64,000 nucleotides of DNA from Arthrobacter stackebrandtii. GTDB taxonomy: Bacteria; Actinomycetota; Actinomycetes; Actinomycetales; Micrococcaceae. A model generated the notes under the pieces. It made no database searches and was not told where the DNA came from. It saw nothing but the letters and a program-made list of their open reading frames with translations. The stretch lies in the NCBI RefSeq assembly GCF_017876675.1, contig NZ_JAGIOI010000001.1, forward strand, positions 248,001 to 312,000, written 5' to 3'. The position numbers and the translations under genes are program-made. Shown here piece by piece: positions 1 to 64,000 of the stretch. Every line of letters begins with the position of its first letter. Position 1 is the stretch's first letter.

Positions 1-2836
1 GGTCGCTGGTGCGCACAGGCACGGCAGCGCCGGCCCAGTGCCCCACCATGGGCGCATCCGCCAGGCCGTGCCCGGCCCAGAATGCCCACAGCGGCCGGTT
101 GTCCACGCGCGGGGCACGCCCGGTCATGCCAAACACCAGCCCGCGCCACGGATTGCCGCCGCCTTCCAGCATCTCCCCCATCAGCCCGAACGGGATCCCG
201 GAGACCTCCACGAGCCAGTACGCCGGATCGGTGTTGTCGTAGTCAAAGTACTCGCCCAGCCACAGCCTGTCCGTGTACGGCAGCTGCTCCATGTACAGGT
301 TCGCGGAGGGGTTGAAGCCGTCGCGCTCGTTGAACTGGTTGGCCGAGTGGATGTCGATCTCCGGCTCGGCGCAGCGGTTCTGAAGCACCTTCCGCACCCG
401 CTTCATGGCCTGGCGGTCGTAGGCGATGTCGTCGAGGTAGAGCCCGTCCAGCCCGGTGCGGCGCACCAGCTCGTCCAGGCCGCGGATGTACCAGTTCTGC
501 AGCCGCGACTCCCCCGCCGTGACGATGGAAATGTCGTCAACAGTGGGTGCGTACCAGGCCGAGACATAGTTCGCGCCCACGTGTTCCTGCGGCCAGATAT
601 GCCCCTTGCCCGGCCCGTCGCTGAAGATCTCACCGTTAAGCGAGGCCATGGGCAGCAGGTCGGGGCTGTGCGCCGTCAGCTCGCGCACGGTGTCATAGAC
701 CTTGACCTTGAGCCCGGCCGCATGCGCCGCCGCCGTGTACTCGGCCAGCGTGTCGGCGTGCAGCAGGGGGTCGTTGATGAACGGTGCCAGCGCCGTTGCG
801 TGGTGGATGTTGATGACGCTCGCCCCGGTCGCCGCAATGTCCGACACCGTCCCCTGGTCGTGAAAGTAGCGGTTGCGCAGCTGCCGTGCCGGGTCAATGG
901 GCTTGAACGGCGTCAGCAGCAGGCGGAAGCCGTAGTTGAGCGATTCCCCGCCTGCCAGGGTGCGCGGGCCGCTGAAGGCTTCAAGAAGCACGACGCCGGA
1001 CCCTCCTTCCCCGACTGTCTCCCGGAGGGTGATGCCCGCCTCCGATGAGCCGTGGTTGCCCCAGGAGACCGGTTCGATGAGCGGCTTCTCGTGGTAGAAG
1101 TTCGTGTTGAGCGGGCGCTCGTAGTTGTCGTCGCGGAACGCAATCTGGGCGCCGATGTTGGCGTCGCCCAGCCACAGGGATTCCTGGTTGCGGTCCGCGA
1201 CGTCCCAACTCCAGTCAAGGCTCTCCATGCGCCGCCCGCCCGTGGTGCCCAGGCCCATGGACAGGGGCACGGATTCGGCCAGGCAAGGCACGCTGAGGCG
1301 GACGTCCCCCAACTCCACTCCGCCTCCCCCGGGGTTGGCGAGACGGACCGCGAAGGTGGCGGCGCCGTCGGCCTCCAGCTCGCCGTGGACCGTGGCGGAC
1401 AGTCCGCGGGCGGCGTTGTGCCACTGGCATCTCCAGCTGGTGCGGGCGGGGCCGTGGACGGTGAAGTCGATCTCGCCGAAAGTCCACGCGCCCGCGCCGC
1501 GTGTTTCGAGGCTGAAGGCGCCGGCCAGCAGCGTGCGCAGTGGGCCGTCCACGCCCGTGACCTCGGGGGTGAACGTTGATCCGATCTGTGCCGGGAGCCC
1601 GTTGGCGGCAAGGGTCAGCGTGCGGCCCAGGATGCCCAGCGTTCGGGCGGGCGCATCCAGCTCGATGGCCGTGAAGGGGCGCACCAGTTCGTCGTCGATG
1701 GCGAGCGTGGAGTCCAGCCAGGCGAGGCGGCGCAGCTGGCGGGGGTCGCCGAAACCGCCGGCGGGAATGTCGGCATCCGCCTCGGGGGCAATGTTGAGGG
1801 TGACGGGGATCGTGGCGCTCGTGCCCGCTGCACCAATGCGGACCGTGAGGTCAAGGGTCCCGCCGCCGGCTTCCGAGGGGACGGGGACAATGATGAACAG
1901 GGCCTGGACGCGGCCCTGCCCCACGGCGAGGTCCTTGCTGAACGGCACGCCGAGGCGGTCGACGCCTGCGGTATTGATGCAGCGGGCCGCCACCTCAATT
2001 TCCGCGTTGCCTGCCGTGGCGCAGGCGGCCACGGTGACCTGGACGTCGTCGAGCGCGTCCACGGCGTACAGCCCCAGCTGCAGGACGTGGTCCTCGCCCG
2101 GCTGTGCGCTGCCGGTGAGACGCGGGGCGCCGTCCTCCCCGGCCACCGCGGCGGGGCCGCCGATGGCCCAGCGGGCGGGCAGCCGGCCAGTCATGGAAAT
2201 GGCGTGGCTGCGGTCCTCGGCAAACACCATGAAGGGGGCGCCGGAATGGGCGGCGTGGAGCGTTTCCAGCTCTCCGGCCGTGGCCGTGAAGTTCATGGGC
2301 GCGAACGAGTCCCACTCGCTGGCGGCCTCGTAGCGGAGCGCCTGCGCCGCGGGCAGCCGGCTGTCGCTGAAGGCGCTTTCAAAGGACCAGACGCTCGTCA
2401 CCACGGACTTTACCCAGCCGGGATTCGCGGTGGGGCGGGCCGGCAAGTAGCTGGCCTGCGGGTAGTACGAACGGCCGCCCATGACGTAGGGCAGGTAGTA
2501 GAAGTGGTATTCGCCGGGGCCGTCGACGGGTTCAAAGGTGAACTCGCCGCGCTCGGAGGTGGCCGCCGTGCGCACCACGTTGAGAACGCGGGTGCCGGTG
2601 GCGGCGGAGACGACGATGGTGTCCACCTCTGCGGGGTTCTCATCCTGGCGGCGCCAGGGCAGGACCACACTGTTGCCGGGGCGCCCGGCCGGAACCTCAC
2701 TGACGTTGACCACGATCCGGTGGTTTCCGTAGAGGAGCTTGTCCCACTCCCCCACGCCGCATTCCAGTTCAGGGTGCAGGGGTTGGGTGGCGGCCAGGGT
2801 GGAAGGTGTGGACGTGGCAGTTGCCGGCGTGCGCAT
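1..2836 (-). CDS. Glycoside hydrolase-like protein (GH123/DUF6067-like), 3' end outside window
   Basis: The frame is open from an ATG at 2836 to the window edge, giving about 945 codons without the stop. A GGAG ribosome binding site lies about 9 bases upstream of the ATG. No signal peptide is seen at the N-terminus, so the enzyme is probably cytoplasmic. The N-terminal half looks like beta-sandwich modules. The C-terminal part seen here has the look of a TIM-barrel sugar hydrolase, with a GLDGLYLDDIAYDR segment typical of a barrel strand carrying acidic catalytic residues, followed by segments such as NLYMEQLPYTDRLWLGEYFD. The assignment to a GH123/DUF6067-type fold is from memory of the family and is moderate. 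The substrate is unknown; GH123 members act on N-acetylgalactosaminides. It is transcribed away from gatB. Confidence 0.65.
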   Translation of the reverse strand, partial: MRTPATATSTPSTLAATQPLHPELECGVGEWDKLLYGNHRIVVNVSEVPAGRPGNSVVLPWRRQDENPAEVDTIVVSAATGTRVLNVVRTAATSERGEFTFEPVDGPGEYHFYYLPYVMGGRSYYPQASYLPARPTANPGWVKSVVTSVWSFESAFSDSRLPAAQALRYEAASEWDSFAPMNFTATAGELETLHAAHSGAPFMVFAEDRSHAISMTGRLPARWAIGGPAAVAGEDGAPRLTGSAQPGEDHVLQLGLYAVDALDDVQVTVAACATAGNAEIEVAARCINTAGVDRLGVPFSKDLAVGQGRVQALFIIVPVPSEAGGGTLDLTVRIGAAGTSATIPVTLNIAPEADADIPAGGFGDPRQLRRLAWLDSTLAIDDELVRPFTAIELDAPARTLGILGRTLTLAANGLPAQIGSTFTPEVTGVDGPLRTLLAGAFSLETRGAGAWTFGEIDFTVHGPARTSWRCQWHNAARGLSATVHGELEADGAATFAVRLANPGGGGVELGDVRLSVPCLAESVPLSMGLGTTGGRRMESLDWSWDVADRNQESLWLGDANIGAQIAFRDDNYERPLNTNFYHEKPLIEPVSWGNHGSSEAGITLRETVGEGGSGVVLLEAFSGPRTLAGGESLNYGFRLLLTPFKPIDPARQLRNRYFHDQGTVSDIAATGASVINIHHATALAPFINDPLLHADTLAEYTAAAHAAGLKVKVYDTVRELTAHSPDLLPMASLNGEIFSDGPGKGHIWPQEHVGANYVSAWYAPTVDDISIVTAGESRLQNWYIRGLDELVRRTGLDGLYLDDIAYDRQAMKRVRKVLQNRCAEPEIDIHSANQFNERDGFNPSANLYMEQLPYTDRLWLGEYFDYDNTDPAYWLVEVSGIPFGLMGEMLEGGGNPWRGLVFGMTGRAPRVDNRPLWAFWAGHGLADAPMVGHWAGAAVPVRTSD

Positions 2837-2881
2837 GTGGGACAGCTCCAGGGTTATCGACAGTGATACTCCATCCTTACC

Positions 2882-2891
2882 TGAACGTTCA
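2882..2891. promoter_or_regulatory. Short palindrome upstream of the glycoside hydrolase gene
   Basis: TGAACGTTCA is a perfect 10-bp palindrome 46 bp upstream of the gene start. It lies in an AT-richer stretch (about 2860-2935) that probably holds the promoter on the minus strand. It may be an operator, but 10 bp is weak evidence. Confidence 0.25.
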
Positions 2892-2972
2892 TGAATGCAA
2901 AGTCCTATTACGATTCATAATCACTCATAGTTGACCTTGGCGTGGCCCGTGGCAAGGCCCGCCAACGAAAAA

Positions 2973-3032
2973 TGCGCCCGATCCCGCTTAATGACACCGG
3001 GATATCGGTGTCATTAAGCGGGATCGGGCGCA
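2973..3032 (-). terminator. Rho-independent terminator of gatCAB, 27-bp perfect stem
   Basis: The arms 2973-2999 and 3006-3032 are perfect reverse complements with a 6-base loop. Read on the minus strand, the hairpin begins 10 bases after the gatB stop and is followed at once by TTTTT (complement of 2968-2972). This is a classic intrinsic terminator, with an unusually long perfect stem. Confidence 0.9.
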
Positions 3033-3042
3033 GAATCCGGTG

Positions 3043-4551
3043 CTAGCCTTCCACACCCAGGGTCTTCAGGATCAGCTCGCGGACACGGGCCGCGTCGGCC
3101 TGTCCGCGGGTGACCTTCATGACGCCGCCAACAATGGCGCCGACGGCCTGGACCTTGCCGCCGCGGATCTTGTCCGCAACGTCGGGCTGGGCGGCCAGGG
3201 CCTCGTCGATCGCGGTCTGCAGCGCACCGTCGTCGGAGACCACGGCGAGTCCGCGCTTGGCCACAACCTCAGCCGGCGTGCCCTCTCCCTCAAGGACGCC
3301 GTCGAGCACCTTGCGGGCCAGCTTGTCATTGATGGCGCCGCTTGCGATGAGCTTCTCGATCTCCACCACGACGGCGGGCGTGACGCCCAGTTCGGCGGGG
3401 TCGACGTCGGCCAGCTTGGCACGGCGGGCGATCTCGCCCATCCACCACTTGCGGGCGGCGGCGGCCGTGGCACCGGCGGCCACGGTTTCCTCGATCTGGT
3501 CCATGAGGCCGGCATTGACGACGTCGCGGAATTCCAGGTCGGAGTATCCCCAGTCGGCCTGCAGGCGCTTGCGGCGCTCGGCCGGCGGCTCGGGCAGGGT
3601 TGCGCGCAGTTCCTCAACCCAGGCGGCAGAGGTGACGATCGGCACCAGGTCCGGCTCCGGGAAGTAGCGGTAGTCGTCGGCGTCGGACTTGGGGCGGCCG
3701 GACGTGGTGGACTTGGTGTCCTCGTGCCAGTGGCGGGTTTCCTGCGTGATGAGCACGCCGGAATCCAGGACGGCGGCATGGCGCTGGATCTCAAACTTCA
3801 CGGCGTTTTCGACGGCGCGCAGGGAGTTCACGTTCTTTGTCTCGGTGCGCGTGCCGAACTTTTCCTGGCCGTAGGGGCGCAGGGAGACGTTGGCGTCGCA
3901 GCGGACGTTGCCGCGCTCCATCTTGGCGTCGGAAACACCCAGGTTCTTCACGATCTCGCGGATCGCCGCAACGTAGGCCTTGGCCAGTTCGGGTGCGCGT
4001 GCACCGGCGCCCTCGATGGGCTTGGTGACGATCTCCACGAGCGGCACGCCGGAGCGGTTGTAGTCGACGAGGGAGAAGTCGGCGCCCTGGATGCGGCCGG
4101 TGGCGCCGCCCATGTGGGTCAGCTTTCCGGCGTCCTCCTCCATGTGCGCGCGCTCAATTTCCACGCGGAACACGGTGCCGTCCTCGAGCTCAATGTCGAT
4201 CCAGCCGTCGTAGCAGATGGGGTCTTCGTACTGGGACGTCTGGAAGTTCTTGGGGGTGTCCGGGTAGAAGTACTGCTTGCGGGCAAAGGTGCAGTGCTCG
4301 GCGATCTTGCAGTTCAGCGCCAGGCCGATCAGGATCGAGGACTCCACGGCCTTCTTGTTGACCACGGGCAGCACGCCGGGCAGGCCCAGGCAGACCTCGT
4401 TGACGTTGGAGTTGGGCTCGTCGCCGAACACGTTGGGCGCCGAGGAGAACATCTTGGTCTTGGTGTTCAGCTCAACGTGGACCTCGAAGCCCAATACGGG
4501 ATCGTACTTTTCCAGGGCTTCTTCGTAGCTCAGGATGGTGTCAACGCTCAT
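3043..4551 (-). CDS. gatB: Aspartyl/glutamyl-tRNA(Asn/Gln) amidotransferase subunit B
   Basis: GatB is the tRNA-binding and kinase subunit of the GatCAB amidotransferase, which turns misacylated Glu-tRNA(Gln) and/or Asp-tRNA(Asn) into Gln-tRNA and Asn-tRNA in the cytoplasm. The product is about 502 aa, normal for the family. It has the diagnostic N-terminal segment [19 protein letters not shown], the [16 protein letters not shown] region, and a C-terminal YqeY-like tail domain that binds tRNA. A longer frame upstream exists, but the ATG at 4551 starts the conserved N-terminus ([13 protein letters not shown]) and overlaps the gatA stop by one base (TAATG), so translational coupling is likely. 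It is the last gene of gatCAB. Confidence 0.97.
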
Positions 4552-6089
4552 TAGTTTGCCTCCTTGGCTGCGGTCGATGCTAGGGCCGGGGCCTTGTCCA
4601 GGATGGGTCCGCCCCACTGCTCTTCGAGCAGGGATTCCAGTACGGCGCCCACGCGGTACAGGCGGGCGTCTTCCCGGGCGGGTGCCAGGAACTGGATGCC
4701 GACTGGCAGGCCGTCTTCGTCGGCCAGGCCGCCGGGCAGGGTCAGGCCGGGGACGCCGGCCATGTTGGCGGGGATGGTGGCGATGTCGTTCAGGTACATG
4801 GCCAGCGGGTCATCCAGCTTCTCGCCCAGCTTGAACGCCGTGACCGGGGAGGTCGGGGAGATCAGCACGTCCACCTGCGCGAACGCGGCGTCGAAGTCGC
4901 GCTGGATCAGGGTGCGCACCTTCTGGGCCGAGCCGTAGTAGGCGTCGTAGTAGCCGGCGGACAGGGCGTAGGTGCCCAGGATGATGCGGCGCTTGACCTC
5001 ATCGCCGAAGCCGGCGGCGCGGGTGGCGCCCATGACGCGCTCAATGGTGAGCGGGCCGTCGGCGGGCAGGGTGCGCGAACCGAAGCGGACGCCGTCGAAC
5101 TTGGCAAGGTTGGAGGAGGCCTCGCTGGGCATGATCAGGTAGTAGGCACCCAGGGCGTAGCCGAAGTTGGGGCAGGAGACCTCAATGATCTCGGCGCCGG
5201 CGTTGCGCAGCAGCTCCAGGGATTCGTTGAAACGGTTCTCCACGCCGGGCTGGAAGCCTTCACCGTGGAGTTCCTTGATGACACCGATCTTCATGCCCTT
5301 GACGTTGCCGATGCGGGCGGCGTCGGCCAGGCCCGTGGACGGGTCGGTCAGGGAGGTGGAGTCGAAGGGGTCGTGGCCGCCAATAACTTCCTGCAGCAGT
5401 GCCGAGTCCAGGACGGTGCGCGAGACGGGCCCGATCTGGTCCAGGGAGGACGCCATGGCGATGGCGCCGTAGCGCGAAACCGCACCGTAGGTGGGCTTGA
5501 CGCCGACGGTTCCGGTGACGGCGCCGGGCTGGCGGATGGACCCGCCGGTGTCGGTGCCCAGGGCCAGGGGTGCCTCGAAGGCCGCAACGGCCGCTGCGGA
5601 ACCGCCGCCGGAACCGCCGGGGATCCGGTCCAGGTCCCACGGGTTGCGGGTGGGGCCGTAGGCCGAGTGCTCGGTGGAGGAGCCCATGGCGAATTCGTCA
5701 AGGTTGGTCTTGCCCAGCATGGGCATGCGCGCGTCCCGGATCTTCTTGATCACGGTGGCGTCGTAGGGGCTCATCCAGCCCTCGAGGATCTTCGAGCCGG
5801 CCGTGGTGGGCTGGCCCTTTGTCACGATGAGGTCCTTGATGGCGATGGGCACGCCGGCCAGTTCGTGGAGTTCTTCGCCGGCTGCGCGACGGGCATCGAC
5901 GTCGGCTGCGACGGCGAGGGCCTCCTCGGCGTTGACGTGGAGGAACGCGTGGACGCCGCGCGCCCCGCCGTCGACCTCGGCGATGCGGTCCAGGTGGGCC
6001 TGCACCAGTTCAACGGAGGTGATCTCACCGGCAGCCAGCTTGGCGGCCATGGCGGCCGCGCTGGAACGGATCAGTTCAGAAGCACTCAT
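4551..6089 (-). CDS. gatA: Aspartyl/glutamyl-tRNA amidotransferase subunit A
   Basis: GatA is the amidase subunit of GatCAB and releases ammonia from glutamine for transamidation. The 512-aa product is an amidase-signature protein. It shows the catalytic lysine region ([13 protein letters not shown]), the Gly/Ser-rich signature [21 protein letters not shown], and the [12 protein letters not shown] segment with the cis-Ser and nucleophile Ser of the Ser-cisSer-Lys triad. A GGAGG ribosome binding site precedes the ATG at 6089. It lies 3 bp after the gatC stop and overlaps gatB by one base, so the three genes form one operon. Confidence 0.97.
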
Positions 6090-6092
6090 GGA

Positions 6093-6389
6093 TTAGCTTT
6101 CCTCCAAAATAGCGGGGACCTTGAAGCGGCCGTCGGCAGCGTCCGGGGCGCCGGACAGCGCCTCCTCCACGGTGAGCACGTGGCCCACCACGTCCTCGCG
6201 CATGACGTTGGTCAGCGGAATCGGGTGCGAGGTTGCGGGCACATCCGCACCTGCGGCCTCGCTGACGCTCTTGACCGAATCAACAATCACCGCCAGCTCT
6301 GTGGCCATGCGGTCCAGTTCTTCGTCGTTCATCTCGATGTGAGCCAGTTGCGCCAGATGCGCCACGTCGTCACGGTTGATCGCAGCCAT
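6093..6389 (-). CDS. gatC: Aspartyl/glutamyl-tRNA amidotransferase subunit C
   Basis: GatC is a small subunit that wraps around and stabilises GatA-GatB. The 98-aa product has the usual beginning MAAINRDDVAHLAQLAHIEM and the C-terminal stretch DGRFKVPAILEES typical of the family. The start at 6389 is preferred over a start 12 codons upstream because of the AGGGGAG ribosome binding site and the conserved family N-terminus. It is the first gene of gatCAB; its promoter must lie in 6390-6550, which it shares with the divergent ROK repressor gene. Confidence 0.95.
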   Translation of the reverse strand: MAAINRDDVAHLAQLAHIEMNDEELDRMATELAVIVDSVKSVSEAAGADVPATSHPIPLTNVMREDVVGHVLTVEEALSGAPDAADGRFKVPAILEES

Positions 6390-6516
6390 GGATCTCCCCT
6401 GCAAAAAAGAAAAAGTTGTCCCCACTAGCTTAGTCGCCCCGGAGCGACAACATTTTCAGGCGTTCCACGTCACAAAAGCCCCAATAGCGAGCCTCACGTC
6501 ACAATTCGGCAACGAC

Positions 6517-6531
6517 GTCCAAAATTTGGAC
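6517..6531. promoter_or_regulatory. Palindrome in the gatC/ROK divergent promoter region
   Basis: GTCCAAAATTTGGAC is a 15-bp inverted repeat (7-bp arms, one central base), 44-58 bp upstream of the ROK gene. It may be an operator. In the same region CACGTCACAA occurs twice (6466-6475 and 6495-6504). Confidence 0.35.
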
Positions 6532-6551
6532 TGAAACGTTGTGTTTTATTT

Positions 6552-6570
6552 GTTAGTACAGTTTACTAAC
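6552..6570. promoter_or_regulatory. Probable ROK-family operator (autoregulatory)
   Basis: GTTAGTACAGTTTACTAAC has perfect 7-bp arms (GTTAGTA/TACTAAC) around CAGTT and ends 4 bases before the ROK start codon. TTAGTA-TACTAA arms are of the kind I know from ROK/NagC/XylR-type repressor operators. The position fits autorepression. Confidence 0.6.
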
Positions 6571-6574
6571 ATTC

Positions 6575-7726
6575 ATGACATCATCACGATCCCGCTTGCG
6601 GACAGGCGCCGACGGCACTGCCAGCCTGCCATCCGACGGACGGGCACACAACCTGGCCCTCGTGCTGCGCACACTCCACGCAGCCGGTGCCATGAGCAGG
6701 GCGAACCTCTCCCGCGCCCTGGGCCTGACCCGGGTCACGATCTCAGACCTTGTCACCGAGCTTATCGCCCGCGGCCACGCCGTTGAGCTGGGCCCCTCCG
6801 ATGAAGTGCGCCCCGGCAAGCCCTCAATCCTAGTTGACATCAACCGCCGCGGCCGCCAAATCGTGGGACTTGACCTCACCGAGAACAACATCCTGCACGC
6901 CGCCGTCATGGACCTGGACGGGCGCATCCTTGCCCGGAGCGAACGTGCCATCACCACCGAGAACGGCGAAGAACTGACGGCGCTGGTCGCCGAGCTCGCC
7001 GTGACCGCCGTCGGAATGGCCACCGCACCCCTGCTGGGGGTTGGCGTGGGCACCCCCGGCGTGGTCAACAACGACGGTGTCGTCATCACCGCCCCCAACC
7101 TTGGCTGGACCGATGTGCCGCTGGGCGCCATCATCGCCGAAGCCACGGGCCTGCAGACGGTGGTCAACAACGACGCCGACGCAGCCCTTCACGGTGAATA
7201 CACCTTTGGCCACGGCAGCGACGACATGATCCTTGTCCGCGTCGGCCGCGGCGTTGGCTCCTCACTCATGGTGGGCGGAGTCCGGGCCCGCGGCGTCCAC
7301 CACGCAGCCGGCGAAATCGGCCACGTCACAGTGGGCACTGACGGCGGCGCCATGTGCCGCTGCGGGCGCACCGGATGCCTCGAAACGTGGCTCTCCGTCC
7401 CCGCCCTGGAATCCTCCCTCGCCGCTGCAGCCCTCGCCGCCGATTCCGGCGAAGCAGCCCGGGACGTCATGCGCGTCGCCGGAGAACGACTTGCCATTTC
7501 CCTCGCCCCGATTGTGGCTGCCATCGACGTGGAGGAAATTGTCCTCTGCGGCCCCGCCGCCCTTCTGGATGGGACGCTGATCGACAGCGTCCGCGAAACA
7601 CTCGCCTTGCGGGTGCTTCCCGTCATACCTCCCCCAACAAGTGTTCGCCTGGCGCATGAGCCGGAAAACACGGTTCTGCGCGGCACGGCCGTCATGGTTA
7701 TGTCCAGCCAGTTGGGGGTGGAGTAA
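6575..7726 (+). CDS. ROK-family transcriptional repressor
   Basis: This is a sugar-responsive DNA-binding regulator of 383 aa. The N-terminal winged helix-turn-helix (about residues 25-80, with MSRANLSRALGLTRVTISDLV) is followed by a ROK kinase-like fold. The sugar-binding loop VNNDADAALHGEYTFG is present. The zinc motif CRCGRTGCLE with an upstream GEIGH is intact, as in functional ROK repressors. No clear ribosome binding site is seen, because the operator palindrome abuts the start; a leaderless message is possible. It lies directly upstream of, and in the same direction as, a DasABC-like transporter, so it probably controls that unit, with an amino-sugar or its phosphate as inducer. The ligand is inferred only from context. 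Confidence 0.88.
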   Translation: MTSSRSRLRTGADGTASLPSDGRAHNLALVLRTLHAAGAMSRANLSRALGLTRVTISDLVTELIARGHAVELGPSDEVRPGKPSILVDINRRGRQIVGLDLTENNILHAAVMDLDGRILARSERAITTENGEELTALVAELAVTAVGMATAPLLGVGVGTPGVVNNDGVVITAPNLGWTDVPLGAIIAEATGLQTVVNNDADAALHGEYTFGHGSDDMILVRVGRGVGSSLMVGGVRARGVHHAAGEIGHVTVGTDGGAMCRCGRTGCLETWLSVPALESSLAAAALAADSGEAARDVMRVAGERLAISLAPIVAAIDVEEIVLCGPAALLDGTLIDSVRETLALRVLPVIPPPTSVRLAHEPENTVLRGTAVMVMSSQLGVE

Positions 7727-7815
7727 AGCATTACCCGTTCATCGGATTCCCGTTCAATAAGCACCAAACGATTCACTAATGGCCAATGCGGTCCATTGAC
7801 GAAAGAGGCACCTGC

Positions 7816-9162
7816 ATGAAGAAGAAGTTCATGGGAATTGCAGCCATCACGGCTGCAGCCCTGACCCTGTCCGCCTGTGGAGGCGGCACGGACAACTCCT
7901 CCGGCAAACCGGAAGACAACGCCAATCGCTCCATCACCCTGTGGCTCGCCGGCGGCGACACCTCGGATGAACTGCGCACCTACTTGACGGACACCTTCAA
8001 GACCAAGACGGGCGCAACCTTGAAGATCGAGGAGCAGGCCTGGCCTGACCTGGTCACCAAGATGTCTACCGCTCTCCCCGATGAGAACAACACCCCGGAC
8101 GTCGTGGAAATGGGCAACACCCAGTCCCCCACGTTCACCAACGTCGGCGCATTCACCGACCTCTCCGACATGTACGACGAACTGGGCGGCGACAAGCTCC
8201 TGCCGTCCTTCGTCGAAGCAGGTTCCGTTGACGGCAAGAAGTACACGCTCCCGTACTACTTCGGTTCACGCTACCTGTTCACCCGCAAGGACGTCTGGAA
8301 GGAAGCCGGCGTCGAGACCCCCAAGACGCTGGACGAGTTCAACAAGGCAGTCAGCACCATTGCCGAGAAGAACCCGCGCGACATCAAGAACTTCTCGGGC
8401 CTCTTCCTGGGTGGCCAGGACTGGCGCAATGGCGTTTCCTGGGTCTTCGCCAACGGTGGTGACCTCGCCAAGAACGTTGACGGCAAGTGGGTTTCCACCC
8501 TGTCCGACCCCAACACACTCAAGGGCCTGACCCAGCTGCAGGAGCTGTACAAGACCGCTTCCAAGGCGCCTTCGGATGCCAAGGATGCCTCCCCGTGGCT
8601 GTACCTGAACGACTCCGACCAGATCATCGAAGAAGAGAAGGCCGTTGGCAACACCAGCCTGTCCTCCGCCACGATCATGGCTCCGGGCTGGGCCCACTGG
8701 TCCATCGGCGACCTGACGAAGGATGAGGGCGGCAAGGACGTCCGCACCTGGAACGACGACACCTTCGGCACCCTGGTGCTCCCCGGCAACGACGGCAAGC
8801 CCGCCCCCGTGCTTGCAGGCGGTTCCAACATCGGCATCTCGGCCAAGTCCAAGAACCAGGACCTGGCCAAGGACCTGATGCGCATCATCTTCTCCGAGGA
8901 ATACCAGAACATGCTTGGCGCTGCAGGCATGGGCCCCGGCAACCTGGACTACGTGAACTCACTCGGCGACGACCAGTTCGCCAAGGCCGGCATTGCATCT
9001 GCTTCCAACTCCAAGCTGACGCCCGCCGCTCCCGGCTGGGCAGCAGTTGAGACCTCACTGGTCCTGGAAGAGTTCTTCGGCAAGATCAAGGACTCCACCG
9101 ACCTGGCCGCACTGGCCAAGCAGTACGATGACCGCATCACCCCGCAGTTGAACCTCAAGTAA
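7816..9162 (+). CDS. Sugar ABC transporter substrate-binding lipoprotein (DasA/NgcE-like)
   Basis: This is an extracellular solute-binding protein of family 1, 448 aa. It has a lipoprotein signal peptide with lipobox LSAC, so the mature protein would be lipid-anchored at Cys near residue 22. The segment DVVEMGNTQSPTF and the overall style resemble the chitobiose-binding DasA of Streptomyces. The ATG at 7816 has a GAAAGAGG ribosome binding site; an in-frame start 10 codons upstream does not fit a signal peptide as well. A strong hairpin after the gene, and then permease genes, fit the usual arrangement in which the binding protein is made in excess. Chitooligosaccharide or GlcNAc specificity is inferred from the downstream GH3 enzyme. 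Confidence 0.85.
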   Translation: MKKKFMGIAAITAAALTLSACGGGTDNSSGKPEDNANRSITLWLAGGDTSDELRTYLTDTFKTKTGATLKIEEQAWPDLVTKMSTALPDENNTPDVVEMGNTQSPTFTNVGAFTDLSDMYDELGGDKLLPSFVEAGSVDGKKYTLPYYFGSRYLFTRKDVWKEAGVETPKTLDEFNKAVSTIAEKNPRDIKNFSGLFLGGQDWRNGVSWVFANGGDLAKNVDGKWVSTLSDPNTLKGLTQLQELYKTASKAPSDAKDASPWLYLNDSDQIIEEEKAVGNTSLSSATIMAPGWAHWSIGDLTKDEGGKDVRTWNDDTFGTLVLPGNDGKPAPVLAGGSNIGISAKSKNQDLAKDLMRIIFSEEYQNMLGAAGMGPGNLDYVNSLGDDQFAKAGIASASNSKLTPAAPGWAAVETSLVLEEFFGKIKDSTDLAALAKQYDDRITPQLNLK

Positions 9163-9180
9163 CAACAGACTGCCATTCGT

Positions 9181-9210
9181 GGTGACCGGGGCCGCAAGGC
9201 CCCGGTCACC
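9181..9210 (+). terminator. Intercistronic hairpin after the binding-protein gene
   Basis: Perfect 13-bp arms (GGTGACCGGGGCC / GGCCCCGGTCACC) close a GCAA tetraloop. No long U-tract follows (ATATCTTTG). It probably attenuates read-through or protects the 3' end of the binding-protein message, lowering permease expression. Confidence 0.7.
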
Positions 9211-9329
9211 ATATCTTTGCCACCGGCGGGCCCACACCCGCCGCCGTCACCACGGCACCTTCACCACCGGCACCAATGAGTTGCCACAGCAGCATGAACC
9301 ACGGCCACAGCCGTCACGAAAGGCCCCCT

Positions 9330-10292
9330 ATGTCCACGGACGCCAAAGCGCCCACTGCCGCACCCGTCCGCGGCAGGCGCATCCCCGAGCCAAGCCCCGT
9401 CATTCGACGCAGCAAGAAAAGCAAGGCTCCCCTATTCCTGATCCTGCCCACCATCGTCGTTCTGGTGGCCGCCCTGGGCTACCCCGTCGGCTGGCAGCTT
9501 GTCACGAGCTTCAAGAAGTTCGGGCTCAAGCAGCAGTTCGGCGTTCCCGCCGAGTTCGTGGGCTTTGAGAACTACATCACGCTGCTGACCAGCTCGGAAC
9601 TGTGGATTGTTGTTGGCCGTTCGCTGCTCTTCTGCCTCGTCGCCGCCTCCCTGACTGTGGCCATCGGAGGCCTGCTCGCCCTGCTCATGCAGCGCGTTGG
9701 CACTGCCGGCCGGCTCATCCTGCAGGTGTCCATGCTGCTGGCCTGGGCCATGCCCGTTGTGGCAGCCATGACCGTCTGGGTCTGGCTGATCGACTGGCGC
9801 CGCGGCGTCCTGAACTGGATTCTTGTCCGCTTTGGCGTCGACGCCGAGGGCCACAACTGGCTGGCCGACCCCATCAGCTTCTTCATGATCGCCATCATCA
9901 TCGTGGTCTGGATGAGTGTGCCCTTCGTGGCCCTGAGCATCTATGCCGGCCTGACGCAGATCTCCGGCGAAGTCCTGGAAGCCGCCGCCATGGACGGCGC
10001 CACCGGCTGGCAGCGCACCCGCCACATCATCATCCCGCTGATCACCCCCGTCCTGTCGATCGTGCTGCTGCTGCAGCTGATCTGGGACCTGCGCGTGTTC
10101 ACCCAAATCAAGCTCCTGCAGGATGCAGGCGGTTTTGCCAACGAAACAAACTTGTTGGGCACGTACATTTACCAGCTCGGTGTCGGATCCGGCGACTACG
10201 GCATGGCCAGCGCCGTGTCCGTGTTCATGCTGATCCTGACCATTGCGATCAGCTGGTACTACGTCCGTTCCCTCATGAAGGAAGAAAACTAA
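9330..10292 (+). CDS. Sugar ABC transporter permease (DasB-like)
   Basis: This is one half of the membrane channel of a carbohydrate ABC importer (MalF/UgpA type), about 320 aa. A cytoplasmic N-terminal tail rich in Ala/Pro/Arg is followed by six predicted membrane helices, beginning with APLFLILPTIVVLVAALGYP. The EAA loop that contacts the ATPase is seen as EAAAMDGATGWQRTRHIIIP. The start at 9330 is preferred (GAAAGG ribosome binding site) over one 18 codons upstream with no such site. It is followed by the second permease after 1 bp. No ATPase gene is present here, so it probably shares an MsiK-like ATPase encoded elsewhere, as known for such systems. Confidence 0.88.
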   Translation: MSTDAKAPTAAPVRGRRIPEPSPVIRRSKKSKAPLFLILPTIVVLVAALGYPVGWQLVTSFKKFGLKQQFGVPAEFVGFENYITLLTSSELWIVVGRSLLFCLVAASLTVAIGGLLALLMQRVGTAGRLILQVSMLLAWAMPVVAAMTVWVWLIDWRRGVLNWILVRFGVDAEGHNWLADPISFFMIAIIIVVWMSVPFVALSIYAGLTQISGEVLEAAAMDGATGWQRTRHIIIPLITPVLSIVLLLQLIWDLRVFTQIKLLQDAGGFANETNLLGTYIYQLGVGSGDYGMASAVSVFMLILTIAISWYYVRSLMKEEN

Positions 10293-10293
10293 G

Positions 10294-11133
10294 ATGCGGC
10301 GCAAGTCAATCGTCACCGGACTCCTCACTGCACTGACTGTGGTCATCGCCCTCATCTGGGTGTTCCCGGTCTACTGGATGTTCAACTCGTCCCTGCTGCC
10401 CAACTCGGTCCTGCAGTCCACCACCCCCACGTTCCTGCCCATCGGCGGCTCGCTGGACAACTTCACGGCCGCCCTGGCCGACGGCACCTTCTTCACCGCC
10501 CTCGGCGTCTCCCTGACCGTCACGCTCAGCACCGTGGCAGCCGTGCTGATCATCGCCTTCCTCGGCGCCCTGGCCATCAGCCGCTTCAAGTTCAAGGGAC
10601 GCAAGTCCTTCATCCTGGCCCTGCTGCTCATCCAGATGCTGCCCGCCGAAGGCATGTTCATCGCCCAGTACAAGATGATGAGCTCCGTGGGCCTGCTCAA
10701 CAACCTCATCGGCATGACCCTGCTGTACACGGCCGCCGTCGTTCCGTTCACCGTCTGGATGCTGCGCGGCTTCGTCGCCGGCGTCCCGGCCGAGCTCGAG
10801 GAAGCCGCCATGGTGGACGGCCTCTCCCGCACCCAGGCATTCCTGAAGATCACGTTCCCGCTGCTGGCACCCGGCCTGGTTGCCTCCGGCGTCTACGCCT
10901 TCCTGCAGGCCTGGAACGAATTCACGGTGGCCCTGGTCATCATGACTGAAAACCAGATGAAGACGCTGCCGCTGTGGCTGCGCGGCTTCGTCCAGGCCTC
11001 AGCCACCCGTGAAACCGACTGGGGCATGGTCATGGCCGCCTCGATGCTGGTTGCCGTCCCCGTCATCATCTTCTTCCTCATCGTCCAGGGCAAGATGAGC
11101 TCCGGCCTCGTCAGCGGCGCGGTGAAGGGATGA
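10294..11133 (+). CDS. Sugar ABC transporter permease (DasC-like)
   Basis: This is the second permease of the importer (MalG/UgpE type), 279 aa with six predicted helices. The first is LLTALTVVIALIWVFPVYWM. The EAA loop is EEAAMVDGLSRTQAFLKITFP, near residue 168. The gene begins one base after the stop of the first permease and overlaps the GH3 gene by 4 bp (ATGA), so all are translated from one message. Confidence 0.9.
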   Translation: MRRKSIVTGLLTALTVVIALIWVFPVYWMFNSSLLPNSVLQSTTPTFLPIGGSLDNFTAALADGTFFTALGVSLTVTLSTVAAVLIIAFLGALAISRFKFKGRKSFILALLLIQMLPAEGMFIAQYKMMSSVGLLNNLIGMTLLYTAAVVPFTVWMLRGFVAGVPAELEEAAMVDGLSRTQAFLKITFPLLAPGLVASGVYAFLQAWNEFTVALVIMTENQMKTLPLWLRGFVQASATRETDWGMVMAASMLVAVPVIIFFLIVQGKMSSGLVSGAVKG

Positions 11134-12536
11134 CCGCCGTCGACGTCCGGCGCCTCGCCGCAGGAACGCTCATGCCCGGCTTTGTGGGCACCTCCGCCCC
11201 CGCCTGGCTCCTTGACGCGTTCGACGACGGGCTGGCTGCGGTCTGCCTGTTTGGCACCAACCTGGTCTCGTGGGAACAGCTCGGGGAACTGTGCGCGCAA
11301 CTGCGTGAGCGCGCCCCCCAGGCGCTGCTGTCGGTGGACGAGGAGGGTGGCGATGTCACCCGCCTGCACTACCTGGCCGGCTCCAACCAGCCGGGCAACG
11401 CGGTCCTGGGCCGGATCGACGATGCCCATGCGACGTCGTCGGCCGCCGCAGCCATCGGCTCGGAACTGGCAGCCTTTGGCATCAACTTGAACCTGGCGCC
11501 GGACGCCGACGTCAACTCAGCCGATGAAAACCCCGTGATCGGCGTCCGCAGCTTCGGCGCGGACCCGCAGCACGTGGCCCGGCACACCGTGGCCTGGGTG
11601 GAGGGCCTGCAGCAGGCCGGCGTTGCCGCCTGCGCCAAGCACTTCCCCGGCCACGGCGACACGACCTCCGATTCACACCTGGCCCTCCCCCGGGTGTCCG
11701 CCTCCGCGCAGACGCTCGCCGGGCGTGAATTGCTGCCCTTCCGCGCGGCAGCCGCCGCCGGTGTTGCCTCCATCATGACCAGCCACATCGTGGTCGACGC
11801 CCTGGACCCGGACAACCCCGCCACGTTCTCCAAGATCGTGCTGCAGGATGTCCTGCGCGGCCAGCTCGGCTTCGACGGCGCCGTGGTCACGGACGCGCTC
11901 GACATGGTGGGCGCCTCCGGTGAGATCGGCATCCCGGCGGCCGCCGTGCGTGCCCTCGCCGCCGGTGCCGACCTGCTGTGCATCGGCTCGGAGACCACGG
12001 CTGAGGAATACCAGGCCGTGCTCGACGGCGTGGTGGCGGCTGTCGCCAGCGGCGCCCTGCCGCTGGCGCGCCTCTGGGACGCCGCGAACCGGGTGGCCAG
12101 GCTTGCCGCGGACTTCCCCGCCCGCGGCGGCGCCTACGCCGGCGCCCTGTCGGGGGCGGCCATCCCGGACCCCGCTGCAATCCGCAGCACCTTCCAGTTC
12201 TCCCGCGACGCCCAAGGCTGGCTGGAAGACGTGTCTCCCGCCGCCGTCGTGCAGCTTGAGACGGAAACCAACTACGCCGTCGGAACCGTCCCGTGGGGCC
12301 CGGCCGCGACAGGGCGCACCGTGCCGGTTGAAGGAGTGGTCCCTGGCCAGAAGGTGGCCATTGCCGGCCGCGGCCTGGACGCCGGGCACCCCGCGTGGGT
12401 GCTGGCGGACGATCTCCGCTCGGCCGGGCACAACACCATCGTGGTGGAGTGCGGCTGGCCGCGCGGCGGCGCAGATATTGTCACCTACGGCGCTTCACTG
12501 GCCGTATCGGTGGCACTGGTGGACCTGCTGATGTAG
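11130..12536 (+). CDS. GH3 beta-N-acetylglucosaminidase (NagZ-like)
   Basis: This glycoside hydrolase family 3 enzyme of 468 aa probably splits imported GlcNAc oligosaccharides in the cytoplasm; no signal peptide is present. The KHFPGHGDTTSDSHLALP motif is the signature of the N-acetylglucosaminidase branch, in which an Asp-His pair on this loop serves as acid/base. The nucleophile Asp is in VVTDALDMVG. The C-terminal 150 residues form a second alpha/beta domain. Its 4-bp overlap with the permease gene ties its role to the transporter, as in das-type chitobiose loci. The same family includes cell-wall-recycling NagZ, so muropeptide turnover is an alternative role. Confidence 0.85.
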   Translation: MTAVDVRRLAAGTLMPGFVGTSAPAWLLDAFDDGLAAVCLFGTNLVSWEQLGELCAQLRERAPQALLSVDEEGGDVTRLHYLAGSNQPGNAVLGRIDDAHATSSAAAAIGSELAAFGINLNLAPDADVNSADENPVIGVRSFGADPQHVARHTVAWVEGLQQAGVAACAKHFPGHGDTTSDSHLALPRVSASAQTLAGRELLPFRAAAAAGVASIMTSHIVVDALDPDNPATFSKIVLQDVLRGQLGFDGAVVTDALDMVGASGEIGIPAAAVRALAAGADLLCIGSETTAEEYQAVLDGVVAAVASGALPLARLWDAANRVARLAADFPARGGAYAGALSGAAIPDPAAIRSTFQFSRDAQGWLEDVSPAAVVQLETETNYAVGTVPWGPAATGRTVPVEGVVPGQKVAIAGRGLDAGHPAWVLADDLRSAGHNTIVVECGWPRGGADIVTYGASLAVSVALVDLLM

Positions 12537-12551
12537 CACAGCTCCGCCCAG

Positions 12552-12612
12552 AACAGGCTTTTCACGGACCCCGCCCTTCCCCTGGCGGCCAACGGTCCGT
12601 GGAAAGCCTGCC
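12552..12612 (+). terminator. Terminator-like hairpin after the transporter/GH3 operon
   Basis: Arms 12552-12570 (AACAGGCTTTTCACGGACC) and 12594-12612 pair with few mismatches and are followed by TTGTTTAA. It lies 15 bp after the GH3 stop. The hairpin is roughly symmetric and may also serve the convergent acetyltransferase gene. Confidence 0.65.
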
Positions 12613-12722
12613 TTGTTTAACCACCCTCCCCGGCTCTCCCCAGACGCCGCATCAGATAATCGCCCTCTTTCACCGACGCCAGCGCAGCAATGGCTGGTTT
12701 TTCCGCGACGCCGGCGCAGCAG

Positions 12723-13220
12723 TTACAGTTCCATGCGGTAGACGCGCAGCATCTTGCCGTTCTCCGGGACCGGCCAGTCCCGTTCGGGCACGCGCGAGAA
12801 CCCCATCTTTTGGTACAGGGCGTGGGCGTTGTGCCAGTCGTCCCCGGTGGTCAGGCTGACAGCATGCACCCCTTCCGTGGCGCGGGCGCGCTCGAGGATG
12901 GCTTCCACCATGGCCAGGCCGGCGCCGCTGCGCTGCACTGCCGGATCCACGACCAGCAACCGGAATTCAAGCTCACCGGGCAACGCAATGTCCGCCCATT
13001 CATCACCGTGCACGGCCAGCGTTGCCGAACCGACAACGGCGCCATCACGTTCGGCCACGATCATTTCGGCCACCACGGCCCGCTCCCCCACGCGCAGGAT
13101 CTTCTGCATGTACGGATAATCGATGCTCTCGAAATACCCCGCCCCCATGTAGGCGTCGGCCGTGATGCGGGCAACTTCTGCATAGTCTGATTCTCGGATG
13201 GGGCGGACTGTGGTGCTCAT
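12723..13220 (-). CDS. GNAT-family N-acetyltransferase
   Basis: This acetyl-CoA-dependent acyltransferase of 165 aa has the full GNAT fold. It starts TVRPIRESDYAEVARI and contains beta4 motif A, LEFRLLVVDPAVQRSGAGLAMVEA, with a Q/RxxGxG/A-type acetyl-CoA loop. It ends with the YQKMGFSRVPERDW motif B. The substrate cannot be told from the sequence. It is a single gene convergent with the GH3 operon, and its ATG at 13220 is clear. Confidence 0.88.
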   Translation of the reverse strand: MSTTVRPIRESDYAEVARITADAYMGAGYFESIDYPYMQKILRVGERAVVAEMIVAERDGAVVGSATLAVHGDEWADIALPGELEFRLLVVDPAVQRSGAGLAMVEAILERARATEGVHAVSLTTGDDWHNAHALYQKMGFSRVPERDWPVPENGKMLRVYRMEL

Positions 13221-13241
13221 GCGTTGGCGGCTTCCTGGTTG

Positions 13242-13436
13242 CTACGGGTTGTTGTCGGGGCGCTGGGGCTTGGTGGTCTGCCAGCCAGGCTGTCCACTGC
13301 CAAGCACGACGGCGTCCCTCGCCTCCCAGTCTTCCGCACCGGGGCGCGGGGAGTGAAATTCCTGCCGGGCGGGATCGCCCTGCAGCAAGTTCTCCCGGGC
13401 GGGCCCTGGAGCGGTGATGCCGCCGGCCAGATTCAT
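13242..13436 (-). CDS. Small hypothetical protein
   Basis: This 64-aa frame starts with an ATG. The product is rich in Pro, Gly and Arg, with the segment PRPGAEDWEARDAVVLGSGQ. Codon third positions are mostly G or C, as in true genes here, but no clear ribosome binding site precedes the start. I do not recognise the family. It lies between the acetyltransferase and CoA-transferase genes on the same strand. It may be a real small gene or a chance frame in GC-rich DNA. Confidence 0.4.
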   Translation of the reverse strand: MNLAGGITAPGPARENLLQGDPARQEFHSPRPGAEDWEARDAVVLGSGQPGWQTTKPQRPDNNP

Positions 13437-13522
13437 CGCAGGTGCTGCAGTTTCAATCCAACAAGCCTCCTGAACACTGCATCACCCGCTGGTTCAACCC
13501 AGCGGGGCGATGCATGCACGCC

Positions 13523-14887
13523 TCAGTCCCACGCAGCCGGCGCGGACCCAAAGCCCAGCGCCGGCACATCGAAGCGGGGAACCACCCCGGGAATCGCAAC
13601 AGGCCACGGCAGCCGCCGCCCGGAGCCCCAAGCCGTTGACTCCGACACCAGCGCGGCGGGGTCGAGAGCAGGCAGCGGCGCGGCTGGATCGGACGGACCG
13701 CTCCCCATCAACTCCACGGCCGTCCGCGCCAGCGACAGCCGCGCATTGCGCACGGTCCCGTCCAGCCGCCCGCGCCACGCATCGAGCGCCGCAGCAGCAC
13801 ACAGATACCCGGTCGCGTGGTCGAGCGCCTGCACCGGCAACGGGTGCGGCACGGCAGAACCGAAATGCGCCATCCCCGCACCGGCAATCCCGCAGCTCAT
13901 TTGCACGAGCGAATCAAAGCCGCGCCGCTGCGCCCACGGCCCGCTCCACCCGTATGCATCCAGCGCAACGTTGACCAGGGAAGGATGCCGCTCCGCAAGC
14001 ACCTCGTCCGACAGCCCCAGCCGGTCCAGCGCATCCGGGCGGTAGCCGTGGATGAACACATCCGCCCCGGCCAGCAGTTCGTGCAGCCTGGCCAGTCCCC
14101 CGGGCATCTTCAAGTCCAGCCGCGCGCAGTGCTTGCCCACGGTCAGCTCGGCCTCGACCGCAGTCTCCTCCCAGTCCGGAGGGTCGATCCGCAGCACCTG
14201 AGCCCCGTATGCCGCCAAGAACCGCGTCGCCACGGGCCCGGCAATGACCCGGGTCAAATCCAACACCCGCACCCCTTCCAGAGGGCGGCGCGCATTGCCG
14301 GGCGGCGCACCGGCGGGCCGGGAATGTCGGCGCCGTCCGCCGTCGTCCGGGGAACGCGCCACACCCCACGCGACCAGAGGCTCCCCGGCCACCGCCCGCC
14401 CCTGCGGATGCGCCAGCCACTGCGCCCGTGAGCGCATGACGGCCGCGCAGCCGCCGGCTGCAACCACGGCAGCCTCCAACTCCTCCCCGTTCCAGGGTGC
14501 GACGGCGGAGGCAACGGTTTCGCGGTTGGCGCCGGCTCCCAGCCCGAGCACCTTGAGGGCCGCGGCGCGGTGGTGGGGTGCGTTGGTGTGGAGGCGGATC
14601 CAGCCGTCTGTGCAGGCGTAGTCGCCGGCGATCGCGTCCCACGGCGAGGGCAGCTCCCATCCGTCCGGGGTGAACGACATGCCAAACCACAGGGAGGCCA
14701 GGTCCCGGTCGACGGTGACGGTGGAGGGTGCGGCGCCATGGAACCGGGCAAGGCGGTCGATCGCGGAGGCGGCCCCGGCGATGGCCGCGACAGCCAGGCC
14801 GCTCACGTCAAAGGCGGAGGGCAGGGTGCCGGACCCGGTGGTGTGCACGCCGCGTGGTGGATCGAACTTTCCATGGTTCACGTCCAT
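13523..14887 (-). CDS. CaiB/BaiF-family (type III) CoA transferase, permuted-looking order
   Basis: This is a type III CoA transferase of 454 aa that would move CoA between carboxylic acids via an Asp-linked intermediate. The usual N-terminal motif (LEGVRVLDLTRVIAGPVATR) appears only at residues 203-222. It is followed by GAQVLRIDPPDWEE and then GFDSLVQMSCGIAG and PVQALDHATGYL, where Asp356 is the candidate nucleophile. Residues 1-170 resemble the region that normally comes after the active site (DGWIRLHTNAPHHRAAALKVLG). The order thus looks permuted, or the protein is two half-domains. The start at 14887 is the ATG before MDVNHGKFDP; a longer frame upstream is only the antisense-frame shadow of the neighbouring ROK gene. 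The substrate is unknown. Confidence 0.78.
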   Translation of the reverse strand: MDVNHGKFDPPRGVHTTGSGTLPSAFDVSGLAVAAIAGAASAIDRLARFHGAAPSTVTVDRDLASLWFGMSFTPDGWELPSPWDAIAGDYACTDGWIRLHTNAPHHRAAALKVLGLGAGANRETVASAVAPWNGEELEAAVVAAGGCAAVMRSRAQWLAHPQGRAVAGEPLVAWGVARSPDDGGRRRHSRPAGAPPGNARRPLEGVRVLDLTRVIAGPVATRFLAAYGAQVLRIDPPDWEETAVEAELTVGKHCARLDLKMPGGLARLHELLAGADVFIHGYRPDALDRLGLSDEVLAERHPSLVNVALDAYGWSGPWAQRRGFDSLVQMSCGIAGAGMAHFGSAVPHPLPVQALDHATGYLCAAAALDAWRGRLDGTVRNARLSLARTAVELMGSGPSDPAAPLPALDPAALVSESTAWGSGRRLPWPVAIPGVVPRFDVPALGFGSAPAAWD

Positions 14888-14927
14888 GGCACAACAGTAC
14901 GCCGCAGGCCGTCGCGATGGAGCCGGG

Positions 14928-16190
14928 TCAGCTGCGCTGGAGCAGGTCCAGGGCGTGCCGTTCCACATAGTCCAGGGCCAGGCGCACGGCACCGAGGGTG
15001 ACGATGGCGTCGCCCAGGGTGGAGACGGCGACGCGCGGCGGGTTGGGCATGAACCGGGCCAGTTCCGTTTCGAGGGGGTCAAGCAGCACGGCCGCCGACT
15101 GTGCCACGGCGCCGCCGATGACCACGAGCTCCGGGTCCATGAGCGTGGACACGACGGCAATGACGCGGGCCATCCGGCGGGCGATGTCCTCCAGGATCCG
15201 GCGGGCCACGGCGTCCCCTGCCGCGGCTGCGGCGAAGACGTCCTCGGCGCTGGGGCCGGCGGCGGAAGCTCCCGCAGATCCTGCCCCCTGTGCCACCGGG
15301 GCGCCCGGGGCGGACAGCAGGGTCTTGGGCGCGCCGGGCCGGCATGCCTCCGCGGCCATCTCCCGCGCCAGCGCGGCGATGCCCGCCGGGGTGCCGACGC
15401 CGTCGACAAGTTCCAGCAGGCCCACCTCGCCGCTGCGCCCAAAGGCCCCGTGGAGCAGCCGCCCGGATTCCAGCAGGCCAAAGCCGATGCGTTCACCGGC
15501 CAGCATGACGGCCAGGTCCGGCACGTGGGCCCCCACGCCCATCCAGTGCTCGGCCATGGCGGCGAGGTTGGCGTCGTTGCCCAGCAGCACGGGCCAGCCG
15601 TAGTTCTTCCGCAGGTGTTCGGGGACCCCAATGTCCAGGTGTTCCCAGAAGTCCTGCCCCCGGGGGATGGCCCCCGAGCGGTCGATGGGTGCGGCGATGC
15701 CGATCCCGGCCACAAGCACGGATTCCGGGGCTGCGCCGGCATCGGCCAGGGCCCGGCGGACGGCGGAGTCGATGCTGGCCAGGCGTTCGCTGTCGGGCGC
15801 CGTGAACGCTGGCAGGATCTGGGTGGTCTTGGCGAGGATGGTGCCGCGGAGGTCGGCCACGACAGCGGTGGTCTTGGCGACGCCAAAGTCCAGGCCCACC
15901 ACCACGCCGGCCCGGGCGTCAAACTCAAAGACGCGGGCCGGGCGGCCCTTTTGCACGGCAACCCTGGCCGCCGGGAGTTCGCGGACCCACCCGGCGGCGA
16001 TGAGGTCGTCGCAGACGGCAATCACGGTGGCGCGGGCCAGGCCCGTCGCGGCGATGAGGTCGGTGCCGTTGACAGCACCCGAGCGGCGCATGACGCCCAG
16101 GATGGCGTTCATGTTGGTGTGCCGCAGCTGCTGGGGCGTGTTCGCGGTCAGTTCCAAAAGTGCCCCTTGACGTATGGCCGTGTGATGCAC
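14928..16190 (-). CDS. ROK-family transcriptional regulator lacking the zinc motif
   Basis: This 420-aa regulator has an N-terminal winged helix (LRHTNMNAILGVMRRSGAVNGTDLIAATGLARATVI) and a ROK domain beginning VVGLDFGVAKTTAVVADLRG. The sugar-site segment GNDANLAAMAEHWMGVGAH is present. The CxCGxxGC zinc motif of the first ROK gene is absent; the aligned part reads FGRSGEVGLLELVDGVG. Start is a GTG at 16190; other starts are possible. It is divergent from the alpha-glucosidase gene, so it probably represses that gene and ppgK in response to a glucose-related ligand (inferred from position). An Ala/Gly/Pro-rich insert is found near residues 285-310. Confidence 0.85.
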   Translation of the reverse strand: MHHTAIRQGALLELTANTPQQLRHTNMNAILGVMRRSGAVNGTDLIAATGLARATVIAVCDDLIAAGWVRELPAARVAVQKGRPARVFEFDARAGVVVGLDFGVAKTTAVVADLRGTILAKTTQILPAFTAPDSERLASIDSAVRRALADAGAAPESVLVAGIGIAAPIDRSGAIPRGQDFWEHLDIGVPEHLRKNYGWPVLLGNDANLAAMAEHWMGVGAHVPDLAVMLAGERIGFGLLESGRLLHGAFGRSGEVGLLELVDGVGTPAGIAALAREMAAEACRPGAPKTLLSAPGAPVAQGAGSAGASAAGPSAEDVFAAAAAGDAVARRILEDIARRMARVIAVVSTLMDPELVVIGGAVAQSAAVLLDPLETELARFMPNPPRVAVSTLGDAIVTLGAVRLALDYVERHALDLLQRS

Positions 16191-16210
16191 ATAATACTAA
16201 CAGTACATAA

Positions 16211-16225
16211 ATTTAGAGTCTAAAT
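16211..16225. promoter_or_regulatory. Probable operator between ROK and alpha-glucosidase genes
   Basis: ATTTAGAGTCTAAAT is a 15-bp inverted repeat with 7-bp arms. It lies 21 bp upstream of the ROK start and 94 bp upstream of the GH13 start. A GTTAGTA half-site (minus strand, about 16193-16199) matches the arm of the first ROK operator at 6552. GCCGGTGAACCGGC at about 16247-16260 is a further palindrome. Confidence 0.5.
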
Positions 16226-16318
16226 ATATGGCTCGAATTATCATCGGCCGGTGAACCGGCTTCCTGCAGCCCCGCCCGCCCCAGCCGTGCACGCCACGGC
16301 CGCACCCAAGGAACATCC

Positions 16319-17998
16319 ATGACCGCTTCACCGCTCGCCGCCCCCGCCCCCGACACGCTGTCAGCAGATGCCAACTGGTGGCGCCAGGCCGCCGTTTACC
16401 AGATCTATCCGCGCAGCTTTTATGACGCCAACGCCGACGGCCTGGGCGACATCAAGGGCATCACCGCCAAGGTGGCGTACCTGCAGGAACTGGGCCTGGA
16501 CGCCGTCTGGCTCAGCCCCTTCTACCCCTCCGAGCTGGCCGACGGCGGCTACGACGTCGCCGACTACCGCAACGTGGACCCCCGCCTGGGGACCCTCGAG
16601 GACTTTGACGAGATGGCCGCGGCCCTGCACGCGGCCGGCATGAAGCTGATCGTGGACATCGTCCCCAACCACTCCTCCGACCAGCACGAATGGTTCCAGG
16701 AGGCACTCGCCGCAGAGAAGGGTTCCGCCGCCCGCGCACGCTACATCTTCCGCGACGGCCTCGGCGAGAATGGCGAGCTGCCGCCGTCGGACTGGACCTC
16801 CATCTTTGGCGGACCGGCCTGGACCCAGGTCCCGGACGGCCAGTGGTACCTGCACCTGTTCGCCTCCGAGCAGCCCGACTTCAACTGGGACAACCGGGAA
16901 ATCCGCGACGACTTCCTGAAGACCCTGCGCTTCTGGTCCGACCGCGGCGTGGACGGCTTCCGCATCGACGTGGCCCACGCCCTGTCCAAGGACCTCTCCG
17001 AGCCCCTGCCCAACAAGGCGGAGCTGGAGCGCCTCGAGAAGCTGCACAACGGCTCCAACCCGCTGTGGGACCGCGACGCCGTCCACGAGATCTACGCCGA
17101 GTGGCGCGCCCTGTTCAACGAGTACACCCCGCCGCGCACCGCCGTCGCCGAGGCCTGGGTGGACCAGTCCCGCCGGGCCCGCTACGCCTCCCTGGACAGC
17201 CTGGGCCAGGCCTTCAACTTCGACCTCCTCATGGCCGACTTTGACGCTGCCGCCTTCGCCGGGATCGTCACCAAGAACCTCGCCGAATCGGCCGCCACCG
17301 GCGCCTCCTCCACCTGGGTCTTCTCCAACCACGACGTCGTCCGGCACGCCACCCGCTACGGCCTGCCCGCGCTGGGCGACGGCAGCAACCAGGACGGCAA
17401 GGCCTGGCTGCTGGCCGGCGGCAGCCAGGCCGAGCTGGACCGGGACCTCGGCCTGCGCCGGGCACGCGCCGCCACCTTGTTCATGCTGGGCCTGCCCGGC
17501 TCCGCCTACCTGTACCAGGGCGAGGAGCTGGGCCTGCACGAGGTCGCGGAGATCTCCGACGCCGACCGGCAGGACCCCACCTTCTTCCGCAACACCGGCG
17601 TGGAGATCGGCCGCGACGGCTGCCGCGTGCCGCTGCCGTGGACCGCGGAGGGAACCTCATTTGGCTTCGGTGACGCCCCCGCGCACCTGCCCCAGCCGGC
17701 CTGGTTTGGCGCCAGCGCCGCCGACGTCCAAGACGGCGAGGACGGCTCCACGCTGAACTTCTACCGCCGTGCCCTGGCCCTGCGCCGCGAGCTGCAGACA
17801 GCCGAGGGACTGGACTGGATCAGCACCGGCAACCCCGACGTCCTCCACTTCAGCCGGCCCAACGGCTGGGCGGTCGTGGCCAACTTTGGCGGGACCGCCG
17901 TCGACCTTCCCCAGGGGATGCCGGTGATCAGCAGCGCTCCGCTGGAAGACGGCAAGCTGCCTGCCAACGCCGCCGCCTGGCTGCTCCCCGCCAACTGA
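16319..17998 (+). CDS. GH13 alpha-glucosidase / oligo-1,6-glucosidase
   Basis: This 559-aa GH13 enzyme hydrolyses alpha-glucosides (maltose, isomaltose or sucrose type) inside the cell; no signal peptide is seen. Visible are AVYQIYPRSFYDANADGLGDIKGI, the DIVPNHSSDQHEWF region, the nucleophile Asp217 in GFRIDVAH, acid/base Glu278 in AVAEAWV, and the transition-state Asp339 in FSNHDVVRH. The ribosome binding site is AAGGAAC just before the ATG. The polyphosphate glucokinase gene follows 29 bp later, so glucose released is likely phosphorylated at once. No transporter for its substrate is in the same unit. Confidence 0.92.
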   Translation: MTASPLAAPAPDTLSADANWWRQAAVYQIYPRSFYDANADGLGDIKGITAKVAYLQELGLDAVWLSPFYPSELADGGYDVADYRNVDPRLGTLEDFDEMAAALHAAGMKLIVDIVPNHSSDQHEWFQEALAAEKGSAARARYIFRDGLGENGELPPSDWTSIFGGPAWTQVPDGQWYLHLFASEQPDFNWDNREIRDDFLKTLRFWSDRGVDGFRIDVAHALSKDLSEPLPNKAELERLEKLHNGSNPLWDRDAVHEIYAEWRALFNEYTPPRTAVAEAWVDQSRRARYASLDSLGQAFNFDLLMADFDAAAFAGIVTKNLAESAATGASSTWVFSNHDVVRHATRYGLPALGDGSNQDGKAWLLAGGSQAELDRDLGLRRARAATLFMLGLPGSAYLYQGEELGLHEVAEISDADRQDPTFFRNTGVEIGRDGCRVPLPWTAEGTSFGFGDAPAHLPQPAWFGASAADVQDGEDGSTLNFYRRALALRRELQTAEGLDWISTGNPDVLHFSRPNGWAVVANFGGTAVDLPQGMPVISSAPLEDGKLPANAAAWLLPAN

Positions 17999-18027
17999 GC
18001 CCACCCACTGAAGGAATCGGAACACAC

Positions 18028-18786
18028 ATGAGCCAAAACACCACCCTGCGCCTGGGCATCGACATCGGCGGCACCGCCATCAAGTACGGCGTCGTGAACA
18101 CATCCACGGGCGAATGCGCCAGCCCCCTGGCACAGGTGCCCACCCCCGACACCCCTGCCGACGTGGCCGAGGCGCTGCGCACCATCGCCGCCGCCGTCCA
18201 GGCCCTGGAGCAGGCGCCGCCGGCGGATTCGCCCGTGGGCGTGGCGTTCCCGGCCATCATCCGCCGCGGCCGTGCCTGCTCTGCGGCCAACATCAGCCAG
18301 GAGTGGCTGGACATGGACGTCAACGGCTACTTCGGGGATGCGCTGGGCCGGCCCGTCCATGCCTTGAACGACGCCGATGCGGCGGGCCTGGCGGAAGCGT
18401 CGCTGGGTGCCGGGCAGGGCCGGGACGGGGCGGTGCTGGTGCTCACCCTCGGCACCGGGATCGGTTCGGCCATGGTGGTGGACGGGCGGCTCGTGCCCAA
18501 CTACGAGCTGGGACACCTGGAGATTGGCGGGGCGAAGGCCGAATCCCGCGCCTCCGCCGTGGCCCGGGAACGGGATGGGCTGGGCTGGGAGGATTACGCC
18601 GTGCGGCTGCAGGAATACCTGCGCCACGTGGAGATGCTGTTTTCGCCGGAGCTGATCATCCTGGGCGGCGGCATCTCCGTGCGCCACGCCGACTTCCTGC
18701 CCCACGTGCAACTGGCCACCCCCGTGGTGCCGGCCGTGCTGAACAACTCCGCGGGCGTTGTGGGCGCGGCGCTTGCCGTGGCCTGA
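18028..18786 (+). CDS. ppgK: Polyphosphate glucokinase
   Basis: This cytoplasmic ROK-family kinase of 252 aa phosphorylates glucose to glucose-6-phosphate with polyphosphate and/or ATP. It has the phosphate loop LGIDIGGTAIKYG at the N-terminus, ALNDADAAGLAEA, LGTGIGSAM, and the PNYELGHLEIGG and LFSPELIILGGGIS segments characteristic of actinobacterial PPGK. It has no DNA-binding domain and no CxCGxxGC zinc motif, as expected for PPGK. It is downstream of the alpha-glucosidase gene in the same direction, forming a two-gene unit. Confidence 0.9.
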   Translation: MSQNTTLRLGIDIGGTAIKYGVVNTSTGECASPLAQVPTPDTPADVAEALRTIAAAVQALEQAPPADSPVGVAFPAIIRRGRACSAANISQEWLDMDVNGYFGDALGRPVHALNDADAAGLAEASLGAGQGRDGAVLVLTLGTGIGSAMVVDGRLVPNYELGHLEIGGAKAESRASAVARERDGLGWEDYAVRLQEYLRHVEMLFSPELIILGGGISVRHADFLPHVQLATPVVPAVLNNSAGVVGAALAVA

Positions 18787-18830
18787 CCCGCGCCGCACAG
18801 TCCCGCGCTGCACCGGCCCGCTGAACCGCG

Positions 18831-19616
18831 CTACAGCCAGCCGCGCTCCCGTGCCAGTGTAAGCGCCTCGGTCCGGTTGCGCGTTCCGGTCTTGCCGATC
18901 GCGCTGGAAAGGTAGTTCCGCACGGTGCTCGTGGAGAGCTGCAGGGTGCGGGCGATGTCCACAATGGTGGCGCCGCCCGCACCCGCCGCCAGGGTGTCGC
19001 GTTCCCGCCCGGTCAACGGGTTGGGCCCGTCACGCAGCGACTGCGCGGCCAGCCCGGGGTTGACCACCGTCTCCCCCGCGAGCACCGCCCGGATGGCCGC
19101 GGCCAATTCCTCGACGGGGTCATCCTTGACCAGGAAGCCGCGGGCGCCGGCATCGAGTGCCCGGCGCAGGTAGCCCGGACGGCCAAACGTGGTCACCACC
19201 AGGACCGCAATGCCCGGCACCGCCAGGAACACCGTGCCGATGATCCGCCACGCCCGAACGCCCTTGGCGCCGCGCCGTTCCAGCAGCGCCAGCAGGCCCC
19301 ACGCCGCCAGCCCGGCCAGCAGCGGGACCGCCACCGTCGACGCCAGATTCACCTCCTGCACCTGCCCCGCAGAACCCACTTCGGGGTCCAGTCCGAGCAG
19401 CCCAAATCCCACCAGCCACAGCACGACGGCGGATCCCACCGCCCCTGCCACGGCGAGGCTGCGGCGCGTGGCCGGCCTGGGTGACGCCGTCACGGCGCCC
19501 GGCTGCGCGGCGGCAGGTGCAGGCCTATCCCCTGCAGCGTGCCCCCGAGCCGATGGGCCCTGTGCCGTCTGACGTCGCGGCGTTTGGTCCTGCGCGGTTG
19601 TCTTTTCCCTTGACAT
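18831..19616 (-). CDS. Chimeric gene: DUF6069-like membrane part fused to NarL-type response-regulator C-terminus
   Basis: This single 261-aa frame joins two unrelated parts. Residues 1-133 look like a small membrane protein (DUF6069-like): a Pro/Ala-rich tail, then helices around 52-75, 92-112 and 122-136. From about residue 136 it reads as the second half of a NarL/LuxR response regulator: VLVVTTFGRPGYLRRALDAGARGFLVKD is the end of a receiver domain, with the Thr and Lys switch residues, and LTGRERDTL to RNRTEALTLARERGWL is the LuxR DNA-binding domain. The receiver's first half, with the acidic pocket and phosphorylated Asp, is missing, and no histidine kinase is nearby. An in-frame deletion between two former genes, near 19205-19220, explains this. 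A ribosome binding site (AAAGGAAAG) precedes the ATG. Function after fusion is unknown; it may be a pseudogene. Confidence 0.75.
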   Translation of the reverse strand: MSREKTTAQDQTPRRQTAQGPSARGHAAGDRPAPAAAQPGAVTASPRPATRRSLAVAGAVGSAVVLWLVGFGLLGLDPEVGSAGQVQEVNLASTVAVPLLAGLAAWGLLALLERRGAKGVRAWRIIGTVFLAVPGIAVLVVTTFGRPGYLRRALDAGARGFLVKDDPVEELAAAIRAVLAGETVVNPGLAAQSLRDGPNPLTGRERDTLAAGAGGATIVDIARTLQLSTSTVRNYLSSAIGKTGTRNRTEALTLARERGWL

Positions 19617-19714
19617 GGCTGCTTTCCTTTTCCCGTTGGCGATGGTCTTTCCATCTCCTTCGAGCCGAGAAACCAGCCCGGTTCAGCGGCAGATCCGTCC
19701 GTCCTGACTTCGAT

Positions 19715-19728
19715 GGGACAAATGTCCC
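19715..19728. promoter_or_regulatory. Palindrome upstream of the chimeric regulator gene
   Basis: GGGACAAATGTCCC is a perfect 14-bp inverted repeat about 100 bp upstream of the chimeric gene. It is a plausible response-regulator operator left from the ancestral two-component locus. Confidence 0.4.
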
Positions 19729-19783
19729 GGTCCGGCCCGCTCCCGTGCCTGCTGTTCAGCCGGACCTGTCGGTGCCGCCGGCG

Positions 19784-20245
19784 CTACAGCCCGGCGATGG
19801 CGGCCGCGGGCGGGCCGGGGCCCTCGATCCGGGAGGTGGCGCCGATGTTGCAGACAAGCTGCCAGAGATAGCCGTCGGGGTCGGTGACGGAGCCGATGTA
19901 CTGGCGGTGCCCGCTGGAATGTTCAATGGTGCGGGTTCCGGTTTCCGCGCTGCCGGCCCGTTGTGCGGACTGCACCAGCCGGTCCACGGCGGCGGTCGTC
20001 TTAATGGCGCAGCTGATGACGCCGTCACTGCGGCTGGTGCCGGGGCCGGGTTTCACTTTCCCCTGGCCGGTGTTGGCGGCAAACACCTCCGCCTCTGCCA
20101 GAAACAGAATCAGGCCCGGCAGCTTGATGTGGACAATGCCGTCCGTGATGGAAGCATCGGACAGGCCCAGCCCGTCCCGGTAAAACGCCAGCGACGCCTT
20201 GGCGTCGGCCACAACTCGTGAAAGGACGACTCCCTCGGTTTCCAT
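19784..20245 (-). CDS. VOC-superfamily (glyoxalase/dioxygenase fold) protein
   Basis: This 153-aa protein has the paired beta-alpha-beta-beta-beta units of the vicinal oxygen chelate fold. It starts VVLSRVVADAKASLAFYRDGLGLSD and ends with the SVTDPDGYLWQLV motif near the C-terminus. The ATG at 20245 with an upstream GGA is preferred over a TTG six codons earlier. The reaction is unknown; such proteins can be lyases, dioxygenases or antibiotic-binding proteins. Confidence 0.8.
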   Translation of the reverse strand: METEGVVLSRVVADAKASLAFYRDGLGLSDASITDGIVHIKLPGLILFLAEAEVFAANTGQGKVKPGPGTSRSDGVISCAIKTTAAVDRLVQSAQRAGSAETGTRTIEHSSGHRQYIGSVTDPDGYLWQLVCNIGATSRIEGPGPPAAAIAGL

Positions 20246-20308
20246 GTGATCCAGCTTACCCAAGAGCCCGCGGCAACGGGCGGAGCCGGGGCCCGCCGGG
20301 CCGGGCCG

Positions 20309-21145
20309 CTATCCCTCCGGCGCGAACTTCCCTTCCAGCCCCGGCACGCAGGCACCGGTCCAGACGGACAGCACCTCGTCGCGGGTGGGCAGCCCGTTGA
20401 CGGCCGGGCTCAGGACCGGCCGGTGCACCCAGGCCCCGGCTTCCTCGGCGATCAGGCCGCCAGCGGCGAAGTCGTGCTCAAAGAGGCCGTATTCCAGGTA
20501 GGCGTCCACCGAGCCCTCGGCCACGGCGCACAACTCCAGCGCAGCGGATCCGAGGCGCCGGAAATCGCCGAAGTTGTCCATGCGTCGATCCAGCTCCGAG
20601 ACGAGCCTGCGCCGGACGTCGGCGTCATAGGTCAGGGCCGTGGAAATCAACGTGCCCCCTCGCTCCTCCACCGGTCCTCGAAGTTCCCGCACACCCTGGG
20701 CGCCGTCGGCCCGGGTCTCGTCCAGCCATGCGCCGCCGCCGAGGGAGGCAAAGTACACGCGGCGCAGGGCCGGTGCGTCGACAACACCGGCGAGCCATGC
20801 GCCGTCGGGCCCCATGACCGCAACCGAGGTGCCGTAGTAGGCGATGTTGCGGATGAAGTTCATGGTGCCGTCGAGCGGGTCGATGCTCCAGCGGTAGCCG
20901 GAAGGCTCGGCCGGGAGCGCGGGGGCGAGCTCCTCCCCGGTGATGATGTCGTGCGGGCGGGCCTCCGTGATGACGGCGCGGACGGCGTTCTCCGCGGCGA
21001 CGTCGAAGGCGGTGACCCAGTCGGCGTCGGACGATTTCTCGGTGGCGCCAAACCCGGCGGGGTCGCGGGAGGCGAGGACGGCGGCCCCGGCAGCGGCGGC
21101 CCGCAGGGCGACTTCGAGGAGTTCATCAACGGTTGCGGCAGTCAT
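20309..21145 (-). CDS. Inositol monophosphatase-family protein
   Basis: This Mg2+-dependent phosphatase of 278 aa belongs to the IMPase/FBPase/CysQ superfamily. Metal ligands are seen as GEE (residues 70-72) and DPLDGTMNF (89-97). The third site normally reads WDxAAG and is HDFAAG here, keeping the Asp. The substrate could be inositol-1-phosphate, histidinol phosphate or PAP. The ATG at 21145 follows an AAAGGGAAA ribosome binding site and sits 13 bp after the ligA stop, so it is probably co-transcribed with ligA. Confidence 0.88.
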   Translation of the reverse strand: MTAATVDELLEVALRAAAAGAAVLASRDPAGFGATEKSSDADWVTAFDVAAENAVRAVITEARPHDIITGEELAPALPAEPSGYRWSIDPLDGTMNFIRNIAYYGTSVAVMGPDGAWLAGVVDAPALRRVYFASLGGGAWLDETRADGAQGVRELRGPVEERGGTLISTALTYDADVRRRLVSELDRRMDNFGDFRRLGSAALELCAVAEGSVDAYLEYGLFEHDFAAGGLIAEEAGAWVHRPVLSPAVNGLPTRDEVLSVWTGACVPGLEGKFAPEG

Positions 21146-21158
21146 GTGTTTCCCTTTG

Positions 21159-23648
<2,490 letters not shown>

Positions 23649-23667
23649 CCGGCCGGCGTTGCGAAGA

Positions 23668-23940
23668 TTACTGGGCCGAAGCGTCGATCTGCTGCTGGCG
23701 CTGCGTGGTGACCTTGGAACGGACGTCGGTCAGGTCGGTGATGACGTTGTTCAGCTGGCCCTTCGAGTTCGGCCAGGTCGAACCCTTGAAGGTGTCGGCG
23801 TCCGGGCCCTGCCACTGGACACTGTTTGCCTTGTTGTCAACAAGGGTCATTGCGCTCTGGATCTGGTCGATTGCCTGCGTCAGCGTGTTGACCAGCTGCT
23901 GCATATCTTCCGGGTTGCTACCAAGAAAACCATTTGCCAT
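23668..23940 (-). CDS. WXG100-family (ESAT-6/EsxA-like) protein
   Basis: This 90-aa helical-hairpin protein is of the type exported by type VII secretion systems. The turn motif is Trp43-Gln-Gly45 (VQWQGPDADTF), flanked by two amphipathic helices. The last residues are Gln-rich (TTQRQQQIDASAQ), and the C-terminal YxxxD/E export signal of mycobacterial substrates is not evident. It lies downstream of the EssC/EccC-type ATPase gene on the same strand, separated by a 57-bp tandem repeat, and could be the substrate or a regulator of that ATPase. Only one WXG100 gene is present, so a homodimer as in Firmicutes EsxA is likely. Confidence 0.9.
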   Translation of the reverse strand: MANGFLGSNPEDMQQLVNTLTQAIDQIQSAMTLVDNKANSVQWQGPDADTFKGSTWPNSKGQLNNVITDLTDVRSKVTTQRQQQIDASAQ

Positions 23941-24045
23941 GATATTTATCCTTTTCCCTAATGTTTACCCTGTGGTGTTTTCCACCGGGCGACTGAAATA
24001 AATCTAACAAGACCCTGGGCAAGTCGTCGATGGGTAGTACTCCCC

Positions 24046-24290
24046 ACCGGCTCCCGCAGCTCGCAGGCTCGCTGTGGGTCCCTCGCCGGCGTGGGCCCAC
24101 CCACCGGCTCCCGCAGCTCGCAGGCTCGCTGTGGGTCCCTCGCCGGCGTGGGCCCACCCACCGGCTCCCGCAGCTCGCAGGCTCGCTGTGGGTCCCTCGC
24201 CGGCGTGGGCCCACCCACCGGCTCCCGCGGCTCGCTGTGGGTCCCTCGCCGGCGTGGGCCCACCCACCGGCTCCCGCGGCTCGCAACGGC
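24046..24290. repeat. Tandem repeat, 57-bp unit
   Basis: The unit starting ACCGGCTCCCGCAG begins at 24046, 24103, 24160 and 24217 (period 57). A fifth, partial unit begins at 24266 because the fourth unit is 8 bp shorter. Units are nearly identical, each with GTGGGCCCAC, a 10-bp palindrome. The array fills the gap between the eccC stop and the WXG100 gene. It may form hairpins in the transcript. Confidence 0.9.
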
Positions 24291-24291
24291 G

Positions 24292-27200
24292 CTAGCGTTC
24301 GTGGTCCATGGTGGTTGCCACCTGGAGCTTGAACGCCTTGCCCCGGCCCACAACGTAGCCCCGTCCGGGGACAAACTTGTTGTTGCGCGTGCGGCCCAGC
24401 GGGGTGCTCATGAGCGTGTCGCCCTCGATGTCCCCCGGGTTGAGCAGCAGGCCGCGGCGCCCGGCCTTGAACAGGCCGGAAATGTTCCAGGCCGCAGACC
24501 AGGTGGAAGTCTCCGCCTCGCCCACAACAAACAGGTTGGCCTTTACGGCGGCTTTGACTAGCGCCACCAGTTCCATTTCCGCCGGGGAATCACTGAATTC
24601 GGTGACCCCCTCAATGAAGAATGCCACAGGTTCCCCCTCGGCCTCCACCTGGTCGATGAAGCGGCGCAGTTCCGGCGCCACCCCGCCCGGCGTGGCAAAG
24701 GCCTCGTCCCAGACCGGCAGCGACGCAACCGCCGAGCGACGCGAGCCGAAGTACACGCGGCGGGTGCCCGGCGTCGAGCGCTTCAGGGCCTCGGCGAGGG
24801 TGACCAGGGCCGTGGTGCGCCCGGATCCGGGCGGGCCCGTCAGCATGAGCGCCCCGCTTGCGGCCAGGCCCGCGGGCTCGAGGTTGTAGTCGTCCGCGCC
24901 GATGGTGACATGTCCGGGACCGGCCGTGGGCAGCACGTCCAGGTCCAGGATCTCCGGCAGCGACTCGATCCGCGGCGCGGCCTTGACGCCCTGGCGGCGC
25001 ATTGATTCGCCCAGCGACGCCACCTGCCGCGCCTGCAGTGCAAGGTTCGCGGTGCCGCCAAAAATGGCCAGCTGGATTTCGCCGCCGTCGATCATGCCGC
25101 GCCCGGGAGGTGAGGAGGCGTCAAGCACGTCCTTGGGCAGGCCCATGGTCACGTAGTCGTCCGTCGTGGCCATGCGCAGCACCAGCTTGCGCTGGATGGA
25201 TGACGCCAACGACGTCGGAAGGGACCTTGTGCTGTCACCGGCAACGACGATGTGCACGCCCATGGGACGGCCGTCGGTGGCGATCTGCTGCAGCGTCTCG
25301 AACTGGGGCATGCCGGGGCGGAACTCGTACAGTTCGCGGAAGGCGCCGAGGCCGTCCAGCAGGATGATGATGCGCGGCTCGTCGGGCCTGTTGGCCAGGC
25401 GCCGGTATTCGGAAATGCTGCCGGCCTTGGCCTGGGCAAAGCTCTCCGCGCGCTCGTCGATGATGCCGCGGACGTAGCGGAGCAGGCGCCCCACGCGTTC
25501 GCCGTCCTCGGCGTTGATGATGCCGCCCACGTGGGGCAGCACCTCCAGCATCTGCAGGCCATTGGAGGCTGCATCGATGCCGTAAACCTGGACGGGGCCG
25601 CCGCGCGGGGTGATGGCCGCGGCGACAGCAATGGTGCGCAGCGCCGCAGACTTGCCGGAACCGCTGGCGCCCAGGATGGCCATGTTGCCGTCCCTGTCCG
25701 GTTCGTAGAACACGGTGGGCTGGGCCTGGTGGGCGGGGTCGTCCATGACGCCCAGCAGCAGCTTCTGGTCGTTGCGGGGGGTGGGCAGCTTGGAGAAGTC
25801 GTAGATGCTGGACAGCTCGCCCAGCCACGGCTTGCGCGGCGGCTTCACACCCAGTTCCACGGCGGCCAGTGAAATGTTGGCAACCACGCGGGCGATGTCA
25901 TTGGGCCCGGCAGACTCGGCCACGGGCGCGGCCTCGATCTCCTGTTCCCACGGCGCCCCGGCACCAAAGTCCATCTCCACAATGTCGATCCGCGGGCGTT
26001 CCGGGGTCCTGCTGGTCCAGCCTCCGGCATAGCCGGTTTGGAAGCCCTCGATGCGGCCCGGGCCGGTCTTCGCCGCCCCGCGCCCCGGGATGGAGGGGCT
26101 GAAGTAGGCGGCCGTGTCCTCGCCGAGGATGTCGTTGGAATCGTCCACGTCGGCCATGCGCAGGGCAATGCGCATGTTGGTGTTGGCGCGCAGGCTGTCC
26201 TTGATGACGCCGGAGGGGCGCTGCGTGGCCAGGATCAGGTGCAGGCCCAGGGAGCGGCCGCGGGCGGCAACGTCCACCACGCCGTCCACAAACTCGGGGA
26301 CTTCCTTGGCCAGGGCGGCAAACTCGTCCACCACGATCACCAGCGACGGCGGCGCCTCGGGGTCCGCCTCCCGTTCCAGGGCCAGAAGGTCCTTGGCCTT
26401 CTTCCGGTTCAGCAGGTGCTCGCGGTAGTGCAGTTCGGCCCGCAGCGAGGTCAGGGCGCGGCGCACGAGGTGCGGCGAGAGGTCGGTGACCAGCCCCACG
26501 GTGTGCGGCAGCTGGACGCAGTCTGCGAAGGCGGCGCCACCTTTGTAGTCCACGAACAGGAAGGAGAGCCGGTCGGGGCTGTAGGCCGCGGCCATGCCCA
26601 GCACCCAGGACTGGAGGAACTCGGACTTGCCGGCGCCGGTGGTGCCGCCCACCAGGGCGTGGGGACCTTCCGTCTTCAGGTCCAGGTACATGGGCTCGAT
26701 GCCCTTGGAACCCACCAGTGCCCGGAGGGAGCCTTGGTGCTTGCGGTTCTTGACGGCCCGGGCGGCAACGGAGTTGTTCTCCAGCCAACGGTCGGCGATG
26801 CCGGTGGTGCCCTCCACGAGGTCGTGCCCGGCAAGCGCCACGTAGGAGACGGCACGCGGGAGGTCGGAGTCGTCGTCGACCGGCTTTCCGGCGTCGACAA
26901 CCGGGGCCAGCATGCGCGCCAGCTGCCCGGCCAGCTCGGCATCAACGCTTTCGCAGCTGACGGGGTAGCTGAGCTGGCCCAGGCGGACCTGGCCGGTGGT
27001 GGCGGTCTCGGCGACCTGCAGGAAGTCGCGGCAGGCGGCCGGCAGGGCCTCAACGGAGTTGGCCACCCACAGGATGTGCACGCCGACGTCGGCACCGTAT
27101 TCGGTCAGGCGGGTCAGCCGCGCCCGGTCCACGTTGACGTCGTCCTCAATGATGACCAGCAGGGCCGGGACAGCCGGCGGCGGGGCGTCGGCCTTCTTGG

Positions 27201-28728
27201 GGTCCAGGGGGCCGCGGTGGGCGGCGCCGCGGGAGGACATGGTGACCCCCCGCGCCACGAGGAGGTCCTCAAGCGAGGCCAGCAGGGCGCCGGCGGCACC
27301 ACGGCCCGCGGCGAGGTGGTCCCCGCCCAGGGGGGAATGCACGGAGCCGACATGGGGCAGCCACTGCAGCCACTGCCACCTCTCCTTGGACTCGGTGCCG
27401 GTCATGGCGGCCACGGCCAGTTCAGCGGGTGAATGCAGGCCCACGGCCTGCAGCACCAGGGCACGGGCCACGTCGTCGACCACGCCGCGCGGCCCGGCGA
27501 TGCCAAGGGCGCCGCTGGTGCGCAGCTGCGCCACGACGGGCACGGCGTCAATGTCGGTGAACTCGGTCTTGAGCTCGGCAATCTCCTCCATGTATTCGGG
27601 CATGGTGTTGTTCCCGCTGTCCTTGGCCAGCGGCGTCCGGGACGGCTGGCGGCCCACGCCCAGGCGCAGTGACAGGAAGGCGGGGTGTTCGGGCCGGTGG
27701 GTCCACAGCAGCGGCCCCAGCTTGTAGATGGCCTCCACGGTTTCCGCGGCCGAGGGGCTTTCGGCGAGCCGCACGGCGCGCTCCACCTGCTGGCGGGCCG
27801 TCATCTGGCGGCGGAACTCGGTCACGGCGCCGCGGAACTGTTCGACGGCGTCGCGCGTGTCCCGCTTGGCGTTCGCCCTTTGGTCAACCCAGGAACCAAT
27901 CATCATCAGCGGCATCATGGCGATGAACACGAGGCTGTACAGGTTTTGCGTTACGGAGTACATGATGGCACCCATGAGAATGGGGGCCATCAGCATCAGC
28001 ATCGGGAACCTGGTGCGCCGGGGCCGCTGCGGGCCCGCGGGCACGGCCTGTTCCTCCACCTTGAAGTGGGGCACCACGCGCGGGGAGCGGTTGAATTCCA
28101 CGAGCGGGCCCGTGGGGCCGCCGGTGGCGGCGTTTCCCAGGCTGACAATGGAGATGGTGGAATCCCCCAGCGTCACCTCGTCATAGGAGCCCAGCACGGC
28201 ACGGGAAACCTGGGCGCCCTCCATGAGCAGGCCGTTGGCGGAGCCGGTGTCGACGATCTCAATGGTTTCACCCACGTTGATCCGGGCATGCCGCTTGGAC
28301 GTCATCGGGTCGCTGAGTCGCACGTCCACGTTGAAGTCGCGGCCGATGTAGCTGGTGCCCGACGGCAGGGCGAACTCCCGGCCCTGGTCGGGCCCGGAGA
28401 CGACGCGCAGCGTGGCGACGGCCGGGCCGCGGTCGTGGCCTGGCATGGAGAAGGTGTCGCTGACCTGGGTCAGGGCCACCGTGGCGCCGGGGCGCAGCCC
28501 GGACTCGAGCAGGTTGGACTCCGGGGGCAGGGTGCGCCCGCGCAGCCCGCCCACCAGGGATTCCTCCACCAGAAGGGACAGCTTGGCCGGGGCGCCGGCG
28601 CCCTTGCGGGAGGGGTCGGCCAGGTACAGTTCGGTGGCAATGTCGCCCACCGTGGCCAGGCCGTCCACCGTCACGGCCAGGTTCTTGTCTTCCTGCGGTT
28701 CACGCCGGAGCGTCAGCCTGATCCTCAT
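24292..28728 (-). CDS. Type VII secretion FtsK/SpoIIIE ATPase (EssC/EccC-like)
   Basis: This is the motor ATPase of a type VII-like export system, 1478 aa, close to Firmicutes EssC in length. It has a ubiquitin-like or FHA-like N-terminus (1-95) and an FHA domain at about 106-190 (YIGRDFNVDVRLSDPMTSKRH). Two membrane helices follow at about 240-285, then three FtsK domains. Walker A motifs: GGTTGAGKSE (about 692), GASGSGKSAA (about 1018) and GPPGSGRTT (about 1296), the last with Arg for Lys. The first domain keeps Walker B (VIVVDEFAALAKE), so it should be the active one. It overlaps the preceding gene by 4 bp (ATGA). EccB, EccD, EccE, mycosin or EssA/EssB partners are not seen in this window. 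Confidence 0.92.
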   Translation of the reverse strand: MRIRLTLRREPQEDKNLAVTVDGLATVGDIATELYLADPSRKGAGAPAKLSLLVEESLVGGLRGRTLPPESNLLESGLRPGATVALTQVSDTFSMPGHDRGPAVATLRVVSGPDQGREFALPSGTSYIGRDFNVDVRLSDPMTSKRHARINVGETIEIVDTGSANGLLMEGAQVSRAVLGSYDEVTLGDSTISIVSLGNAATGGPTGPLVEFNRSPRVVPHFKVEEQAVPAGPQRPRRTRFPMLMLMAPILMGAIMYSVTQNLYSLVFIAMMPLMMIGSWVDQRANAKRDTRDAVEQFRGAVTEFRRQMTARQQVERAVRLAESPSAAETVEAIYKLGPLLWTHRPEHPAFLSLRLGVGRQPSRTPLAKDSGNNTMPEYMEEIAELKTEFTDIDAVPVVAQLRTSGALGIAGPRGVVDDVARALVLQAVGLHSPAELAVAAMTGTESKERWQWLQWLPHVGSVHSPLGGDHLAAGRGAAGALLASLEDLLVARGVTMSSRGAAHRGPLDPKKADAPPPAVPALLVIIEDDVNVDRARLTRLTEYGADVGVHILWVANSVEALPAACRDFLQVAETATTGQVRLGQLSYPVSCESVDAELAGQLARMLAPVVDAGKPVDDDSDLPRAVSYVALAGHDLVEGTTGIADRWLENNSVAARAVKNRKHQGSLRALVGSKGIEPMYLDLKTEGPHALVGGTTGAGKSEFLQSWVLGMAAAYSPDRLSFLFVDYKGGAAFADCVQLPHTVGLVTDLSPHLVRRALTSLRAELHYREHLLNRKKAKDLLALEREADPEAPPSLVIVVDEFAALAKEVPEFVDGVVDVAARGRSLGLHLILATQRPSGVIKDSLRANTNMRIALRMADVDDSNDILGEDTAAYFSPSIPGRGAAKTGPGRIEGFQTGYAGGWTSRTPERPRIDIVEMDFGAGAPWEQEIEAAPVAESAGPNDIARVVANISLAAVELGVKPPRKPWLGELSSIYDFSKLPTPRNDQKLLLGVMDDPAHQAQPTVFYEPDRDGNMAILGASGSGKSAALRTIAVAAAITPRGGPVQVYGIDAASNGLQMLEVLPHVGGIINAEDGERVGRLLRYVRGIIDERAESFAQAKAGSISEYRRLANRPDEPRIIILLDGLGAFRELYEFRPGMPQFETLQQIATDGRPMGVHIVVAGDSTRSLPTSLASSIQRKLVLRMATTDDYVTMGLPKDVLDASSPPGRGMIDGGEIQLAIFGGTANLALQARQVASLGESMRRQGVKAAPRIESLPEILDLDVLPTAGPGHVTIGADDYNLEPAGLAASGALMLTGPPGSGRTTALVTLAEALKRSTPGTRRVYFGSRRSAVASLPVWDEAFATPGGVAPELRRFIDQVEAEGEPVAFFIEGVTEFSDSPAEMELVALVKAAVKANLFVVGEAETSTWSAAWNISGLFKAGRRGLLLNPGDIEGDTLMSTPLGRTRNNKFVPGRGYVVGRGKAFKLQVATTMDHER

Positions 28729-29429
28729 TCATCGTCCGTTCCGCGTTGGGTGTCCAGCAGGGGCAGGTCATCCGGGATGACCAGGTGGGAGGTGACGGCG
28801 TGCTCCACGAGCCGGGCGCGCCGGTTGGTGGCCAGTTTCCCGCCGCCGCCGCGCAGTCCCACCACGCCCACCCGGTCGAGCTTGTCGCACACGTTGTCCA
28901 GTTTGCGGTTGAAGGTGGTCAGCGGCCAGCCCAGCCGCTTGGCGGCCTGCGCCGAGGACGGGATGGCGCTGAAGCCGGTCCCGCCGCGCCGCAGCATGGG
29001 CTCGGCCAGTGCCACGATCAGGGCCTTCTGCGACTCGGTGAACACCACCGGGCCGATCGTTGTGGAGCCGGCGGAGTCCTCTTCGCGGCTCAGCGACTGG
29101 AACGACGGCGCTGCCAGGTGCACGGAGAATTCGTAGGTGGTGGGCCCGGCCGTGAAGATCACGTTGGTCTGGCTGAACACGAGCGGGATGCGGGCGCCCG
29201 GGGCCATCCAGGCCTGCATGCCGCCGGCGGCGTCGGCGATCGTGGCCGAGAGCATGGTGCCGGCATTGCTCAGCCACCAGATCCCGTCGTATTTGCTCAC
29301 CTCAAGGAACTTGCGGTGCAGGTACGGGTTGTCGTCCACCTCAAGGTCGCCCTCGCGGCCGATGCTAAAGACGCCGTCCGGGGACGGTTCGTACCACTCG
29401 CCACAGAAATCAATGGTCAACTCGGCCAT
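28725..29429 (-). CDS. FHA-like domain protein with C-terminal helix-turn-helix region
   Basis: This 234-aa protein has an FHA-like beta-sandwich at about residues 18-110 (GVFSIGREGDLEVDDNPYLHRKF), with the Gly-Arg of phosphothreonine binders. The C-terminal half (130-215) looks like a winged helix: TESQKALIVALAEPMLRR, then AAKRLGWPLTTFNRKLDNVCDKLDR. It may link phospho-Thr sensing to transcription or act as an adaptor to the ATPase. It lies 28 bp after the kinase gene and overlaps eccC by 4 bp. GGGGGAT is its ribosome binding site. A transcription factor role is inferred; no family name is recalled. Confidence 0.8.
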   Translation of the reverse strand: MAELTIDFCGEWYEPSPDGVFSIGREGDLEVDDNPYLHRKFLEVSKYDGIWWLSNAGTMLSATIADAAGGMQAWMAPGARIPLVFSQTNVIFTAGPTTYEFSVHLAAPSFQSLSREEDSAGSTTIGPVVFTESQKALIVALAEPMLRRGGTGFSAIPSSAQAAKRLGWPLTTFNRKLDNVCDKLDRVGVVGLRGGGGKLATNRRARLVEHAVTSHLVIPDDLPLLDTQRGTDDE

Positions 29430-29457
29430 GCAGGCATCCCCCTTGTGTCCAGGCCCG

Positions 29458-31230
29458 TCAAGAGCACTTCTTCGTCTCAGGCGACGTCTCGCCCGATTTC
29501 CTCAGCAGTTTCACCGAAATGCACGACTTGTCATCGGCGCCGTTGGCCACGAACACCTTCGCCTCGGCCACCCGCTTGTACTCGCCCGTCGACACCGCGC
29601 TGATGGGCGCCCACAGGTAGGCGTCGCCGTCCTGCGGGTCCGGGTTGGTCCAGGTCCATTCCGAGCCGCCGTCGCCCGGCGCCGCGGCCAGGTCCGCCAC
29701 GGCCGGCACGGGCGCACCAACAACCAGGGCGGACGACGGCTTGCCGCTGGCCACCGGCGTTTCCGGCGCCGTGGGCGCCCCCTGGTTGGTGAAGACCACC
29801 ACGCCAATCACGACGGCGGCCGCCAGGACCAGCCCCGAGGCCAGTCCCAGCCACAAGCGTTTCCTGCCTCCTACCCCCGGGGCCGGCTGCCCGTGGGGGT
29901 CCGCCAGGTCTTCGGCGAGGGCGGGTGCGCCGCGCTGCACCGTGGAATCGAGCACGTGCTCGGCGCCCTGGGCAGGGCCTCCGTGCCAGGCGGCCGGCTC
30001 TGCGGGCCGGGCCACGGTGTCCTCGACGGCGCCGGGCGGCCCGGCGGGAGCACCCGGCCCGGGGATGCCGGGCGCGGGGGCCGCCGGGGCGTGCGGGAAC
30101 GTCCCAGGGACTGTCTGGCCGTTGCGGATGAGCCCGGTGGTGTTGCCCGTGGTGTTGTCCCGCGGGTTTGCCGTGGCCCCGGATGCTGGGCCCTGCCGCG
30201 GCACCGCACCCCGGCTGCCGCCCCCGGTGGTGCGGCTCCCGCCGTCGCGCGTGGGAAAAGTGGGGTTGGCGGTGGGCGCCTCGGGGTCAATCGAGACGAC
30301 GCTGCGCACCCGGGTGGCCTCGTGGTGGTCGTCGGGGCGGACCTCGTGGGAGACCACGTCGTCACGGACCTCGAACGGGGTGACGGAGAGGTTCAGTTCC
30401 GTCTGCACCCGCATGAGCGCGCGGGCAAAGTCCTTGGCGGAGGCGTAGCGGGAGGCCGGCGACTTGGCCATGGCCGTGGCCAGCACCCGTTCGAGTGCCT
30501 CGGGAACGTCGGCGCGGCCCAGGCCCGGCAGCGGGGCCGAGGCGATGCGGTCCATGAGCATGCGCTGGGAGTTGTCGGCGCCAGGGATGACGAACGGCGA
30601 GTGGCCGGCCAGCAGTGTGTAGATGGTGGCGCCGAGCGCCCAGATGTCCACCTTCACGCCGTCGGTGGCGCCCGCGCCGAAGGACTCCGGCGGTGACCAC
30701 GGAATGGACATGCCCCCGCCCTCGGACTGTTCGCCGTCCATGGTGCCGGAGATGCCAAAGTCCGTCAGTGCGGGCCGGTTGTAGTCGGTGACCAGCACGT
30801 TGGCCGGCTTGATGTCGCGGTGCGCGATGCCGGCGCGGTGGGCGGTTTCGACGGCGGACGCCACCTGGATGCCGACCTCCAGGGCCCGGTCCACGCTGCT
30901 GCGGCCCTGGCGGTACTGCACGTCGAGGCTGGGCCGCGAACAGTACTCCATGGCCAGGTAGGAGTGGCCGGAGTCGGTGATCTCGGCTTCAAAGATGGTC
31001 ACGATGTACGGGTGTGCCGACAGCTGCGCCATCAGGTTTGCCTCGGACTCGAAGCTGCTGCGGGCACCGGCCGTCTTCAGGTCGGCTGTGAGGACCTTGA
31101 CGGCGACCTTGCGCCGGGGACGGTCCTGCTCATACAGGTAGACGTCGGAGAAGCCGCCCGAGCCCAGCACCGAGATGAAGCGGTAGCCGGGCAGGGTGGG
31201 CGGCGGCGCCGGTGCGCGGCGGGAACTCAC
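29458..31230 (-). CDS. Membrane Ser/Thr protein kinase (PknB-like)
   Basis: This is a Hanks-type kinase of 590 aa. The glycine loop is LGSGGFSDVY (23-31), the ATP-anchoring Lys is Lys45 in VAVKVL, and catalytic HRDIKPAN begins at His137. DFG is at 157-159 and an SPPE substitutes for the APE motif near 180. A Pro/Gly-rich linker of about 170 residues leads to one membrane helix near 470-490 (LWLGLASGLVLAAAVVIGVVV). A small extracellular domain with two Cys follows. Start is a GTG overlapping the upstream FHA gene by 4 bp. It probably phosphorylates the FHA proteins and EccC-like ATPase encoded around it; the PP2C upstream would reverse this. Confidence 0.93.
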   Translation of the reverse strand: MSSRRAPAPPPTLPGYRFISVLGSGGFSDVYLYEQDRPRRKVAVKVLTADLKTAGARSSFESEANLMAQLSAHPYIVTIFEAEITDSGHSYLAMEYCSRPSLDVQYRQGRSSVDRALEVGIQVASAVETAHRAGIAHRDIKPANVLVTDYNRPALTDFGISGTMDGEQSEGGGMSIPWSPPESFGAGATDGVKVDIWALGATIYTLLAGHSPFVIPGADNSQRMLMDRIASAPLPGLGRADVPEALERVLATAMAKSPASRYASAKDFARALMRVQTELNLSVTPFEVRDDVVSHEVRPDDHHEATRVRSVVSIDPEAPTANPTFPTRDGGSRTTGGGSRGAVPRQGPASGATANPRDNTTGNTTGLIRNGQTVPGTFPHAPAAPAPGIPGPGAPAGPPGAVEDTVARPAEPAAWHGGPAQGAEHVLDSTVQRGAPALAEDLADPHGQPAPGVGGRKRLWLGLASGLVLAAAVVIGVVVFTNQGAPTAPETPVASGKPSSALVVGAPVPAVADLAAAPGDGGSEWTWTNPDPQDGDAYLWAPISAVSTGEYKRVAEAKVFVANGADDKSCISVKLLRKSGETSPETKKCS

Positions 31231-33350
31231 AACAGCCCGTCAAAGAGCAGCGAGACGCCGTCACCCAATTCGGCGATGTCGCCGTCGAGCAGGATGGCTT
31301 CCTCCCCTTCGCCCAGGCGCCGCGGGGCCTGGCCCTCGCGCACCAGGACGGTGCCGTTGGTGGCCTTCAGGTCAACCAGCAGCACGTCCCAGCCGTCCAG
31401 GCGGACCTCCACGTGGGAGCGGGAGATGTCGCCGTTGGGGCTCTGGACGTGGACCAGGCGCGGCATGGCCTCCACCATGACGCGGGAGACCGACGGCTGG
31501 CGGCCGACGATCAGGGAGTGGTCCAGCTCCACGACCTCGCCGCTGGAGATGTGCATGGTGCCCAGGCGGGGGCGGCCCACCTCGCGGGGTTCGGAGGTGA
31601 TGGCCGCGCCGCAGTTGAAGCAGGCGGACAGGCGCGGCGGGTTGGCGTGGCCGTTGGGGCACAGGCGTGCCAAAACCATGGGTCCGGTGGGCGGGCGCGA
31701 ATCCAGCACGGCCGCCACCTCGGGTGCCACTTCCAGGCCGAGGTCGCTGCGCATCACGGTATGCCCGTCATGGTCGGGGTCGTAGGCGTCGTGCTCGAAG
31801 GCGGCCCCGCCGGCTCCGTCATGTCCGGTGCCGAGGAAGCCGGCCAGCACGTCGCCGTCGCCGTCCTCAAGGGGGACGGGCAGTTCCGGCGGCTGGGGCA
31901 GGTTCGCGGGGGCGGCGGGGGCGGCGGCCGCGGCGGCGCGGCTGGCGAGCCCCCACGGCACGGATTCAATCAGCAGGCTGGCGGGAATCTCAATGTCCGG
32001 TTCAGCGTCCGGTTCCACGTCCGGTTCTGCCCGGAGGGAGACGTTTCCGGCCGCGGGCGGCTGGGCCGGTAGCGGCGGCAGCTGCTGCTCCGCCAGCGGG
32101 GCCGGCGCATCGTCCCCTTCGCCTTCGGTGCGCACGGCTGCGTCCTCCACGTTCTGGGCCACGGTGGCGCCGAACAGGAAGTCGTAGTTGGTGGTGAACC
32201 CGTCCTCGGCGAGGTCCGCCGCGGCGTCCGCCGGTTCGGATCCGGCCGGCTCGTCGTCGGGGCGCCCGTGCAGGGTGGCCGCGCCCGGGGCGTCGTCGGA
32301 GTCCCCGTCCAGTCCTGAAACGCCGGCATCGGGGGAACCGGCTTCTGCGGCAAATTCACCGTCGGCGGGAACGTCGGCGCCCAGGTCGCCGCCGTCATGG
32401 CCGACGTCCTCAAAACCGGTGCCTTCCAGGTCCGTGGCGTCATGCGACGCCTCATCCAGGCGGCCGGCGTCGTCGAATCCGTGGCCTTCCCCGCCGTCCT
32501 CGCCGTCGGGGCGGATGGTGAGGTTCAGGTCGCCGTCCAGCGGTGCGCCGGGGACGTCCATGGGTGCCAGCTGTGCATCCCATTCGGCGTTGGCGGCTGC
32601 CGCGGCAAGGGCAAAGTGCTCCTCCAGCGGGTGGACGGCGTCCTCGTAGCCGCCGTCGAAATCTTCCAGGCCCGTGGCGGAAGGTTGTGCATCCGGTTCA
32701 CTGTCCGCCACACCCTCCGGCCTGGCGAGCTCGTGGAGACCGGCAAGCCCGGCCGCCCCGGCCACCGCACCGAGGGGTGCCGGAGGCAGCTGGGCGGGCA
32801 ATCCGCCGTCGTGCTCCAGGGGATCAGGCGCGGGGGAATCCGCCAAAGCCGGCGCTTCCTTCTCCAGCAGCAGGCCGCGGCGTGCGCGGCGCTCCCCTGC
32901 GGCCCCGGCCTGGCCCGGCGCCATGTGCAGGGCAGCCAGCCTGACGACGGCCCCGTCGAGGGGCAGCCCGGCGGTGGCGGCGGGCGCGCCGTCGAAGGTC
33001 AGGTCCAGGGACTCGGGCAGCGCCATCGAGCGCTCGCTCCAGGTGGTGACGTCGCGGCCGGAGACCAGTTCGGTGCCGTCGGCGGTGTGGGCGGCGAGGG
33101 TGATGTCCCCGCGCAGGATGGTGTGCAGGCGTTCGCCGTGCAGGAGGATGGCGAAGCTGGGCAGGTTGGCCAGGCCGGTGCCGAATTGCTCCGTCACCTC
33201 GTGCAGGATGCCGTGAATGGTGGGCTCCGCGCCGAGGAGGTCCCAAAGCCGGGCAACGATGGCGGGGTCGGTGCCGTCCTCCAGGACAACGGCGGCCCCG
33301 TGGCGCACAATGCCCAGCCAGGTGCCGGTGGTGTAGCTGTTGTTATCCAT
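31227..33350 (-). CDS. Long FHA-domain protein with acidic linker and zinc ribbon
   Basis: This 707-aa protein has a folded N-terminus (about 1-150) that I do not recognise, starting MDNNSYTTGTWLGIVRHGAAVV. A long acidic, Asp/Glu/Pro/Ala-rich stretch that is probably disordered follows (about 180-540). Then comes a short zinc-ribbon-like element (CPNGHANPPRLSACFNCG) and a C-terminal FHA domain with LIVGRQPSVSR and GDISRSHVEVRLDGW. This order resembles FHA scaffolds of phosphorylation-controlled secretion systems. It overlaps the PP2C gene by 8 bp and the kinase gene by 4 bp, and GAGGAGAA is its ribosome binding site. Conserved Thr-rich kinase sites are not obvious. Confidence 0.82.
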   Translation of the reverse strand: MDNNSYTTGTWLGIVRHGAAVVLEDGTDPAIVARLWDLLGAEPTIHGILHEVTEQFGTGLANLPSFAILLHGERLHTILRGDITLAAHTADGTELVSGRDVTTWSERSMALPESLDLTFDGAPAATAGLPLDGAVVRLAALHMAPGQAGAAGERRARRGLLLEKEAPALADSPAPDPLEHDGGLPAQLPPAPLGAVAGAAGLAGLHELARPEGVADSEPDAQPSATGLEDFDGGYEDAVHPLEEHFALAAAAANAEWDAQLAPMDVPGAPLDGDLNLTIRPDGEDGGEGHGFDDAGRLDEASHDATDLEGTGFEDVGHDGGDLGADVPADGEFAAEAGSPDAGVSGLDGDSDDAPGAATLHGRPDDEPAGSEPADAAADLAEDGFTTNYDFLFGATVAQNVEDAAVRTEGEGDDAPAPLAEQQLPPLPAQPPAAGNVSLRAEPDVEPDAEPDIEIPASLLIESVPWGLASRAAAAAAPAAPANLPQPPELPVPLEDGDGDVLAGFLGTGHDGAGGAAFEHDAYDPDHDGHTVMRSDLGLEVAPEVAAVLDSRPPTGPMVLARLCPNGHANPPRLSACFNCGAAITSEPREVGRPRLGTMHISSGEVVELDHSLIVGRQPSVSRVMVEAMPRLVHVQSPNGDISRSHVEVRLDGWDVLLVDLKATNGTVLVREGQAPRRLGEGEEAILLDGDIAELGDGVSLLFDGLL

Positions 33351-34377
33351 GGTTCTCCTCGTGCAAGGGTGTGCCTGCAGTCTCTTGCACGGCTGTGGTT
33401 TCTGGTGCGGCGTCGGTGTCCGCTGCGGTTCCCGGTTCGCGGGCGGCATCGGCGCCGGGGGTGTCGGCCTGGCGCCCCTGCGGCTCCGGCCGGGGCGGGC
33501 GGGGCAGGGTGTCGCCGTCGGCGTGGTCGCGCTGCGGGGGCTTGTCCATCGTTTCATCGCCGGCCGGCCCGCCAACATTGCTGGCATCGAGCACAATGGC
33601 CGTGATGTTGTCCCGGCCGCCGGCGCGCAGGGCGGCCTGGATGAGCGCGTCAACCGCGTCCTGAGGCTTGGGCAGGGTGCTCATGATCCCGTGGATCTGG
33701 CTGTCGCTGAGCTCGCCGGTCAGCCCGTCGGAGCAGACCAGGATGCGGTCGCCCTCCTTGACGGGCACCAGCCAGTAGTCGGCCTCCGTGTCCGAGCCGG
33801 CGCCCAGCGCCCGCGTCACCACATGCCGGCGCGGATGCACCAAGGCCTGCCCTCGCGTGATGTAGCCGCCGTCAACAAGCTCCTGTACCTCGGAATGGTC
33901 CACGCTGATCTGCTCCAGGGCGCCCTGGCTCAGCCGGTATGTGCGCGAATCGCCCACGTTGAACACCAGCCAGTACGGGACGTCGCGCTCCTCCACGAGC
34001 ACCACGCCGGTGACGGTGGTGCCGGCCTGGGCGTCCGTCAGCTCCCTGATCCGCGCATCCGCCTGGCGCAGTGCCGCCTGGAGGTCCGACGCCGTTGCCT
34101 CCCGGGAGCCCTGCGTCAGGACCTGCTGCTGGCCCAGTGTGCGGATGCATTCCCCGCTGGCCACTTCCCCGGCCTCGTGCCCGCCCATGCCGTCGGCAAC
34201 GGCAAACAGGGGGTCGGCGGCAAGGTAGGAGTCCTCATTCAGTTCCCGGCGCAGGCCGCGGTCTGTTCCGGCGCCAACTGCCAGCCGGACGCCGGTGGAC
34301 TCGCCCAGCGGTGCGGCGCCCTCCTTGTCCGGCCCCTGCTCAAGTGCGCCGGCGCCGGTTGGTCCCGCCGCGCTCAC
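33343..34377 (-). CDS. PP2C-family Ser/Thr protein phosphatase
   Basis: This is a metal-dependent phosphatase of 344 aa that should oppose the kinase encoded downstream. Motifs: TDRGLRRELNEDSYL, FAVADGMGGHEAG (Asp62 and Gly-Met-Gly-Gly-His), VFNVGDSRTYRL, CSDGLTGELSD and GGRDNITAIVLD, all metal-ligand motifs of the PP2C family. After about residue 265 comes a Pro/Asp/Ala-rich, probably disordered tail with no membrane helix. Start is a GTG at 34377, which overlaps the stop of the RDD-FHA gene (GTGA); a longer frame upstream lacks family similarity. Confidence 0.92.
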   Translation of the reverse strand: MSAAGPTGAGALEQGPDKEGAAPLGESTGVRLAVGAGTDRGLRRELNEDSYLAADPLFAVADGMGGHEAGEVASGECIRTLGQQQVLTQGSREATASDLQAALRQADARIRELTDAQAGTTVTGVVLVEERDVPYWLVFNVGDSRTYRLSQGALEQISVDHSEVQELVDGGYITRGQALVHPRRHVVTRALGAGSDTEADYWLVPVKEGDRILVCSDGLTGELSDSQIHGIMSTLPKPQDAVDALIQAALRAGGRDNITAIVLDASNVGGPAGDETMDKPPQRDHADGDTLPRPPRPEPQGRQADTPGADAAREPGTAADTDAAPETTAVQETAGTPLHEENHG

Positions 34378-35855
34378 GCGCGACCCACCACAAAAGAGCG
34401 TTCGCCGAAGTGCACGCGGGCACCGATTTCGGCCAGGACAGGGGTGTTGGGGGCCAGGGGCGTCTTGGCGCCGGACGTGCCGGTGATGGCGCTGCCGTTG
34501 GTGGAATTGCGGTCGGTGACCCACAGCCCCTCGTTGCTGGCCCGGACGTGCAGATGCGTTTTCGACACGGACATGCTGGTGTCGCGGATCGTGATGAGGC
34601 GGGAAATCATCTCACCATCGTAACCGGCGGGGTTGCGCCCGATGAGTGCCACGGTGTCCACATCCTGCAGGGCACCGTCGTCAAAGGCCAGGCGCAGCGG
34701 CGTTTTTGCGGCGGCCGGGCGGATCCGGGTTTCACCTGCGGCTTCGTCGGCGTCGCCGGCCGGCAGCGGTTCGGTGGTCTTCCACGTGGGCTGGCCCGTA
34801 TCTGACGGGGCTGCCTGGGGCGGCGCCGCGGCAGGCGGTGCGAAGCTGACGGGTTCTGTGTAGCCGGCTGCCGTGGGCTGCTGTCCGGACGGTGCGACCT
34901 GCCCTGCTCCCGGAGCAGGCGCGGAAAAGCCGGGAACCGTGGTGATGGTCCCCTGCGTGAAACCGAACTGCTGCGGCTGCTGCGCAACGGGCTGCGGGAG
35001 GGGCGAGTTCACCGTGGCTATGGTCGGCACGGGGGCAGGTTCATAGGACTCGCGGCCTGCCACTCCCCCGGTTTCCATGGGATTGCGCCCGGCCTTGATG
35101 TCAAAGACAAGGGTCTTGGCCACCTTGTCGTGCCAGCCCTGCCACTTGCCGTTGGGGTCCCAGGTGTTGGAGATGATGACAAGGATCGGCCCCACCGTGG
35201 GAACGATCCCGGCCAAACCAATGATCAGCCCGCGAAGGAAGATGGCCAGGAATCCGGCCCGCTCCCCTGCCATGTTGGTGGTGCGCAGCCCCAGCATGGC
35301 GTTGCCGGGGGTCTTGCCCGTGCGGGCTTCCCAAATCCACAGCCAGAGGCCGTAGGCGAGGCACAGCAGGAGAAAGGCCGAGTAGGTCAGCAGCATGTTG
35401 CGCTGGAATGCCGCAAGGTCCGCCTCGGTGGAGACGCCGCCCATCTGGACAATGACGAGCACGCCCACCACAACAGCCAGGATGGCAGGCGGCACGCCGT
35501 CGATCAGCTTGGCGGCCAGCCGGCGCCCGGCACCGCCGGGGACAAGTGTTGCTGCGGCGGCAAATCGGGCGTCTCCGCCCACCTGCTGGGGCGCCACGAG
35601 CGGCGCCGTGGTGCCGATGCCCACGGGGACGACACCGGGAAGCGACGGGGCGGCGCCGGGCGCCTGGCCCGCAACCGGGGGCTGGACCGGGGCGGGGGCC
35701 TGGCCGGTGAAGGGCTGGCCCACGAGCGGCACTGTTGAGGGCACCGGTGCGGCGGAACGGTTGGGAACCGCCGTGCCGCACAACGTGCAAAATGATGCGC
35801 CGGGAGCGATTTCCGCCCCGCAATTGCGGCATGTGTCCACCACTTTTTGCCCCAT
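34374..35855 (-). CDS. RDD-family membrane protein with zinc ribbon and C-terminal FHA domain
   Basis: This 493-aa protein starts with a four-Cys zinc ribbon (CRNCGAEIAPGASFCTLCG). A Pro-rich linker leads to an RDD-family membrane domain (about 108-265), with the Arg-Asp pair (RRLAAKLIDG) and helices such as PAILAVVVGVLVIVQMG. The RDD signature ARTGKTPGNAMLGLRT is present. A second linker then leads to a C-terminal FHA domain (about 405-493) with LIGRNPAG and SMSVSKTHLHV. It may anchor phospho-signalling partners at the membrane. It is the first gene of the block that runs through PP2C, FHA, kinase, FHA-HTH and eccC, and lies just downstream of a terminator. Confidence 0.88.
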   Translation of the reverse strand: MGQKVVDTCRNCGAEIAPGASFCTLCGTAVPNRSAAPVPSTVPLVGQPFTGQAPAPVQPPVAGQAPGAAPSLPGVVPVGIGTTAPLVAPQQVGGDARFAAAATLVPGGAGRRLAAKLIDGVPPAILAVVVGVLVIVQMGGVSTEADLAAFQRNMLLTYSAFLLLCLAYGLWLWIWEARTGKTPGNAMLGLRTTNMAGERAGFLAIFLRGLIIGLAGIVPTVGPILVIISNTWDPNGKWQGWHDKVAKTLVFDIKAGRNPMETGGVAGRESYEPAPVPTIATVNSPLPQPVAQQPQQFGFTQGTITTVPGFSAPAPGAGQVAPSGQQPTAAGYTEPVSFAPPAAAPPQAAPSDTGQPTWKTTEPLPAGDADEAAGETRIRPAAAKTPLRLAFDDGALQDVDTVALIGRNPAGYDGEMISRLITIRDTSMSVSKTHLHVRASNEGLWVTDRNSTNGSAITGTSGAKTPLAPNTPVLAEIGARVHFGERSFVVGRA

Positions 35856-35921
35856 GTGCTTCTCAACCCTTCAATCGTTGTGCGTCTTTCAACAGTCCTG
35901 CATCGTGCGGAACTGTACTGG

Positions 35922-35949
35922 CCAGGGCGCCCCTTGCGGGGCGCCCTGG
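35922..35949 (-). terminator. Terminator hairpin after the transglutaminase-like gene
   Basis: CCAGGGCGCCCC / GGGGCGCCCTGG arms with a TTGC loop begin directly after the stop of the upstream gene on the minus strand. No U-tract is seen. It separates the moxR unit from the RDD-FHA/eccC unit. Confidence 0.7.
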
Positions 35950-38379
35950 TCATTTCGCTGTGCGGCCGGAGCGCTTCCGCGACTCCACCAGCAGCGACCG
36001 CGGCGAGAACCGCGCACGCATCCGCTTCCAGAATCCTACCGAGCCGTTCATGCTTTTGAGCGATTGCTCCACATTGTCCCAGTAACCGGTCACCTCTGAC
36101 TCGGTGGGCTGGCCCGGTCCGAAGATCGCGGCGTCGGCCCGCTGCGCAAGCAGCGCCGTGGTTCCCTGCGTTCCCGGGAAGCTGGTTTCCAGCGAGGCCG
36201 CGGTTTCGCGCCGGGTGCCGGAGAGGTCCACCACGGCGCCGAGGTCGGTGGCCTGGCTGAGCACCTCGGACCAGCCCCCTCCCACCCGGTCGGTGGGCAG
36301 GCCCTGGGTCAGGCGCTTCTTCCGGCGGCGCGACTTCAGCCCCACGATCAGCACCAGCGGCAGGATCAGGATCACAACGGGAACGGCCGCGACGGCAACG
36401 ATCAACAGGATCCGGGAGACGATTTCCGCCACCGGGTTGTCCTTGCTGTTGGTGTTGATGGCGTCCGCGTTGTTGTCGTCGGGCAAGTCGGCAGGCTCCT
36501 GCGGCGGGGGCGGGGGCTGGAGCACCTGCGGCTTCGGCTTGGAGGCCTTCTGCGGTTCCGGCGGGTTGGGCACATTGTCCTTGTCCGGCGTCGGGTTGAA
36601 CGGTACCCAGCCAACACCGGCGAAATTCACCTCAACCCATGCGTGGACGTCGGAGCCGGTGACCTTCAGGCTCTTGGCGCCGTTGCTCTTGCCCTGCGGA
36701 TCCGGGTAGAAGCCCATGACCACGCGTGCCGGAATGCCCAGGTGTCGGGCCATGAGAACCATGGCCGTGGCGTACTGCTCGTCGTCGCCAATCATCTGCT
36801 CGTCGGACAGCATCTTAGTGATGCGGGCCGCGTTGTGGCCGGAGCTCGACTGCACCTGCCCCTCCAGCCCGTTGCTGAACTTGCCCTGCTGCTTCAGCGC
36901 ATTCTCCAGCGCCTGCACCTGCTCCAACGGATTGCTGATGTCACCGACAATGTTGCTTGCCTTGACACCGACCACCTGCGGCACATTCTCCGGCTTCGGC
37001 AGGCGCACCGTACTGAAGTGCGCCTTGGCCAGCCTGCCTTGGTCCACCACGGGAACATCCACGTTCATGGCGTATGAGTCGCCCTGTGTGATTCCGGCAA
37101 AGTTCAGCGCGGTGCCGGATTCCTTGTTCAGGTAGAGCGTGGGTGTGTTTCCGCCTGAGCTCTGGTACGCCAGGCTTTGTGCAACGGCGACATTGGGAAT
37201 CCACACGCCGTTGTAGCCTGCAATCTTGATTCCGACGGCGGCCGCACCGTCCCCCATACTCTGGTTCAGCGACTTGGGGTCGCCGATCGGGGTGAAGGAG
37301 GCTGAACTGTTGGGGTCCACGTTGAACACCACGCCGTCATAGCTGTCCATGGCGGCGATCCGAATGCGCCCGTCCTTCGGGAGACCGTCCACAGTAAACA
37401 GGACCGTTTCCTTCTCGTTCTTGAGGTAGTCGCGGAACTTGGTCAGCGGTGAGGGCAGCTCGTGCAGCTCCGGCGGCGGGATGACGTTCTCGCGCAGCAC
37501 CTCGCGGGCGCCGGGCGCTGTCAGTGCCGGGGTGGCCACCATGGTGAGGGTGCCGGCCACTGCAATGACGCCGGCTGCCATCCCCATCCGATGCCAGAAC
37601 GCCGTGCGTGCTGCGCCCGTATCGGCAACCTCATGGTTGGTGGAGACAGAGGCTGCCGTCTCCCGGCGGGCGAGTTCGTAGCGGTAGGCTAGCCAGGCGA
37701 CGCCGCCCACCGTGAGAATGACACCCCGGAATCCGGGCAGGAACACCTGGGCGGTGCCGAAAAGGATGCCGGTAATGAACAGCGCCACCACCGGGATCAG
37801 GGACCAGGCAGCGTTGCGCAGCCGCCAGGCCAGCGTTCCGGCCGCAATGGCGGCTATGAACGTTGCGAGGTAAGGCACAACCATGACCTGCACGCTGGTG
37901 CCGACGGGCGCGGCAAGCGTCAGCATGTGCTTCCACGAAAGCATGATGCCCAGCAGCAGCCCGCGAAGGGATTCCCCGGTTGGGATGAACCCGGCAATGG
38001 ACTCTTCTTGGGCCGCGAGGGCGCTTCCAAACAGCATGTACGCGGCGAACGACACCGCCATCATTGTGATCAGCCCCAACCGCCAGTGCGCGCCGAGCGC
38101 GGCAATGCCCAAACCCAGGACAATGGCGCCGAAGCCGGCAATGAGGTACTTCGGGTCGTGGCCGAACGCCGGGCCGAAGCCCAGCACACCCACGCCCAGC
38201 AGCACGGCCAGGACTCCGGCATCAATCAGGAAATGCCACCAGGGGCGGCCTGTCCGGAACACGGAGACGGGTTTGGGTGCGGCACGGCGGGGGCCTGCGT
38301 TGGCCGGGTTCGCCAGCCGCCTGCCCGCGGGGCCCTGCGGCACTGCGGTGCGCTGTTGCGCAGCACTTCGGCGCCCCAT
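35950..38379 (-). CDS. Transglutaminase-like (DUF3488) membrane protein with altered catalytic residues
   Basis: This 809-aa protein has about six N-terminal membrane helices (residues about 50-275) and an extracytoplasmic transglutaminase-like domain. A Pro-rich stretch and another helix (about 670-700) precede a cytoplasmic tail. The active-site Cys is replaced by Asp533 (GDDEQYATAM, normally xCEQYA). The Asp of the usual FDPTP motif is Asn595 (FNPTP), while His579 (VHAWVEV) remains. Cys-dependent catalysis should therefore be lost, and a binding or scaffold role is likely. Start at 38379 overlaps the DUF58 stop by one base (TAATG). MoxR, DUF58 and DUF3488-transglutaminase genes usually travel together. 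Confidence 0.88.
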   Translation of the reverse strand: MGRRSAAQQRTAVPQGPAGRRLANPANAGPRRAAPKPVSVFRTGRPWWHFLIDAGVLAVLLGVGVLGFGPAFGHDPKYLIAGFGAIVLGLGIAALGAHWRLGLITMMAVSFAAYMLFGSALAAQEESIAGFIPTGESLRGLLLGIMLSWKHMLTLAAPVGTSVQVMVVPYLATFIAAIAAGTLAWRLRNAAWSLIPVVALFITGILFGTAQVFLPGFRGVILTVGGVAWLAYRYELARRETAASVSTNHEVADTGAARTAFWHRMGMAAGVIAVAGTLTMVATPALTAPGAREVLRENVIPPPELHELPSPLTKFRDYLKNEKETVLFTVDGLPKDGRIRIAAMDSYDGVVFNVDPNSSASFTPIGDPKSLNQSMGDGAAAVGIKIAGYNGVWIPNVAVAQSLAYQSSGGNTPTLYLNKESGTALNFAGITQGDSYAMNVDVPVVDQGRLAKAHFSTVRLPKPENVPQVVGVKASNIVGDISNPLEQVQALENALKQQGKFSNGLEGQVQSSSGHNAARITKMLSDEQMIGDDEQYATAMVLMARHLGIPARVVMGFYPDPQGKSNGAKSLKVTGSDVHAWVEVNFAGVGWVPFNPTPDKDNVPNPPEPQKASKPKPQVLQPPPPPQEPADLPDDNNADAINTNSKDNPVAEIVSRILLIVAVAAVPVVILILPLVLIVGLKSRRRKKRLTQGLPTDRVGGGWSEVLSQATDLGAVVDLSGTRRETAASLETSFPGTQGTTALLAQRADAAIFGPGQPTESEVTGYWDNVEQSLKSMNGSVGFWKRMRARFSPRSLLVESRKRSGRTAK

Positions 38380-39710
38380 TATGCGACCGCCTTTCGCAGC
38401 ACCATTGGGAGGTCGTTCAGCTCGCCGAGGGTCAGGACCGTCAGTTCCGCAATGTTGGCGCGGGACGGCTGCGCCCCGCCGATGCAGCGGATGGCGAAAG
38501 CCCGCACGCCGGCAGGCACGGAGGCCGCGGCGGTGCGCAGTTGGGTGGCCGTCACCTTGGAACCAACCACCATGAATACCACGGATGCGTTGGGGACGGC
38601 GTCGGACAGGGTCCGGGCGAGGTCCACGGTGGTGCCGCGGCGGTTGTTGGCCCGCAACCGGGTCATGTCGTCGAGCATGTTCTTGCCTGTCTCGCAATGC
38701 AGGGGGCCGCGCTGGGTGAGCATGCTCAGCTCCCGGTTTTCCTTGATGGCCTGGCGCCCCAGCGAGGCCGCAGCCGAAATTGCCAGCTCGAGGTCGTCGT
38801 CGTGCTGGTACTCATCCATGTTCACCGAGAGGGCCACGGCCATGTGCGAGCGGCGGGTTTCCTCAAACTGGCGCACCATGAGCTTGCCCGTGCGGGCCGT
38901 GGTCTTCCAATGGATGTGGCGGCGGTCATCGCCGGGCACGTAGTCGCGCAGGGCATGGAAGGCGATGTCGGAGCTGGAGAGGTCCTTCGTGGTCAGGCCC
39001 TCGAGGTCCTTCAGGAATCCGGCGGCGGGGCCGTCCAGTGCCGTGGTGCGGGGGTGAACGTACAGGTCCACGGGGTTCGTCCACTCCATGCGGCGGCGCA
39101 GCAGCGTCAGTGGATCTGCCCGGACTGAGCTGACCGGGCCCACCGTGATGACGGCGCGGCGCGTGGTGGGGATGGTGAAGAGGTCCTCGTGCACCTGCTG
39201 CGGCGCCATGCGCGGCAGGTGGAAGATGGCAGTGGCATGGCCCACGGGCAGTTCCATCGCGGCCGGCGGAACCACGCGGCCGGCCTTGTTCTCGACGGCG
39301 ATGCTGCCCACGGCGTGGTCTCCCACAGCCACGCGGGTGCGAGCCAGGTCCAGCCCCACGGCGTAATTGGAGCGGCCCAGGACGAAGGCGATCGCGATGA
39401 GCGCGAGCAGCATCCCCAGCAGCGCGGCAACCTTGGCTTCCTGCCAGCCGTACACCGCACCGAGGATCCACAAAAGCAAGGATGCGCCGATGATGACGAA
39501 GCCCAGTGTGCTGATGGTCTTGAAGGCGGGAACCACGTAGCGCCGGGTCCAGCCGGCGAGCACTTTCCAGACGGGTGCTACGTAGCTGCCGGCGACACGG
39601 TCCGCCTCACGCCAGATGGACGTGGGATGCAGCCGGGTGGGTGTGCCTTCGCGGTGGAAAGGCCGCCCAAGGAATTCACCCACCTTGGCAGCACTGGATT
39701 TTACGTTCAT
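38379..39710 (-). CDS. DUF58-domain protein
   Basis: This 443-aa protein has two hydrophobic helices near residues 65-115 and a C-terminal DUF58 domain. The signature is FHALRDYVPGDDRRHIHWKTTARTGKLMVRQFEE (shown by its key pattern: DYxPGDDxRxIxWxxxART). A von Willebrand A-like fold follows. DUF58 proteins act with MoxR ATPases, likely in assembly or activation of membrane or metalloprotein complexes. The ATG at 39710 has an AGGAAAG ribosome binding site, 11 bp after the moxR stop. Confidence 0.9.
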   Translation of the reverse strand: MNVKSSAAKVGEFLGRPFHREGTPTRLHPTSIWREADRVAGSYVAPVWKVLAGWTRRYVVPAFKTISTLGFVIIGASLLLWILGAVYGWQEAKVAALLGMLLALIAIAFVLGRSNYAVGLDLARTRVAVGDHAVGSIAVENKAGRVVPPAAMELPVGHATAIFHLPRMAPQQVHEDLFTIPTTRRAVITVGPVSSVRADPLTLLRRRMEWTNPVDLYVHPRTTALDGPAAGFLKDLEGLTTKDLSSSDIAFHALRDYVPGDDRRHIHWKTTARTGKLMVRQFEETRRSHMAVALSVNMDEYQHDDDLELAISAAASLGRQAIKENRELSMLTQRGPLHCETGKNMLDDMTRLRANNRRGTTVDLARTLSDAVPNASVVFMVVGSKVTATQLRTAAASVPAGVRAFAIRCIGGAQPSRANIAELTVLTLGELNDLPMVLRKAVA

Positions 39711-39721
39711 GCTCTTCTTTC

Positions 39722-40693
39722 CTAGACTGCGGCGCGCTGCTGCGGCGCCGCCACGGCGGCCAGCACGCGGGCCAGGACCACCTCGGCGGTGGCGCCGGCA
39801 AACTCGGCTTCGGGGTCGATCACCAGGCGGTGCGTCCACACGTACGGTGCCAGCTCCTTGACGTCGTCGGGCAGCACGTAGTTGCGGCCCTTCGCGGCGG
39901 CCCAGACCTTGGCGATGCGGACCATGGCGATGGCACCGCGGACCGAAACCCCGAGGCGGGTTTCCGGCGCGTTGCGCGTCTCCTCGCACAGGCGGGAGAT
40001 GTATTCCAGCACGGCAGCGTCCGTGTGGGTGGTGGCTGCCAGGTCAGCCATGTCGGCGACAGCCTGCGGGGTGATGATGGCCTGCATGGTGGAGGTGCGG
40101 TCACGCTGGCTGGCGCCCTGAAGCAGCTGGACCGTGGACGTGTGGTCCGGGTAGCCGATCGAAGTCTTGACCAGAAAACGGTCTAGTTGGGCTTCGGGCA
40201 GGCGGTAGGTACCCGCCTGCTCGATGGGGTTCTGGGTGGCCAGCACCATGAAGGGCCGGCCCGTCTCGTAGGTGGTGCCGTCCATGGTCACGCGGGACTC
40301 TTCCATGACTTCCAGCAGTGCCGACTGGGTCTTGGGTGAGGCACGGTTGATTTCATCGGCCAGCACGATCGTGGCGAAGATTGGGCCCTTGTGGAACTCA
40401 AACTCCTGGATCTTCTGGTCGTAGATCATGACGCCGGTGACGTCCGAGGGCAGCAGGTCGGGGGTGAACTGGATGCGCGAGTTCGTGCCCTTCACCGTGG
40501 CCGACAGGGCCCGCGCCAGCATGGTCTTGCCCGTGCCGGGAGCGTCCTCAAACAGGACGTGGCCTTCGGCCAGCATGGCCGAGATGGTCAGTGTGACCAC
40601 CTGCGACTTGCCCAGGATGGCCTGGCCAACGTTGGCCACCAGCTTTTCAAAGGTGCCTGCAAACCACGTGGCCTGCTCCGGTGTCATCGACAT
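39722..40693 (-). CDS. MoxR-family AAA+ ATPase
   Basis: This 323-aa AAA+ chaperone has Walker A GTGKT at residues 53-57 (EDAPGTGKTML), Walker B VLADEINRA at 110-118, and sensor and arginine-finger regions (MVLATQNPIEQ and PEAQLDRFLV). MoxR ATPases are thought to help mature protein complexes together with DUF58/VWA partners. It follows the giant Fn3 gene by 63 bp and starts the moxR-DUF58-transglutaminase series. A decayed copy of its first half lies at 47688-47957, a by-product of the tandem duplication upstream. Confidence 0.93.
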   Translation of the reverse strand: MSMTPEQATWFAGTFEKLVANVGQAILGKSQVVTLTISAMLAEGHVLFEDAPGTGKTMLARALSATVKGTNSRIQFTPDLLPSDVTGVMIYDQKIQEFEFHKGPIFATIVLADEINRASPKTQSALLEVMEESRVTMDGTTYETGRPFMVLATQNPIEQAGTYRLPEAQLDRFLVKTSIGYPDHTSTVQLLQGASQRDRTSTMQAIITPQAVADMADLAATTHTDAAVLEYISRLCEETRNAPETRLGVSVRGAIAMVRIAKVWAAAKGRNYVLPDDVKELAPYVWTHRLVIDPEAEFAGATAEVVLARVLAAVAAPQQRAAV

Positions 40694-40756
40694 GCGTTGT
40701 CTTCTTTCATTGTTGCGTTGGTCGTTTCTTGCATTGCAGTAAGAGATTGCATCGGA

Positions 40757-43700
40757 CTAGCAATGCGGAATGGGCTGGCCGCGGTCGGCACCACTGAAGG
40801 CATCCCAGCGCGCATACAGGCCATTGTTGGCGGAGTTGGGACCGGAAACTTGCCGATACCACTTCCCGGGATTCGAGCCATAAGGGCGGTCGATATAGCA
40901 GTTGGTAATCATGGTTTCGCCCCTGTTGAGCCAGTGCCCGCCCCGACACGAGCTGCCGGTCCAGTTGGTGCCGCTGGCTGGATCCATGCAGGTGTCGTCA
41001 GAGGAGTTGTACATGCTCCACTGAGTTACAGGTGGCGGCGGCGGCTTGGGTGGGCCGCTTGTCGGGCTCACGGAGACCACGGGACTGACATGGCCTACCG
41101 AGTTCACCGTACGTGCCTCGATCGTCACCGACTTATTGTAGGCGCCTGTGTCGTACCTGCCGCTGGCATTGCCAGGACGGTCCACCCACCCCTCGCCCGG
41201 GGCCTTCGTCTGGAGCATCTTTGTGTCCACGCCTACCGGATAAGTCCAGCTGTAGGTAACTGTGGTGTCGCCTTCTCCACCGGTGGGTCCCGGGGTCAGG
41301 CCGGGCGTCCCTGGGCTGCCGTATGGAACAACCGAGTTGGAAGATGCAGAGGCATCACTGTTGCCGGAAACGCCGCCGGCCGTGGCCCTGGCTTGAACAT
41401 TCGCAAACACAGCAGTTCCGTTGGGTGAAGACAGCGTCATGCCTGATCCGCCACAGGCGGCGACACCTGTGGAAAGCGACACGCAATAGCTGATCTCACT
41501 GGCGCCGAAGCCGTTCATCTGGGAGCCGTCATAAGGGGTGAAGGTCACCTGGACTTGGCCACCCGCGCCCCCCGTTCCGACGAGCGAGAGGGTAGGGGCC
41601 GACATCATAGGCAACTTGCTGACTGCCCGATACGGGTCGGAGCCCACACTGGCAGGCCCTACTCCGGCCTTGTTCGTGGCCACGACGCTGTAGCTGTACG
41701 GTTCCGTGGACGTTCCCACTGTGAAGGCTTGGCTGGTTGCACTGGTGGCCACAGCGGTGGGAGCCGCGCCGCCACCGGACTGGGTCACTGTGTAGGAGGT
41801 GATGGCGGCGCCGTTCTCAAACGGAATGTTCCAGCTGACGGCGACCTGGTTCTGGTTGCCCACCCGCGACTGAGGTGTCACCACAGGCTTCTCCGGCGCT
41901 GCCGGCAAGCCCGCAGGCACCACGATGGGTGAGTAGGGACTCCAGTCCGAGGGCGTAGGCGCATCGTTGAGCGCCTGGACCCTGAACTGGTATTCAGTGC
42001 CGTTGGCGAGCCCCTGCCAGGTCAGGGCGTTTCCGGTGACACCGACTTTTTGCGCGTTCTGACCGGCGGGGGCCGGAGAGATCTCCACATTGAAACTCTT
42101 GACGGCCGAGTACGCGCCCACGGGCGTCACCCAAGTGAAGGTAGCGGTTGTGTCACCAAATTCGGAGGTCGGGGTGGCGGGTGCATCGGGAATGCGGTCC
42201 GGGATAGCCACGAGGGACAGTGGCGAGGCATCGGAATCTCCCACCGCGTTGGTGGCCACCACGGCAAACTGGTACTCCATGGCGTTGGTCAGGCCCGTGA
42301 TAGTGCAGGTGTTGGTGTCGCACACCTGGGACCCGCCGGTCCAGTTCACCGTGTATCCGGTCAGCGGCGAGCCATTGTCGGCAGGCGGTTCCCAAGTGAG
42401 CAGAACTTCCTGGTCGCGCTCTTCAAGCACCTGGGGCTTCGTGGCCGTATCGGGCCGCCCCTTGACCGTTACCTTGATCTTGCCGTTGACATGGCGCTCT
42501 TCATCCTGCGTCTTGTCTTCAACGGTGTAGCTGACCAGGACTGTGCCCTTGTAGTTGGCATCCGTTTTGACAGAGACTGAGTCGTCCGTGTGGCTGACCG
42601 TGATGCCTTGGCTGTCAGTTTCAATCGTGGTTCCGACAACCTTCAGCGGGGTTTCCGGGAAGGGATTTACATCATTTTCCAGGACGTTGACGATCGTCTC
42701 TCGGCCCGCATGGGCATCTTCGACAACGTCGAGGTTGGCAACGGGCACGGGCTCGGAAGTAGAAGTTGCCTTCAGCTGGACGTCGGAGGTAACTGGATCG
42801 TTACTGCCGTCCGAGACGCTGATCTGCACCGTGGCCTTGGTTCCGACTTTGGTGCCTTTGGCCTGCTTGACGGTGAGCACTGTGCCCTTAAAGGTCACGT
42901 CAAAGTTGGCCGGTTCCTTGCTGACCATCTCAAACGTGAGCTTGTCCTTGTCGCCAGGATCCTTGTCCACCGCCATGGGGGCAACATCCAGCGTGACCGT
43001 CTCCTGCTGTGGAACTTCCAAGAAGGAACCGGTGAAGGTGGGAGAAGCGTTCTTCTTCTCTACTTCCTTCTTCTCTTCCTTCTTCTCCTCCGACTTTTCC
43101 TCCTTCTTTTCCTCTTCCTTCTTTTTCTCTTCGGGTGCCAGGCTCTCCTCGGGTGCTACTGGTTCGTCCTTGGCCTTTTCCTTAACGGGAGCCGGATGGA
43201 CCAGGGTCATGACCGTCAGTGTGGACTTGAGACCCTCGGGATCGTCCGGGCCGGTGCCGTCGGTGACTTCGAAGGTGATGGAACCCTTGCCGTAAAACTT
43301 GATGTCCGGGGTGTAACGCAGCTCGTTGCCGTCACCTTCAATGGTGTCCTTGCTGGGGGCACCGATCATCGAGACCTTGGCAGCCTCGGTAATCCTGGGC
43401 TTGCGCCCTTCACGGACTTGGACGTAGTCATTGAGTTTGAGCATGGAGCTTTCACCGGCTGTCAGCTCAATGACGTCCGTCTTCTTGAGAGTGGGGTACT
43501 GCTTATCCAAACCAGGCACCCAAACAACCGCTGTGGACGTCAATCCGTCTTGGTCGGTCAGCGTGTAAGGCACCAACTGCTCAGCTGGTGCCAGCTGAAC
43601 GCGGACGATTTGGGTCTTCTCGCCCGATTTCTCGTCCGGTACGGAGGCAACCGTTGCGGTGGTGCTCTCTGAGCCTGGTGCAGGCGCAACGGATACCTTG

Positions 43701-46700
43701 AGTTCGTCGGTGACACCGTCAGGGTCCGAATCGTTCTCCAAGACGGGGACGTCCACTGTATTCTTGCCCATCATCTGCTTGACAGTGACGCGATCGTCGC
43801 GGGCAATGGGCGCCTTCAACGGTGCCTCCGGGTCAACTGTCATGCGCACATTGCCGGTGGCGGTGGCCCCGAAGTTGTCGGTGGCCGTGTACATCATGGT
43901 GGCGATACCCGGTACAGCCGGGCTCGTCATGACGGCTTTGCCGTCGTCGTCGACCTCGGCGGTCATGCCCTCCGGCCCCTTAAAGCCGTCCTTGAGAAGG
44001 CCCAGGGAACCGCCGTCGGGATCGGTATCATTGAGCAGCACGTCAACGGCTACTTTTCGCTCCGGCCGCATGGTGATGTAGTCATCTTCTGTGACAGGCG
44101 GGTGGTTCATGTTCAGCGGCTGCACCACGCCGACTTCGACGCGTCCGATGGACTCGGCACCAAGCCGGTCCCGGACTCGGTAGGTGAAGGCGTCTGTACC
44201 GGCTGAGCTCTCGCTGGCCGTGTACATGATGAAGCCATTGCCGATTTCGGTGGTACCCAGTGACGCACCCGTGTCGATACCCACGAGCTCGACAGAGTCG
44301 CCGTCGGGGTCAATGCCGTTCAACGGCACGGGAATGCGCACCTTGTCGCCGGCAATGACGCGGCCAGTGAGGTTCTTGGCAACCGGCGGCTGGTTGTGTT
44401 CGGGGTCGGCAGGCACGATCGTGATGGTCACCTGCGCGGAGTTGTATTGCCCCGTGCTGTTGGTGACCCGGTAAACACCGTTGACGGTCTTGGGAGTGGG
44501 GCCGGCGATGAAACGCAGCTCGTTCCTGTCTGTGAAAAGCTTGCCCAATTCGGGTTCGGGCATCTCCGTCACCTCAGGGGATTTGAGGGTTTCGCCGTTG
44601 GGGTCGATGTCATTGTCCAGGACGGGAATGTTGACCACATCGCCCACCCGGACTTTGGCTTCGTCGGGTTCCACACGGGGGGCCTTCAACTTGTCGGGGG
44701 CCGGAATGCGGACCACTGACACTTCGCCGACGGCGCTGCCGGCACCGTTGGCGATGGTGTATTTGAAGTTGATGGTGTCTTTGAGCCCACGCACATCCGT
44801 GATTTTCAGGATGTTGCGTTCAATGATGGTCACAGAAATCGGCGCACCTCCAGGCAGTTCTGCCGACTGGACCACCAAGACACCGCCAGAGGGATCACTG
44901 TCATTGCCCAAGACATCCACCAGAACCGAACCGCCCGAAGGCAGCATGGCCAGGTCCTTCACGGCAACTGGCAGAGCCTGGTCGTCCGGTTCCTCGACGT
45001 CCACACGAATGAGTCCAGTGGCACTCATGGGTCCGTTGGTCACCTGGTACTCCAGGTAGACAGGCCCTGCCACCTTTGAGGTGAAGGTGACGGTGCCCTG
45101 GTCGGTGATCTTGGAGATCTGTGTATTCGCGAGTGGCTGAACGCTGGCAAGCCGCAGGGCGCGCCCGGATGGATCCATGTCGTTGAGCAGCGGGGAGAGC
45201 ACCACGGGCTCTCCCACGATTGCCCGGGCGAAGTCTGCGTTGGCCACCGGAGGCACCGTGCCGGCCGCCTTCACATTGACCTTGACCTTAGTTTCCGTGA
45301 CGGCGACGCCGTCGGACACCGTGACAGTCATGGTCTTGGGGCCGATTTCCTCACCGTCATCGGTGTAGTGCAGCTGCCCGTCGGGAGTCGTCTTAATGAC
45401 TGCTGAATCATCGTCTGACACGGCACCGCGCAGGTAAATGTCGTCGCCATCGGGGTCGATCCATTCCAGCAACACATTCTGCTTCATGGTCTTGCCCTGC
45501 TCCACCACCAGGATCTGGTCACGCATGGCGTAAGGGGCGGAATTTTCAGATTCCGGGATGATCTTGACGTTAACCGGGGCACCGGCCGTACCCCCACGCC
45601 CATCATTGGCCAGATACTCAAATTGGCCGGATCCGGCCTGATCGGCGGGCACATCAATCTGAAGCCCCGTGCCATTGTAAATGGATGTCACCGCACCAAT
45701 GCTGGGGTTTGCCGCCGGCTGCGCAACAGTCAGCACGTCACCGTCGGGGTCGGAGTCATTGAACAGCACAGGCAAGATGGTCGTCTTGCCCGCACGCACG
45801 CCAAAGGAATCCGGCGTGGCCAGCGGCGGCCGGTTGGGCTTGGTGCGGTCAGGCAGGGAGTTGACCACGTTCGGATCGGCCGATTCCTCCTCAGCATCAT
45901 CGGACTTGGTGGTCTTGGACTTCAGGTCATCCCAGTTGTTGACCAGCTGCATGTTCTGGTTGACAAGCCACACGTTGCCGGTGTTGATGTCGTTCAGGAC
46001 CACGACGTCGCGGTTCTTTCGGAAAACAAACGTGGCCTTTGCACCGGCGTCGGGGATGTCAATGAAGTCTGCGCCGCCATTGCAGGAAAGCACGTACTTG
46101 TTAGCTCCAGACCAGGCACCGTGCACACAACCGTTCTGAATCACCGGAGCTGCCGGGACCCCGCCAGTCGGGAGCGCAAGCACCGTGGCAGGCTTGCCAT
46201 CCAGCGGCTGGATAACCATCCCGGCCGAGGTTCCAAGTGCAACAAAGTCTCCCTCGCTGCTCGCTTGGGCGAGCTGACCGCCGTCGGGCTTCTCAACCTC
46301 AACCACCTTGTTCCCAGGCAAAAAGAGCTTGCCCTCCTCAGCGGAGAACGCGACGGGCTTGCCACCGGCAACCGTGATCTGCAGGTCCACCACGCCGGCC
46401 ATGCCATCCACCGCGGCGCGCTCCTGGGACGTGACAACGCCATTGGAGTCGACCTTCGTAGTGACGATCTCACCGGCCTTGGCATCAGCGGAAAAAATAG
46501 TGTCATCGGGGGCCGTGACCGAGACAGGCGTGCCGGCACCGGTGATGATCGGCTCGGCTTCGTCCGTGAAGGCCTGCACGCCGGCATTGCTCACTGCCCA
46601 GACCTTGCCCTGATTGGGATCGGTCAGCGCAACAATGTTGGTGCCCTGGGAGGCGTACTTGCCACCGCCGAGGTTGGTTTCCGATTCCATGGCCATCAGC

Positions 46701-47020
46701 GGAACACTGACCGTGTTCAGGAGCGAGCCTGAATCGGAGCTCATAAAGACGTTCTCGGCGTTCTGGATGACATCAAAGTTGGTGGTGGTGGCCGTGAATC
46801 CGCCGTCGAGTTCCTTGGCCTGGTTATTCAAGTGACCCACAAGGCCATCGGCACGGTTGGTCACCCAGACACTGCCGTCATTGAGATCGACGTCCGCAGT
46901 GGCGAAACCCGGATACACCACAGCGCCCGTGACCACTGCGGCAGAAAGCGCAATGGCGACAGAAGCCGTCAGAACCTGCTTTTTACTCGTGGACTTGGAG
47001 AACAGAGCGTTCAATGCCAT
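40757..47020 (-). CDS. Giant cadherin-like/Fn3 surface protein, copy A
   Basis: This 2087-aa protein has a short cytoplasmic N-terminus and one membrane helix (about residues 14-38), then an extracellular part. Residues about 40-380 look like a beta-propeller. At least eight Ig/cadherin-like repeats follow, each with an NDxDPxG calcium-type motif (for example LFNDSDPDGD and ENDSDPDG). A Lys/Glu-rich linker lies near DNA 43040-43170, then more repeats and at least three Fn3 domains (VLLTWEPPADNGSPLTGYTV). The C-terminal domain of about 90 residues has Cys pairs and a GKWYRQVSG segment like SH3-type modules. ATG 47020 with AAGG is preferred to TTG at 47053. moxR follows. Adhesion or cell-surface architecture is inferred. 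Confidence 0.88.
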   Translation of the reverse strand: MALNALFSKSTSKKQVLTASVAIALSAAVVTGAVVYPGFATADVDLNDGSVWVTNRADGLVGHLNNQAKELDGGFTATTTNFDVIQNAENVFMSSDSGSLLNTVSVPLMAMESETNLGGGKYASQGTNIVALTDPNQGKVWAVSNAGVQAFTDEAEPIITGAGTPVSVTAPDDTIFSADAKAGEIVTTKVDSNGVVTSQERAAVDGMAGVVDLQITVAGGKPVAFSAEEGKLFLPGNKVVEVEKPDGGQLAQASSEGDFVALGTSAGMVIQPLDGKPATVLALPTGGVPAAPVIQNGCVHGAWSGANKYVLSCNGGADFIDIPDAGAKATFVFRKNRDVVVLNDINTGNVWLVNQNMQLVNNWDDLKSKTTKSDDAEEESADPNVVNSLPDRTKPNRPPLATPDSFGVRAGKTTILPVLFNDSDPDGDVLTVAQPAANPSIGAVTSIYNGTGLQIDVPADQAGSGQFEYLANDGRGGTAGAPVNVKIIPESENSAPYAMRDQILVVEQGKTMKQNVLLEWIDPDGDDIYLRGAVSDDDSAVIKTTPDGQLHYTDDGEEIGPKTMTVTVSDGVAVTETKVKVNVKAAGTVPPVANADFARAIVGEPVVLSPLLNDMDPSGRALRLASVQPLANTQISKITDQGTVTFTSKVAGPVYLEYQVTNGPMSATGLIRVDVEEPDDQALPVAVKDLAMLPSGGSVLVDVLGNDSDPSGGVLVVQSAELPGGAPISVTIIERNILKITDVRGLKDTINFKYTIANGAGSAVGEVSVVRIPAPDKLKAPRVEPDEAKVRVGDVVNIPVLDNDIDPNGETLKSPEVTEMPEPELGKLFTDRNELRFIAGPTPKTVNGVYRVTNSTGQYNSAQVTITIVPADPEHNQPPVAKNLTGRVIAGDKVRIPVPLNGIDPDGDSVELVGIDTGASLGTTEIGNGFIMYTASESSAGTDAFTYRVRDRLGAESIGRVEVGVVQPLNMNHPPVTEDDYITMRPERKVAVDVLLNDTDPDGGSLGLLKDGFKGPEGMTAEVDDDGKAVMTSPAVPGIATMMYTATDNFGATATGNVRMTVDPEAPLKAPIARDDRVTVKQMMGKNTVDVPVLENDSDPDGVTDELKVSVAPAPGSESTTATVASVPDEKSGEKTQIVRVQLAPAEQLVPYTLTDQDGLTSTAVVWVPGLDKQYPTLKKTDVIELTAGESSMLKLNDYVQVREGRKPRITEAAKVSMIGAPSKDTIEGDGNELRYTPDIKFYGKGSITFEVTDGTGPDDPEGLKSTLTVMTLVHPAPVKEKAKDEPVAPEESLAPEEKKKEEEKKEEKSEEKKEEKKEVEKKNASPTFTGSFLEVPQQETVTLDVAPMAVDKDPGDKDKLTFEMVSKEPANFDVTFKGTVLTVKQAKGTKVGTKATVQISVSDGSNDPVTSDVQLKATSTSEPVPVANLDVVEDAHAGRETIVNVLENDVNPFPETPLKVVGTTIETDSQGITVSHTDDSVSVKTDANYKGTVLVSYTVEDKTQDEERHVNGKIKVTVKGRPDTATKPQVLEERDQEVLLTWEPPADNGSPLTGYTVNWTGGSQVCDTNTCTITGLTNAMEYQFAVVATNAVGDSDASPLSLVAIPDRIPDAPATPTSEFGDTTATFTWVTPVGAYSAVKSFNVEISPAPAGQNAQKVGVTGNALTWQGLANGTEYQFRVQALNDAPTPSDWSPYSPIVVPAGLPAAPEKPVVTPQSRVGNQNQVAVSWNIPFENGAAITSYTVTQSGGGAAPTAVATSATSQAFTVGTSTEPYSYSVVATNKAGVGPASVGSDPYRAVSKLPMMSAPTLSLVGTGGAGGQVQVTFTPYDGSQMNGFGASEISYCVSLSTGVAACGGSGMTLSSPNGTAVFANVQARATAGGVSGNSDASASSNSVVPYGSPGTPGLTPGPTGGEGDTTVTYSWTYPVGVDTKMLQTKAPGEGWVDRPGNASGRYDTGAYNKSVTIEARTVNSVGHVSPVVSVSPTSGPPKPPPPPVTQWSMYNSSDDTCMDPASGTNWTGSSCRGGHWLNRGETMITNCYIDRPYGSNPGKWYRQVSGPNSANNGLYARWDAFSGADRGQPIPHC

Positions 47021-47136
47021 CTGAAACCTTATGAATTGTGCGAACCAGGACAACCGGAGTTATCCACCCCATGGCGATGCGCCCCACGACATCACCTAGG
47101 CAATCTTAGCGGGTTGCTCCATAGGATGGCCTAATG
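46596..47136. repeat. 541-bp identical segment, copy at the 5' end of Fn3 gene A
   Basis: This segment is identical base for base to 53878-54418 by line-by-line comparison. It spans about 116 bp upstream of the start and the first 425 bp of the coding region. Bases immediately outside it differ. Confidence 0.95.
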
Positions 47137-47157
47137 CTAAGTGCCCAATTTACGCAA

Positions 47158-47175
47158 ATGGGGAGTTCTCCCCAT
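47158..47175. promoter_or_regulatory. Conserved 18-bp palindrome upstream of Fn3 gene A
   Basis: ATGGGGAGTTCTCCCCAT is a perfect palindrome 138 bp upstream of the start. The same sequence stands at the same place before copy B (54440-54457), although flanking bases differ. It may be an operator, or a terminator for the small peptide gene. Confidence 0.55.
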
Positions 47176-47224
47176 GCAACGGTATGTTCGCGGAGGCTGA
47201 CGACTGCCTCGATCACCTGGTCCG

Positions 47225-47345
47225 ACCCATTTTCGTCGAGCCTTGCTGTGGCCGGCGCGGGGATCAGCAGAGACAGGAACAACGCGGCCGCGGCTGAGCC
47301 AGCCCACCGGGATGCTCTGCGTGGTTCACCTGTTGTCTTGCGTTC
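47225..47345 (-). pseudogene. Decayed copy of the small secreted peptide gene
   Basis: This stretch encodes SAAAALFLSLLIPAPATARLDENGS, which matches the signal-peptide region of the intact gene at 54564-54800 (AAAALLLVLLIPSPASARLDENGS). The start codon position reads ACA instead of ATG, and similarity ends after RLDENGS. The open frame that continues to 47106 enters the duplicated promoter segment and is not meaningful. Confidence 0.7.
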
Positions 47346-47474
47346 CACTCATGGGTGGGGTGATATGTCCATGTTCCTCCTCTGAAAAAAAGCCGGGCAT
47401 CGGGAACAGTCCTTGAAAAACTGCAGAGCACCCTCATTTCATTCGGCGACCACAGCCCTCGACAGTGCAAAAAC

Positions 47475-47690
47475 GTAGGGGTGGGAATCAGGCTTAGCAG
47501 GCGGTGACAGGGCCGGAAGATCAGTGGAATTGGTTTAGCTTGGCTCATTTATGGCCATGTCCGCCGCGAGCATGGTCGGGGAAACTCTTCATCTCCGGAG
47601 ATCCCAGCCTCGGAATGACAGCCCTGGCGAAGGAGGCCTGCATCTCCCCGCCTTCGCCGGTTTGGCCTTTGCCGGCACGTGACTGCCCGC
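47475..47690 (+). pseudogene. 5' fragment of a LuxR-family ATP-binding regulator
   Basis: The plus strand here encodes LFISGDPSLGMTALAKEACISPP, which aligns with LVVSGDPGVGKTALVQRACDSP of the intact regulator at 54944. DNA similarity runs from before that gene's start to about its codon 72. The Walker A Lys is Met, and the start codon is lost. It ends at about 47688, where moxR-like sequence begins: this is the duplication junction. Confidence 0.8.
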
Positions 47691-47957
47691 TCGATCAGGC
47701 TCCGGGTAGCCAACACCTCGAACGGGCGGCCCGTCTCATAAGTGGCGTCATACATGGTCACGGGGACTCTTCCAGGACCTCCGGCAGCGCCGACTGAATC
47801 TTGGGCGAAGCCCCGCTATTCTCATCAGCCGCCATGATCGTGGCGAAGATGGACCCTGGTGGAGCTCACTCCCGTGTCTTCTGGTCATAAACCATGACAT
47901 CAGTGTCGTCAGAAGGAGCCAGTAAACAAGCATCTTTTACCGGTGTCATCGATCTAC
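47688..47957 (-). pseudogene. moxR pseudogene fragment
   Basis: The minus strand carries moxR-like DNA. From the right: a start region like that of moxR (GATGACACCGG), a deletion of about 75 codons that removes Walker A, then APSDDTDVMVYDQK (moxR: LPSDVTGVMIYDQK) ending in TGA. Then come frame-shifted remnants of KGPIFATIVLADE and ASPKTQSALLEVMEE, and YETGRPFEVLATRSLIE (moxR: YETGRPFMVLATQNPIE). It stops at about 47688, which aligns with 40216-40221 in moxR. Confidence 0.85.
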
Positions 47958-48089
47958 GTTGACTTCGTTCATTGTTGCGTCGTTCGTGACAGGATCGCGG
48001 AGGCATCCGCAGATATCCGGGGCGCGTGTCTGGCCGCAGCGAATCTTGTCCCGGTCGGGGCCAGGAGGACGTCCTCCATGGCCCCGACG

Positions 48090-51000
48090 CTAACTACAGA
48101 ATGGCATCCCGCTTGGCGGGGCCTTCACATTTGTGGTGTCTGCCTTCACATAGGGATAGCTGCTGTAGCCACCGGTGGTGATGCGGTACCACTTATTGCC
48201 GCTGCTGCCACTGCCCCAATACTTCCAGCAGCTGACCTCGACCGGCGTATTGGCGTTCAGCCACTGCGACGAGCAGGAGGGACCGGCGCTTGAATAGTGG
48301 TCACCTCCAGCGGCTGTTTCCAGGCAAGTCCGGTATGGAGTGGCACTGACGGTCCAGCTGGTGGGAGCCGGCGGCGGCGGTTTCGCACCGGCGTAGGCAT
48401 TGACGGCGGGCGAAGCGGCACCGCAGCCTCCGGCGTTGCAGGCTCTGACCTTGAGGTTTGCACCGTCGCCATAGCCAGATGTCCCCGTGGAGTACTCCAG
48501 GGCCATGCCGCGACTTTCCCACCCGGCCCCGTTCAGGCTGCTCTCGTAGCGCGTGACGGCGCGACCATTATTTGGAGTGGCGGTCCACGTCCAGCGCACG
48601 GTCTTGATGCCTTCTGAAGCCGTATGGCCCGATACCGACGTCTGCGCAGGAACACCATAGGGATTGACGGCATTTGAGGGAGCGGATGCATCCCCTGCAG
48701 AATCGATACCGTCCGCCGAGGCCACAGCCCAGACGTTGCCTGTGACGTCAGCACCGTTGGGCGAGGACAGCACGGCGCCTGGCTGAACACCGCATTGATT
48801 TGCCCCCGTTGAAAGGCTGGCACAGTAGGTCACCTCATTGGCTGCATAGCCGCTGAGCTGCGTGGCATCCAGCGGCGTGTAGCTGAGCTGTACCTGGCCG
48901 CCAGCCGCGTCCGTGCCCACGAGTGCAAGGCTCGGCGGATTCATCATGGCCACCTTGCCTACCGCGCGTTGCGGCGTTGACGCTGGGCTGGACTCACCGG
49001 TGCCGGCCTTGTTGATGGCCACAACGCTGAACGTGTAGGGCTCGGTGGAGTTGCTGACGGCGACGGTCTGGCTGTTTACCGTCGGCTGGTAGGTGGTGGG
49101 TGCCACGCCGCCGCCGGACTGCGTCAGGATGTAGGAGCTGATCGGCGCGCCGTTGTTGAACGGCACATCCCAGCTGACGCCGATCTGGTTCTGATTTCCA
49201 ACGCGTTCCAGCACCTGCACCACGGGAGCCTGCGGGGCTGCAGGCAGCCCCGCAGGTGTGACGATGGCGGAATACTGGCTCCAGTCGGACGGCTGCGGCG
49301 CGTCATTCACGGCCTGCACGCGGAATTGGTAGTCCGTGCCGTTGGCCAGGCCCGGCCAAGTGAGCGTGTTGCCGGTGACGCCGGTGCGCTGCGCGTTCTG
49401 GCCTGCCGGTGCAGGTGAAATTTCAATGTTGAAGCTCGTGACAGCGGAGAACTCACCCACTGGCGTGACCCAGTTCAGGGTGATGGCCTGGTCACCGAAT
49501 TCGGTGGTGGGCGCCGCAGGCGCATCGGGCATGCGGTCGGGAATTGCCACGACAGACAGAGGTGAAGCGTCCGATTCCCCCACCGCGTTGGTGGCGACGG
49601 CGCTGAACCTGTATTCCGTTGCATTGGTCAGGCCGGTGATGGTGCAGGTGTTGGTTTCACAGGCCTGCGAACCACCGGTCCAGTTCACCGTGTAACCGGT
49701 CAGTGGAGAGCCGTTGTCGGCTGGCGGATCCCACTTGAGGAGCACCGCCTTGTCCCGTTCCTCTAGGATCTGCGGCTTGCTCGGCGCATCGGGTCGCCCC
49801 TTGACCGTGATTTTGACCTTGCCGTTGACGTAGCGGTCCGAGTCGGCGGTCTTGTCCTCCACCGTATAGCTGACCACGACGGTGCCCTTGTAATCGGGAT
49901 CCGTTTGCACCGTGACTTCATCCTCCGAGTGGGTCACGACGATGCCCTTTGAGTCCGTCTCGATGGAGGTGTCGACCACCTTCAGCGGGGTGTCCGGGAA
50001 CGGGTTAACATCATTCTTCAACACCTTCACGACCTCGGCGCGGCCAGCGTGGGCGTCCTTGACGAGATCTTGGTTGGCCACAGCCAGCGGCTCGGACGAG
50101 GATGTGGCTGTCAGGGCTACATCAGCCACGACGGGGTCGTTGGAACCGTCGCTGACGCTAACCTGGACGGTGGCCTTGGTGCCTACCTTAGTGCCCGTGC
50201 CGGCCTTGGCGGTCAAGACTGTGCCCTTGAAGGAGACGTCAAAGTTAGCAGGGACCTCGCTGACCATCTCAAACTTGAACTTGTCCTTGTCGCCGGGGTC
50301 CACGTCGAAGGCCAGGGGACCCACGTCGAGGGTGACGGTCTCCTGTTGCGGCACCTCCAGCATGGAACCGGTGAACGTGGGAGGAGTGTTCTTTTTCTCC
50401 TCTTCCTTCTTTACTTCTTCTTTCTTCTCCTCCTCCTCGGGAGCCTTGCTCTCTTCGGGGGCAACGGGTTCGTCCTTGGCCTTTTCCTTCACCGGCGCCG
50501 GATGAACCAGCGTCATGACGGTCAACGTCGACTTCAGGCCCTCCGGATCGTCCGGGCCGGTGCCGTCGGTTACCTCGAAGGTGATGGAGCCCTTGCCGTA
50601 GAACTTGATATTCGGGGAATAACGCAATGCGGCGCCGTCGCCTTCGATGACATTGTCGGTGGGAGCCCCGACCATGGAGATCTTCGAGGCTTCCGTGAGC
50701 CGCGGCGAGCGTCCGTCACGGACCTGCACATAGTCGGAGAGTTTCAGCACGGCGCTTTCGCCGGCCGTCAGCTCGATGACATCGTTCTTCTTCAGGATCG
50801 GGTACTGCTTGTCCAGTCCCGGGACCCAGATGACTGCCGTGGACGACAGTCCGTCCTGGTCCGTGATGGTGTAGGGAATCAGCTGCTCGGCCGGGGCCAG
50901 CACCACGCGGACCACCCCCGCAGAGGTCACCGTCGCGGTGGTGTCGTTGGCACCTGGTGCCGGCTCAACGGAAACCTTGAGCTCGTCTGTGACACCGTCC

Positions 51001-54000
51001 GGGTCTGCGTCATTGTCCAGAACGGGGACATCCACAGTGTTCTTCCCCATCATCTGCTTGACCGTGACGCGGTCGTCGCGGGCGATCGGTGCCTTCAACG
51101 GCGCTTCCGGGTCTACCGTCATGCGCACATTGCCGGTGGCGGTGGCGCCGAACTTGTCGGCGGCCGTGTACATCATGGTGGCGATGCCGGGTTCAACGGG
51201 GCTGGTCATGACAGCCTTGCCCTTGTCGTCGACCTTGGGATTCATGCCTTCGGGACCCTTGAAGCCGTCGGCCACCAAGCCGAGGGATCCGCCATCGGGG
51301 TCTGAATCATTGAGCAGGACGTCCAGGGCAACATTGCGGCCCGGACGGATGGTGATGTAGTCGTCCTCCGTGACCGGCGGGTGGTTCATGGTTAGCGGCT
51401 GGGCCACGCCCACGTCTACGCGCGCGATGGATTCGGCGCCGAGCCTGTCCCGGACACGGTAGGTGAAGGAATCAGTGCCTGCAGAGCTTTCGCTGGCTGT
51501 GTAGAAGATGAATCCGTTGCCGATCTCGGCAGTGCCCAGGGCGGGTCCCTTGTCAATGCCCACGAGCTCGACGGAGTCGCCGTCAGGGTCGATGCCGCTC
51601 AGGGGCACGGGGATGCGCACCTTTTCGCCTGCCACGACGCGCCCGGTCAGGTTCTTCGCCACGGGCGCCTGATTGTGCTCCGGGTCTGCGGGCACGATCG
51701 TGATGGTGACGGGCGCGGAGTCGTACTGTTCGGTGCTGTTGGTGACGCGGTACACGCCTTTGACCGTCTTGGCCGTGGGGCCGGCGATGAAGCGCAGCTC
51801 GTTGCGGTCCGTGAAGAGCTTGCCGAGTTCGGCGTCGGGCGTCTCCACCACCTCGGGGCTCTTGAGCTGCTCACCATTGGGGTCGATGTCGTTGGCAAGC
51901 ACCGGGATGTTGACGACGTCGCCAACCCTCACCTTCGCTTCATCGGGCTCGACGCGCGGCGGCTGCAGCTTGTCGGCCGCCGGAATTCTGACGACGGAAA
52001 TTTCACCATCAACACTGCCCACGCCGTTGGAGATTGTGTATTTGAGGCTGATCGTATCCTTGAGCCCGCGCAGATCCGTCAATTTAATAATGTTGCGGTC
52101 AATGATCGTCGCAGAAATGGGGGAACCCCCCGGCAATTCGACCGACTGAACCACGAGGACACCGCCGGCGGGGTCGGAGTCATTGCCGAGGACATCGACG
52201 AGGACCGAGCCACCGGAGGGCAGCATGGCCAGGTCCTTCACGGCAACGGGCAGGCCCTGCTTGTCTGATTCCTGCACATCGACACGGATGAGGCCCGTGG
52301 CACTCATGGGTCCGTTGGTCACCTGGTATTCCAGGTACGCGGGACCTGCCACCTTTGAGGTGAAGGTGACGGTTCCCTGGTCGGTGATCTTGGAGATCTG
52401 GGCGTTGGCCACGGACTCTACGCTGGCCAGGCGAAGTGACCGCCCGGACGGGTCCTGGTCGTTGCGCAGCGGGGCCAGCACAACAGGCTCTCCGACGATG
52501 GCACGGAAGAAGTCTGCGTTGGCGACGGGGGGAACCGTACCGGCGGCCTTGACGTTGACCTTGATCTTGGTTTCCGTGACGGCCATGCTGTCGGACACTG
52601 TGACCGTCATGGTCTTGGGGCCGATTTCCTCGCCATCATCGGTATAGCTCAACTGCCCATCAGGTGTTGTCTTGATGACAGCGGAGCCGTCATCGGACAC
52701 GGCGCCGCGGAGGAAGATGTCATCGCCGTCGGGGTCGATCCATTCCAACAGCATGTTCTGCTTCATGGTCTTGCCCTGCTCCACCACCAGGATCTGGTCC
52801 CGCATGGGATAGGGAGCGTTGTTCTCGGCCGGCGGCACGATGCGGACGCTCACAGTGGCGCGCGCGGAACCACCGCGGCCGTCATTGGCAATGTAATCGA
52901 ACTGTGCCGCACCGGCTTGGTCGTCCGGCACGTTGATCTGCAGCCCCGTGCCGTCATAAATGGATGAGACGGCACCAACGGACGGATCGACGGCGGGAGC
53001 CTCCACCGTCAGCACGTCGCCGTCGGGGTCGGAGTCGTTGAACAGCACAGGCAAGATGGTCGTCTTGCCCGCACGCACGCCAAAGGAATCCGGGTTGGCC
53101 AGCGGCGGCCGGTTGGGCTTGGTGCGGTCAGGCAGCGTACTGACGACGTTGGGGTCGGCCGATTCCTCCTCAGCTTCATCGGACTTGGTGGTCTTGGACT
53201 TCAGGTCATCCCAGTTGTTGACCAACTGCATGTTCTGGTTGACAAGCCACACGTTGCCGGTGTTGATGTCGTTCAGGACCACGACGTCGCGGTTTTTGCG
53301 GAACACGAACTTGGCCTTGGCGCCGGCGTCGGGGATGTCGACGAAGTTGCCGCTGCCGCCACAGGACAGCACGTACTTATTGATGCCTGCCCAGGCCGCG
53401 TGGACGCAGTTGTTCTGCACCACGGGTGCAGCGGGGGTGCCGGCATCGGGCAGCCCCAGCACCGTGGCGGCCGAGCCGTCCAGCGGCTGGGTGAGCAGCG
53501 CCGTCGCCGTCCCCAGTGCCACAAAGTCTCCCTCGCTGCTCGCTTGGGCGAGCTGTCCGCCGTCGGACTCCGGCACCTCAACCACCTTGTTGCCGGGCAG
53601 GAACAACTTGCCGGCCTCGGCGGAAAAGGCGACAGGCTTGCCGCCGGCGACCGTGATCTGCAGGTCCTCCAGGCCGGAAATGCCGTCGGCCTTGGCCCTG
53701 TCCTGCGACTTGACGGTGCCGTTGGCGTCCATGGTGGTGGTTATGATTTCGCCGGTTTTGAGGTCGGCCGTGTAGATGGTGTCGTCGGGCGCCGTGACGG
53801 AGACGGGCGTGCCCAGACCGGTGAGGATGGGGGCGGTGGATTCATCGCTGAAGCCCTGGACCGCCGCGTTGTTCATGGCCCAGACCTTGCCCTGATTGGG
53901 ATCGGTCAGCGCAACAATGTTGGTGCCCTGGGAGGCGTACTTGCCACCGCCGAGGTTGGTTTCCGATTCCATGGCCATCAGCGGAACACTGACCGTGTTC

Positions 54001-54302
54001 AGGAGCGAGCCTGAATCGGAGCTCATAAAGACGTTCTCGGCGTTCTGGATGACATCAAAGTTGGTGGTGGTGGCCGTGAATCCGCCGTCGAGTTCCTTGG
54101 CCTGGTTATTCAAGTGACCCACAAGGCCATCGGCACGGTTGGTCACCCAGACACTGCCGTCATTGAGATCGACGTCCGCAGTGGCGAAACCCGGATACAC
54201 CACAGCGCCCGTGACCACTGCGGCAGAAAGCGCAATGGCGACAGAAGCCGTCAGAACCTGCTTTTTACTCGTGGACTTGGAGAACAGAGCGTTCAATGCC
54301 AT
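48090..54302 (-). CDS. Giant cadherin-like/Fn3 surface protein, copy B
   Basis: This 2070-aa paralogue of the gene at 40757-47020 has the same domain order: membrane helix, propeller-like part, tandem NDxDPxG Ig/cadherin-like repeats, a shorter Lys/Glu-rich linker (DNA about 50390-50500), further repeats, Fn3 domains and a Cys-containing C-terminal module (GNKWYRITTGGY). The first 142 codons are identical to copy A at DNA level. The middle is close but clearly diverged, and the C-terminal few hundred residues differ strongly, so the two may bind different partners. The ATG at 54302 has an AAGG ribosome binding site. Downstream lies only a moxR pseudogene, so copy B no longer has its own chaperone gene. 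Confidence 0.88.
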   Translation of the reverse strand: MALNALFSKSTSKKQVLTASVAIALSAAVVTGAVVYPGFATADVDLNDGSVWVTNRADGLVGHLNNQAKELDGGFTATTTNFDVIQNAENVFMSSDSGSLLNTVSVPLMAMESETNLGGGKYASQGTNIVALTDPNQGKVWAMNNAAVQGFSDESTAPILTGLGTPVSVTAPDDTIYTADLKTGEIITTTMDANGTVKSQDRAKADGISGLEDLQITVAGGKPVAFSAEAGKLFLPGNKVVEVPESDGGQLAQASSEGDFVALGTATALLTQPLDGSAATVLGLPDAGTPAAPVVQNNCVHAAWAGINKYVLSCGGSGNFVDIPDAGAKAKFVFRKNRDVVVLNDINTGNVWLVNQNMQLVNNWDDLKSKTTKSDEAEEESADPNVVSTLPDRTKPNRPPLANPDSFGVRAGKTTILPVLFNDSDPDGDVLTVEAPAVDPSVGAVSSIYDGTGLQINVPDDQAGAAQFDYIANDGRGGSARATVSVRIVPPAENNAPYPMRDQILVVEQGKTMKQNMLLEWIDPDGDDIFLRGAVSDDGSAVIKTTPDGQLSYTDDGEEIGPKTMTVTVSDSMAVTETKIKVNVKAAGTVPPVANADFFRAIVGEPVVLAPLRNDQDPSGRSLRLASVESVANAQISKITDQGTVTFTSKVAGPAYLEYQVTNGPMSATGLIRVDVQESDKQGLPVAVKDLAMLPSGGSVLVDVLGNDSDPAGGVLVVQSVELPGGSPISATIIDRNIIKLTDLRGLKDTISLKYTISNGVGSVDGEISVVRIPAADKLQPPRVEPDEAKVRVGDVVNIPVLANDIDPNGEQLKSPEVVETPDAELGKLFTDRNELRFIAGPTAKTVKGVYRVTNSTEQYDSAPVTITIVPADPEHNQAPVAKNLTGRVVAGEKVRIPVPLSGIDPDGDSVELVGIDKGPALGTAEIGNGFIFYTASESSAGTDSFTYRVRDRLGAESIARVDVGVAQPLTMNHPPVTEDDYITIRPGRNVALDVLLNDSDPDGGSLGLVADGFKGPEGMNPKVDDKGKAVMTSPVEPGIATMMYTAADKFGATATGNVRMTVDPEAPLKAPIARDDRVTVKQMMGKNTVDVPVLDNDADPDGVTDELKVSVEPAPGANDTTATVTSAGVVRVVLAPAEQLIPYTITDQDGLSSTAVIWVPGLDKQYPILKKNDVIELTAGESAVLKLSDYVQVRDGRSPRLTEASKISMVGAPTDNVIEGDGAALRYSPNIKFYGKGSITFEVTDGTGPDDPEGLKSTLTVMTLVHPAPVKEKAKDEPVAPEESKAPEEEEKKEEVKKEEEKKNTPPTFTGSMLEVPQQETVTLDVGPLAFDVDPGDKDKFKFEMVSEVPANFDVSFKGTVLTAKAGTGTKVGTKATVQVSVSDGSNDPVVADVALTATSSSEPLAVANQDLVKDAHAGRAEVVKVLKNDVNPFPDTPLKVVDTSIETDSKGIVVTHSEDEVTVQTDPDYKGTVVVSYTVEDKTADSDRYVNGKVKITVKGRPDAPSKPQILEERDKAVLLKWDPPADNGSPLTGYTVNWTGGSQACETNTCTITGLTNATEYRFSAVATNAVGESDASPLSVVAIPDRMPDAPAAPTTEFGDQAITLNWVTPVGEFSAVTSFNIEISPAPAGQNAQRTGVTGNTLTWPGLANGTDYQFRVQAVNDAPQPSDWSQYSAIVTPAGLPAAPQAPVVQVLERVGNQNQIGVSWDVPFNNGAPISSYILTQSGGGVAPTTYQPTVNSQTVAVSNSTEPYTFSVVAINKAGTGESSPASTPQRAVGKVAMMNPPSLALVGTDAAGGQVQLSYTPLDATQLSGYAANEVTYCASLSTGANQCGVQPGAVLSSPNGADVTGNVWAVASADGIDSAGDASAPSNAVNPYGVPAQTSVSGHTASEGIKTVRWTWTATPNNGRAVTRYESSLNGAGWESRGMALEYSTGTSGYGDGANLKVRACNAGGCGAASPAVNAYAGAKPPPPAPTSWTVSATPYRTCLETAAGGDHYSSAGPSCSSQWLNANTPVEVSCWKYWGSGSSGNKWYRITTGGYSSYPYVKADTTNVKAPPSGMPFCS

Positions 54303-54418
54303 CTGAAACCTTATGAATTGTGCGAACCAGGACAACCGGAGTTATCCACCCCATGGCGATGCGCCCCACGACATCACCTAGGCAATCTTAGCGGGTTGCT
54401 CCATAGGATGGCCTAATG
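53878..54418. repeat. 541-bp identical segment, copy at the 5' end of Fn3 gene B
   Basis: Identical to 46596-47136 (offset 7282). It includes the upstream region and the first 142 codons. Confidence 0.95.
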
Positions 54419-54439
54419 AGAAATATGTAGATCGCACAA

Positions 54440-54457
54440 ATGGGGAGTTCTCCCCAT
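54440..54457. promoter_or_regulatory. Conserved 18-bp palindrome upstream of Fn3 gene B
   Basis: ATGGGGAGTTCTCCCCAT, identical to 47158-47175 and at the same distance from the start codon (138 bp). It lies about 107 bp after the stop of the small peptide gene. Confidence 0.55.
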
Positions 54458-54563
54458 GCAACAGCCTCTCCACGGTCCGCACTGGTTTGCGGCGTCACAC
54501 CCTGACGGCACCGGGGTCACGGCGCCGTCATCGTCCGTGGCCAGGCCCGGGATCCGGCCGGGC

Positions 54564-54800
54564 CTACCACTCGGGCACCCATGCCGGGGCGTCCGCGCCG
54601 GTGCCGGTCAGCGTGTCACAGCGGACCAGTTGGTCCCCGATCCTCTCCATCGGACAATGGCTGGACGGCGGGTATTGAAGGGCTCCGCCGGAGCCGTTTT
54701 CATCCAGCCTCGCGGAGGCCGGTGACGGGATGAGCAGGACCAGGAGCAATGCGGCGGCGGCGGGGCCGGCCAACCGGGAGGTGGTGCGTGGTGCAAACAT
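54564..54800 (-). CDS. Small secreted peptide, 78 aa, two Cys in the mature part
   Basis: The ATG at 54800 has an AAAGG ribosome binding site 8 bases away. The product has a typical Sec signal peptide (RLAGPAAAALLLVLLIPSPASA), with cleavage likely after ASA. A mature part of about 48 residues follows, beginning RLDENGS, with two Cys (CPMERIGDQLVRCD) that could form a disulfide loop. I recognise no family. It lies between the giant Fn3 gene and the divergent LuxR-type regulator, and it is retained only in the right half of the duplication; the left copy is decayed. It could be a signal or a partner of the Fn3 protein, which is inference from position. Confidence 0.6.
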   Translation of the reverse strand: MFAPRTTSRLAGPAAAALLLVLLIPSPASARLDENGSGGALQYPPSSHCPMERIGDQLVRCDTLTGTGADAPAWVPEW

Positions 54801-54943
54801 TGTCTTGCCTTTCAGCGATAGTTGGCTTGATAGCTCCACGCTCCTCCGCCGGAGGCGGCCGGTCATCGGGGACAACTCCTGAGAATGCCGCAATAAACCC
54901 TCATTTTTTAGGTGCCCGCCGGCCGCACCGGTGCGAAACTTGA

Positions 54944-57892
54944 ATGGTGGGTGGGGAAGAAGGCGTTGACGGCGCAGATATTGTGGGCAGGTCAAGGGAG
55001 CTGGGCTTCCTGGGCTCGTTTCTCGCCGGTGCCGCAGCGGGCACGGCCGGGACCCTCGTCGTCTCCGGCGACCCCGGCGTAGGGAAGACCGCCCTTGTAC
55101 AGCGCGCGTGCGACTCCCCCGCCTTCACCGGCTGGGTCTTCACCGGTGCGTGCCTGCCGCTGTCTTCGACAACAGTCCCATTTCTTGCGCTGCGGCAGGC
55201 GTTCCGCACCGCGCCCAGCTTCGACGGCGACGCCCGCCCCACCCTGCCCAAGGCCGGCGAACCGCCGAACGACGCCCCGGTTGCCATCGACACGTGGATG
55301 GATGAGCTGTGCAGCCGCCGTCCCGTGGCGCTGGTGGTGGACGACCTGCAGTGGGCCGATGAAAGCACCCTGGACGTGCTGATGTACCTCATTGCCGGCC
55401 CCGCAGAACGGCCGTTGGCCATCATCGCCACCTTGCGCGACGGCGGGGTGTCCGACATCCACCCGCTCCAGCGCTGGCTGGCCGACATCCGCCGCATGCC
55501 CCGGATCGGCTGGCTGCACCTGGGCCCGCTGGACCGCCTGGACACCGGCACCCAGCTGGGCCACCTGCTCGGCACCGCCCCGCACCAGTCACTGGTGCAG
55601 GAAGTATTTGAGCACACGGCCGGAAACGCCTACCTCAACAGGCTGGTGGTTGCGGGGCTGGACTCCGGCGCGCGGCACCTGCCCACCGAGCTGCCCGCCG
55701 ACCTCAAGGGTGCGGTGCTGCGTTCCTGGCGAACCTTGTCCGACGACGCCCGGCAGCTCACGCAGCTGCTGTCCGTGGGTGGGCGGCCGCTGCCCTCGGC
55801 GGACATCAGTGCAGTGGCGGCGCTGGACGGCAGCCATGGCGCGGTGCTGGCGCTGCTGTACGAGGCCGCCGACGCAGGGATCATCGAATCCAGCACGGAG
55901 GGCACCCACTGGTGGTTCCGGCATCCGCTGATTGCCGAGGTCCTGCAGCAGGGACTCGACGAGGGCGAGCGGACGCGCTGGCATGCCCTTTTTGCCTCAC
56001 TCGGGGAATCAACGCTGGACCACCAGGCGAACCCCGACTTTGAATCGCTGGTGGCCCTGGCCGACCACCATTTTGCGGCCGGCCACACGGACGCCGCCTA
56101 CAACAGGGCGCTGCAGGCCTCCGCCGCAGCGGGCCATGCGGGAGGAACGGCGGAGATGCTGCGCCTGCTGCGGCGTGCTGTGGCCCTGCGGGACCAGCTG
56201 CCCGGGGCTGCGGAAAGTCCGGAAGCCCTGTGGGACAGGCTCCGGGCAGCCGCGGAGGACACCGGAGCGCAGGAAGAGGAACTGGAGGCCGTCGAGGCGC
56301 TGCTGGAGGAAACGGACAGCGTGCAGCGGCCCCTGGATGTTGCCGAGCTGTTGGTCCGGCGCGCCCTCCTGCGCTTCTCCACCGGGCGGGAGTTCCTCGC
56401 CCGCGGCGAGATGCAGCGTGCCGTCCGCCTGGCCGGCACAGATCCCGGGAGCTGGCAGTACGCCTATGCCCTGGCCGAGCTTGCCCACGCCGGGCTGTGG
56501 AAGGATGACCCGCTGGCACCGGAAAATGCGCTGCTGGCGCTGGCTGCCGCCACGGACTCGGGGAACCCACGGGCCCTGTCCTATGCCCTGACCGCCAACT
56601 CCATGGCGGCGCTGCTGGCGGGGCGGCCGGAGGAGGCCCGGGCACTGGCTGAGCGGGCAGCGGGCCCCGCCGCGGAGGCCAGGGACTTCTGGGCACTGCT
56701 GCACGCCACCATCTGGCGGGCCAACGCAACGGAGGCGTGGTCCAGCCAGGCCTTCGCCGACCTCATGCGGGACGGGCGCTGGCTGCTCGCCTCGCTCGGC
56801 TCCCCCCACGCCTACCTCGCCAAGATGGCCGCTGACGAAGCCAGCAGCTACCTGGCCATCGGCCGCTGGAAGGAGTGCGGACTGGCACTGCGCGTGGCAC
56901 TGGGCTCGGATCCGGGCGCGATGGGCGACGTCGCGGCCCGATTGGCCGCCGCCCGGCTGGCGGCCTGGCAGGGACGGCAGGGCGAGGCGGAAGCCCACCT
57001 GGCCCGGGCCGAGGAACTGTTCTCGCAGAAGTCTGAATTCAACAATCTCAGCTTCGCGGCAGTCCGAGCCGAGGTCCTCCTCGCTGCGGACCGACCCGGC
57101 CCGGCCTATGCCGCGGCCATGGCCGGCATTGAGACGGAGGGCCAGCCGCCCACCATGTGTGAATGGCTCCTGCCCCTTGCCGCCCGCGCGCTGGCGGACC
57201 TCGCCCAATCGGCCAGGGACGACGGCGAGTCCCCCGCCGAGCTGCTGGCCCTCCTCCACCGGCTGCTGGGAAATTTCCCGGCCGCGTTCCAGGAATCGGG
57301 CACCGCAACGGAACTGTACACCGCACAGACCGCGGCCTTCGACATGCTCTACCGTGCCGAGGCAGGGAGGGCCCGCGGCAGTGCGGGCAACGCCCGGGAG
57401 TGGATCCAGACGGCCGACGCCTGCCAGGCGGCGACGCTTCGCTGGGAGGAGGCGTACTCCTGTTGGCGGGCAGCCGATTCACTGTTGCTGCACGGCCATT
57501 CGCTGCGCCCGCTCGCTGCCACCGTGCTCCGGCGCGGGCTGGCCCTGGCCGAGGAACTGCAGGCGCTGCCCATTGTGGCGCATCTTCACACCCTTGCGGC
57601 CGGTGCCCGGATCGCCGCCCCCAGCCGGTTGGACGCCCCCACCGCTGTGCCGGCACAGCTGCCGGGCCTGACCCGGCGCGAGCGTGAGATCCTCGGCTTC
57701 GTTGTGGCCGGACACACTTACGCCGAAATTGCCCGGCACCTCGTGATCAGCGAAAAAACCGTCAGCTCGCACATCTCCAGCCTGCTGCGCAAGACCGGTG
57801 CCTCCAACCGGATCGACCTCTCCCGGCTCGCCACCCGGTCCGCCGCCGGTCCCGGGCCGGGGGCAGCGCCAGAGGACGGGCCCGCCGGCTGA
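54944..57892 (+). CDS. LuxR-family regulator with N-terminal ATPase domain (LAL type)
   Basis: This large ATP-binding LuxR regulator is 982 aa. An AAA-type NTPase domain has Walker A SGDPGVGKTAL (41-51) and Walker B ALVVDDLQWADE (129-140). A long alpha-helical, TPR-like middle (about 400-880) is rich in Ala and Leu. The C-terminal LuxR helix-turn-helix (about 905-965) reads LTRREREILGFVVAGHTYAEIARHLVISEKTVSSH. Such proteins activate transcription upon binding ATP and an inducer. It is divergent from the small peptide and giant Fn3 genes and a 5' fragment of it was duplicated with them, so it is a candidate activator for them. No strong ribosome binding site precedes the ATG. Confidence 0.9.
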   Translation: MVGGEEGVDGADIVGRSRELGFLGSFLAGAAAGTAGTLVVSGDPGVGKTALVQRACDSPAFTGWVFTGACLPLSSTTVPFLALRQAFRTAPSFDGDARPTLPKAGEPPNDAPVAIDTWMDELCSRRPVALVVDDLQWADESTLDVLMYLIAGPAERPLAIIATLRDGGVSDIHPLQRWLADIRRMPRIGWLHLGPLDRLDTGTQLGHLLGTAPHQSLVQEVFEHTAGNAYLNRLVVAGLDSGARHLPTELPADLKGAVLRSWRTLSDDARQLTQLLSVGGRPLPSADISAVAALDGSHGAVLALLYEAADAGIIESSTEGTHWWFRHPLIAEVLQQGLDEGERTRWHALFASLGESTLDHQANPDFESLVALADHHFAAGHTDAAYNRALQASAAAGHAGGTAEMLRLLRRAVALRDQLPGAAESPEALWDRLRAAAEDTGAQEEELEAVEALLEETDSVQRPLDVAELLVRRALLRFSTGREFLARGEMQRAVRLAGTDPGSWQYAYALAELAHAGLWKDDPLAPENALLALAAATDSGNPRALSYALTANSMAALLAGRPEEARALAERAAGPAAEARDFWALLHATIWRANATEAWSSQAFADLMRDGRWLLASLGSPHAYLAKMAADEASSYLAIGRWKECGLALRVALGSDPGAMGDVAARLAAARLAAWQGRQGEAEAHLARAEELFSQKSEFNNLSFAAVRAEVLLAADRPGPAYAAAMAGIETEGQPPTMCEWLLPLAARALADLAQSARDDGESPAELLALLHRLLGNFPAAFQESGTATELYTAQTAAFDMLYRAEAGRARGSAGNAREWIQTADACQAATLRWEEAYSCWRAADSLLLHGHSLRPLAATVLRRGLALAEELQALPIVAHLHTLAAGARIAAPSRLDAPTAVPAQLPGLTRREREILGFVVAGHTYAEIARHLVISEKTVSSHISSLLRKTGASNRIDLSRLATRSAAGPGPGAAPEDGPAG

Positions 57893-57949
57893 GGCGGCGC
57901 AACCGGCACCTTCCAGCGGAAGGCGCCCCCGCCGTCGTGCTTCAGGCGA

Positions 57950-59347
57950 TCAGCTCGCATCCTCGGCGGCGACCGCCCGCTTGATGGCGTCAAGGCATGC
58001 CGCCACATCGCTGGCGTCCGTGGACCAGTTGCTGACCGAGATGCGCAGGACGTCGCGTCCGGCCCACCGCGAGCCTGACATCCAGGTGGTGCCGTCGGCC
58101 AGGATGCGGGCGGTGATGCTGCGGGTGCGCTCGTCACTTCCAAAGCCCACGCACACTTGGGTGAAGACCACTTCGTTGAGGACCTCGACGCCGTCCATGC
58201 GGGACAGGGCCGCCCCAAAGGCCTGGGCGTGGGCGACCAGTCCGTCGACGAGGGCCGCAATGCCGGAGGTGCCCAGGGACCGCAATGCCGCCCACACCGG
58301 GACGCCGCGGGCCCGGCGCGAAAACTCCGGCACCTTTTCGAAGGGGTCCCCGATTCCATCCCGGTCGGTGACCAGGTAGCTGGTCTGGGCGCCGAACACG
58401 GAGCGGAGTGCCTGCGGCCGGGAGACGATGGCCACCCCGCAGTCGTAGGGCACGTTGAGCGTCTTGTGGGCGTCGGTTGCCCACGAATCGCAGTCCGCCA
58501 GCCCTTCCAACTGGGACTTGTGGGTGGGGCTCGCCGCGGCCCACAGCCCGAAGGCCCCGTCGACATGCACCCAGGCGCCGTGCCGGTGCGCGATTCCGGC
58601 GGCCTCGCCCATGGGATCGAAGGCGCCGGAGTGCAGGTTGCCGGCCTGCAGGCACACGATGGCGGGGCCGGTGCCGGCGTCGAGTGCCTGTGCCAGTGCC
58701 GCCGGCTGGATGCGGCCCTGTGCATCGACAGCCACCTCGGCGGGCCTGCCGAGTCCCAGGTATTTCAGCGCCATGTCGATGGAGGCGTGGCGTTCGGCGC
58801 CCACCAGGACCCGCACCCTGGGTGAGCCAGACATTCCGTCGGCGGCCACGTCCCAGCCGGCCTGGTCCAGAACATGGGCCCTCGCCGCGGCCAGGGCCGC
58901 AAAGTTGGCGCCGGTTGCCCCGGTGGTGAATCCGACGTCGGCCCCTGCCGGCAGCCCCAGCAGTTCGAGCAGCCATGCCCCGGCCACCTGCTCCGCCGCT
59001 GCTGTGGCCGGCGTGGCATATCGCATGGCCGCATTCTGGTCCCAGGCGCCGACCAGCCAGTCGGCGGCCATGGCCGCCGGGAGCGTGCCGCCAATGACCC
59101 ACCCGAAGAACCGGCCCGACGGCATCGCCATCAGCCCGGGTTCGGCCAGTCGTGCCAGCTCATCGACGACGGCGGCCGGGTCCAGGGACTGCTCCTGCAG
59201 GGGCATGGAGAACCGGGCCAGGAGCTCGTCGGCGCCGAGCCGGGGACCCACGGGGCGTGTTGGCAGTGAGGCCAGCCAGTCGCTTGCGTGCGCGTGGGCC
59301 GCATCCAGTGCCGCCCGGTACTCTGCTGCCTGATCTTTGCTGCCCAT
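57950..59347 (-). CDS. PLP-dependent decarboxylase/aminotransferase-family protein (group II)
   Basis: This fold-type I PLP enzyme of 465 aa belongs to the pyridoxal-dependent decarboxylase group (aromatic-L-amino-acid or glutamate decarboxylase relatives). Visible are the phosphate-binding FTTGATGANFAALAAARAH, the ring-stacking His in AERHASIDMALK, Asp in WVHVDGAFGLWA, and the Schiff-base Lys in SWATDAHKTLNVPYDCG. The ATG at 59347 (MGSKDQAAEY) follows a GGGAGG ribosome binding site. It is convergent with the LuxR gene and its substrate is unknown. A longer frame upstream has no family similarity. Confidence 0.87.
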   Translation of the reverse strand: MGSKDQAAEYRAALDAAHAHASDWLASLPTRPVGPRLGADELLARFSMPLQEQSLDPAAVVDELARLAEPGLMAMPSGRFFGWVIGGTLPAAMAADWLVGAWDQNAAMRYATPATAAAEQVAGAWLLELLGLPAGADVGFTTGATGANFAALAAARAHVLDQAGWDVAADGMSGSPRVRVLVGAERHASIDMALKYLGLGRPAEVAVDAQGRIQPAALAQALDAGTGPAIVCLQAGNLHSGAFDPMGEAAGIAHRHGAWVHVDGAFGLWAAASPTHKSQLEGLADCDSWATDAHKTLNVPYDCGVAIVSRPQALRSVFGAQTSYLVTDRDGIGDPFEKVPEFSRRARGVPVWAALRSLGTSGIAALVDGLVAHAQAFGAALSRMDGVEVLNEVVFTQVCVGFGSDERTRSITARILADGTTWMSGSRWAGRDVLRISVSNWSTDASDVAACLDAIKRAVAAEDAS

Positions 59348-59558
59348 GCCGTCAACGCCTCCCGGCCGCACTGTGGAAGGTGGCGTTTCCACCACCGGAT
59401 TCCTACGGTACGCCCGCGGCGGCGCCCCGGAAAGGGGAAGCAGCCCACGTCCCCGGAGCACCTTGGCTGCCCAAGGCACCCCGGCGAAAGGCGGCGCAGG
59501 GCTGGGGGCCGGGAAGCGCCGTCGTGCTTAAGGGGCGGTGCAACCGGCAATGCGCAGG

Positions 59559-60659
59559 TCAGTCGACGACGAGGCCCTGGCCTTCGCCGCGTTCGAGCAA
59601 CACGGGGGCGATCTCGCCAAAGCCACGCACATTTTCCACGGGCAGCTGGGTCAGGATGAAGCGGTCGTCGCCCCGGAGCGCGGAGGCCGTGACGGAATCA
59701 ACCAGGACCGTGCCGGGCTCAGCCAGCGAGGTCAGGCGCGCCGCCAGGTTGACCGTGGGGCCGTAGATGTCGCCGAGGCGGGAAAGCACGCGGCCCCAGA
59801 CCATGGCGACACGGGCTTCGGGCAGGAAGTCGTCGGCGGCCATGGCTTCGGCCAGCGCGAGGGAGATCTGCGCACCGGCCACCGGCGTTTCACAGTTGAA
59901 CAGGACTTCATCGCCGATGGTCTTGACCAGCCTGCCGCCGCCGACGCTGATGATCTCGGCGCAAATGTTTTCAAAGCGCTGCACCAGGCGGGCGAGCGTC
60001 TTTTCATTCATGCGCCGCGAGAGCGAGGTGTAGCTGACCAGGTCTGCGAAGCCGACGGCGCGGGCCAGCGGCAGCGGTGCGTCGTCTTCATCCCCGGCAC
60101 GCCCCAGGGCGCTGGCGGCAAGGCCTTCCTCGGCCCGCACTGCCAGGCGCTGGATGCCGGCGTTGAGCTGGCGGCGGTACGAATAAATGAGCAGCTCTTC
60201 CAGCGGCTCGATCAGGTTGGGCAGCTCGGAGACCACGGCGCGGCGGGCCTCGGCGTCGCTCACGCCGTGCTCCACCACCAGGTCCTCCACGAGCGCCTCG
60301 ATCTGCCAGACGGCCATGCGGTCCGTCATCTGGCCGATGGAGCGCGTGACGGAGATGGCGGTTTCCTCGGTGAGCAGCCCCTGGCGGACCATGGTGACCA
60401 CGGTCTTCAGGGCGTCCTTGTCGCGCTCCGTGAACGCGACGTCGTCGTCCCCCAGGTTGGGAAAGCCCATGGCGCGCCAAATCTTGCGGGCGGACAGCAG
60501 GGACACTCCGGCACCGGCGGCAACCTCGCGACGCCGCAGCGTACGCTCGCCGCCAAGAAGCTGTGCTTCCAGGTCACGGGTCTGGTTTCGTGAGGCGGGA
60601 GGCAACAGAGGCTCGGTTGGATCAGTGGTCTCTTCCAAGCTTGCGCAGCTCCTTTTCAT
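59559..60659 (-). CDS. Class III adenylate cyclase with N-terminal regulatory domain (Rv1264-like)
   Basis: This 366-aa protein has an N-terminal helical domain (about 30-185) like the autoinhibitory, pH-sensing part of mycobacterial Rv1264. A C-terminal class III cyclase domain follows. Metal-binding Asp206 is in VGFADLVSYT and Asp250 in KTIGDEVLF, with Lys246 as the probable adenine-selecting residue. Asn304 and Arg308 in TVNLAARL stabilise the transition state. It should make cAMP as a homodimer in the cytoplasm. The ATG at 60659 overlaps the PH-domain gene by 38 bp; a TTG seven codons later is an alternative start with an AAGGAG site. Confidence 0.9.
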   Translation of the reverse strand: MKRSCASLEETTDPTEPLLPPASRNQTRDLEAQLLGGERTLRRREVAAGAGVSLLSARKIWRAMGFPNLGDDDVAFTERDKDALKTVVTMVRQGLLTEETAISVTRSIGQMTDRMAVWQIEALVEDLVVEHGVSDAEARRAVVSELPNLIEPLEELLIYSYRRQLNAGIQRLAVRAEEGLAASALGRAGDEDDAPLPLARAVGFADLVSYTSLSRRMNEKTLARLVQRFENICAEIISVGGGRLVKTIGDEVLFNCETPVAGAQISLALAEAMAADDFLPEARVAMVWGRVLSRLGDIYGPTVNLAARLTSLAEPGTVLVDSVTASALRGDDRFILTQLPVENVRGFGEIAPVLLERGEGQGLVVD

Positions 60660-61230
60660 TCATGCCAACTCCACCAGCGTAGTCCCCCGGCTGGGGAGTT
60701 TGCTGAACGAACGTCGTCGAAGCCCGGAAAACCTTGGTCCAGGCTTGTTGCGTCTCCCCATTAAAGCGTGTCAGGGCCGGAACTTCGTCCAAGGTCCTCA
60801 TCGGGCCCCGGTACATGAACAGTTTCAAGTCTCCCGAGCCCACCATTTTCTGCCGCCAGTTCTGTGTTGGCCGGACTTCGTGGATCATTTCCAGGGGGTA
60901 GGTGGCCGTGAACTTGCCAAACATCCCGCGCCGCACCCGCAGCCTCTGGCTGGTCAGGAAATACTTGGTCCAGGTCCAGCGCCACACCCGCCGAAGTGGG
61001 TACAGCAGCAGGAACAGCGCCTCCGCAGACAGCAGCACCACCACGAAGGTCTCGCGCCAGGCGGAGAATCCCGGCGCCCACTGGGCGAACTGCTCAGGCT
61101 GCAGCCTCGCCAGCCCCGCCGAACCCGCGAGGACGATCAACAGCCCCACCGCGATGGGCCAGATCAGGACGCGCGAATGGGGCCTGCAGCGAATCTCCAC
61201 CTTCTCCCCCGGCAAAAGCCACTTATGCAT
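60622..61230 (-). CDS. PH-domain (bPH2/DUF304-like) membrane protein
   Basis: This 202-aa protein has two N-terminal membrane helices (about 22-42 and 60-80) and a bacterial PH-like domain that starts WTKYFLTSQRLRVRRGMFGKF and continues TYPLEMIHEVRPTQNW. Such small membrane proteins are common in actinobacteria and of unknown function. It overlaps birA by 8 bp and the adenylate cyclase gene by 38 bp, so the three are one operon. Coupling to the cyclase (membrane sensing) is a possible role. Confidence 0.85.
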   Translation of the reverse strand: MHKWLLPGEKVEIRCRPHSRVLIWPIAVGLLIVLAGSAGLARLQPEQFAQWAPGFSAWRETFVVVLLSAEALFLLLYPLRRVWRWTWTKYFLTSQRLRVRRGMFGKFTATYPLEMIHEVRPTQNWRQKMVGSGDLKLFMYRGPMRTLDEVPALTRFNGETQQAWTKVFRASTTFVQQTPQPGDYAGGVGMNEKELRKLGRDH

Positions 61231-62278
61231 ACTTCACCGAGCCATCGGCAGACGTGCGACGCAGGTGGATCACATCCCCGGCACTGACATGGTGGATCCG
61301 GCCGGCCGCATCCCGGATGTCCAGCCCGCCGTCCGCACCGAGGCCCACGGCGGTGCCGTGCAGCATGGTTCCGCCAGGCAGCTCCGCCCGCACTTCCTGA
61401 CCGAGGGTGCTCATGTGCGCCGCCGCGAGTTCCAGCACGCTTCTTTCGCCGTCCAGCGGAGCCTCGGCGTCGCCGCCGGCGCGCCCGAAGGCCTTGAAGT
61501 GCGCCGCAAAATTGTTCAGGTAGGCCGGCAGGAGCCGGTTGCGGTCCAGCGTGGCGGCACCTTCCAGCAGCAGCGAGGTGGCGCGTTCGGTGGGCAGCTG
61601 CTCCGCCGTCAGGCTCACGTTCACGCCTGCCCCAATGACGACGCCGAACACGGCTTGGGCCGTGTGGCCCGGGTTTCCCCGGGGCTGGGTTGCGCCGGCT
61701 GTTGCCGGCTGTGCGGGCCGGGCCGGAACCACCTGGGCGAGGATCCCGGCCAGCTTCCGCCCGCCTACCACGACGTCGTTGGGCCACTTGAGCTCTGCCT
61801 GGACGCCGGTGAGTGCGTGCAGCGTTTCACACAGGGCAACGCCGGCCAGAATGGACAGCCAGCCGTAGCCGGACGGGGCAAACTGCCTTGCGGAACCGCC
61901 GCTTTCGGGCGCCGCACCCGCTGCAGCTTGTCCGCCGTCGGAATTCTGCCCACCCGGCCACACAAGGATGCTGGAAATCATGGCGGCGCCGGCCGGGACT
62001 TCCCAGGGACGCCCGAGCCGGCCCTTGCCGGCTGGCTGGGCGTCGGCGATGAGGACGCTGAGGTCGGGCCAGAACTGCTGGGGGTCGGCAGCTGCGGCTG
62101 CGAGGTCCGTGTTGGTGGATCCGGCGGAGTCCACAACCTCGACGCGGCCGAAGCGGCCCACGGGGTGCAGGAGTGCGGATTTGAGGCCGGCAGCGTCAAG
62201 TGCAATGTCCTGGACCGGTGCCGGATTTTGGGGTTGGGTCAGACCGCTCGGGTCAGGTGAAGGTGCAGCGCCGGTCAT
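61223..62278 (-). CDS. birA: Biotin-[acetyl-CoA-carboxylase] ligase
   Basis: BirA activates biotin with ATP and attaches it to the biotin carboxyl carrier domain of acyl-CoA carboxylases. The product is about 351 aa, with GKGRLGRPWEVPAGAAMISS (the GRGRxGR-like biotinyl-AMP loop), ELKWPNDVVVGGRKLAGIL with the catalytic Lys, and a C-terminal SH3-like domain. It has no N-terminal helix-turn-helix, so it is a class I ligase without repressor role. The start is uncertain: the ATG at 62278 with a TAAGAT -10-like box just upstream suggests a leaderless message; starts at 62308 and 62338 are in frame. It is divergent from a carboxylase beta gene. Confidence 0.9.
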   Translation of the reverse strand: MTGAAPSPDPSGLTQPQNPAPVQDIALDAAGLKSALLHPVGRFGRVEVVDSAGSTNTDLAAAAADPQQFWPDLSVLIADAQPAGKGRLGRPWEVPAGAAMISSILVWPGGQNSDGGQAAAGAAPESGGSARQFAPSGYGWLSILAGVALCETLHALTGVQAELKWPNDVVVGGRKLAGILAQVVPARPAQPATAGATQPRGNPGHTAQAVFGVVIGAGVNVSLTAEQLPTERATSLLLEGAATLDRNRLLPAYLNNFAAHFKAFGRAGGDAEAPLDGERSVLELAAAHMSTLGQEVRAELPGGTMLHGTAVGLGADGGLDIRDAAGRIHHVSAGDVIHLRRTSADGSVKYA

Positions 62279-62639
62279 GCCTCCAATCTTATCGGGCCGC
62301 ACTGACATCGAATCCGACCACGGGTTGAGATCCGGCACTCATCCGCCGGTGCCACTCGCGCTCCCAAGACGTTGCCGCCCCACGCCCTGATTCTTGGTGC
62401 TCTGATAACCGGCACCCCCTACTTCACACACCCACCAACACCACCGCCCCCAACAACCACGACCAACGGCAAACACCCGCCCCGACTGGGCCACAACGCG
62501 AGACACTTCCCATCCGACTTTGTAGGGTTCCTACACATGCAAGGGCAGATATCGTTATTAGACTGTCAGTAGCGATTGCCCTTTTGTGCGGTTCCGATGA
62601 AGGGCTGCAAAATTTTCACACTATCGAGCCGGAGTATCA
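62279..62639. other. birA/carboxylase intergenic region
   Basis: This 361-bp stretch separates divergent birA and the carboxylase gene. It includes a C/A-rich, G-poor run (about 62400-62490) on the plus strand and an AT-richer part (about 62500-62620) that probably carries the carboxylase promoter. A CTACACATGCAAGG segment and a 66-aa open frame are present, but I see no convincing gene or RNA. Confidence 0.5.
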
Positions 62640-64000
62640 ATGAGCCACGATCTATCGACAACAGCAGGCAAAATTGCCGATTTCCGTGACCGGATGGCTC
62701 AGGCCGAGAAGCCCTCTGGCGAGGCTGCCATTGAAAAGCAGCATGCGAAGGGCCGCAACACCGCACGGGAACGCATCGACCTCCTTTTGGATCCCGACTC
62801 CTTCGTGGAGTTTGACGCCCTGGCCGTGCACCGCTCGCACGCCTTCGGCATGGAAAAGAAGAAGCCACTCGGCGACGGTGTCGTCTCCGGCTACGGCACC
62901 GTGGACGGGCGCCTGGTCGCCATCTACAGCCAGGACTTCAGCGTCTACGGCGGCTCGCTGAGCCAGGTCAACGGCGAGAAGATCGTCAAGGTTCAGGAAT
63001 TCGCACTGCGCAACGGCTGCCCCGTGGTGGGCATCAACGACGGCGGCGGCGCCCGCATCCAGGAAGGCGTGGCCTCCCTGGCCATGTTTGCGGACATCTT
63101 CCGCAACAATGTCCACGCTTCCGGTGTGGTCCCGCAGATCTCCCTCATCATGGGCCCGTGCGCCGGTGGTGCCGCGTACTCGCCCGCCCTGACCGATTAC
63201 ATCGTCATGGTGGACAAGTCCAGCCACATGTTCATCACCGGCCCGGACGTCATCAAGACTGTCACCGGCGAAGACGTCGACATGGAAACCCTCGGCGGCG
63301 CGCGCCAGCACAACAGCACCACTGGCACCTCCACCTACCTGGCCAGCGATGAGAGCGACGCCATCGAGTTTGTCCGCGAACTCCTGGACTTCCTCCCCTC
63401 CAACAACCTGGCCGAGGCCCCCATCACCGAGCACGAGCAGGAGCTGGAACTCGAAGACGGCGACCTGGCCCTCGACGCCCTGATCCCCGACTCGGCCAAC
63501 CACCCGTACAACATGCGCACCGTGATCGAGCAGATCGTCGATGACGGGCACTTCTTGGAGATGCAGGCGCTGTACGCCCCCAACGTCATGATCGGCTACG
63601 GACGCATCGAGGGCCACACCGTGGGCATCGTGGCCAACCAGCCCATGCAGTTCGCCGGCACCTTGGACATCAACGCCTCCGAGAAGGCCGCCCGCTTTGT
63701 CCGCAACTGCGACGCCTTCAACATCCCCATCATCACCCTGGTGGACGTCCCCGGCTTCCTGCCCGGCAAGGACCAGGAATTTCAGGGCATCATCCGCCGC
63801 GGCGCCAAGCTGCTCTACGCCTACGCCGAGGCCACCGTGCCGAAGCTGACCGTCATCACCCGCAAGGCCTACGGCGGAGCGTACATTGTGATGGGCTCGA
63901 AGAAGCTCGGTGCGGACCTGAACCTGGCCTGGCCCACGGCCCAGATCGGCGTCATGGGCGCCCAGGGTGCAGTCAACATCCTCTACCGCCGCGACCTTGC
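62640..64000 (+). CDS. Propionyl-CoA carboxylase beta subunit (AccD5-like), 3' end outside window
   Basis: This is the carboxyltransferase beta subunit of an acyl-CoA carboxylase (propionyl- and possibly acetyl-CoA), making methylmalonyl- or malonyl-CoA for lipid synthesis. About 454 codons are seen of the roughly 530 expected. The N-terminus has [19 protein letters not shown]. Oxyanion-hole glycines are in [17 protein letters not shown] and [17 protein letters not shown]. The acyl-CoA segment [21 protein letters not shown] is typical of the family. The ATG at 62640 has GGAG five bases upstream. It needs a biotinylated alpha subunit, which birA next door would modify. Confidence 0.93.

Follow-up and report, generated by a model that had tools for sequence, protein, structure and literature searches.

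Scar of a tandem duplication and differing C-terminal tips in a pair of giant Fn3 genes of Arthrobacter stackebrandtii

Related systems and organization of the locus

In modular bacterial adhesins and in polymorphic surface proteins, the stalk is conserved and the domain at its distal end varies. The two giant Fn3 genes analyzed here resemble them in their conserved N-terminal part and Ig-like repeats, their variable C-terminal end, and their marks of duplication and probable gene conversion; they differ in that their tips matched no known tip family (Pfam, PDB sequences) and that no tip occurred as a free-standing cassette. A second related system is the PFNA operon of Bifidobacterium, described as containing pkb2, fn3, aaa-atp, duf58 and tgm, with episodic positive selection on its genes (PMC6803598). 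The C-terminal region of its Fn3 protein is reported to be variable (PMC12607495), and TNF-alpha was bound only by two Fn3 domains and the C-terminal part together, neither sufficing alone (PMC10688814).

The window, i.e., the whole 64,000-nucleotide stretch analyzed (contig NZ_JAGIOI010000001.1, positions 248,001 to 312,000), holds a cluster similar to the PFNA operon in gene content, the basis of the likeness: a Ser/Thr kinase gene (the pkb2 counterpart) at the far end, a giant Fn3 gene with fn3 and Big_9 domains in both of its copies, an adjoining gene for a MoxR AAA+ ATPase, and duf58 and transglutaminase genes downstream (Table 1). The variable Fn3 C-terminal region (PMC12607495) is a further point of likeness. 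Unlike the PFNA operon, the window has fn3 as a tandem pair whose members differ in tip type, additional PP2C and RDD-domain genes, and a luxR-family regulator beside fn3. The ORF before the kinase gene (31227-33653) has no Pfam family at E 1e-5.

Read from TTG, Fn3 copies A and B encode 2098 and 2081 aa, respectively. The start of copy A is probably the ATG at codon 12 (47020), a placement drawn from the corresponding frame in the relative G016, which opens at codon 8; that of copy B is probably also codon 12 (54302). A search of the whole proteins against NCBIfam returned tandem-95 repeats only. An N-terminal hydrophobic stretch was seen in both proteins when the sequences were read by eye.

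Table 1. Features of the Fn3 locus, in window coordinates
Feature	Position	Strand	Remarks
Ser/Thr protein kinase	29458..31230	-	Pkinase E 4e-39; far end of cluster
PP2C phosphatase	33343..34524	-	domain match
Transglutaminase-core protein	35950..38697	-	Transglut_core E 4e-22; mechanical ORF overlaps DUF58; true start probably later
DUF58 protein	38379..39989	-	E 3e-13; mechanical ORF overlaps moxR; true start probably later
Intact moxR	39722..40693	-	AAA_3, E 1e-61; left duplication end inside at ~40215
Fn3 copy A, giant Ig-like (Big_9)/Fn3 protein	40757..47053	-	ORF, Pfam Big_9 + fn3; M-type tip
Tip of copy A	40760..41062	-	M type; no Pfam family
541-bp tract of copy A	46596..47136	-	exactly identical to 53878-54418
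Perfect dyad ATGGGGAG-TT-CTCCCCAT	47158..47175	.	upstream of copy A
Decayed luxR 5' remnant	47469..47687	+	lacks the start codon; every frame of its strand broken by stops; homology upstream to 47224
Duplication junction	47685..47688	.	~6-nt microhomology (GCCTGC) of parent sequences
Decayed moxR 5' remnant	47685..47987	-	two matching pieces (77%, 85%); ~200 bp missing internally; every frame of its strand broken by stops
Fn3 copy B	48090..54335	-	ORF, Pfam fn3 + Big_9; L-type tip
Tip of copy B	48093..48395	-	L type; tip comparison
Partner tract, copy B	53878..54418	-	identical to copy A tract
Identical dyad ATGGGGAG-TT-CTCCCCAT	54440..54457	.	upstream of copy B
Intact luxR-family regulator	54944..57892	+	AAA_16 + GerE; right duplication end inside at ~55158

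The duplication scar and the identical 5' tract

The original prediction was that ~7.47 kb, from the interior of luxR to the interior of moxR, had been duplicated in tandem, and this was confirmed by collinear self-matches and by the junction. BLASTN of the whole window against itself, and of its two halves against each other, paired 40215-40450 with 47685-47916 (77%, E 7e-45, halves comparison), 40678-40725 with 47940-47987 (85%), 41664-47180 with 49003-54462 (79%, 5.5 kb), and 47224-47687 with 54691-55158 (67%, E 8e-32, halves comparison). Since the luxR-side match stops at 47687/55158 and the moxR-side match begins at 47685/40215, the junction lies within a few bases of its predicted position, ~47,688; the matches end at ~40215 and ~55158, in agreement with the ends claimed inside moxR (~40,216) and the LuxR gene (~55,160). 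As had been proposed, a plus-strand fragment of the LuxR gene runs into a minus-strand moxR fragment, both matched by BLASTN and alignment, and each is interrupted by stops in all three frames of its strand, so that the partial genes at the junction have decayed and the outer ones are intact. A tandem duplication with its ends inside moxR and luxR would account for both the order and the orientation of the remnants, and is supported by these comparisons. The whole junction was absent from all 22 other genomes of the genus.

Three further points of the prediction stood in part. The continuous diagonal that it anticipated is collinear but has three interruptions: ~200 bp are missing from within the moxR remnant, the region upstream of copy A is 189 bp shorter than that of copy B, and copies A and B can hardly be aligned at their 3' ends. 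The units are indeed of equal length (7472 and 7471 bp), but this fails as an argument for duplication, since the component parts differ (541+6297+634 versus 402+6246+823) and the equality, produced by compensating indels, is therefore fortuitous. Short homology is present at the breakpoint as ~6 nt, GCCTGC, common to the intact luxR and moxR sequences (alignment read by eye), but its proposed size of 13 nt was wrong, the quoted 13-mer CTGCCCGCTCGAT being the sequence of the junction itself.

Judged by the A-B synonymous distance (dS ~1.0), the duplication is old, not recent. Over 541 bp, covering the 5' end of the Fn3 gene and 83 bp upstream of the copy A ORF, the copies are exactly identical, yet their stalks are only ~77% identical, and the identity of this tract probably reflects recent gene conversion over both 5' ends. 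Neither the identical tract nor the exchange of 3' ends described below had formed part of the prediction.

Separate histories of stalks and tips

Two or three neighbouring Fn3 copies were found in 16 of the 19 Fn3-bearing genomes of the genus, including that of the window, and tandem Fn3 pairs occur in other genera as well; in each of the 19 stretches read from the genus, the Fn3 gene or array is adjoined by moxR. The single-copy arrangement expected in a relative was found in G016 (luxR-Fn3-moxR), and G012 is likewise single-copy (Fn3-moxR, with a truncated luxR). In the protein tree of the stalks, both window copies fell within clade I with a support of 100 (SH-aLRT), and A grouped with B, G012 and G016 at full support, the tree leaving the branching order undecided. 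The best stalk match of A was B (81%), and that of B was G012 (92% amino acid identity over a G012 piece that starts at codon ~502). A stalk DNA tree, built on 14 of the 20 clade I rows, joined B with G012 (support 100/99), and AU tests rejected A and B as sisters when all positions (p 0.0018) or third positions (p 0.0048) were used, but not with first and second positions (p 0.084). Thus, A and B are not the closest-relative pair expected of a recent, local duplication. Given that B has G012, not A, as its closer relative, either A was lost from G012 or it was acquired from near kin; this weakens the case for a recent duplication, not for duplication as such, and fits a duplication before the split followed by loss in G012, or an import. 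The moxR remnant (236 columns) was too short for placement, and dating by it gave no support, with AU p values of 0.47 and 0.49.

The tips, i.e., the last ~100 residues of the Fn3 proteins, are of types that do not track the stalk. The best tip match of A was G013_2 (72%), and that of B was G019_1 (63%), a clade II gene; the remaining 9 L-type rows are all on clade II stalks. The tips of G012 and G016 are of W type, which is usual on clade I and was also found on two clade II stalks (G003_2 and G017_2). Tip trees rejected the groupings A+B (p 6e-41), B+G012 (p 7e-7) and B+G012+G016 (p 5e-9). The copies within a genome differed in tip type in all 15 typed multi-copy genomes of the genus, a number reached in 100 of 20,000 shuffles (mean 11.0), in counts that are not phylogenetically independent and that take each of five unclustered tips as its own type; under a looser cut (0.8 clusters, our own reading), all tips differed in 13 of the 15.

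Searches across 32 genera (197 genomes per query) gave tip relatives in 6 genera for the M query, 4 for L and 6 for W. No free-standing tip cassette was among the 57 tip matches listed, of which 55 lie in frames of 1,684-2,440 aa and the other two in frames of 455 aa (a broken gene of G020) and 293 aa. Nine invariant residues are common to seven tips of types M, L and W, so the three types are probably homologous. Candidate identities from Pfam at E up to 1 (Bin2_C, E 0.12, and DUF317, E 0.18, one member each) and from PDB sequences (a single chain, 1f53, E 0.62) were not credible, and the AlphaFold models of the tips (pLDDT 52 and 38) were too poor for a fold search.

Weighing of explanations, proposed history and upstream dyads

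Copy A might instead have been imported, with luxR-Fn3-moxR DNA of a related strain recombining beside the resident copy and leaving the scar without an internal duplication. Its branching outside B+G012 would agree with this, as would a 60-codon patch (codons 1441-1500) and a tip that best match M-type genes of other species. However, A remains in one fully supported group with B, G012 and G016, so the donor would have been very close kin, and no such donor was present among the 23 genus genomes searched; we regard import as unlikely, though worth keeping in mind. Far less probable is that A and B are ancient neighbouring paralogues of clades I and II and the remnants unrelated debris. The neighbouring copies common in the genus and the tandem pairs of other genera invite such a reading, which the stalk tree contradicts by placing both copies in clade I, and the remnants match luxR and moxR right to the expected ends. 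An assembly artefact is hardly credible: the evidence is assembled sequence and repeats this large can be misjoined, but the genome is one 4.43 Mb contig, the copies are 21% divergent across 5.5 kb, and the junction is marked by decayed remnants unique to this genome.

The tips could also have diverged rapidly as one domain under positive selection, with no exchange of modules. Their probable homology is consistent with this, as is the precedent of the bifidobacterial PFNA genes, where episodic positive selection was reported together with no evidence of recombination (PMC6803598), in contrast to the tip exchange that we infer for the genus of the window. Against it, tip types are common to distant stalks at identities above those between stalk orthologues, the tree tests reject the stalk groupings for the tips, and fast divergence would not draw the tip of B near those of clade II. 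We therefore consider this explanation improbable.

Together, duplication, loss in G012, gene conversion, tip replacement and adhesin-like stalks are, with good likelihood, the best joint explanation. The scar suggests that, in an ancestor, the segment from the interior of luxR to the interior of moxR was duplicated in tandem by recombination with little homology. The outcome would have been a pair of Fn3 genes, both equipped with an upstream region, and a join at which the truncated ends of luxR and moxR decayed. In the sister lineage G012, copy A has most likely disappeared again. Recent gene conversion probably then equalized the upstream region and the first ~150 codons of A and B, and, as the conflict between trees suggests, recombination would have substituted distinct tip modules for the original 3' ends: copy A would have received an M tip and copy B an L tip, a type otherwise seen on clade II stalks.

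Copies A and B probably encode exported, surface-exposed stalks resembling adhesins, with the difference between them lying in the outermost domain, and hence the cell could display two specificities on one stalk design. Copies with identical starts and quite different ends suggest that, in these bacteria, varied binding tips are combined with a shared stalk. If the systems are comparable, the TNF-alpha result would speak against binding by the tip alone. More tentatively, the PFNA-like cluster of Micrococcaceae-like actinobacteria might be a tip-diversification locus, in which conversion can keep the 5' ends of tandem giant stalk genes identical and recombination equips every copy with its own module from a still undescribed set of C-terminal binding modules, with no type twice per genome. 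As an event, the duplication is unremarkable; the surrounding pattern amounts to a natural experiment, since stalk, 5' end and tip of one giant protein have each followed their own course. The pattern draws attention to a tip domain that has no Pfam family and offers a testable idea for the MoxR-DUF58-transglutaminase-Fn3 cluster, namely that it presents variable binding ends to partners such as other cells, phages or surfaces. Literature searches found nothing on tandem duplication of Fn3-domain genes in Arthrobacter or on gene conversion of adhesin tip domains, and none of the titles and abstract beginnings concerned tip exchange in a PFNA-like cluster.

As for the noncoding sequence, a self-match 3' of copy B (48054-48088), considered as a terminator, did not come up in the hairpin scan and was given no weight. 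A role of the upstream dyad as a LuxR-specific operator was not supported, since the dyad also occurs in G005, G011, G017 and G020, which have no luxR in the stretches read. Across the 4.43 Mb genome, no mismatch-free copy of the dyad was reported apart from the two in the window.

Tandem duplication and gene neighborhood

The stalk (the main body of the protein), the 5' end and the tip (the last ~100 residues) of the two giant Fn3 genes, copies A and B, were found to have separate histories, which we consider more interesting than the duplication itself. The original prediction was a ~7.47 kb tandem duplication ending inside moxR and luxR. Self-comparison of the window (66.8% G+C, positions 248001-312000 of a single-contig genome of 4.43 Mb) showed 79% nucleotide identity between A and B across 5.5 kb and recovered both predicted boundary fragments, a luxR piece with its match ending at 47687 and a moxR piece with its match starting at 47685, in agreement with a junction at ~47,688. 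Reading leftward, luxR (+) is followed by Fn3 B (-), the moxR remnant (-), the luxR remnant (+), Fn3 A (-) and moxR (-), as expected from a tandem duplication. The remnants have decayed, as proposed: each of the three reading frames on their own strand contains stops, and start codons or segments are gone. The units do measure 7472 and 7471 bp, but their equality is the product of compensating indels, and the common sequence at the breakpoint amounts to only about six bases. The tandem duplication, an ordinary kind of event, is well supported. When the junction DNA was searched against the genus genomes, the whole junction was found in the window genome (G000) only; among the other 22, the moxR or luxR part alone was matched in 17 and neither in 5.

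Fn3 is followed downstream, on its own strand, by moxR, a DUF58 gene, a transglutaminase gene, a gene for an RDD-domain protein and one for a PP2C phosphatase, an ORF with no Pfam family at E 1e-5 and a Ser/Thr kinase gene. In its composition this cluster matches the bifidobacterial PFNA operon as described in PMC6803598.

Features of the window and their coordinates
Feature	Position	Strand	Remark
moxR, intact	39722-40693	-	
Fn3 A	40757-47053	-	
Fn3 B	48090-54335	-	
luxR, intact	54944-57892	+	
Identical tract	46596-47136 and 53878-54418		
Perfect dyad ATGGGGAG-NN-CTCCCCAT	47158-47175 and 54440-54457		upstream of Fn3 A and Fn3 B
64-aa ORF	54749-54943		immediately before luxR; by position, the peptide of the original prediction
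Short direct repeats	24043-24285		93% and 89%; from self-comparison, outside the duplication

Age of the copies and the identical 5' tract

Synonymous distances, computed without the first 170 codons and last 300 alignment columns, were 1.01 for A-B, 1.03 for A-G012 (a genus relative) and 0.64 for B-G012, with 0.93-1.17 to a second relative, G016. A DNA tree built from 14 clade I rows had the topology (G016,(A,(B,G012))), with B+G012 support of 100/99, and the AU test rejected A+B as sisters at all positions (p 0.0018) and third positions (p 0.0048) but not at first plus second positions (p 0.084). An N-terminal-only tree also joined B+G012 (92/96) and left the placement of A and G016 unsettled. 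Over 14 blocks in total, 175 sites set B+G012 against A plus G016, compared with 79 that set A+B, and 81 that set A+G012, against the remaining gene plus G016. Either the duplication is older than the split and copy A was lost in G012, or copy A was acquired from near kin; because the copy A branch is long, we do not treat this choice as closed. The moxR remnant, which itself cannot be placed in the tree, has an end branch of 0.34-0.38, which fits an old event.

The two 5' ends share 541 bp of exact identity (458 bp within the ORFs and 83 bp upstream), the second-longest exact match being 69 bp, which suggests gene conversion. Identity is also elevated (94%) at codons 361-420, perhaps an older conversion tract. 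No further mismatch-free copy of the upstream dyad was reported elsewhere in the window genome. GGGGA..TCCCC dyads also occur 5' of an Fn3 gene in G012, G014, G006, G011, G005, G020 and G017; hairpins with similar arms lie 3' of one Fn3 gene in G007, G008, G019, G014 and G020.

Fn3 genes and stalk clades in related genomes

Fn3 genes of this family were present in 19 of 23 genus genomes searched; no match was obtained in G004, G010 and G021, and G018 gave nothing beyond a weak match to an Fn3 domain. In all 19 stretches examined moxR adjoins the Fn3 gene or array, and in 6, the window's included, luxR was seen to do so, the stretches being of unequal length. Single-copy relatives, sought in the original prediction, do exist (3/19: G005, G012 and G016); the other 16, counting the window's, hold two or three copies. 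The luxR of G012 is without about the first 700 residues.

G012 has no counterpart of window positions 54769-57055 (most of luxR), and the matches flanking the gap overlap by 16 bases (5833-5848 of its contig, L031), the pattern expected of a deletion between short repeats. L031 is titled Sporosarcina beigongshangi (Bacillota), a name apparently wrong given its 67% G+C and assignment to the window's genus. One Fn3 gene in each of G012, G014, G011 and G020 is interrupted by a frame break, through either genuine decay or a sequencing error.

In a family-wide sample of 120 genomes, 58 had a relative at E <= 1e-60, and among the matches listed, pairs of N-terminal matches lay within about 6.5 kb of each other in at least 14 genomes from other genera (e.g., G097, G082, G124, G055 and G105). 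In the protein tree of 38 Fn3 rows, 20 formed clade I, to which both window copies belong, and 16 formed clade II, made up mostly of copies on the moxR side; two rows fell outside, and the deepest fork was left unresolved. Being both in clade I, the window copies do not derive from the widespread clade I/II pair. Clade II copies were not seen in G000, G012, G016, G005, G011 or G020; G011 and G020 each have several clade I copies.

Tip types

Tip typing used the final 100 residues of 37 rows. Distance cuts of 0.6 and 0.7 gave types M (7 rows, including A), L (10, including B), W (12, including G012 and G016) and V (3), along with five singletons; two of the singletons pair at 0.7, and the 0.8 cut merges that pair and V with W. 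The nine L tips besides B all sit on clade II stalks, and W tips are mainly on clade I, with G003_2 and G017_2 as two exceptions on clade II stalks. Tip trees agreed with these types and rejected the stalk-like groupings A+B (p 6e-41), B+G012 (p 7e-7), B+G012+G016 (p 5e-9) and all four (p 6e-114).

All 15 multi-copy genomes carried all-different tip types, each of the five unclustered rows counting as its own type. Shuffling the tips gave a mean of 11.0 such genomes and reached 15 in 100 of 20,000 shuffles. These genomes share ancestry, G001 and G022 being nearly identical, so the shuffle serves only as a guide. G008, outside this count as its second tip is untyped, makes 16/16 if taken as L plus W, the latter by tip-tree position. 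By our reading of the 0.8 clusters, 13/15 remain all-different, G003 and G006 no longer being so.

The Fn3 proteins are probably exported stalks with a C-terminal end that would take part in binding, and tandem copies would then let one cell display two putative specificities. Work on the bifidobacterial PFNA Fn3 protein ties it to adhesion or cytokine binding (PMC8430577, PMC10688814, PMC12607495) and describes its C-terminal region as the most variable part (PMC12607495). Counting against this reading of the tips, the C-terminal part by itself did not bind TNF-alpha in PMC10688814, and evidence of recombination was not found in the PFNA study (PMC6803598).

Finally, tip queries against 197 family genomes (32 genera) matched 19 genomes in 6 genera for A, 20 in 4 for B and 15 in 6 for W. 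Weaker matches include between-type ones, the A query matching B at E 9e-6. The W query shared 64% and 63% identity with the W-like tips of G061 and G054, both from other genera; the window B protein, which is a different protein from that query, was 45% and 43% identical to the G061 and G054 genes over its C-terminal third.
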